From IMG/VR virus record IMGVR_UViG_3300032223_003481, positions 1 through 27,694 of that record: a stretch of DNA of 27,694 nt; one strand, written 5' to 3'. The stretch comes from a virus. Shown in pieces: positions 1 through 27,694 of this stretch (position 1 is its first letter; every line of letters begins with the position of its first letter). The notes under the pieces were generated by a model, which was not told the origin of the DNA, made no database searches, and was given only the letters and a program-made list of their open reading frames with translations. A program made the translations under genes and the position numbers.

Positions 1-36
1 AATGGAGATTCATTTTTTAATGGAGATTCATTTTTT
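1..36. repeat. 18-bp tandem repeat, two visible copies
   Basis: The unit aatggagattcatttttt occurs twice head to tail at 1-18 and 19-36 without a mismatch. In the minus-strand frame it encodes repeats of the hexapeptide N-E-S-P-L-K at the visible C-terminal end of the partial gene. More copies may lie to the left of the window. It is an in-frame coding repeat, not a CRISPR: there are no spacers. Confidence 0.75.
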
Positions 37-311
37 ATCAATGGTTCGACTTCTTGATATTGAGGATCGGTATCATTTATTGTTTGCTCTTCTAAAATTC
101 CAATAACATTTTGAAAAGAAAAATAACTTTTACAGTTTGTTATAATGTGTGTTACAAAAATTCCATCTTCATCAATTGAATCAACAATTCCAGTAAAAAA
201 ATCTGCAAATTGTTGATCATTGTAATTACTTTTGTTGGTAGAATGAGTTAAAATAGTACAAATTCTACCAACAAAAGATTCTTGTAATTTTTTAATTGTA
301 GTATGTTTCAT
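1..311 (-). CDS. Hypothetical protein, 3' end outside window
   Basis: An open frame of about 103 codons starts with ATG at 311 and runs off the left edge without a stop. The start lies four bases beyond the stop codon of the primase gene upstream on the same strand, and the end of that gene (TGGTGA) can serve as ribosome binding site, so the two are probably co-transcribed. The protein begins MKHTTIKKLQESFVGRI and has a mixed, hydrophobic-rich body (about residues 10-75) without a motif I recognise. The last visible part is polar and contains a hexapeptide repeat (N-E-S-P-L-K) encoded by an 18-bp tandem repeat. Function unknown. The coding call rests on the clean frame and the tight spacing. 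Confidence 0.6.
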   Translation of the reverse strand, partial: MKHTTIKKLQESFVGRICTILTHSTNKSNYNDQQFADFFTGIVDSIDEDGIFVTHIITNCKSYFSFQNVIGILEEQTINDTDPQYQEVEPLIKNESPLKNESP

Positions 312-314
312 TTT

Positions 315-1370
315 TCACCAGAGTTTTTCGTTTACGTAGCTTGCGTGTGTACCAAATGGAAAAGAGAAGTCTAAAGGTTTTTGATTCTTTTTAATATAAT
401 GATGAAGAATAACAGGTCCAGATTTTTTCAGCATTTCATTCCAATCATTTGTTCCTTCAGGCGGTGTTACTACCATCAATTTTTCTCCACGACCTTTCAC
501 AGTTTCCACAGCCGAAATCATGCTTGTCATTTTAGCCGTGCCTTGTTTTCCAGCTTTATCTCTATCTAAACATAATACAATATTATAGTCAGATAGCATA
601 ATTGCCTGCTTTTCGCTCATATTTTTTCCCCCACAAGCGGCAGCATTTAATTCGCACAGTTTTAAACTTATTGCATTGAATTCCCCTTCGCATAAATAGA
701 TTGTTTTTCCTTTTTCTGGCCATTTTCCAGCCATAAAAACAACGTCTTCTTTGCCAACACCAATTTCTTTGGGAGGACCAAGATATTTACATTTTGAATT
801 ACCTATATGACGACCATTGAAATAAATTAATTTATTATTGCGATCATAATATGGTATTATAATTCTTGATTTATAACGATCTTCTGTGCAAAAATATAAA
901 CCATCAATTGGAATTTTTCGATTAGTCAAATAATCAGTTGCTCTATTTTTCCAATAACCATTTTCCATTTCAGAAATTAAATAACAAAATTGAGGCAATG
1001 ATATGTTATTTTTAACAGGCTCTGCAACGACTTGTATTTGATCTTGTTGATCAAAAAATTCTTCTAATTTTTTTTCAAGATCTCGTATATTTGTTTTACC
1101 GCCAAGAGTTTCAATTGCATCATTGAAATCACAGCTATCAACAAGCTGAACTAATTTTACGAGACTTCCAGTTTTGTCTGTTTTAAAGCAATGATAAACT
1201 CCATACTTATATTTTTTCTTCCCTCCGCTAGGACTACACCAAAGGTGAAAGTCATCATCGTCAGGTTCAAAAATAGAGTTTATTCTTACTTCTTTACCTT
1301 TTTCCTGTACATTATCTTCTCCAAATCTAGATTTTGCCCATTTCAAAAACAATGAAAATTTTATTGACAT
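315..1370 (-). CDS. gp61: DNA primase, T4 gp61-like (TOPRIM)
   Basis: A 351-residue primase-like protein, close to the length of T4 gp61 (about 340). It would synthesise RNA primers for lagging-strand replication together with a replicative helicase, which is not in this window. The N-terminal part holds a probable zinc-binding region (Cys45, His60, Cys61, in a YHCF context) typical of DnaG-type primases, although the usual full set of four ligands is not obvious. The TOPRIM core is clear: the LCEGEFNA motif around Glu228/Glu230 and a D-R-D motif at 269-271 in a VLCLDRDKAG strand-turn. A basic YFNGR segment (183-187) and a KYLGPP segment (195-200) fit the catalytic core. The ATG at 1370 overlaps the -35 box of a promoter that faces the other way. 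The alternative, a generic TOPRIM/DnaG primase not of the gp61 type, does not change the role. Confidence 0.85.
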   Translation of the reverse strand: MSIKFSLFLKWAKSRFGEDNVQEKGKEVRINSIFEPDDDDFHLWCSPSGGKKKYKYGVYHCFKTDKTGSLVKLVQLVDSCDFNDAIETLGGKTNIRDLEKKLEEFFDQQDQIQVVAEPVKNNISLPQFCYLISEMENGYWKNRATDYLTNRKIPIDGLYFCTEDRYKSRIIIPYYDRNNKLIYFNGRHIGNSKCKYLGPPKEIGVGKEDVVFMAGKWPEKGKTIYLCEGEFNAISLKLCELNAAACGGKNMSEKQAIMLSDYNIVLCLDRDKAGKQGTAKMTSMISAVETVKGRGEKLMVVTPPEGTNDWNEMLKKSGPVILHHYIKKNQKPLDFSFPFGTHASYVNEKLW

Positions 1371-1392
1371 GATATAAAAAATTCTATATAAT
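1364..1392 (+). promoter_or_regulatory. Strong sigma70-type promoter
   Basis: TTGACA at 1364-1369 and TATAAT at 1387-1392 are exact consensus hexamers separated by exactly 17 bases. Transcription would start near 1399 and run into the nuclease gene at 1415, whose ribosome binding site (TGAGGAT) sits at about 1405-1411. The -35 box overlaps the start codon of the divergent primase gene, so strong use of this promoter could interfere with primase expression. It looks like an early promoter read by unmodified host RNA polymerase. Confidence 0.8.
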
Positions 1393-1414
1393 AAAACTAA
1401 CTCTTGAGGATATT

Positions 1415-2227
1415 ATGACAAATTTGAACGACAATTGCAACTCTCCTTCAGAAAATTTTGATGGATTAATCTGCGAACATATGTCAGTTTCACGAAAACA
1501 AACATGGACTGAATGCCCTGCAAAATATAAATATCGCTATCATCTAAAAATAATTCCAGATGTTCCTGAGCAACCTTATTTTGTTTATGGAAAACTAGTT
1601 CATAAAATTGCTGAAATATACGTGAAAGAAAAGGGAGAAAGAAAAATAGAGGATATTACAGCAGATTGCCTTACTGGTAAAATTGAACTAGAAGAAGGTA
1701 AGTCCCCGCCAGTCTTATCCCAAGAATACAAAACCAAGCTTACATCTCACATTAGATTTATCAAACAAATCAGCGATAAAATTGGATATGATGGGCATCT
1801 TGAATATCCGTTTCACTATGATTTAGATCCTCCTAAAAATTATTTTGTTAAAGGATTTATTGACAGGTTAATCATTAGAGGCGATAAATTTTTTATATTA
1901 GATTATAAGACAACCAAAAAAGGTTTTTGGAGAAAAAATTCTAACACAATCAGAAAAGATTTGCAACTCAGATTTTATGCCAGAGTCGTCCAAAAAGAAT
2001 TTAATGCAAAGCCTGAAAATATACAAGCCGCATTATATTATCTTGAAGGATCAGAATTGGTAGCGACCAAATTTAATGAGCAAATGTTAATTACTGCAGA
2101 AGAAGAACTATACAATGCATTTAAAGAAATCATAAACACAAAACCAGATGATGTTTGGGGAAGAGTTGGTGATCAGTGCAAGCGTTGTGATTATCGTAAA
2201 ATATGTTCTTTTTATTCGCTTACCTAG
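1415..2227 (+). CDS. PD-(D/E)XK exonuclease with Fe-S cluster (Cas4/RecB-like)
   Basis: A 270-residue member of the PD-(D/E)XK nuclease superfamily, of the RecB C-terminal/Cas4 type that degrades or trims DNA ends. Visible in order: the N-terminal SRKQTWTECPAKYKY motif with Cys34; a conserved His in GKLVH (His63); Asp150 in GFID; the D-Y-K of ILDYKT at 163-165; a QLRFYA helix (184-189) typical of the RecB 'QxxxY' motif; and C-terminal Cys255, Cys258 and Cys264. Cys34 plus the three C-terminal cysteines match the four-Cys iron-sulfur cluster of Cas4/AddB nucleases. It is preceded by a TGAGGAT ribosome binding site and a strong early-type promoter. Its 3' end overlaps that of the convergent protease gene by eight bases. 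Role in recombination, replication or host DNA breakdown is inferred. No cas genes are nearby. Confidence 0.85.
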   Translation: MTNLNDNCNSPSENFDGLICEHMSVSRKQTWTECPAKYKYRYHLKIIPDVPEQPYFVYGKLVHKIAEIYVKEKGERKIEDITADCLTGKIELEEGKSPPVLSQEYKTKLTSHIRFIKQISDKIGYDGHLEYPFHYDLDPPKNYFVKGFIDRLIIRGDKFFILDYKTTKKGFWRKNSNTIRKDLQLRFYARVVQKEFNAKPENIQAALYYLEGSELVATKFNEQMLITAEEELYNAFKEIINTKPDDVWGRVGDQCKRCDYRKICSFYSLT

Positions 2228-3104
2228 ATGGCATTAAAATATAACTTGTTGGATAATGTTTCTGTGGATAATTTTTATCTATGATCACAATTTGGCGAGC
2301 AAGATTTTGTTCTAATAAAAAAGAATATCCATTTTGTTTTCTCCAAAATTTATGAATGGAAGACAATGGAGTAAAAAATCCTTTCCCGCTGCCATTCACA
2401 AATTCTGTTCCCCAGCATGTACCAATATAATAATCATCATCATCCATTAATCCTCCACCAGATCGACCGGGACGAGGGCTATTAAATTGTGTTACTAAAT
2501 CTGAACCATTAGATCCAACAATAGAAACGTCATAATGAGCGGTTTCTTGACTTAAATCTGAACCTGTTGAATGCACATGCCTACCAGTTTCATAAATATA
2601 ATTTTCAGGACCAATTGGAAAATATTTTGGTTCCCAATTTGGTGTAAAAACAATTAGTGATGTATCTTGTCCCGGCAAATAACTATAAAACAAAAGAGTT
2701 GCATCAAATGTTTCAGATTTTTCGAGTTTTTTATTATTTTTATACCAAACAATAATTTTGCAATTTTTATTGAAATATGATTCTTGATTAACAGACATTG
2801 TTCCTCTGGGCCATAAATGACCACATGATGCGACATATGCTAATTTTTTATCGGAATCATAGTATATTATTGTACCAGAACCTGAAGATCCTTTATTTTC
2901 TGAATCTGGAACAAATATTTTTACAGAAGGAGCTAAAAATTTTCGATACTCTTCATCACGTTGTTCAATTGGTGAACTAGATAGCAAAACAACAGGAGTT
3001 TGCTTGCTTATTAACATTTTATCAAGCGGATGAACTTCCTGAGATATGCCTGTTTGAAAATTAATTAAAAATAATGCAATAATAAAAAAGAGTTTTTTAA
3101 GCAT
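2220..3104 (-). CDS. Secreted trypsin-like serine protease
   Basis: A 294-residue protein. A Sec signal peptide is clear: MLKK, then a hydrophobic core to about residue 16, with probable cleavage near residues 21-22. The mature part has a chymotrypsin-fold triad in the right order: His96 in a CGH context, Asp147 in QDTSL, and Ser215 in GRSGGG, with a supporting GSGTII strand at 75-80. I chose the ATG at 3104 because GGAG lies five bases upstream and the signal peptide starts there. A GTG at 3131 would add nine residues in front of the signal. The enzyme would act in the periplasm or outside the cell, which is unusual for a phage gene. Roles in surface modification, superinfection exclusion or lysis are possible, but none is shown by the sequence. 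The 3' end overlaps the convergent nuclease gene. Confidence 0.8.
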   Translation of the reverse strand: MLKKLFFIIALFLINFQTGISQEVHPLDKMLISKQTPVVLLSSSPIEQRDEEYRKFLAPSVKIFVPDSENKGSSGSGTIIYYDSDKKLAYVASCGHLWPRGTMSVNQESYFNKNCKIIVWYKNNKKLEKSETFDATLLFYSYLPGQDTSLIVFTPNWEPKYFPIGPENYIYETGRHVHSTGSDLSQETAHYDVSIVGSNGSDLVTQFNSPRPGRSGGGLMDDDDYYIGTCWGTEFVNGSGKGFFTPLSSIHKFWRKQNGYSFLLEQNLARQIVIIDKNYPQKHYPTSYILMPSR

Positions 3105-3117
3105 ATCCACTCCATAA

Positions 3118-3125
3118 CATAAATA
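3118..3125 (+). promoter_or_regulatory. Candidate T4-type late promoter (CATAAATA)
   Basis: CATAAATA lies in the short divergent gap and differs by one base from the T4 late -10 element TATAAATA. It is 34 bases before the ATG at 3160, leaving room for a leader with a GAGAAG ribosome binding site. The same octamer occurs before three other genes in this window. The region is AT-rich, so chance is possible. Confidence 0.35.
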
Positions 3126-3159
3126 TATCACAATTTATATATCTAGCGAGAAGTTAAGA

Positions 3160-3597
3160 ATGGCAACTTTAATAATATCACATAACTTATATTTAAATCA
3201 CGAACAAAGATATGCTCTACATGAGAGAAATTCTGTGGAAGTTGTTGGAGTAAGTGTGCCAGTTTGGTTTAGACGAGGGAATACATCTGAACCGGCTAAA
3301 GAAATTTTCTGTAAATATAAACTTACTAATGAATTTAAAACAAAATCTATTATTTCCAGTGAATATGGATATACAATAAATCTTCCTCAAATCATTGAAT
3401 TCAAATCTGGGAAATTAGCAGAAGAAGTACAAGCTATCGTTAACAATAATATGCCAACATCACAAAAATTATTAGACATCCAAGATGGTGGATCAGAATG
3501 GCTTGAATTTAGACATTTCACAAAATTAGGGAGGCACAATCTCATTCATTTTGTTGAAATTAAGCCAGAAGAAGCATTATTTGACACTTTAAGCTGA
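3160..3597 (+). CDS. Hypothetical phage protein, 145 aa
   Basis: A clean frame with ATG at 3160, preceded by a purine stretch (GAGAAG) suitable as ribosome binding site and by a candidate late promoter. The protein is soluble-looking, mixed alpha/beta, with no signal peptide or membrane segment. It begins MATLIISHNLYLNHEQ and has a charged middle. The C-terminal part carries a WLEFRHFTKLGRHNLIHFVE stretch. I do not recognise the family. It is a single plus-strand gene between two minus-strand groups, and its last nine bases overlap the 3' end of the convergent gene. Confidence 0.6.
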   Translation: MATLIISHNLYLNHEQRYALHERNSVEVVGVSVPVWFRRGNTSEPAKEIFCKYKLTNEFKTKSIISSEYGYTINLPQIIEFKSGKLAEEVQAIVNNNMPTSQKLLDIQDGGSEWLEFRHFTKLGRHNLIHFVEIKPEEALFDTLS

Positions 3598-4098
3598 ATC
3601 TTGGAGCGACAAAGACATTCTCATTGTAAGAGTATCGCCGCTTTGAGTTGTAACTGTATCTGACAATAAATTACTTGCAATTAAAAGTCCAGAATTATCA
3701 CTTGTAGTTGCCAAGAATAAAGTGGATACTGGTCCCCAACCACCTCCAGTAGCTGTAAATGTCACAATTTGACTTATCGCTCTATATGCTCCATTAGTGT
3801 AATCTAAAGTAAATCCATTGACAGTGCTTACTGGTTGTCTAAAATATCCATTTGAAGTTGGTTCTAAATAAATACTTGAAATTGTATTGGTTGTACTTAT
3901 CAATACTCTTGCATCTAATCCGAAATATAAATTTGCTGGTGGAAGTGATCCTGAATTATTGAATACACATTGAAGTAAAAAATACTCACCTTGTTCATGC
4001 AAAGTATTAAGAATATTTTGATCTTGCCATATTACTTTTCCATCTCGAATATGTTGAATTTCTAAAATCTTTACGAGACCTTGCCAATTTTTATTCAT
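3589..4098 (-). CDS. Beta-rich phage protein, possibly virion-associated
   Basis: A 169-residue protein made almost entirely of short beta-prone stretches rich in Ser, Thr, Asn and Gly, with few charges in the C-terminal two thirds. The sequence around residues 28-60 (N-L-x(3)-G-E-Y-F-L-L, then P-P-A-N-L-Y-F-G-L) resembles a pattern I know from small virion or tail-associated beta-sandwich proteins of phages. The likeness is general and the function is not established. The start codon overlaps the end of the 2H phosphoesterase gene: the sequence ggcaaaaATGaataa contains both this ATG and the upstream TAA. The two genes are therefore probably translationally coupled. Confidence 0.6.
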   Translation of the reverse strand: MNKNWQGLVKILEIQHIRDGKVIWQDQNILNTLHEQGEYFLLQCVFNNSGSLPPANLYFGLDARVLISTTNTISSIYLEPTSNGYFRQPVSTVNGFTLDYTNGAYRAISQIVTFTATGGGWGPVSTLFLATTSDNSGLLIASNLLSDTVTTQSGDTLTMRMSLSLQDSA

Positions 4099-4654
4099 TT
4101 TTGCCTTTCAGAGTAATATGTCTCTTTTCTCCAGTTTTTGAAGAAAAAATTAATTTGTTGACTTCAAAATTTTCTCCATCAAATGTTTTGTCTCCAACAA
4201 ATTTTTTGCCCAAATTTTTTTTCAAATATGCTATTGTAACATGTGGTATATATTCTGCATGTGTTTGAGTAGTTTTTATAAAATTTTTTATTTTTTTATG
4301 CAAACTATTTGATTTATCGCTTTTTACTTTTATCACAAGTACATCGAAATTATCATTTTTCGTAAATAAAATCATTTCGCCTAATTCGCATTTTATTTTA
4401 TCCTCATCGCGTATTAATTCTTGCGTTTCTTTATGATTACCAGAATGAATGCCATAAATTATTGTCATATGAATATCATCTTCGCGACCAAAAGAAGGAT
4501 CTTCAGGATCAGAAAATAAGTCTTCATTTGGTATATTATCAAAACCCCAAGAAATTATATTGTCTGTTAATTCTTCCGGCAATTCTATTAATAGGGATGA
4601 ATAATCATATTTTTTTACTTCATTAACCAAAAACTGTTTGAAACTCATCTCCAT
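4091..4654 (-). CDS. 2H phosphoesterase (LigT/Acb1-like fold) with capsid-targeting-like N-terminus
   Basis: A 187-residue protein with the two signature H-x-T motifs of the 2H phosphoesterase superfamily: IHMTII (His62, Thr64) and PHVTIAY (His138, Thr140). The spacing of about 76 residues is typical of the two-lobed fold. Family members hydrolyse or transfer 2',3'- and 3',5'-cyclic phosphates, RNA ends and cyclic nucleotide signals; T4 Acb1, which destroys CBASS messengers, belongs here. The N-terminus MEMSFKQFLVNE resembles the T4 capsid-targeting sequence. I chose ATG 4654 because GAGAAAG lies a few bases upstream; ATG 4648 and 4669 are alternatives. The 5' end overlaps the preceding coiled-coil gene and the 3' end overlaps the next gene, giving a tight operon downstream of the terminase. 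The exact substrate cannot be read from the sequence. Confidence 0.8.
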   Translation of the reverse strand: MEMSFKQFLVNEVKKYDYSSLLIELPEELTDNIISWGFDNIPNEDLFSDPEDPSFGREDDIHMTIIYGIHSGNHKETQELIRDEDKIKCELGEMILFTKNDNFDVLVIKVKSDKSNSLHKKIKNFIKTTQTHAEYIPHVTIAYLKKNLGKKFVGDKTFDGENFEVNKLIFSSKTGEKRHITLKGKNE

Positions 4655-4958
4655 TATCTTTCTCATCATCTGCTTGATTTTTTCTTTGCTTTAGTTGTTC
4701 TAGACGAGATTTTTCCTTAGCAATCTCCTCATCAATCGCACGAATAGTCCTGAATGGGTCAAGAACTGCAGAAGTCGTATTTTCGCTTTTCCGTTTTTCT
4801 AAACTTGTTTGACGTTTTATTCTTTTATTTTCTACGTGCTCAATTACACCAAGTGCCGCACGGATGTGATATTTAACTTCTGATAAAGCAAAATCATTTG
4901 GAACATCTGATAAAGCTTTAGCTAACAAATATTTAATTTCTTCAGTATTATCTTTCAT
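4623..4958 (-). CDS. Small charged coiled-coil protein, 111 aa
   Basis: The ATG at 4958 overlaps the end of the upstream 316-residue gene, and the 3' end overlaps the start of the 2H phosphoesterase gene, so it is the middle member of a tightly packed minus-strand operon. The N-terminal half looks helical. Residues about 70-98 form a strongly charged, probable coiled coil rich in Glu, Lys, Arg and Gln (A-I-D-E-E-I-A-K-E-K-S-R-L-E-Q-L). No enzyme motif, signal or membrane segment is visible. Position between terminase and phosphoesterase suggests a head or packaging accessory protein, but this is inference only. Confidence 0.6.
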   Translation of the reverse strand: MKDNTEEIKYLLAKALSDVPNDFALSEVKYHIRAALGVIEHVENKRIKRQTSLEKRKSENTTSAVLDPFRTIRAIDEEIAKEKSRLEQLKQRKNQADDEKDNGDEFQTVFG

Positions 4959-5898
4959 CGTTCATCCTTTCAATCCATTTTATTGGTAATTCATCACCAA
5001 CAACTTTATATTGAAGATTCCCATTAATTTTTTTTACATATTTTTGTTCAGTTTTTATTTTCCATAAATCCATGTTTGACACAAGAGGAGCATCAGTTAA
5101 AAATAAATTATTTGGCAAACTATTTTTATATCCCAATGAAATTTCTGTTTTCAAATTTTCATAAAAAGCTCTTTCGGAAATAGGACGAACCATATATAAG
5201 TTTATAATCTGATTATATTTAGGATTCTCTTTTAATTGCCTTATGAGTTCTTTAATATTGTTTTTCAAGTCTTCTGGAGCATTTGATTCTTGGTAGTTAA
5301 TTATTTGAAAGTCGGATAAAGTTTTTTTATATAGGAATTCACAATAAAATTGATTGCCTGCTTTTATCTTGCATTCATTTAAATGAAAATCTTCAGATTG
5401 TTGTGCTTCTAAATTTATTTCATAATTTTTCCAAGTAGAAATTTTTGAAATTATAAATTCTATTTTTTGAGACAATTTTTCTAAAAATTGATTTGCCTCA
5501 TACAAATAAGAATCAAATATATGATCAACGGCTTCAGTTTGCAAATCTGGAGAAATTAATGTAACTTGATAATCAAATAGGCAACTTTCAATTTGTTTAT
5601 GTAAATAATTCTTATTTACATAAAATTCTTTAAATCGATGTTGTGCATTTTGTATTCTTTCAATATTTGATGAAGATACAGCAATACATAATTGATCTTT
5701 ATGAGGATAATTTAATTCCGATAAATCTTGATAAAGCTTTTCCACATTTATAAATTTCTTTTTTATTTCATTTATTTTTTCATAACATGGTTTTAGCAAA
5801 AGACTTGATAGATCTGCATATAATTTATTTTTATATGGATTTATGTTTACAGAAATTGCATTTAATTCTTTATTTTCAATATATTTTTTAAGGGACAT
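4948..5898 (-). CDS. Hypothetical protein, 316 aa, downstream of terminase
   Basis: Starts at ATG 5898, just after the terminase stop, with GGAG in the terminase 3' end as ribosome binding site. The protein is largely helical, lysine- and asparagine-rich, with repeated L/I-x(2)-L spacing that suggests coiled-coil segments (about 60-110 and 130-155). It has no signal peptide, membrane helix or catalytic motif I recognise. The N-terminus MSLKKYIENKE is loosely similar to the capsid-targeting-like starts seen elsewhere here, though weaker. The C-terminal 60 residues are more compact and may form a separate domain (S-N-M-D-L-W-K-I-K). Function unknown. Confidence 0.65.
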   Translation of the reverse strand: MSLKKYIENKELNAISVNINPYKNKLYADLSSLLLKPCYEKINEIKKKFINVEKLYQDLSELNYPHKDQLCIAVSSSNIERIQNAQHRFKEFYVNKNYLHKQIESCLFDYQVTLISPDLQTEAVDHIFDSYLYEANQFLEKLSQKIEFIISKISTWKNYEINLEAQQSEDFHLNECKIKAGNQFYCEFLYKKTLSDFQIINYQESNAPEDLKNNIKELIRQLKENPKYNQIINLYMVRPISERAFYENLKTEISLGYKNSLPNNLFLTDAPLVSNMDLWKIKTEQKYVKKINGNLQYKVVGDELPIKWIERMNDER

Positions 5899-5901
5899 AT
5901 T

Positions 5902-7758
5902 TTACCACCCGAACTCCTGTAGTAATTTATGATTTTTTCTTTGATTACCAAACATAATGCCCGGCATGATAGAGTTTTTATCTGCCAATAAATCTAAATC
6001 ATCCTCTATCAATAAATCTTCTGGTCTGCCTTCCATTAATTCTCGCTTAATCTCTTCATAAACTTCTGATTTTAAAGTTGCTGTTATTTCTTTAGGAGTC
6101 TCTGCTCCCATGGGAATATCTCTAAGTATTATGTCCCGAACATGAAGAGCCATGCACATTGCAATAATTGCATCATCATGTTTACCTTTCTGTGCTTGAG
6201 CTTTTCTCGTTGTAGGATTATATTCAAATGTTTGTAATTCAGTAACAAATCTTATACTATTGATTCTTACTGTTTGATTTAAAAGACGATTCTGCAATGA
6301 TTCTAGAAATAAAGTTCGATTTGTTTGATTTACTTTTACGCCCGGTTTTTGATTCGCAGATTTATTGCTTTCATAATATAAATTTTCATAAAAAAGAGTA
6401 TGTTGTAGATTGCTCAAAACTGCCCCGCCCGGACCCATGTTTTCGATAACAACTAATGCATTATTATAGTAAACTCCTACTTGTTGTAATATTTGTGCAA
6501 ATTCATGTGGCACAATTAAATTAGAATAAAATTCAGCTACTTGTTCTAATGTCGATGTGTCAATAATTTCAAAACAAGAACTATCATTATTTTCACCTTG
6601 ACCTTCAGCCGCATCTGCACCAATAATATATTCATGCCCTTCAACTGGTTCCTTCCAAACCCACATTGCTCCTTTGTCGTGTTCTCCTTCTAGCTGTGAA
6701 ATGCGACCATTTTTATGGACCCATTTTGGCCATAATTTGCGACTTGGAAAATTGTTTCTTGTGACTTCAGTAAGTTGTGTAATTATTCTGGCTGGAAAAT
6801 AAGTTTCTCCAGATCCCAAAAATTCACGCAAAACTTCTTGGAGGAAACCTTTTTCTCCCAATTGTGCTTTTTGTTCTGCAACCCATTCTTCATCGTTATA
6901 ATCAGGATGCTCCCAATAATCCAAATCAATAACGTGAAATTTATTATTGCCCTCTTTTGCATCGTGATAAGTTTGTTCGTACCAATTGCCAAGACCGTTA
7001 ACAGTAGAAACTAGTGTACAAGATCCCCCGGTTGACAAAATTGGCCACATGGCTTTCCAATGCTTATCCATGTCATCAATGAATGCAGCTTCGTCAACAA
7101 TCAAAAATGTAACAGCTTTACCACGAGCAGCTTCAGGAGAATAAAATTTAATTGCCGAGCCAGTATCCGTAAACTGCTTTAGGTGATCATTCCATTTTCC
7201 ATCTTTTTTAGGCTTAAGCCATGATGGAAAATTCTCGCAAGCACGATCAACCATCATTCCTATGTCGGTTGCTTCGCGGTCGGTTTTGGACAACAACATA
7301 ATCTGCTGGTCCATCTGAAACATACATCGCCAGAGTCCCCACAGCAGAGTTACAGTGGTTAATCCCCCTTGTCGAAATTTACTGATAATATTAAATCGAA
7401 AATTTTCATAATCCCGTATTGTTTTTCTTTGATAGTTGAAAAGAACAAAAGGAATCAAACCTTTCATTGGATGAAGAATTTTTACGAATTTATGACAAAA
7501 ATAGGCAAAACTATTGCAGCATTTAACGATTTCTTGTTGTTGACGATGAGAATCATAGTTTTCTACATTTTCCATGTCTTCGTCTGGATCTATAGAAAGT
7601 TCATATTTATCGAAGCTGTAATATTGAGGATCATATTGCAATCGACCAGTCTTAACATCAACTTCGCCACCATTTAAATAAAAATCTTTGGGGCTTTTAT
7701 ACTTGCTTCTCCAAACTGAATCTTGTATACTTTTAAAATATTGTTCATCCATTTTCAA
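5902..7758 (-). CDS. gp17: Terminase large subunit (T4 gp17-like)
   Basis: The 618-residue packaging motor and headful nuclease, similar in size to T4 gp17 (610). It pumps DNA through the portal and cuts the concatemer. The ATPase domain has a Walker A-type loop at 128-135 (KFRQGGLTT), with Leu where T4 has the loop Lys, a variant seen in other large-terminase families. Walker B is FLIVDEAAF (218-226), and a coupling motif lies at 250-254 (VSTVN). The RNase H-like nuclease domain has acidic residues at Asp382 (IIGADAAEG), Glu439 (VVIENMGPGG) and Asp528/Asp529 (KGKHDDAI). The ATG at 7758 follows a purine-rich GAGAAAAAGAAAG stretch. It lies on the opposite strand from the portal and capsid genes, unlike T4. 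No intein is seen here. Confidence 0.95.
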   Translation of the reverse strand: MKMDEQYFKSIQDSVWRSKYKSPKDFYLNGGEVDVKTGRLQYDPQYYSFDKYELSIDPDEDMENVENYDSHRQQQEIVKCCNSFAYFCHKFVKILHPMKGLIPFVLFNYQRKTIRDYENFRFNIISKFRQGGLTTVTLLWGLWRCMFQMDQQIMLLSKTDREATDIGMMVDRACENFPSWLKPKKDGKWNDHLKQFTDTGSAIKFYSPEAARGKAVTFLIVDEAAFIDDMDKHWKAMWPILSTGGSCTLVSTVNGLGNWYEQTYHDAKEGNNKFHVIDLDYWEHPDYNDEEWVAEQKAQLGEKGFLQEVLREFLGSGETYFPARIITQLTEVTRNNFPSRKLWPKWVHKNGRISQLEGEHDKGAMWVWKEPVEGHEYIIGADAAEGQGENNDSSCFEIIDTSTLEQVAEFYSNLIVPHEFAQILQQVGVYYNNALVVIENMGPGGAVLSNLQHTLFYENLYYESNKSANQKPGVKVNQTNRTLFLESLQNRLLNQTVRINSIRFVTELQTFEYNPTTRKAQAQKGKHDDAIIAMCMALHVRDIILRDIPMGAETPKEITATLKSEVYEEIKRELMEGRPEDLLIEDDLDLLADKNSIMPGIMFGNQRKNHKLLQEFGW

Positions 7759-7804
7759 AACTTTCTTTTTCTCGACCTTACTTATATAGGACTTAAAAAA
7801 CTAA

Positions 7805-8236
7805 ATGACACGACAAGAATTGCTAAATCAATTAAATAATGATCTCATGAATGAATATATGCATATGCATTTTTATCTTTATCATGCAAGTGCCATCACT
7901 GGATTACATCGGGAAGAACTTAGAGAGTTTCTTCTCAAAGAAGCTGGCAGTGAAATGAATCATGTCACCGAATTTTCTGATCTCATTTTCGGATTAGGAG
8001 AAACTCCAACAACATTAAGTAATTCTTTTGCTAAGCTTGAAAATCCTAAAGAAATTTTTCAATATGCTTTAGAAATGGAAAAACAAGTCGTTGAAAATTA
8101 TGTGACAAGAATCTCGGAAGCAGACGTATTGGGAAAAGTTGATGGAAAGTGGTTGGAAATTTTTCTTGAAAAACAAATTGAACATAGTCGGGAAGATGTC
8201 GATCATTTTCAAAGAATTTTGACGGGATTGTTATAA
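7805..8236 (+). CDS. Ferritin-like di-iron protein
   Basis: A 143-residue four-helix-bundle protein of the ferritin/bacterioferritin type. Ligand-like residues fall at family spacing: Glu17 (helix A, NEYMHMHFY), Glu50 and His53 (helix B, EAGSEMNH), a Glu at about 90-92 in helix C (ALEMEKQV), and Gln124/Glu126/His127 in helix D (LEKQIEHSRED). Such proteins oxidise and store iron or protect DNA from iron-driven damage. It is a little shorter than typical bacterial ferritins (about 160) and has no signal peptide. It stands alone in the divergent gap after the terminase gene, and the ribosome binding site is weak (GGAC about 12 bases upstream). A Dps-type or encapsulin-cargo-type role is an alternative. 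The ferritin-like assignment is fairly secure; the role in infection is unknown. Confidence 0.8.
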   Translation: MTRQELLNQLNNDLMNEYMHMHFYLYHASAITGLHREELREFLLKEAGSEMNHVTEFSDLIFGLGETPTTLSNSFAKLENPKEIFQYALEMEKQVVENYVTRISEADVLGKVDGKWLEIFLEKQIEHSREDVDHFQRILTGLL

Positions 8237-8241
8237 TTTTG

Positions 8242-8272
8242 TTGAACAATAATTTTTTTTTAGTAATATAAT
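8242..8272 (+). promoter_or_regulatory. Possible sigma70-type promoter
   Basis: A consensus TATAAT at 8267-8272 is preceded by TTGAAC at 8242-8247 with a 19-base spacer, longer than ideal. It lies 37 bases before the GTG start of the next gene. The surrounding sequence is AT-rich, which lowers confidence. Confidence 0.35.
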
Positions 8273-8308
8273 CGAAATGTTTTTTAAATTAGAAAGCGAG
8301 AGTGAACT

Positions 8309-8611
8309 GTGAAGTATGAAATTGTAAAGAATCTTCCTGTTGCAAAATTTTTCTACAAGGGAAGTCATAGTCATGCAGTGCGGCGAACTGTACTAGTGAT
8401 TGAATCAACAGGCGAATATATCAAGGGATATGAATTACGCGAAGGTACTATTACGAGAATTGCCGAAAAAGCTCCTATTAAAACATATTGTCGATGCAAA
8501 ATTGCTAGGGGAGCCAATTTACGAGCAGAGAATCCAATTAGAAAGAAGGCTCCTGAAAAGAGCACGTTGATTAGAAAGCCGCTTATGGATATAATTAAAA
8601 CAGGATTTTAA
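8309..8611 (+). CDS. Small basic hypothetical protein, 100 aa
   Basis: Begins with GTG (an ATG seven bases further on is out of frame) after a purine-rich GCGAGAG stretch. It is followed 20 bases after its stop by a strong hairpin terminator, which supports it being a real single-gene unit. The protein has a beta-rich first half (V-L-V-I-E-S-T-G-E-Y-I-K-G-Y-E) and a strongly basic second half with many Arg and Lys (I-R-K-K-A-P-E-K), which could bind nucleic acid. No known motif was recognised. A possible sigma70 promoter upstream would make it an early gene, the usual class for small host-takeover proteins. Function unknown. Confidence 0.65.
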   Translation: MKYEIVKNLPVAKFFYKGSHSHAVRRTVLVIESTGEYIKGYELREGTITRIAEKAPIKTYCRCKIARGANLRAENPIRKKAPEKSTLIRKPLMDIIKTGF

Positions 8612-8630
8612 TTAGTCGGCACTCAATAAA

Positions 8631-8661
8631 AAACAAGCCCTATTTAACGTAGGGCTTGTTT
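8631..8661. terminator. Rho-independent terminator, bidirectional
   Basis: A perfect 12-bp stem, AAACAAGCCCTA (8631-8642) and TAGGGCTTGTTT (8650-8661), with a 7-base loop. It is followed on the plus strand by tcttttaaaa and on the minus strand by a T-rich tract. It ends the plus gene at 8309-8611 and the minus gene at 8640-8834, whose last codons lie inside the hairpin. Confidence 0.9.
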
Positions 8662-8834
8662 CTTTTAAAATCTGAATAATTCCAGTTAGCTGCAGATTTT
8701 TGCAGTTCATAAACGGAAACTATCGATAAATTATATTTTTTTCCTTTAACTTCATCAGAAACAAAAGGAATATTATGCAAAATATAATCATTTCCCCATT
8801 CAGTTAAATTTTGTAGAATAAATTTAGATGACAT
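8640..8834 (-). CDS. Small hypothetical protein, 64 aa
   Basis: ATG at 8834 is preceded by AAAGG six bases upstream, and the gene is bracketed by two strong terminators, so it is a single-gene unit with its own promoter or read-through supply. The protein is neutral to basic, with a hydrophobic centre (Y-I-L-H-N-I-P-F-V) but no clear membrane helix, and a polar aromatic C-terminus. I do not recognise it. Its stop codon lies within the stem of the downstream terminator. Confidence 0.6.
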   Translation of the reverse strand: MSSKFILQNLTEWGNDYILHNIPFVSDEVKGKKYNLSIVSVYELQKSAANWNYSDFKRNKPYVK

Positions 8835-8850
8835 TTATTGCCTTTCAATA

Positions 8851-8880
8851 AAAAAAGGCTGCATTTAAGCAGCCTTTTTT
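8851..8880. terminator. Rho-independent terminator, bidirectional
   Basis: A 12-bp stem made of AAAAAAGGCTGC (8851-8862) and GCAGCCTTTTTT (8869-8880) with the loop ATTTAA. Poly-A and poly-T flanks make it work on either strand. Its evident job is to end the minus-strand membrane-protein gene (8896-9447). Confidence 0.9.
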
Positions 8881-8895
8881 TTAATTCTACAAAAA

Positions 8896-9447
8896 TTACA
8901 TAAAGTAAACCATGTAGCCTAAAAATGCCACCATTCCTGCAATGACTACCAATAAAATTTTATCAGTCGTGCTTAATCCGCATTCTTGAACACGTTCGCC
9001 AATTTCATCTGCCAAGCCTAATGTTTGCAAACGATCAGAAAACTTATTTACTGGAATTGATTGAATTGAAACATCTTCTGAAGTTTCGCGTCCTGCTTTC
9101 ATAGCTGCAACTATACTATCAATCATCTCTTGCCTTGTAATAGGTGCGTCATTTGCCAAGCTTTTGACATGTTCGACTAATTGCATCTGAACTTTCGGTT
9201 CAATAGATTCAACTTTTGATTCTATAACATTACCTGTAGCAGGGTCTACGGTTTCAACCTTACGCTCATATACAATTGGCTTACTCTTTTCAACAACTCG
9301 CTGCTGTAAACGCAATGGACGCTCATCCTCGACGTGAAGCTCGATGACACGTTCTGTTTCGCCATTTAATGCATTTTCCACGACACGACGTTCGGCTCTA
9401 CGCCCATCTTCTAATGTCCACTTTTCTTTCTGCATGTTGTCGTCCAT
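8896..9447 (-). CDS. Tail-anchored hypothetical protein, 183 aa
   Basis: The ATG at 9447 follows AGAGGA nine bases upstream. Residues 1-155 are hydrophilic and highly charged, rich in Glu, Arg and Val, with repetitive valine/glutamate strands (R-R-V-V-E, E-R-V-I-E, V-E-S-K-V-E). The last 20 or so residues are one strongly hydrophobic helix (K-I-L-L-V-V-I-A-G-M-V-A-F-L-G-Y) that ends the protein. This is a C-terminal tail anchor with the bulk on the cytoplasmic side. A role at the inner membrane, such as superinfection immunity or assembly, is possible but not shown. A terminator follows directly. No family recognised. Confidence 0.65.
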   Translation of the reverse strand: MDDNMQKEKWTLEDGRRAERRVVENALNGETERVIELHVEDERPLRLQQRVVEKSKPIVYERKVETVDPATGNVIESKVESIEPKVQMQLVEHVKSLANDAPITRQEMIDSIVAAMKAGRETSEDVSIQSIPVNKFSDRLQTLGLADEIGERVQECGLSTTDKILLVVIAGMVAFLGYMVYFM

Positions 9448-9486
9448 AATATATTTCCTCTTAAAGACGTTTTTATTATCTATCCT

Positions 9487-9837
9487 TCAAACGTCAAATT
9501 TTGGAAAAACTTTTACTTCTAAAATCTGACATTCTTTTAATAATTCTGATTCATTTTTTGCAATATTTAATGCTTTTTCACGATTTTCTGCTAAAATAAT
9601 TGGCAAATTTTTGTATTCGATGCCTAATCCTCTGGTATATCTTACAATTGGTTGCCATTCTTTTACTGGATTTAATCTATAAATTGCAAATTCTAACGCT
9701 AATTCATAAGTTTCAAATTCAATTGGATTCAATATATCAGAGTTTCCCTCTACAGCTATTTTTTCAACAATAAATTTATTTTCTTGTGGGCAAATTATAA
9801 ATCCATTTTTAATCAAATTTTGTAAATTTTTTTCCAT
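9487..9837 (-). CDS. Hypothetical protein, 116 aa
   Basis: Its ATG directly follows the TAG of the upstream gene (tagATG), so the two are co-transcribed and probably translationally coupled. The protein is mixed alpha/beta with no signal or membrane segment. It shows an internal similarity of two short helices followed by a strand (E-T-Y-E-L-A-L-E-F-A-I-Y and N-R-E-K-A-L-N-I-A-K-N), which suggests a duplicated small module. No known motif was recognised. Function unknown. Confidence 0.6.
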   Translation of the reverse strand: MEKNLQNLIKNGFIICPQENKFIVEKIAVEGNSDILNPIEFETYELALEFAIYRLNPVKEWQPIVRYTRGLGIEYKNLPIILAENREKALNIAKNESELLKECQILEVKVFPKFDV

Positions 9838-10359
9838 CTAATTTAGACCCCACTTTTTTCTCAAATGTTCTAAAATTTCAGTTTTTTTCTTATTCGTGGC
9901 TTCAATTAACTGTTGTCGCTCTTTTGGCTTCTGCTTTCTTTCTACGGTTTTCGCCAAAGTTGTCAATTTATCAATTTTGGATTCCCAAATCAGGTCAGGT
10001 GCATATCCTTCTAATTCTCCAGAAATTTCATGATATACTAAATTTCCTTCATAAACACATTTAATTTCTTGCAAATAAAAGTTTACAGAAATTGTCATAT
10101 TGATTCCACTAGTTAATCCATCAAATTGCAAACCAATTTCATAAGAACTCGCATCTTCATCCAAAGTTGGCATTTCATCTTCTTCATGTACGTCAAAAGG
10201 ATCTTCTAAATAATTTTGATCAAATGATAAATTTCCTTGACGAAATATAGGTTGTCCCAATCTTTTAGCAATAACCGCCAAATGTCCCTCAAGTCCCATA
10301 TAGCCTTTTTTCATAGCTTCATTGGTTCGAAGTTCCTTAAGCATCTGTTCTTTATTCAT
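9838..10359 (-). CDS. Hypothetical protein, 173 aa
   Basis: I chose the ATG at 10359 because GAGGG lies six bases upstream; an in-frame ATG at 10377 would add six residues but has no good ribosome binding site. The N-terminus is helical and charged (M-N-K-E-Q-M-L-K-E-L), the middle is acidic and beta-rich (E-E-D-E-M-P-T-L-D-E-D), and the C-terminus is a basic helix with E-R-K-Q-K-P-K-E-R-Q. No enzyme motif, signal or membrane segment is visible. It heads a two-gene minus-strand unit divergent from the metalloprotease gene. Function unknown. Confidence 0.6.
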   Translation of the reverse strand: MNKEQMLKELRTNEAMKKGYMGLEGHLAVIAKRLGQPIFRQGNLSFDQNYLEDPFDVHEEDEMPTLDEDASSYEIGLQFDGLTSGINMTISVNFYLQEIKCVYEGNLVYHEISGELEGYAPDLIWESKIDKLTTLAKTVERKQKPKERQQLIEATNKKKTEILEHLRKKWGLN

Positions 10360-10414
10360 ATTGAACCCTCTATGCATATATATTCATAGTGCTATCAAAT
10401 GGAGTAATTATAGT

Positions 10415-12106
10415 ATGTTTAAAACCATCTGGAATTGGATTAAAACAATAAGAAAAAAAGATTTTCAATCAATACGACCATTGCAATTAGAAGAAATTGT
10501 TTCAATCCAAAGTGCCAAGGAAACCAATACAGTTTACTTGAATGATCCAACTACTCCTCAACTTATTCGTGAAGAATCGTGTGTTGTTGATAGTGTTTTG
10601 CCAATAATTGCTGTTGGCGAAGGAGGTTGTGGATTTCCACTCGGAAGCATTCAACAACAATCTTTGGCATGTAAGCAAATGGTTAACCATGCTTTAAAAC
10701 TAATGTCAAAATCATCTCCAGTACATCATTGGTCATCAGTTAAATCATTGACGATCATGGCAAGAGCAGGACAAGATGTAAACGCATTTTACGACAGATC
10801 ATCTCTTAGGTTTTTTTATTTTGGAGATTCGAAAAATAAAGTCATATTTGCTTGTAATTCGCGTTCTGTAGTCGTGCATGAATTCGGACATGCATTTTTA
10901 GATATTTTGCGTCCTGATTTTTGGGATGTTCAAGCCAGTGAAATTTGGGCTTTCCATGAATTTTTCGGTGATGCCACAGCCATGTTATCATTGCTTGATT
11001 TTGATGAAATTATTGATTATGCAATAAAAGAGACAAATGGCAACTTGCATAAGTCCAACATTATAACACGTTTGGCGGCAGAAATGGGGCAAGGATTGCA
11101 TAGTTTGACACAAGGTAGAGATGGAGGACTATCAAATTGCCTTCGAGACCTTTCTATTTGTTATAAATATGAAATTCCTGATAATTTGCCGACCTCTGGA
11201 TCTGATAATAAAATTATTAATGAACCTCATAGTTTTAGCAGAATTCTTAGCAGTGCATTTTATCAAGCTATTATTCGAATTGCAGAAAAACAAGATAATC
11301 TTAAAAGCGGAATTAAAATTGCTCGCGATATCATGTTAAATTATCTTGTAGATGCAACAAAAACCTGTCCTGCCACCGTAAGATTTTTTGATGCATTTTG
11401 CCGTCAAATTTTACATTGTGATCAAAAAGCAGGTGGTAAATATAGCAAAATTTTAAAAAATTTGTTTGTTGAAAGAAATCTTATCAAACCTCAAATATTA
11501 ATGCTAAGCGATATGAATGTTGACGAAGTAATGAAAAATATTCAAGAACCACATGAAATTTCAATGGGCGGAAATGAAAAAATTATTCGCACATTAAGCA
11601 CAAAGAAAATTAAAATCACAGAAACAAATAAAATTTTAACTTTAAGCGACAATCCTCTTTATGATTTGGAAATTGAAGTTCCAAATCAAATTGCATATTA
11701 TTTTGAAGATGATAAATTGACGGGAATTTCCGAAAGTAACGATGATGAAATTATTGATTCGGCTTTAACATGTTTGAATCTGCTTCATGAAAATAAACTT
11801 GTAGGAAATCATGACACAGCTTTATTTGATGAAGATCAAGGAAAGCTTATTAGAAAAAGAATTGTTTGTACATGCGGTCGATCAAATGCTTGTATTCCCG
11901 GTCAACCAGAATATAATAAACCGTGGAAACCTGCAAATAATTCAGGTTGTGTAAAATGTGTGCAAAAAAATTGCAAACCAAAATCATGCGATTGTAATCC
12001 GCCGCCTGTTCCTGTTCCGCCTAAGACTGGTTGTTATACTCCAGTAAAAGTCGGAGGAATCACAGTTTATAAATCTGGTGGCTTCGCATCTAGAAAAGTT
12101 TGTTGA
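10415..12106 (+). CDS. Gluzincin-type zinc metalloprotease with Cys-rich tail
   Basis: A 563-residue protein. Zinc-protease signature: HEFGH at 155-159, followed by HEFFGDATAM at 181-190. The Glu182 and Asp186 pair matches the third ligand and supporting Asp of the thermolysin-like (M4/M36) gluzincins, where the helix reads NEAxxD. The first 140 residues resemble no prodomain I know. After the catalytic region comes a helical domain to about residue 380, then a charged linker. The last 50 residues are Cys-rich (about a dozen Cys, with CTCGR and CDCNPPP), perhaps metal- or disulfide-stabilised. No Sec signal peptide is present; the amphipathic N-terminus MFKTIWNWIKTIRKK could target the head or a membrane. 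GGAG lies ten bases before ATG 10415, which makes this a better start than the upstream in-frame codon at 10322 that overlaps the divergent gene. Substrate unknown. Confidence 0.75.
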   Translation: MFKTIWNWIKTIRKKDFQSIRPLQLEEIVSIQSAKETNTVYLNDPTTPQLIREESCVVDSVLPIIAVGEGGCGFPLGSIQQQSLACKQMVNHALKLMSKSSPVHHWSSVKSLTIMARAGQDVNAFYDRSSLRFFYFGDSKNKVIFACNSRSVVVHEFGHAFLDILRPDFWDVQASEIWAFHEFFGDATAMLSLLDFDEIIDYAIKETNGNLHKSNIITRLAAEMGQGLHSLTQGRDGGLSNCLRDLSICYKYEIPDNLPTSGSDNKIINEPHSFSRILSSAFYQAIIRIAEKQDNLKSGIKIARDIMLNYLVDATKTCPATVRFFDAFCRQILHCDQKAGGKYSKILKNLFVERNLIKPQILMLSDMNVDEVMKNIQEPHEISMGGNEKIIRTLSTKKIKITETNKILTLSDNPLYDLEIEVPNQIAYYFEDDKLTGISESNDDEIIDSALTCLNLLHENKLVGNHDTALFDEDQGKLIRKRIVCTCGRSNACIPGQPEYNKPWKPANNSGCVKCVQKNCKPKSCDCNPPPVPVPPKTGCYTPVKVGGITVYKSGGFASRKVC

Positions 12107-12110
12107 TTTT

Positions 12111-12563
12111 CTATTGATTGAGATTTATTTTTTCGGTAAATTTCGTCGGCTTTCCTTCCACGTCAAAATTTATTACATCAAGATTTGAATCAATCTTTTT
12201 GTAAATTAATTCTGCATAAGGTTTGTCTCCAAGTAAATTAACCCGTATTTTTACCTCAGTAATATTTGATTGAACTTTTTTAATTTCAATTTTAAAGGAG
12301 TCCTTCCCTCCAGCAACAATATAATAACTTCCGTCTTGATACATTACATCACTTTTTATTTTGTGATCCAATTCTTTAAGAGCAGATTTTAAACTTCGAT
12401 AAATTACAGGAGCTTCCTCGTTATAATATTTACATGCCTGAGAATTGTTCCATGCTATCACTCCAGTTGTAACAGGCGCAATTGCTGTTTCCAAAAGTGG
12501 AGCTAAAGAGCAGCCTATTTGAAAAATTATTAAAAAAAATAAAATAATTGAAACTTTTTTCAT
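12111..12563 (-). CDS. Small lipoprotein (DUF3568-like)
   Basis: A 150-residue protein with a type II signal peptide: MKK, a 13-residue hydrophobic core, and a lipobox-like I-G-C with Cys18 as the lipidation site. The -3 residue is Gln rather than Leu, so the box is imperfect. After Cys18 comes a short hydrophobic stretch and then a soluble alpha/beta domain of about 110 residues that resembles small bacterial DUF3568-type lipoproteins; this family match is from memory and uncertain. Strong ribosome binding site (AGGAGGG) five bases before the ATG. Phage lipoproteins of this kind are often superinfection-exclusion factors, but that role is inference. It converges closely with the metalloprotease gene, with a four-base gap. 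Confidence 0.65.
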   Translation of the reverse strand: MKKVSIILFFLIIFQIGCSLAPLLETAIAPVTTGVIAWNNSQACKYYNEEAPVIYRSLKSALKELDHKIKSDVMYQDGSYYIVAGGKDSFKIEIKKVQSNITEVKIRVNLLGDKPYAELIYKKIDSNLDVINFDVEGKPTKFTEKINLNQ

Positions 12564-12614
12564 ATTTCCCTCCTATGATATTTATTGTTTGAAAACTAAA
12601 AAGGAGAACTTGTT

Positions 12615-12908
12615 GTGACAGAACTGCTTATTAACAATATGTTTAAAACCATTGAAACAATTCATAGTAATTCTATTTACTCACAATGGAATTATCAAGA
12701 TGATTATGATGATGACGATGACGATGACGACGACGATGATTACTTTGATGATGATGAAGATGAAGAAGATGAAGAAGATGATGACGACGACGATTGGGGC
12801 GATGATTGGGACGACGACGACGACGATGACTATGATGACGATGATGATGACGACGATGACGATGACGATTGGGACGACGACTGGTTCGATGACGATGATG
12901 AAGATTAA
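12615..12908 (+). CDS. Extreme aspartate-rich acidic protein
   Basis: A 97-residue protein starting with GTG, eight bases after AAGGAG. Residues 1-28 are ordinary (M-T-E-L-L-I-N-N-M-F). In the remaining 69 residues I count 53 Asp and 6 Glu, punctuated at intervals by Trp, Tyr, Phe and one Gly. The DNA uses both GAT and GAC rather than one simple triplet, and no stop occurs, so selection for the Asp frame is likely. The other two long frames over this stretch (Met/Thr-rich and Arg/His-rich) are byproducts. It is followed three bases later by the next gene, so both are one operon. A polyanion of this kind could mimic DNA, bind cations or basic proteins, or act in packaging. None of these is shown. 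Confidence 0.75.
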   Translation: MTELLINNMFKTIETIHSNSIYSQWNYQDDYDDDDDDDDDDDYFDDDEDEEDEEDDDDDDWGDDWDDDDDDDYDDDDDDDDDDDDWDDDWFDDDDED

Positions 12909-12911
12909 TAA

Positions 12912-13529
12912 ATGAACCCTGCAAGTGAATATTTAATCAGAAAAAATATCGCCAAAGAATTGTTGCAGATTCCGTGTTCGCTTTTTTTGTTTCACAAAGA
13001 AGATTTAAGCAAACTTGTCATAACAATAAGCGAAGAATTCAAAAAAAGCGAACACTATTCTGTTAAACATTGGGATTTGGAATCTTGTTCATCAAGTCAA
13101 GCTTTGCCTCCGATGACTGAATTCCGCATTGAAAAAAATAAGATATTTTCTGATAAAAATGTTATTTTAAAGTCTTATTCCATAATAGGTTATCAATATG
13201 ATGATATTCCTAGTGAAGAAAATTCATATAAACATCCTATGAGTAAAGAGCTTTATTCTTTTTATTTTTTACATACTTTAGAAGGAATGAAGCATGATCG
13301 CGTTAAATCTGCATGGTTGTGGAATCATTTTGTGAAAATTTATCTTCCAAAGCTTCATCAATCAAATTTAAATTTAAGTAGATTTTCATTAAATAAAAAC
13401 ACAACAGATGAAGATCAGAGAATATTAGTTTCTGAATATATGAAAAGGGAATGGAAATATTGGAAACTATGGAAAAATTTTATGTTGCTTAATTCTGCAG
13501 AATTGCATTTTACAAAAGAATATCAATGA
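12912..13529 (+). CDS. Hypothetical protein, 205 aa
   Basis: Starts three bases after the stop of the Asp-rich gene, so it is almost certainly co-transcribed with it. There is no strong ribosome binding site, and translation may depend on coupling. The protein is basic to neutral, helical at both ends, with aromatic-rich segments (E-L-Y-S-F-Y-F-L-H-T and W-K-Y-W-K-L-W-K-N-F). No signal peptide or membrane helix stands out. The pairing of a basic/aromatic protein with an extreme polyanion could mean that they interact, but this is a guess from neighbourhood only. Not recognised. Confidence 0.65.
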   Translation: MNPASEYLIRKNIAKELLQIPCSLFLFHKEDLSKLVITISEEFKKSEHYSVKHWDLESCSSSQALPPMTEFRIEKNKIFSDKNVILKSYSIIGYQYDDIPSEENSYKHPMSKELYSFYFLHTLEGMKHDRVKSAWLWNHFVKIYLPKLHQSNLNLSRFSLNKNTTDEDQRILVSEYMKREWKYWKLWKNFMLLNSAELHFTKEYQ

Positions 13530-13530
13530 A

Positions 13531-13767
13531 TTATTTGCAGTTACACTTCTTTTTTGTGTAATTGATTTTATTTTTTCTGGTAATTGGCAAATCACTGCCA
13601 TTTAACGAATATGAAGAATAGCCTTGACTTGGATTTCCCGGAGGCTTTTCTCTTCGTTTTTCAACACCATCTCCGCCATCTCCCTCGTCCTCTACATTTG
13701 ATGGACTATTGGCAGAGCCTCCGTAATTTTCTTTTATTCGTCTTTTAAACCACTCTGTGAATGACAT
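13531..13767 (-). CDS. Small low-complexity protein with capsid-targeting-like N-terminus
   Basis: The ATG at 13767 has AAGGCGG just upstream; a longer in-frame reading from 13806 has no such site. The 78-residue product starts MSFTEWFKRRIKE and then becomes Gly-, Ser-, Asp- and Pro-rich without predicted structure, ending in a basic, Cys-containing tail (T-K-K-K-C-N-C-K). The start resembles the T4 capsid-targeting sequence, with aromatics at positions 3, 6 and 7. An I-K-E triplet at residues 11-13 matches the (I/L)-x-E consensus cut by T4 gp21. It may thus be a cleaved, head-packaged internal protein. This is inference. The sulfotransferase-like gene lies directly upstream on the same strand. 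Confidence 0.55.
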   Translation of the reverse strand: MSFTEWFKRRIKENYGGSANSPSNVEDEGDGGDGVEKRREKPPGNPSQGYSSYSLNGSDLPITRKNKINYTKKKCNCK

Positions 13768-13786
13768 TAATCCGCCTTTGTTTATA

Positions 13787-14383
13787 TTATTTAGATGTAA
13801 AAACAAGATTTTGATTTTTTAAAAAATATAAATATCTTTCGTATGCGGTTTCTGCTTCATTTATTAATTTAATCGGGAAATTATATTTAACTTCTGGTAA
13901 TTTATTGAAATTAAAATCAATAGGGTTCTTTAATTCCAAATAATCCTCAATCAAATTCATTCCTTTGCCCTCAATCAAATCATCATGCGTCAAAAGAACA
14001 GCTTTAAATGTTCTTTTTGCAATTTCACATATACGACGCAATCTAAACAAATAATATCTTAGGGCAAATTCTGGCGATAATTTTTTATGTCCGCTGAAAA
14101 AATTTAAAACAGCTTCTGGTCGCCTAATAATATGAATAAATTTACATACTTTAAATGTGCTTTTATCATATAGCTGCCAATTATAAATAATTTCATCCAT
14201 ATAAATTGCCGCGCGATTTTCTAATTTGTGATTTTGCTGAGTCAAAGAAATCAACTCATAAGGATTAGTATAAATTAATGATAAATTTTTATATCCTTGA
14301 ATTCTTGGATTTTTATCCATGGATTCGTACAAAAAATTAGAACCAGAATATTCATGACTACATAAAAAAACAATTTTATTCAT
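13787..14383 (-). CDS. Sulfotransferase-like protein
   Basis: About 198 residues from the ATG at 14383 (a TTG at 14410 would add nine). The N-terminal strand-loop MNKIVFLCSHEYSGSNFLYE has the S-G-S-x-x-L pattern of the 5'-phosphosulfate-binding loop of PAPS-dependent sulfotransferases. Residues near 95 (H-I-I-R-R-P-E-A-V-L-N-F-F) match the 3'-phosphate-binding motif (R-x-P-x-x-x-x-x-S/F), followed by a Lys/His-rich helix. It is somewhat shorter than most family members (about 250). Such enzymes move sulfate from PAPS to sugars or proteins. In a phage the target could be a virion glycan or a host surface polymer. Its neighbours, a small putative internal protein and the portal, do not settle this. 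The family call is moderately sure; activity is not. Confidence 0.65.
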   Translation of the reverse strand: MNKIVFLCSHEYSGSNFLYESMDKNPRIQGYKNLSLIYTNPYELISLTQQNHKLENRAAIYMDEIIYNWQLYDKSTFKVCKFIHIIRRPEAVLNFFSGHKKLSPEFALRYYLFRLRRICEIAKRTFKAVLLTHDDLIEGKGMNLIEDYLELKNPIDFNFNKLPEVKYNFPIKLINEAETAYERYLYFLKNQNLVFTSK

Positions 14384-14479
14384 TGTTAGAATTTTATCCA
14401 AAAAACACAAATCTAGACCTAGATACTATTATGACAGTGTGTTTTTAAATTTTCAAGATATAAGTAAGGGCGGAAATAG

Positions 14480-16981
14480 ATGCCACTTTGGAGTGATTTT
14501 TTTCGATTATTCACATACAGTAGTGAAAAAGATCCATTATCAGCAAGAAAAGATCCAAAACAATTTCCTACAGCAGGCATTGCACAGCCAGATGCACTAG
14601 GAACTGATTTCGGTCAAGGTACGGGTCCGGGAGGTCAGTCAAGCTATCGTGAAACAAACGATATGATTGACACAACCACTCTCACAAATCGCCAAATGCG
14701 ATATAAAGAATATGAGAGACTTCGTAATGTGCCAGAAATTGAAATGGCAATGACCGTTTATTCAGATGAAGCTTGTGTTGCAGGTGACACAAAAATTGCA
14801 ACACCATTTGGTCTCTATACAATAAAAGAACTCGCAGAAAAAAGAGGCGATGAAAGATTTTTAGTTTATTGCTATGACTTTAAAAAGAATGATTATACTC
14901 TCGGCTGGGCATTTTCTCCAAGATTAGTTAAAGTCGCTAAAACAATCACAATTATTCTCGATAATGGAAGTAAATTCACAGCTACTGAAGATCATAGAGT
15001 ATTGCTAAAAAATGGCACTTGGATAGAAACTGGACAATTAAAATTTGGCGATGAATTAATGCCATTTTATAGATTGCCAGCAAATACAAAATGGAGACAT
15101 AATCAATATCCGAGAATATTCAGCACTTTACGTGGCTGGATGCATGAACGTCAATTTGTGGATGAATGGAAAAGCAGTAAACCAAATCTGCATTACGAAA
15201 ATGTCAGCAAAGCCATACGGATGATAGGATGTCAATTAAAAATTAAACAAATTGGCGAAAGATTCCAAAAAGATTGGGCAACTGTTGAAAATTGGCTGGA
15301 AAAAGAAGGATTCACACATAGAGAAATTCGGCAACTTTATAAATTTCAAAAAGATCATCGTCGAATTGTTGGTGTGGAACCCGGTCCAGAACAAGAAGTA
15401 TATGATATAAGCGTTGAAGATCATCAATGTTTTGCAACTGATTCTGTTATCCTTCATAATTGCCAAAAAGATGAAGAAGGAAATATTTTTAAAATCAAAA
15501 CTAATAATGATGAAGTTAAAAAAGAATGTGAATTTTTATTATTACACCGCAAAATGCTTAACCTGAATAGAAATGGATGGACATGGTTTAAAAATCTATG
15601 CATTTCAGGCGACTGGTTTGTAGAAATAGTTGTTAATCCCGATAATCCCAAAGAAGGAATTTATCGAGCAGTATCTTTGCCTCCAGAAACAATGTATAGA
15701 ATTGAAACTGTTAAAGGAAAATTAATTGAATTCCAACAGTCAAAAGAAGGACCAGACTACCAAGCACTAGTTCGTGGACCAATTACAGGACAAAATGAAA
15801 CTGAATTAACACAAACAACAGCAATTCGTTTCGCCCCAAGTCAAATTGTTCATTTTAGAATTGGAGATGATCGAAAAACATTCTTCCCATATGGGCAAAG
15901 TTTAATTGAGCCTGCACGTGGTCCTGCTCATAGCTTGAGACTTATGGAAGACGCTATGGTTGTTTATAGATTGGTTAGAGCACCTGAACGTCGTGTTTTT
16001 TATGTAGATGTTGGTCAATTGCCGCCATTCAAGGCAGAAGCATTTATTGACAGAATTAAAGATCAGTTTAGAAAAAGAAAAACAACAAGTAGTTCAGGAA
16101 CTGGCGCAAATCAAGTTGAAGAAAAATGGATGCCGCCAGCACAAGATGAAGATTATTGGCTTCCAATTCGTCCTAATAGCAATACAAGAATTGAAACTCT
16201 GCCCGGTGCAGAAAATCTTGGAGAAATCGATGACGCAGTTTATTTCAGAAATAAACTATTAACTGCACTTAACTTCCCAAAAAATTATTTCAATAACGAA
16301 GATGCTAATGCAACAAGAATTACACTTTCATCACAAGACGTAAAGTTCGCTCGAATGATTGAACGGTTGCAATCTGCATTTGAAGATGGAGTTCTTGAAT
16401 TAGCCGAGAGACATCTACAACTAAGAGGATTCCCTGAAGATTCCTATCAAGATCTAAAAATAAAAATGACTCCTCCATCTGATTGGAGAGAATTGTCTAG
16501 AGCAGAAGTTGTCAATGCAAGATATGGAAATGCTGGCTCTCTTAAAGGAAGTCAGCTTATGTCTGATTATGATATCATGACTAAAATATTAAAATATTCT
16601 GATGATGAAACAGAAGAAATGCTTGCAAGACTTAAAGTTCAAAAACTTGAAGACCTTAAATTGCAGGTATTGGGTCAAAATCCACAACTCCTTGGCGTTG
16701 GAATTCCCGGAACAGAAGACAAATCAAAAGAATTGGGAGCAGAAGCTGGCGGTCCTTCTACTATGCCTTCCCCAGAAGAAGGCTCTCCAACTTCCCCTGA
16801 ATCTCCTGAATCAGAAGCTCCGACTCCAGAAACAGCAAATGCTCCAAAAACTCAAGCTCCAGAAGCTGCAAGTTTACCAGACGCAAATCCAGATGATATT
16901 AAGAAATATGATTTGGAACTGCAAGATTATGAAAATGAACAAGATATTGAAAATGTTGATTTTAGCATTGAGGAACAATGA
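14480..16981 (+). CDS. gp20: Portal protein (T4 gp20-like), interrupted by an intein
   Basis: An 833-residue precursor. Residues 1-98 and 328-833 together form a gp20-type portal of 604 residues (T4: 524), the dodecameric ring through which DNA enters the head and to which the neck binds. Portal hallmarks after the intein include NLNRNGWTWFKNLCISGDWF, the LPPETMYRIE strand and the ARFxxQDVKFARMIERLQ-type region near 620-640. An in-frame intein of 229 residues occupies 99-327, inserted after Ala98, just where Y-S-D-E-A continues to C-Q-K-D-E-E-G-N after splicing. The last 95 residues form a Pro-, Glu-, Ala- and Ser-rich tail not present in T4 gp20. AAGGGCGG precedes the ATG. The next gene starts in the overlapping ATGA at the 3' end. 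Confidence 0.95.
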   Translation: MPLWSDFFRLFTYSSEKDPLSARKDPKQFPTAGIAQPDALGTDFGQGTGPGGQSSYRETNDMIDTTTLTNRQMRYKEYERLRNVPEIEMAMTVYSDEACVAGDTKIATPFGLYTIKELAEKRGDERFLVYCYDFKKNDYTLGWAFSPRLVKVAKTITIILDNGSKFTATEDHRVLLKNGTWIETGQLKFGDELMPFYRLPANTKWRHNQYPRIFSTLRGWMHERQFVDEWKSSKPNLHYENVSKAIRMIGCQLKIKQIGERFQKDWATVENWLEKEGFTHREIRQLYKFQKDHRRIVGVEPGPEQEVYDISVEDHQCFATDSVILHNCQKDEEGNIFKIKTNNDEVKKECEFLLLHRKMLNLNRNGWTWFKNLCISGDWFVEIVVNPDNPKEGIYRAVSLPPETMYRIETVKGKLIEFQQSKEGPDYQALVRGPITGQNETELTQTTAIRFAPSQIVHFRIGDDRKTFFPYGQSLIEPARGPAHSLRLMEDAMVVYRLVRAPERRVFYVDVGQLPPFKAEAFIDRIKDQFRKRKTTSSSGTGANQVEEKWMPPAQDEDYWLPIRPNSNTRIETLPGAENLGEIDDAVYFRNKLLTALNFPKNYFNNEDANATRITLSSQDVKFARMIERLQSAFEDGVLELAERHLQLRGFPEDSYQDLKIKMTPPSDWRELSRAEVVNARYGNAGSLKGSQLMSDYDIMTKILKYSDDETEEMLARLKVQKLEDLKLQVLGQNPQLLGVGIPGTEDKSKELGAEAGGPSTMPSPEEGSPTSPESPESEAPTPETANAPKTQAPEAASLPDANPDDIKKYDLELQDYENEQDIENVDFSIEEQ
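14774..15460 (+). other. Intein in portal gene, with helix-turn-helix-like insert and no nuclease
   Basis: Encodes 229 residues with all splicing blocks in place. Block A starts at Cys1 (C-V-A-G-D-T). Block B is T71-E-D-H74 in FTATEDHRVLL. Block F is V-Y-D-I-S-V-E-D-H-Q-C-F (209-220). Block G is V-I-L-H-N ending at Asn229, with Cys as the +1 residue of the extein. It should therefore be splicing-competent. Between blocks B and F is an insert of about 100 residues with no LAGLIDADG, HNH or GIY-YIG motif. Intein residues about 157-180 (Q-I-G-E-R-F-Q-K-D-W-A-T-V-E-N-W-L) look like a helix-turn-helix of the kind used for DNA recognition by homing endonucleases, perhaps the remnant of a lost nuclease. 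Confidence 0.9.
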
Positions 16982-17223
16982 ACCAATTCCCGCAAATGGC
17001 AATGAACAACCGAAATATTGTTGAACAATCAAAAAAGGCAGGTTGTTTTTGTTGTGTTAAAATCTTTGATGTAAAAGATATTAAAGAATATACAGATAAT
17101 GGAAAAACTGTCATCTGTCCATTGTGCGGAGTCGATACTGTAATTGGCGATATGTGTGGATTTGATTTAAACGAAAGCACACTAAAAAAAGCTAATGTTT
17201 TTTGGTTTGGAAAAAGAAATTAA
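16978..17223 (+). CDS. Small Cys-x2-Cys zinc-binding-like protein, 81 aa
   Basis: Starts in the ATGA overlap with the portal stop, with GAGGAA as ribosome binding site, so it is coupled to the portal. Two cysteine pairs, C-F-C-C near residue 23 and C-P-L-C near residue 48, could bind one zinc ion; a further Cys lies nearby. The sequence between them is V-K-I-F-D-V-K-D-I-K-E-Y. It resembles small 'cytoplasmic' zinc-ribbon proteins of bacteria and phages that have no assigned role. Its last four bases overlap the 3' end of the convergent glycosyltransferase gene. Confidence 0.7.
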   Translation: MNQFPQMAMNNRNIVEQSKKAGCFCCVKIFDVKDIKEYTDNGKTVICPLCGVDTVIGDMCGFDLNESTLKKANVFWFGKRN

Positions 17224-18140
17224 ACTTCTGAATCTTCTTTACGTTCGAAAAAATATTGACGTATATCTGCATGCATTTCTGGTTTATTAGATGCCCATTC
17301 ATAAACATCATTAACCAATTGAATGTCTTGTTGAGGATCATAGTCATATTTTTTAATCACATCATGACGATCCATATATTTCCTGTTTTTTAAATTTCCA
17401 TGCCATAAATGCGTAATTTCTACAGGAATATAATCTATAATTGGTTTCTTTTGTCTGAATTTATCGCAATATGCCATTAAATCAACTTTCATTTTTTCGT
17501 TGAATTTGTCGGCAAATCCATGAATTTCCCACGAGTCCAATAAACAATCTACTAGAAATGTATCTCCACTTCCAACAATATTCTTATCATAAATACCGCC
17601 AATATCTGCAAATAATTCCCTGCGGCAAGCCCAAGCAAATCCCGGTGCAGAAAATGGTAATTCATTAATTCTACGTCGATTTAACCAGTTTTTATGAATT
17701 TTATACTGCCAAGCTACTCCCTGAAAAAATGGAATCTTGGTTCCATCATATTTTAACATTCCTTTGGGCATGTAAAATATTTTTTTGAAAAGTTGGATAA
17801 TACTAGAATTTTTCAGTTTATCACAAGCTTGTTCTGCCCAATCATCTTGCAAAAATAAAACATCGCAATCAATCCAAGCAAAGTAATCACAGCAATCTGG
17901 TAATTTGGAAACACCATAATTAATGAGTCGCTCTTTTTGCCACATTATGCTATTACTTCTTAAACGATAGACATTTTTATCTTCTGGAATAGAAAAATGT
18001 CCGTCGTTAAAAGCACACTCTACAGTAATCAAATTGATATTTTGATTTCTTAAAGATTCTGCAAAAATAAAATAATTCTGTAGCAGAGATGAATATCCAG
18101 CAGGGTTGAAAAAAACAGTTACTACAGAAAATTTGTCCAT
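17220..18140 (-). CDS. GT-A-fold glycosyltransferase-like protein
   Basis: About 306 residues from the ATG at 18140 (a TTG at 18164 would add eight). The N-terminus is a beta-strand followed by a nucleotide-binding-like loop (S-V-V-T-V-F-F-N-P). The key signature is W-I-D-C-D-V at 89-94, a D-x-D motif that in GT-A enzymes holds the metal and nucleotide sugar. Downstream G-F-A-W-A-C-R-R-E-L and H-L-W-H-G segments fit an acceptor site and a C-terminal His/Trp motif as in family 2- and GT6/8-like enzymes. Donor and acceptor cannot be read. Possible targets are virion proteins or host surface polysaccharide. With the sulfotransferase-like gene on the other side of the portal it could form a modification set, but there is no operon link. 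Confidence 0.65.
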   Translation of the reverse strand: MDKFSVVTVFFNPAGYSSLLQNYFIFAESLRNQNINLITVECAFNDGHFSIPEDKNVYRLRSNSIMWQKERLINYGVSKLPDCCDYFAWIDCDVLFLQDDWAEQACDKLKNSSIIQLFKKIFYMPKGMLKYDGTKIPFFQGVAWQYKIHKNWLNRRRINELPFSAPGFAWACRRELFADIGGIYDKNIVGSGDTFLVDCLLDSWEIHGFADKFNEKMKVDLMAYCDKFRQKKPIIDYIPVEITHLWHGNLKNRKYMDRHDVIKKYDYDPQQDIQLVNDVYEWASNKPEMHADIRQYFFERKEDSEV

Positions 18141-18208
18141 GAAGTGCCGCCAATGGTTAGACAAATTATATGTAGTAACTGTTGTAAAAATTATATTGTT
18201 AATTATTC

Positions 18209-18577
18209 TTAATTTTGTGAATAGCCATCTGCAACATTTGGCAATACAACATCATTTCCCTTTGCTATGTCGCCAGCGCTCGATCCTGAAGCTGCAATAT
18301 CTACAGATTTATCTCCTAATCCCGTATTGTTAAACTTGTGTCGATGGTTGTAAATTTTTGTATCTAGCGGAGAAAAAGCATTTAAACCATATTTTTGCAA
18401 CACAGGTTTAAGTTCAGGCATTATTTCTTTCATATTATTAAGGAAAGAAGTCGCATGCTCGCTTTTCTTTTTTAAAATAATTTGAAAAGCATCAATCGCA
18501 GCATTATATTCAGAATCTTGATCGTCGCCAATCTGATTTTGATGTTTCTCACTGATATATTCAAAAAAACTTTTCAT
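18209..18577 (-). CDS. Small putative internal protein with capsid-targeting-like N-terminus, 122 aa
   Basis: Starts at ATG 18577, three bases after the stop of the upstream gene, without a clear ribosome binding site, so it is probably coupled. The N-terminus MKSFFEYISE lines up position by position with the T4 internal-protein targeting sequence MKTYQEFIAE: aromatics at 4 and 7, Glu at 10. It contains I-S-E, the (I/L)-x-E consensus for gp21 cleavage. The rest is helical to about residue 70 and then Gly/Ser/Asp-rich. No enzyme motif. It sits between the portal region and the head genes. Gene reality is quite sure; internal-protein status is inference. Confidence 0.65.
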   Translation of the reverse strand: MKSFFEYISEKHQNQIGDDQDSEYNAAIDAFQIILKKKSEHATSFLNNMKEIMPELKPVLQKYGLNAFSPLDTKIYNHRHKFNNTGLGDKSVDIAASGSSAGDIAKGNDVVLPNVADGYSQN

Positions 18578-18580
18578 AAA

Positions 18581-18916
18581 TTAAAATTCAGTTGATGGAG
18601 GTTCTTGTTCAAATTCTGTTTTTGCTAAACCCTGTGCTACTTTACGGGCTGCTTGTCTGACTCGTGATTTTAATGCAGGATCATTAAATGTTTCAGGATC
18701 AATTCCATGAATTTTTGGATCGCTTGAATTCGCTTTTAAAAACATAAACACTTTAGCAGGCTTTAATGATAATAATTCCATAAAGCCTTGTAATACTGAT
18801 TCTAATGCATCTGCAGACTGAGTGCTAATTGACGGAGCACGACCAAATGTGCCTTTTCCTATTTGAGATAAACTGATTTCATCTAACCTATCTTTAAATT
18901 CTCTAAAGCTTTCCAT
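18581..18916 (-). CDS. Small putative internal protein with capsid-targeting-like N-terminus, 111 aa
   Basis: ATG at 18916 with AAAGGCAGAG upstream. The N-terminus MESFREFKDRLDE shares the Phe4/Phe7 pattern of the T4 capsid-targeting sequence, and L-D-E at 11-13 fits the gp21 cleavage consensus. The body is helical and moderately basic, with a C-terminal segment S-R-V-R-Q-A-A-R-K-V-A-Q-G that could bind DNA. It is the first gene of a two-gene unit with the 122-residue protein, followed by the glycosyltransferase gene on the same strand. It diverges from the large head-module gene at 19102. Not recognised otherwise. Confidence 0.65.
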   Translation of the reverse strand: MESFREFKDRLDEISLSQIGKGTFGRAPSISTQSADALESVLQGFMELLSLKPAKVFMFLKANSSDPKIHGIDPETFNDPALKSRVRQAARKVAQGLAKTEFEQEPPSTEF

Positions 18917-18963
18917 TTCTCTGCCTTTTTAAATATTATAAAAAATAACTATTTTGGTTAACA

Positions 18964-18971
18964 CATAAATA
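18964..18971 (+). promoter_or_regulatory. Candidate T4-type late promoter (CATAAATA)
   Basis: CATAAATA in the 185-base divergent gap, one base off the T4 late element. It lies 130 bases before the ATG at 19102, implying a long AT-rich leader. That leader holds a TTGACA at 19016-19021 without a good -10 partner and two copies of TTGCAT (19033 and 19051). I see no stable hairpin in it. Confidence 0.3.
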
Positions 18972-19101
18972 TATATTAGCATTCATTTTTTTTTAATATT
19001 TACAAAAAAAATATTTTGACAATAATACATATTTGCATTACAGGCACCAGTTGCATGAACAATTTTAAGTTTTTAACAACAGCACAGGGAGTCAATTGAT
19101 T

Positions 19102-20904
19102 ATGAAAAGAAAACTCATCAGCTTCGATACTTTTAAGAAAATCGAAGAAAATTCACTTACTAATGCCCAAGATGAATTAATCGGGGCTGAAGATGTTCTC
19201 GCCAAAACGTTGGGAACAGACGATCTCAGATTATCAACATTTGGCGAATCAGATGTTACTTATGAAGCTCCAGATGGCACATATATTCATGCCACCTATA
19301 CACTCAATAAGGATCAATTGGTTCTTGAAAATATTGAGCAACTTGTTATTGAAGAAGAAAGCGAAAAGAAAAATGCTCGCCAACTTCTTAACAGTATGGT
19401 GGAATCGCTCTTAGATAATAATGATGCTAAAGCAAGCCATCAATTTGAATCATATCTTTCTATGCCATCAGTTCGACGTGGATTAATAGTTAATGAATCT
19501 GCAAAGCATGATGACGATAAAGATGTTCCTTTCTTTATGAAGAAAAAAGGAAAAAGCAAAAAGCCAATGACTGCCAAACAACGCAGATTCTTTGCGATGA
19601 TTGCTGCTAAGAAAGGTAAAAAACACAAGTCAAATCCATTTGCTAAAAAGATTAAGCCAGCAACCATGAAAGAATGGGCTGTTATGTGCGAAAATGTAAT
19701 CGATTTTATTGATTATAAGCAATTTGGTCCTATCTTTGGCGAATCGCAAGTTAAGACAGATCCAAAAGGAAATATTACTGCAGTCGCAATTCCTACACTA
19801 CAAAAACGAAATGAATCTAAAATCCTTAATTTCAATTGGAAAACTTTGGATCATGATCTCAAGGTCGTTCGTGGAAATGCTAAAAAGACAATTCGTGAAG
19901 ATCAAAACTTCGTTAGAGCAATGTCAGATCTAAAGAGATATAATAATATTTCTGATAATCATGCACTCGAAGAAACTCTTGAAGCTATCGTTTCTCGCTG
20001 GCCAGATGTTCTTTATGTGACAGAATCAGAACTCGCTGATCAAATTGCTTTCGCTCTTGAAAGTGCTAATATTACTAATTTTGATGATAATACCTGCCAA
20101 TTTATGGCTGAAGCAATCCTTCGCACTGCGCACAATGCTTATACTGATCGAGTTCGTAAAATCGGTCAACTTGCTGGTGCAGAAACTGATATTACCGCTG
20201 AATGTAAAAATTGCGAAGATTCCTATCAAGAATTCCGTAATATTTCAACTGAATTCTTCACAAAACTTGATGAATCAGAAGAAACAGAATTGCGAGTTTT
20301 CTCAGATCTACTCAAGGCACTTAATGAAGTTCGTCGTGCTGCTCTTGAATTGGGCGATCAAGCTACTCAAGACACCGTTGAAAGTTATATGTATGAATGC
20401 CAAGCTATTATAAATCGTCAAAATGTTGTAGATTTAAATCTGGCTGAATCAATCGCTTCATTCCTACATGATATCGTTGAAAGCAATGTCATGGGTTCCT
20501 CAGATAAATGGGATGTTGCTAACTCTACACATATTTCAATAAATGGTGAACATCCAAGAACACTAATGAATGCTAAAGTTACTGATGCAGTTCCTTCTAA
20601 ATATAATGGCGATTGGGGTGATTCTGCTCCAGTTTCAGATGGAAAAAGCTATCATAATAATCTAGCTGATGAAATGAGAAATAGTTGGATGAGCATGGGC
20701 GGAGATCAAGTCTGGCCAGCCGTCAGCAATCCTTATATTCCTAAAGCTGGTGATTTTAAAATGAAAGAACCATCAGCATCTACAGAAGATGATAATTTGA
20801 GCCGCTATCAAACAAATGATACATGGCCTAATCTACAAAATCCATATGCTCCAAAAGCTGGTTTTCCAAAAGCTAAGTCCGATGATTTAGTTGTTGATAT
20901 GTAA
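19102..20904 (+). CDS. Large head-module protein, probable prohead core or internal protein
   Basis: About 600 residues from ATG 19102; a TTG at 19096 is closer to the AGGGAG site and remains possible. It lies between portal and prohead protease, where T4 has the small core genes 67 and 68, so a prohead core or internal role is likely. The N-terminus K-L-I-S-F-D-T-F-K-K-I-E-E has an I-E-E gp21-type site. A very basic segment near 150-180 contains P-M-T-A-K-Q-R-R-F-F-A-M-I-A-A-K-K-G, a motif common in small phage structural proteins. The middle is acidic and helical. The C-terminus has two copies of W-P-x(3)-N-P-Y-x-P-K-A-G (about 20 residues each), ending just before the stop. A terminator follows. 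It is far larger than gp67 or gp68, so no T4 name is given. Confidence 0.7.
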   Translation: MKRKLISFDTFKKIEENSLTNAQDELIGAEDVLAKTLGTDDLRLSTFGESDVTYEAPDGTYIHATYTLNKDQLVLENIEQLVIEEESEKKNARQLLNSMVESLLDNNDAKASHQFESYLSMPSVRRGLIVNESAKHDDDKDVPFFMKKKGKSKKPMTAKQRRFFAMIAAKKGKKHKSNPFAKKIKPATMKEWAVMCENVIDFIDYKQFGPIFGESQVKTDPKGNITAVAIPTLQKRNESKILNFNWKTLDHDLKVVRGNAKKTIREDQNFVRAMSDLKRYNNISDNHALEETLEAIVSRWPDVLYVTESELADQIAFALESANITNFDDNTCQFMAEAILRTAHNAYTDRVRKIGQLAGAETDITAECKNCEDSYQEFRNISTEFFTKLDESEETELRVFSDLLKALNEVRRAALELGDQATQDTVESYMYECQAIINRQNVVDLNLAESIASFLHDIVESNVMGSSDKWDVANSTHISINGEHPRTLMNAKVTDAVPSKYNGDWGDSAPVSDGKSYHNNLADEMRNSWMSMGGDQVWPAVSNPYIPKAGDFKMKEPSASTEDDNLSRYQTNDTWPNLQNPYAPKAGFPKAKSDDLVVDM

Positions 20905-20916
20905 GGTTCGTTAAAT

Positions 20917-20950
20917 AAAAATACGTCTGGTTAATTCCAGACGTATTTTT
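20917..20950. terminator. Rho-independent terminator
   Basis: AAAAATACGTCTGG (20917-20930) pairs perfectly with CCAGACGTATTTTT (20937-20950) over a TTAATT loop, followed by TT. It separates the large head-module gene from gp21-gp22-gp23, which then start from the candidate late promoter just downstream. Confidence 0.9.
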
Positions 20951-20974
20951 TTATAAAAAATCAACACGATAATG

Positions 20975-20982
20975 CATAAATA
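20975..20982 (+). promoter_or_regulatory. Candidate T4-type late promoter for gp21-gp22-gp23
   Basis: CATAAATA sits between a terminator and the gp21 start codon, 36 bases before ATG 21019, with AGGAG in between. This is the right place for a late promoter feeding the capsid genes. The octamer differs by one base from T4 TATAAATA. Confidence 0.5.
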
Positions 20983-21018
20983 ACTGTCGTGCTGAATATA
21001 TAAAAAAACAGGAGTATT

Positions 21019-21687
21019 ATGGACAATATGACATTACTCGTTGATTGCTGCAACAACGGTGGATTCTCCATGAATCTTAATGAGTCAACCGATAAAGGTC
21101 TCACTAAATTCAAAGGAAAATTTCAAGAAGCCGAAGCAGTAAACAAGAATAAAAGAATCTACCCTTTTGGTGTTCTTGATGAAAATCTCAAGAAACTATT
21201 GCCAATCGTTGAAGCTCGTGGATTGGTTGGTGAATTAGATCATCCAACTGATAGTATCATTCACTTTGAAAAATGTTCCCATGTTATTACTAAACTATGG
21301 TGGGAAGGTAACAATCTCATGGGTGAAGGAGAAATTTTAAATACACCTCATGGTCGTATTCTAAAGAGCCTCATATCCGATGGTGTTCGGGTAGGAATCA
21401 GTAGCCGTGGTGTTGGTAACGGTCGCAGTGATGAAAATGGAATTCTAGTTATTGGCGAAAGCTATAAACTCATTACATTTGATGCTGTTGCTGATCCATC
21501 TACATACAACGCCTTTCAGGAGAAAGTCGTTGCTAAAAAAGAAAATTATATTCCGACACAAAATTATGAAAAAAATGTTGCAAAAAATGAATTGAGCAGC
21601 ATACATAAGTACACCAACAAAGAAGCACTAATTGCTTGCTTGGGCGGAATAATCAAGAAACAAACTAGCAATATAAAGCGAGGTTAG
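21019..21687 (+). CDS. gp21: Prohead core protease (T4 gp21-like)
   Basis: A 222-residue serine protease of the T4 prohead type (U9/S78-like), which cleaves scaffold, capsid and internal proteins after (I/L)-x-E during maturation. The family core is present: N-K-N-K-R-I-Y-P (43-49); catalytic-type His75 in GELDHP; the serine region G-I-S-S-R-G-V-G (127-133; Ser128 or Ser129); and D-A-V-A-D-P-S (155-161). The length is close to T4 gp21 (212). ATG 21019 has AGGAG six bases upstream; an internal ATG at 21070 with GGTGGA is a second possible start. An L-N-E triplet at 20-22 could allow self-cleavage. First gene of the capsid operon. Good confidence in identity. Confidence 0.92.
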   Translation: MDNMTLLVDCCNNGGFSMNLNESTDKGLTKFKGKFQEAEAVNKNKRIYPFGVLDENLKKLLPIVEARGLVGELDHPTDSIIHFEKCSHVITKLWWEGNNLMGEGEILNTPHGRILKSLISDGVRVGISSRGVGNGRSDENGILVIGESYKLITFDAVADPSTYNAFQEKVVAKKENYIPTQNYEKNVAKNELSSIHKYTNKEALIACLGGIIKKQTSNIKRG

Positions 21688-21692
21688 GCTAA

Positions 21693-22589
21693 ATGGACAA
21701 AATTACTGAAGCATTATCAAAGCTCATACCAGAGTCTGAGATCCAAGAAGTATCAGCCGCTGTAAATGAAATGTTGGAGCAGGCTAAGGCAGATCTTGAA
21801 GCTGAATTTAATCAGAAACTTGAAGAAGCCTATGCTGAGCTTACAACTGAATTGACAGAAGCTGAAAATACAGCAGAACAAGGTTACGAAGAAGCTTATG
21901 CCATCATCGGCGATCTACGTAATCGTTTGGAAATTCAAGGCGAAGAATATAAAGCCGCACTTGAAGAAGGTTATGAAGAAGCATACCAAATGCTAAAAGC
22001 AGAACAATCTAAAAATCAGCAACTCGAAGTTGATATGTATGAAGAATATGATCGTAAACTTTCTGAAATGAAAGAATACATCGTTGATAAAGTTGATCAG
22101 TTCCTACAGTTCAAAGGATCGGAAATTTATGAACAAGCTAAACGCGATGTTATAAATGATCCTCGTATGGCTGAACATAAAGTTACACTGGATAAGATTG
22201 TTGATCTAACATCTTCTTATCTATCAGATGAAGGAGTCAATGCAGTTTCATCCAGTAAGTTGGAAGAAGCTACTAAGGCTGTTGAAGAAATGAAGGGTCA
22301 ACTACGTATTATGGAAGCACGTAATATTCGTCTCTCAACAGAAAATACTAAACTAAATGAGTCTGTGCGTCAAGCCCAAGAACTTATCTCGGAAAGCCGA
22401 AAAGCTGTCTCCAAAGCTAAGAAGTCAGGCGTCATCACAGAACAGAATGAAAGAACAGCGAAAGCACAGAATGTAACGGGGAGAGGTAAGACATCATTAG
22501 ATGAAGCTGTCATTGCGGAACATGCAGCATCATCAAATCCTGATCTAGATCAAATGTTGATTCTATCAGGTGTTAAATCAACAAAATAA
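21693..22589 (+). CDS. gp22: Prohead scaffold core protein (T4 gp22-like)
   Basis: A 298-residue, Glu- and Ala-rich, nearly all-helical protein with long coiled-coil character (residues about 10-125 and 190-240), typical of the main scaffolding core (T4 gp22, 269). It fills the prohead and is degraded by gp21 before DNA packaging. Several (I/L)-x-E triplets are visible, for example L-E-E and I-T-E. Position between protease and major capsid gene supports the call. It starts five bases after the gp21 stop, with GAGG-type ribosome binding sequence in the gp21 3' end. No enzyme motif expected or seen. Confidence 0.9.
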   Translation: MDKITEALSKLIPESEIQEVSAAVNEMLEQAKADLEAEFNQKLEEAYAELTTELTEAENTAEQGYEEAYAIIGDLRNRLEIQGEEYKAALEEGYEEAYQMLKAEQSKNQQLEVDMYEEYDRKLSEMKEYIVDKVDQFLQFKGSEIYEQAKRDVINDPRMAEHKVTLDKIVDLTSSYLSDEGVNAVSSSKLEEATKAVEEMKGQLRIMEARNIRLSTENTKLNESVRQAQELISESRKAVSKAKKSGVITEQNERTAKAQNVTGRGKTSLDEAVIAEHAASSNPDLDQMLILSGVKSTK

Positions 22590-22619
22590 TTAGTCCTTAG
22601 AAATTTTTTTAGGAAATAT

Positions 22620-24065
22620 ATGAACGCAAATTCTCGATTTTTAAACGAGGCTAAGGAGCTAGAAACACGTTGGGGCAAGACAGGTCTCCTCGAAGGTATT
22701 CAAGACCGTTATGTTCGTAGTGCCACAGCAGTTCTACTCGAAAACCAAAGACTTATGAACGAAGTCTCAACTGATACAGGTGATATCGCTCAGTTCAAGC
22801 GCATCAGCATTCCACTAGTTCGTCGTATTTATCCACAACTAATCGCTAATAAGATCGTCTCTGTTCAACCATTGCTCGGTCCAACAGGCTTGGTTTATTA
22901 TCTGCGATTTAGATACAGCAGCAATAAGGGTGCTACCCGTGGTGCTAGCAATATCGGTGGATTCCCCGGCGATGATGCTAATAGCTTGATGCAATTGGCA
23001 GACGGTACTGCTAACTTGGATATTTTCTACACCAGCCAGTTCGTTCAGAATGAAGTAAGCTCAACTGACGCTGGTATTGGTATGGTCACAACCTATGCTC
23101 CTCTTGAACACACTCCAATACTAGCTGGTACTGTTACTGGTACTCTCTATGTTGGTGCAACTGCTGTGCAAACATTCGTTGTTACCGCTGGTGGCTCAGT
23201 TAACTTTGTTGATATCGGTGCCCCAGCAGTTAAAGGTCAAACAGCAGGATCAATGCTAGATCTTACCACAGGCGAACTCAAAATCGCTTGGAATGGTGGC
23301 GCTCCCGGTCCTAACCATGCTGTTCTTTCCTATGAATACAACATGGAATGTAACCAAGATCTACCAGAAATTAACCTCGTGATCGAATCAGAAGAAATCG
23401 CTGCTAAGACACGTAAGTTGAAGGCTGTTTGGTCATACGAAGCTCAGCAAGACCTCCGCTCACAGCACAATCTTGATGCTGAAGCTGAACTAACTGCTGT
23501 TCTAGCTCAAGAAATTAACCTCGAAATTGACCGCGAAGTTCTCACCGATCTTCGTAATAACAGCGGTACTGTAACCGCTTGGGACTTCAATACTGCACTT
23601 GGTGAAACCATCAAGGAAAAGTATGAATCACTATATGTTAAAGTCGTCGAAGTTTCAAACGTAATCCATCGTAAGACATTACGTGGTGGTGCTAACTGGA
23701 TCGTTACAAGCCCTGAAGTTGCTTCTATATTTGAAACAGCTACTGCGGGTTTTGCACCAGCATCAAGCGAAACATTCACTAGCTCACTAGGCATTCAGTA
23801 TGTCGGTACAGTGAATAATCGTTGGAGACTATATAAAGATCCTCTATTCCCAACCAATCAACTATTGATGGGTTATAAGGGTGATAGCTATATGGACTCA
23901 GGTTACTTCTATTGCCCATATGTCCCTCTCACGCAAACACCAGTTGTTCTCGATCCAGAGAGCTTCTGTCCTCGTAAGGGAATATTGACGAGATACGGAA
24001 AAAAATTGTTAAGAGAAGGTGCAAAGTTCTATGCAAGAATGAGCATAGCAAACTTTGTGATATAG
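22620..24065 (+). CDS. gp23: Major capsid protein (T4 gp23-like)
   Basis: A 481-residue capsid protein of the HK97 fold, similar to T4 gp23 (521). The N-terminal region (L-L-E-N-Q-R-L-M-N-E) is the usual gp23 start of a cleaved delta domain. Residues about 60-90 (I-P-L-V-R-R-I-Y-P-Q-L-I-A-N-K-I-V-S-V-Q-P) and Y-L-R-F-R-Y are the classic gp23 signature. The central part (A-V-L-S-Y-E-Y-N-M-E, then K-A-V-W-S-Y-E-A-Q-Q-D-L) fits as well. A possible gp21 cleavage site lies near residues 46-48 (M-N-E), but I cannot place it surely. AGGAAATAT precedes the ATG. The codons are unusually rich in C-ending forms, as expected for the most highly expressed late gene. A strong terminator follows. Confidence 0.95.
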   Translation: MNANSRFLNEAKELETRWGKTGLLEGIQDRYVRSATAVLLENQRLMNEVSTDTGDIAQFKRISIPLVRRIYPQLIANKIVSVQPLLGPTGLVYYLRFRYSSNKGATRGASNIGGFPGDDANSLMQLADGTANLDIFYTSQFVQNEVSSTDAGIGMVTTYAPLEHTPILAGTVTGTLYVGATAVQTFVVTAGGSVNFVDIGAPAVKGQTAGSMLDLTTGELKIAWNGGAPGPNHAVLSYEYNMECNQDLPEINLVIESEEIAAKTRKLKAVWSYEAQQDLRSQHNLDAEAELTAVLAQEINLEIDREVLTDLRNNSGTVTAWDFNTALGETIKEKYESLYVKVVEVSNVIHRKTLRGGANWIVTSPEVASIFETATAGFAPASSETFTSSLGIQYVGTVNNRWRLYKDPLFPTNQLLMGYKGDSYMDSGYFYCPYVPLTQTPVVLDPESFCPRKGILTRYGKKLLREGAKFYARMSIANFVI

Positions 24066-24097
24066 GCATAAAACTTCACTTATGCGAATAGATTAAT

Positions 24098-24134
24098 AAA
24101 AAACCCACCGTTGAAATTCAACGGTGGGTTTTTT
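24098..24134. terminator. Strong bidirectional rho-independent terminator
   Basis: AAAAAACCCACCGTTGAA (24098-24115) and TTCAACGGTGGGTTTTTT (24117-24134) form a near-perfect 18-bp inverted repeat, folding with a short loop. It ends the capsid operon on the plus strand and the convergent endonuclease gene on the minus strand, whose stop codon overlaps its edge. Confidence 0.92.
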
Positions 24135-25288
24135 CATATTAATTTAATTATTTCTACAAACTCTAATGCTTTCAATTCATCGATTGAAAGTGGCACTTGA
24201 TTTTTCAAATATTTTTCATCCAAATAAGAAAAATCGCAGTTGTTTTCTTTAGAATAATTTTGTGCTATTTCAATTTTATATTGAACTTGTTCTTCTCTCA
24301 TTCTAAATGCTGGCTTAATTTCCAATAAATCTGGTCTTTTAGATTTTCTTACTACAAAAAAATCTGGAATATAATGGCGGATACCCTTTGCACTTTCATA
24401 AGGAATAGCAAATGGTTCATTTTCATACCAAATTACATCATCGTCATGATGTAATAAATAATGAGTTCTAAGCTCCAAACTTGAGCGAAAAAATGCTTTT
24501 TGTTTTTTGCATTTTTTGCTTTTAAAATAACCTGTTACATAAAATCTTGAATCTTCAGGATTAAATTTTCCAGAAACAATTTTTGCTGCCATCGTCGCAC
24601 TTTGCTTTTGATTCCATTCTTCTGGTCTCATAATTCCTTTTGCCCAAGGATTAGCATAAGATTCTGTCAACCATTCTTTACAATTTTGACGCAGATAATC
24701 TTTCATTTCTGGCAATTGATTATAATGCTGGACTCCATATCTCTCTAGTGTAGTTTGAGCCATTTTCACACGAACTTCGGGCACTTGAGCTACATTCTCA
24801 ATTCCATACCGTTCTTTAACTGTATTTTGCATTTTTTCCAGAATTTCTTTATTCTGGAGTGGGTGATCAACACCATATTTTTCTTGCATAACCTTCTTTT
24901 GTTTTTCTTGAACGGCTTCGGATTTCATATGATGTTCAACACCATATTTCTCTTGGCATGTCTTTTTAGATTTTTCTGATCGTTGTTTGACAAATTCCTT
25001 ATCTTTAAATTGCTCTTTTCTTTTTTCAATATTTTCTTGAGAGTTCATTGCAAGTTCATTTCCATATCTCTCCAAATTTGTTTTTTTAATTTTTTCTTTG
25101 ACTTCTTTGTTTTTCATGGGATTATTTAATTTTGTTAATCCCCAATTTGTGATATACTGTCCATTGTTTCTTGCAACATTTTGTTTTGCCGCACCATATC
25201 TTGTCTTTTTGGTTTTGCCGGTAATGTCACATTCGATAAAAACAAATTGATCATCTGGTGTGTCTTTTGGAATTTCAGAAAATTTCAT
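24134..25288 (-). CDS. Homing-endonuclease-like protein: Y-G repeats plus PD-(D/E)XK domain
   Basis: A 384-residue protein in two parts. Residues about 70-190 hold a repeat with core E-K/R-Y-G at 75, 115, 138, 161 and 184 (spacings 40, 23, 23, 23) and a conserved pattern of K-x(2)-T/M before it. Such repeats occur in phage homing-endonuclease-like proteins and may wrap DNA. Residues about 265-330 hold a PD-(D/E)XK nuclease core: Glu272 (F-R-S-S-L-E-L-R), Asp309 (Y-I-P-D-F-F) and Glu323/Lys325 (L-L-E-I-K-P). It is a likely free-standing endonuclease that cuts DNA of competing phages or mobilises itself. It sits beside gp23 on the opposite strand, behind a shared terminator. The start at ATG 25288 has GGAACG upstream. 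Role inferred from domains. Confidence 0.75.
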   Translation of the reverse strand: MKFSEIPKDTPDDQFVFIECDITGKTKKTRYGAAKQNVARNNGQYITNWGLTKLNNPMKNKEVKEKIKKTNLERYGNELAMNSQENIEKRKEQFKDKEFVKQRSEKSKKTCQEKYGVEHHMKSEAVQEKQKKVMQEKYGVDHPLQNKEILEKMQNTVKERYGIENVAQVPEVRVKMAQTTLERYGVQHYNQLPEMKDYLRQNCKEWLTESYANPWAKGIMRPEEWNQKQSATMAAKIVSGKFNPEDSRFYVTGYFKSKKCKKQKAFFRSSLELRTHYLLHHDDDVIWYENEPFAIPYESAKGIRHYIPDFFVVRKSKRPDLLEIKPAFRMREEQVQYKIEIAQNYSKENNCDFSYLDEKYLKNQVPLSIDELKALEFVEIIKLI

Positions 25289-25390
25289 AACGTTCCTTTC
25301 TAAATAAGAATGTCTATCACTATTATAGTGAATCTAGCATAAAAAAAATAGAATTATTGAAAATTTTTTACAAAATAAAGCAAAAAAAAA

Positions 25391-25399
25391 TGATATAAT
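25391..25399 (+). promoter_or_regulatory. Extended -10 promoter
   Basis: TGATATAAT matches the extended -10 element (TG-n-TATAAT) exactly. No good -35 is present, as is common for extended -10 promoters. It would start transcription near 25406, 31 bases before the ATG of the 75-residue gene. Confidence 0.55.
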
Positions 25400-25436
25400 A
25401 CTCAAAGATTCGTTTATCAGGTTTCACAATCCAAAA

Positions 25437-25664
25437 ATGTTGGATTTAGATACTTTGGAATTGAATAAAATTTGGATGATCGAGAGCGGTTTGGATTTTG
25501 AAGGCTCCATTAAAAAATATGGAGAAAAGATTATACAATACGCAACAGAAAAAGGTTATTCTATAGAGATGCGTATTCCTCATGGTAAGTTCCTTATTGT
25601 AAGACTTACTGAAGGCAACGGCAATCCAACCAAGAACTATTTTATGCGTGATTTTTTGCCATAG
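25437..25664 (+). CDS. Small hypothetical protein, 75 aa
   Basis: ATG at 25437 follows an extended -10 promoter; the ribosome binding site is weak (a CAGG about 15 bases upstream). The small protein is alpha/beta: a helix with acidic residues (L-D-T-L-E-L-N-K-I-W), a second helix (K-Y-G-E-K-I-I-Q-Y-A) and a strand pair (Y-S-I-E-M-R-I-P, K-F-L-I-V-R-L). No recognised motif. Its 3' end overlaps the convergent HExxH gene by 23 bases, which supports both being compact phage genes. Early expression from a host-type promoter is likely. Function unknown. Confidence 0.6.
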   Translation: MLDLDTLELNKIWMIESGLDFEGSIKKYGEKIIQYATEKGYSIEMRIPHGKFLIVRLTEGNGNPTKNYFMRDFLP

Positions 25665-26490
25665 CACGATTTTGCAACATCTGAACAAAGTAATTGATCA
25701 TATTCATCATTTGTGGAGAAGCTGCGTTCATTTGTTGTTGATATGGTGTAGTGTCCATGCCCCATGTCTTAGATTGCCCTGCTGGTTCGGTTAATCCTCC
25801 AATATATCTGTCTATTTTTGGTTGTACATGTTGAAGTTTCAACATTTTATTTGGATCGAATGGTTGATTAGGATAAAATCTACAATAGGTTACAGCAAAT
25901 TGTTTAGCATGCGCTCGCATTTCTCCAGCATCTGTATAGTAATCAATTTTTCCTTTATTGTATTCTGGAGAGCCTTGCTTATATTGTCCTGACATATAAG
26001 GATTGTAGTGTGTAGAATTTTTGCTGTCTATTTGACCAGAATCAATATGTGTACATTCATGGTGAAGTTGATATTCGATTTGATGAAGCATTAAAAGAAC
26101 AGATTGGTCTGTAAAATCATTTGCTGCCGCTAAAGCAGAAGTGTTCAGAGATACATTTATTCTCCCAGAACCATAACTTGCGGGCTTTTGCGATGGTGTA
26201 ATTCTAACTTGCAATCTTAAATCAACAAAATTTTGTGGCAATTGCACATTACCAATTGTATTTGGCACATTAACTTGTACTATATTTTGTGGCATAGCCG
26301 CACTTCCAACATTGCGAACTATAGCTGATCCATTGGAATTGGCAACAATTAATTGTGATATCTTTTGAGATTTTCCAGAGGCAAAAAAGTCTCTGACAGA
26401 TTTTTCTATTAGCTTATAAACAAATTGAGCAATTGCATCTTCGTATACATCACTTTGATGGGCTGACTCGCAAAAAACTTTAAAATTCAT
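25642..26490 (-). CDS. Candidate zinc metalloprotease (HECTH) with capsid-targeting-like N-terminus
   Basis: A 282-residue protein with HECTH at 144-148, the H-E-x-x-H zinc-protease motif, followed after about 42 residues by A-G-E-M-R-A-H-A with Glu190 as plausible third ligand. I know a similar arrangement (H-E-x-x-H, then Y-x(4)-E-x-x-A) in phage and bacterial metallopeptidase-like proteins of unknown substrate. The N-terminus MNFKVFCESAHQ has aromatics at 3 and 6 and an acidic residue at 8, resembling the capsid-targeting type. The middle (residues 60-125) is Gln-, Pro- and Asn-rich beta. The C-terminus is Gln- and Met-rich. There is no Shine-Dalgarno before ATG 26490, and a late-promoter-like octamer lies only eight bases upstream, so a leaderless start or a wrong start must be considered. 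Zinc protease call is moderate. Confidence 0.65.
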   Translation of the reverse strand: MNFKVFCESAHQSDVYEDAIAQFVYKLIEKSVRDFFASGKSQKISQLIVANSNGSAIVRNVGSAAMPQNIVQVNVPNTIGNVQLPQNFVDLRLQVRITPSQKPASYGSGRINVSLNTSALAAANDFTDQSVLLMLHQIEYQLHHECTHIDSGQIDSKNSTHYNPYMSGQYKQGSPEYNKGKIDYYTDAGEMRAHAKQFAVTYCRFYPNQPFDPNKMLKLQHVQPKIDRYIGGLTEPAGQSKTWGMDTTPYQQQMNAASPQMMNMINYFVQMLQNRAMAKNHA

Positions 26491-26497
26491 GATAGAT

Positions 26498-26505
26498 TAT
26501 TTATG
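26498..26505 (-). promoter_or_regulatory. Candidate late promoter (CATAAATA) very close to a start codon
   Basis: CATAAATA on the minus strand ends eight bases before ATG 26490. If it is used like T4 late promoters, transcription would start at or just next to the ATG and give a leaderless mRNA. Otherwise it may be a chance AT-rich match. Confidence 0.25.
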
Positions 26506-26554
26506 TAGCCAAAACAAGAATTTTTGACTATAATAAAACACAAGGAAAAACAAT

Positions 26555-26707
26555 ATGACAATTGAAGCAGCATCGAATATGGTTTGGGATCATCTTAGCA
26601 AAGGCTCTAATCGAGGCGAAGCAACAGAAGCCTTTTCAGAAGCAGTATTAGCTGTTGTAATAGCATGGAAACCAGCTTTAATTTATGATATTATGTTGCA
26701 AAGGTGA
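26555..26707 (+). CDS. Small hypothetical protein, 50 aa
   Basis: ATG at 26555 has AAGGAAAA about ten bases upstream and a TATAAT at 26529-26534 further up, without a -35 box. The 50-residue product is helical: M-T-I-E-A-A-S-N-M-V-W-D-H-L, then an acidic helix and a hydrophobic one (A-V-L-A-V-V-I-A-W). The latter is too short and interrupted to be a sure membrane segment. It is the only plausible plus-strand gene in the 410-base gap between the HECTH gene and the RCC1 gene. A 34-codon frame at 26715-26819 follows but overlaps the structured element and is not called. Confidence 0.5.
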   Translation: MTIEAASNMVWDHLSKGSNRGEATEAFSEAVLAVVIAWKPALIYDIMLQR

Positions 26708-26734
26708 GTTAATTATGATTCCATTTTTAATCCA

Positions 26735-26842
26735 CGGCACTTCATCCCACTACCCTAAAGGGCTTGTCATACTCGTTCGCTCCGCTCACTCGTTGCATGA
26801 CAAGCCAATTCTCTATTAGAATTGGTAGGGGTTTTCATGCCG
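26735..26842 (+). ncRNA. Candidate structured RNA or hairpin element
   Basis: The sequence folds into a compact three-way junction. An outer stem is CGGCA (26735-26739) with TGCCG (26838-26842). A second stem in line with it is CTACC (26750-26754) with GGTAG (26824-26828), and the segment between has partial pairing (ATCCC with GGGTT). A 10-bp hairpin is GGCTTGTCAT (26761-26770) with ATGACAAGCC (26797-26806), with a 26-base loop. A 6-bp hairpin is AATTCT (26807-26812) with AGAATT (26818-26823). The last three helices abut without gaps. The segment is clearly GC-richer than its surroundings, and a strong terminator lies ten bases downstream. It may be a small RNA, or a DNA-level hairpin element such as a transposon end. 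No known RNA family recognised. Confidence 0.45.
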
Positions 26843-26852
26843 CAAGACTGAT

Positions 26853-26885
26853 AAAAAAGACATCCTTTTTTTGGATGTCTTTTTT
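26853..26885. terminator. Rho-independent terminator, bidirectional
   Basis: AAAAAAGACATCC (26853-26865) and GGATGTCTTTTTT (26873-26885) form a 13-bp stem with a seven-T loop and a T-run after it. It would end transcripts of the candidate structured RNA or 50-residue gene on the plus strand and the RCC1-repeat gene on the minus strand. Confidence 0.88.
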
Positions 26886-26901
26886 TTATTTCAAATTAAT
26901 T

Positions 26902-27694
26902 TTAGTAAAGTCTTTGATTGCAGACTGTAATTGCCGGAACATAAGCTCCTGACATTGAGCTACAAATTCCAAGAGCATTTTGATTTTTTGTGCAATTAGA
27001 GTAGAAATATTTCCATTTAGCACAAGTACAAGAAGCATCTTGTTTTAGACATGCGAATCCTTTTTGCCCATCACAAACTGTTTTGGCACAAGAGGTTACA
27101 GGAACAGTTGATCCACTTAATGCTGCTGTATGATAATATCCAGCAGAAACTTGTGTCCATGTTGTATTTGTTCCTACTTGTACAGGACTTGATACATTAT
27201 TTGTATCTCCAGTGCCAAGTTCTCCAGAGGAATTATCGCCCCATGTCCAAATTGTTTCATCTGATTTACGAGCGATTGCATTGCTATATCCTGCAATAAC
27301 TTCGACCCAGTTATTTCCTGCTACTTGTACAGGAGATGAGGAATTATTAGTTGTTCCATCTCCAAGGTTTCCATAGCCATTATATCCCCATGTCCAGAGT
27401 GTTCCATCGGTTTTAAGAGCGGTAACATAATATCCTCCGCAAGAAACTTTTGACCAATTTGTTCCACCTGCCATAGTTTGTACTGGCGAGGATTTATTAT
27501 CAGTGGTTCCATCCCCTAATTGACCATCGTTATTATAACCCCACAGCCATAGAGTTCCATCTGTTTTAACTGCTGCGGCGAATGGCGAATCTGAATCTTG
27601 ACCTCCAACGGACACTTGTTTCCAATTTGTTCCCCCTGCGATAGTTTGCACTGGCGAGGATTTAGAATCTTCTGTTCCATCGCCTAAACTTCCA
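26902..27694 (-). CDS. RCC1-repeat protein with Cys-rich C-terminus, 5' part outside window
   Basis: The frame is open to the right edge, so the visible 264 codons are the C-terminal part of a longer protein; the GTG at 27651 is not a start but part of the repeat. Several RCC1-type repeats of about 50-56 residues are visible, with the core W-x(2)-V-S-x-G, A-x-K-T-D-G-T-L-W-x-W-G and G-Q-L-G-D-G-T-T. Two units are nearly identical at DNA level with a 168-base period, which suggests recent duplication. RCC1 repeats form beta-propellers. In phages they are found in large surface or tail-fibre-like proteins, so a receptor-binding role is likely but inferred. The last 70 residues are Cys-rich (about ten Cys), probably disulfide- or metal-stabilised. 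A terminator follows. Confidence 0.85.
   Translation of the reverse strand, partial: GSLGDGTEDSKSSPVQTIAGGTNWKQVSVGGQDSDSPFAAAVKTDGTLWLWGYNNDGQLGDGTTDNKSSPVQTMAGGTNWSKVSCGGYYVTALKTDGTLWTWGYNGYGNLGDGTTNNSSSPVQVAGNNWVEVIAGYSNAIARKSDETIWTWGDNSSGELGTGDTNNVSSPVQVGTNTTWTQVSAGYYHTAALSGSTVPVTSCAKTVCDGQKGFACLKQDASCTCAKWKYFYSNCTKNQNALGICSSMSGAYVPAITVCNQRLY

Follow-up and report, generated by a model that had tools for sequence, protein, structure and literature searches.

Five proteins encoded in the window, a 27,694-base stretch that is the whole of an IMG/VR record and a fragment of a T4-like phage, carry a common N-terminal tag of the form x-[ST]-F-[KR]-[QE]-[FWY]-[LV], followed by a Glu. The preliminary description of this DNA had noticed the shared N-terminus; the observation is confirmed, and it is larger than could be seen from the window alone. 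What was observed is the motif and how far it exceeds chance, its agreement with the residues mapped in T4, its presence or absence within one enzyme family, and a gp21 gene. The shared N-terminus is very probably a T4-type capsid-targeting sequence, and the tag of this clade is a known kind of signal in greatly expanded form. Two aromatic residues three apart on a short amphipathic helix would attach the nascent protein to the prohead core. The phage gp21 would then cut at the hydrophobic-x-Glu that follows, releasing the mature protein within the head, and the mature protein would be ejected from there with the DNA. Docking, cleavage and packaging of the tagged proteins are predicted, and injection is carried over by analogy from T4. 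The tag is a movable module on unrelated proteins, enzymes included.

Head genes and tagged proteins of the window

Genes were called with a simple home-made codon-and-RBS caller that was blind to the motif, which gave 34-35 genes in the window, all with predicted starts. The head genes and a large protein encoded among them are:

14480..16981, plus strand, gp20 portal interrupted by an intein (PF07230 and PF14890)
19102-20904, plus strand, large 600-aa protein encoded between the portal and gp21 genes, where T4 has gp67/gp68
21019..21687, plus strand, gp21 prohead protease (PF03420, E=3.4e-25; phrog_207)
21693..22589, plus strand, probable gp22 scaffold, from position/synteny and Glu/Ala-rich composition
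22752..22763, plus strand, predicted maturation site LMNE/V of gp23 (PF07068), at the place of T4 FLTE/A (slash, cut)

The gp21 gene reported earlier was confirmed by a profile search, in which its match to PF03420 (Peptidase S77) scored 89.1 bits against a cut-off of 27. The probable gp22 gave no Pfam hit. The gp23 cleavage site was placed from the T4 alignment, and L-[MIV]-N-E is present in 81/81 alignment rows, with V, A, T or S mostly as the next residue; a match to the specificity of gp21 is likely on this basis. Searches with the window gp23 gave 80 close relatives in viral contigs, several of these contigs being long (125-533 kb), and one named record (LR756511, 595 kb, 80% identity). 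The window was compared with G001, G002, G004, G005, G006 and LR756511, relatives of 168-965 genes each.

The tags and tag-like N-termini in the window, with scores from the weight matrix described below, are:

18548..18577, minus strand, tag MKSFFEYISE of a 122-aa protein (18209-18577), with aromatics at 4 and 7, I8 and E10
18878..18916, minus strand, tag MESFREFKDRLDE of a 111-aa protein (18581-18916), with an L-D-E site, score 11.1
13729..13767, minus strand, tag MSFTEWFKRRIKE of a 78-aa protein (13531-13767), with I-K-E followed by N-Y-G-G, score 13.5
4619..4654, minus strand, tag MEMSFKQFLVNE of a predicted 2H phosphoesterase (4091-4654), score 15.4
26467..26490, minus strand, tag MNFKVFCE of a 282-aa protein (25642-26490), score 9.3
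5875..5898, minus strand, degenerate tag MSLKKYIE of a 316-aa protein (4948-5898), downstream of the terminase, score 8.0
19102..19149, plus strand, N-terminus MKRKLISFDTFKKIEE of the 600-aa protein, a looser fit to the tag

MEMSFKQFLVNEV is likewise a tag of the window. The five N-termini originally listed, with starts at 18577, 18916, 13767, 4654 and 26490, were present as written, and the triplets I-S-E, L-D-E and I-K-E were exact in the first three proteins. The fourth has V-N-E; the 26490 protein has no L/I-x-E and only F-C-E. MKSFFEYISE is in the same register as T4 IPIII, and the tag was found in 15/15 phmmer-level relatives of the 18577 protein among the matches listed, although the linker varies. 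Relatives of the 13767 protein keep both the tag and an E-[NS]-[FY]-G-G junction. The 4654 tag ends in L-V-N-E-V, which resembles the gp23 site L-[MIV]-N-E; an alternative start of this gene is possible at 4669. The 26490 protein carries a zincin-like HHECTHID motif; a search for its relatives in viral contigs gave one partial hit, and a weak homologue (protein 164 of G001) is tagged (MGKFSFHHWLNLQES) whereas the G005 homologue is not. The small tagged window proteins gave no PHROG or Pfam family hit.

Two further N-termini had been put forward as possible members. The 5898 protein can be counted as one because the N-termini of its relatives (MSFMKYLENK, MSSFAKYLESK and MSQFQQYVDF) align with its own MSLKKYIENK. 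The 19102 N-terminus (MKRKLISFDxFKKIEE and close variants) is strongly conserved in the relatives listed, of 62 hits, but matches the tag more loosely. The statement that the tagged proteins have nothing else in common is slightly too strong, because the 18916 and 18577 proteins may be distant neighbours in one family, the former matching a homologue of the latter with E=4e-4; apart from this weak link, no clear orthologue of the 18916 protein was found.

Excess of the tag over chance

The pattern M-x(1,3)-[FYW]-x(2)-[FYW]-x(1,6)-E, proposed in the preliminary description, matched 5/34 window genes, compared with 0 expected from sequences after internal methionines, which served as the null, and 0.5 from shuffles. 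The same excess was observed in G001 (19 observed/2.2 expected), G002 (23/1.1), G005 (35/3.4), G004 (30/5.8) and G006 (26/3.6).

A seven-position weight matrix with the consensus [TS]-F-[KR]-[QE]-[WFY]-[LV]-[EN] was trained on five genomes including the window and applied at a score of >=8. It recovered 6/34 window N-termini with 0 expected (p=1.5e-7), one of the six being a primase and a false positive. Since the window was among the training genomes, the held-out genomes are the fairer test, and they gave 33 matches against 2.4 expected in G004 and 53 against 3.1 in LR756511. Over the seven clade genomes, held-out ones included, the excess over internal-methionine controls ranged from p=1.5e-7 to 7e-63. 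The tag was found on 22-52 proteins in each of the six larger relatives (chance 0.6-3.1 per genome), counts that depend on predicted gene starts and on metagenomic contigs that may be incomplete, and it heads about 4-13% of the genes in this clade of large T4-like phages. In T4 itself the matrix gave five matches, namely IPI, IPII, IPIII, gp61.1 and one probable chance hit.

When the clade genes were sorted by T4 homology, 1/77 structural genes (a terminase) and 4/59 replication/early genes scored as tagged, the latter all from one primase family. A pattern equally frequent in early proteins, which had been named as an argument against capsid targeting, was thus not found. The primase (window 315-1370 and its relatives) and the one terminase match the pattern through their own folds and were removed as false positives.

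The tag as a movable module and its proposed cargo

Grouped by body sequence, the 208 tagged proteins fall into 158 families. Reciprocal best partners, determined from residue 26 onward, were tagged for 60% of the tagged and 2.9% of the untagged proteins, and the tag state differed between partners in 40% of the tagged cases. The on/off state is clearest in the 2H phosphoesterase, which is tagged in the window, G001, G004 and G005, has a worn tag in LR756511 and in G002 and L087 has none, the protein starting at the domain itself. In its AlphaFold model residues 1-17 have pLDDT<50 and the fold begins at residue 19; the tag, as modelled, is a dispensable module outside the mature 2H fold. Pfam domains of other tagged proteins also begin after the tag, for example NUDIX at residue 14.

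The 4091-4654 protein is a predicted 2H phosphoesterase of the Acb1/RNA-ligase group. It matches PF23474 (Acb1) with 34.7 bits against a cut-off of 27, as well as PF13563, and the motifs H62-x-T64 and H138-x-T140 are invariant in four homologues. Its PHROG annotation is 'RNA ligase', and Foldseek matches it to 2H enzymes, with LigT/CPDase (RNA/cyclic phosphodiesterases) first and Acb1 26th. T4 Acb1 (gp57B, PMC9117128) is likewise a 2H phosphoesterase with an HxT/HxT tetrad, but its N-terminus is only MMEFKDF and has no site, whereas the window protein has the full tag.

Among the domains recognised on tagged proteins of the clade are NUDIX, a C39-like peptidase, HAD phosphatases, PolyA-polymerase heads, a radical-SAM protein and an AdoMet decarboxylase; most tagged proteins belong to no recognised family. 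The tag could also direct proteins to the prohead core without their being injected, many of them being assembly or scaffolding helpers that are degraded by gp21. This is a possibility of some weight, although still unlikely: the 19102 protein lies in the gp67/68 position, phage phiM12 encodes a tagged protein (MKSFKQLVE) between its gp67-like gene and gp21, and the core proteins of T4 are cleaved to pieces within the prohead, but recognisable enzymes such as the 2H, NUDIX, HAD, PolyA polymerase head, C39 peptidase and AdoMet decarboxylase proteins are unlike scaffold.

Residue pattern compared with T4 mutagenesis

The targeting sequence shared by IPI, IPII and IPIII of T4 was reportedly described by Mullaney and Black in 1996. 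Mutagenesis of IPIII assigned residues 4 and 7, both aromatic, to targeting and residues 8 and 10 to processing; Asp at position 10 blocks processing and not targeting, and gp21 cuts after L/I-x-E (PMC9026906). The residues conserved in the clade are those mapped in this way, which supports the earlier reading of the N-terminus as a T4-type signal. Aromatic pairs at a spacing of 3 were enriched 2.68x over the control. Within +5..+13 a Glu was present in 92% of the tagged proteins versus 46% of the controls, and an Asp over the same stretch in 42% of both. Similarly, [LI]xE was found in 43% versus 14% and [LIVM]xD in 15% versus 17%, and the site Glu was followed by S/A/G/N/T in 57% versus 22%.

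A strict I/L-x-E requirement is too narrow because only 43% of the tagged proteins have this triplet. A Glu at +5 and a later [LIVM]xE occurred together in 9 proteins, with about 29 expected, and judging from the sequences this near-exclusivity looks as if one site were needed per protein. Cleavage at the +5 Glu would require gp21 to accept an aromatic residue at P3. About a quarter of the tagged proteins have no clear hydrophobic/aromatic-x-Glu site.

The tag of the clade and the T4 signal are both N-terminal, with aromatics at 4 and 7 and a hydrophobic-x-Glu in which Asp is not enriched; both move between unrelated proteins, and in both cases gp21 is encoded by the phage. They differ in number, T4 having a handful of tagged proteins, and in that Trp is the commonest second aromatic in the clade, the Glu position is more variable and many tagged genes of the relatives have a leaderless-type promoter.

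Matches to the pattern in cyanophage virions and in other phages

The published proteome of cyanophage S-CREM2 comprises 52 virion proteins (PMC10665884). The pattern of the preliminary description, fixed before this genome was examined, matched 5/26 of the virion enzymes and unknowns, 0/26 of the structural and 3/130 of the undetected proteins (p=0.0035). A regular expression for the four T4 positions, which was written after the S-CREM2 N-termini had been seen, matched 4/26, 0/26 structural and 0/130 undetected (p=6e-4) in the same protein list, and its matches there are a SAM hydrolase, a kinase, a cytidylyltransferase and one protein of unknown function. The huge-phage matrix performed more weakly on this list (only p=0.03-0.06 at thresholds 5-8) because the two residues that separate the aromatics are not the same in the cyanophage tags. 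As S-CREM2 represents a distant T4-like lineage with few matches, this result supports the rule and not the window proteins as such.

A cytidylyltransferase of the same kind is also present in S-SM1 virions (PMC3037559), and the P-SSM2 relative begins with MKSFSQFLTE. The N-termini of the cyanophage virion enzymes (SAM hydrolase, kinase, cytidylyltransferase) fit the T4 pattern (MKDFDSFLEE, MKRFDAFLTE, MKNFSSFLTE). They are few per genome, and the portions of the two reports at hand (PMC10665884, PMC3037559) make no link to a targeting sequence. Stenotrophomonas phage RAS14 has the tags MTQSFKQFLIEA and MSFKTFLIEG. More distant packaging signals are different. The N-terminal signal of P1 DarB suffices to bring a reporter into the head, as in the T4 type, but has no consensus with other Dar proteins, spans about 10-30 residues and has no shown sequence kinship to the clade tag (PMC9024508). 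Ejection proteins of SPN3US and phiKZ are cut after Glu by a gp21-like protease and then ejected, but their propeptides are mostly over 100 residues long (PMC5694885).

A recurrent amphipathic start helix could instead serve another shared destination or partner unrelated to heads, such as the membrane, a late chaperone or a replication compartment. Many partners could be bound by a helix that is short, aromatic and amphipathic, the reading for the clade is drawn from sequence, and in half of the tagged proteins the residues that follow the motif contain no [LIVM]-x-E. This explanation is nevertheless improbable: the enrichment of Glu and not of Asp is what gp21 needs, the motif is shared by the internal head proteins of T4, pattern-bearing enzymes occur in the S-CREM2 virions, and the motif scored 0 by the matrix in both phiKZ and SPN3US, neither of which has a protease matching PF03420.

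Promoter geometry of the tagged genes

In the relatives, 87/208 tagged genes have the sequence TANATA, usually CTANATA, ending 4 or 5 nt before the ATG, compared with 2/77 structural, 1/59 early and 69/2651 other genes. The adjacent spacings are rare, with 0 tagged genes at 3 nt and 4 at 6 nt, and the base before the ATG is a pyrimidine in 77/78 gap-4 cases. A Shine-Dalgarno-like sequence was present in 7/103 tagged genes with a gap of 3-8 versus 60% of the other tagged genes. In a scan independent of the gene caller, 42% (N4) and 54% (N5) of the TANATA-N4/N5-ATG frames were tagged versus 1.3% of all frames. The canonical T4 late promoter TATAAATA showed no enrichment upstream of tagged genes; in the clade its form is CTANATA. 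T4 and S-CREM2 have no cases with a gap of 4-5, the element being most frequent 20-29 nt upstream there, and such cases are few in P-SSM2 (5) and RAS14 (6).

The position of TANATA 4-5 nt before the ATG and the lack of a Shine-Dalgarno sequence suggest late promoters with the transcription start at the A of the ATG, and hence leaderless late transcripts. A 47-nt repeat that spans promoter, start and tag is found in nine copies before different genes of G002, which suggests that the promoter-plus-tag unit moves as DNA. The window has no case of TANATA at a gap of 4-5; of its tagged genes, 13767 and 18916 have purine-rich upstream sequences, and 4654 and 18577 lie close behind the preceding gene or overlap it. 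It is hardly credible that the motif merely reflects nucleotide constraints on translation starts, such as those of leaderless mRNAs, although many tagged genes share a promoter-start context and the 47-nt repeat occurs nine times in G002. Synonymous codon use is free (F is TTC in 111 cases and TTT in 85), W, F and Y exchange at +3, half of the tagged genes, the window's included, have no promoter element, and in 98 untagged genes of unknown function the element is present and the motif is not.

In addition to the capsid-targeting function, which is the preferred reading, there is about an even chance that the clade uses a cassette of leaderless late promoter and capsid-targeting codons that can be placed before new genes, so that these are made late and packaged in the head, giving 20-50 swappable proteins per phage that are injected as infection begins. 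The open-access literature, to which the search was confined, contained no earlier report that T4-like phages have such an expansion or leaderless late promoters.

Implications for T4-like phages

Two T4 examples are IPI, which blocks GmrSD, and IPIII, which the phage requires for infection of ECOR17 (PMC9391042). Injected proteins are at work before expression of the phage genes begins, and the list of tagged proteins would therefore be a natural place for counter-defence and host-takeover proteins. The motif is also a source of candidate tags for packaging in other T4-like phages. If the capsid-targeting reading is true, it would account for the enzymes seen in cyanophage virions, and dozens of genes of unknown function in each huge phage would become a class of injected proteins predicted from sequence alone.

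Promoter elements ahead of tagged genes

In the relatives (compared sequences L089-L165 and L178-L207), a late-promoter-like TANATA element ended exactly 4-5 nt ahead of the ATG in 87 of the 208 genes with a capsid-targeting-like N-terminus (tagged genes), without a Shine-Dalgarno sequence. Their late mRNAs are probably leaderless. This spacing is a feature of the relatives and was absent in the window. In the larger relative G002 (L105, 10132-17924), a 47-nt repeat that takes in the promoter, the ATG and the tag was identified in nine copies, each preceding a different gene.

Other genes of the window

The following genes were also identified:

14480-16981, portal gene with an intein (PF14890, residues 114-327)
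24134-25288, TnsA-like endonuclease N-terminal domain fused to DUF7487 repeats
7805-8236, ferritin-like protein, within the phage structural region
26902-27651, RCC1-repeat protein, within the phage structural region

For the portal intein, no homing-endonuclease match was found. A 97-aa ORF (12615-12908) consists in its C-terminal two thirds almost entirely of Asp and Glu, with some Trp and Tyr.

Tag-like N-termini and proteases in other phages

In two other phages, the protein encoded directly upstream of gp21, at the prohead-core position, has a tag-like N-terminus:

phiM12 29851-30258, MKSFKQLVE
RAS14 155372-155596, MSKSFREHLAE

The larger relative LR756511 carries two gp21-like protease genes in the same genome (242621-242989 and 526118-526534), which may point to two head programmes, or else to a second element.

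The Cas9-like virion protein of cyanophage S-CREM2 (7704-10313) contains FASFMAE ∼20 residues from its N-terminus; possibly this is a tag and the annotated start is wrong.

T4 Acb1 (57B), whose gene adjoins ipI, begins with MMEFKDF, and its KVP40 relative (182506-182961, 39% identity) with MKLSKFLESQ. Head packaging of Acb1 may be more widespread.
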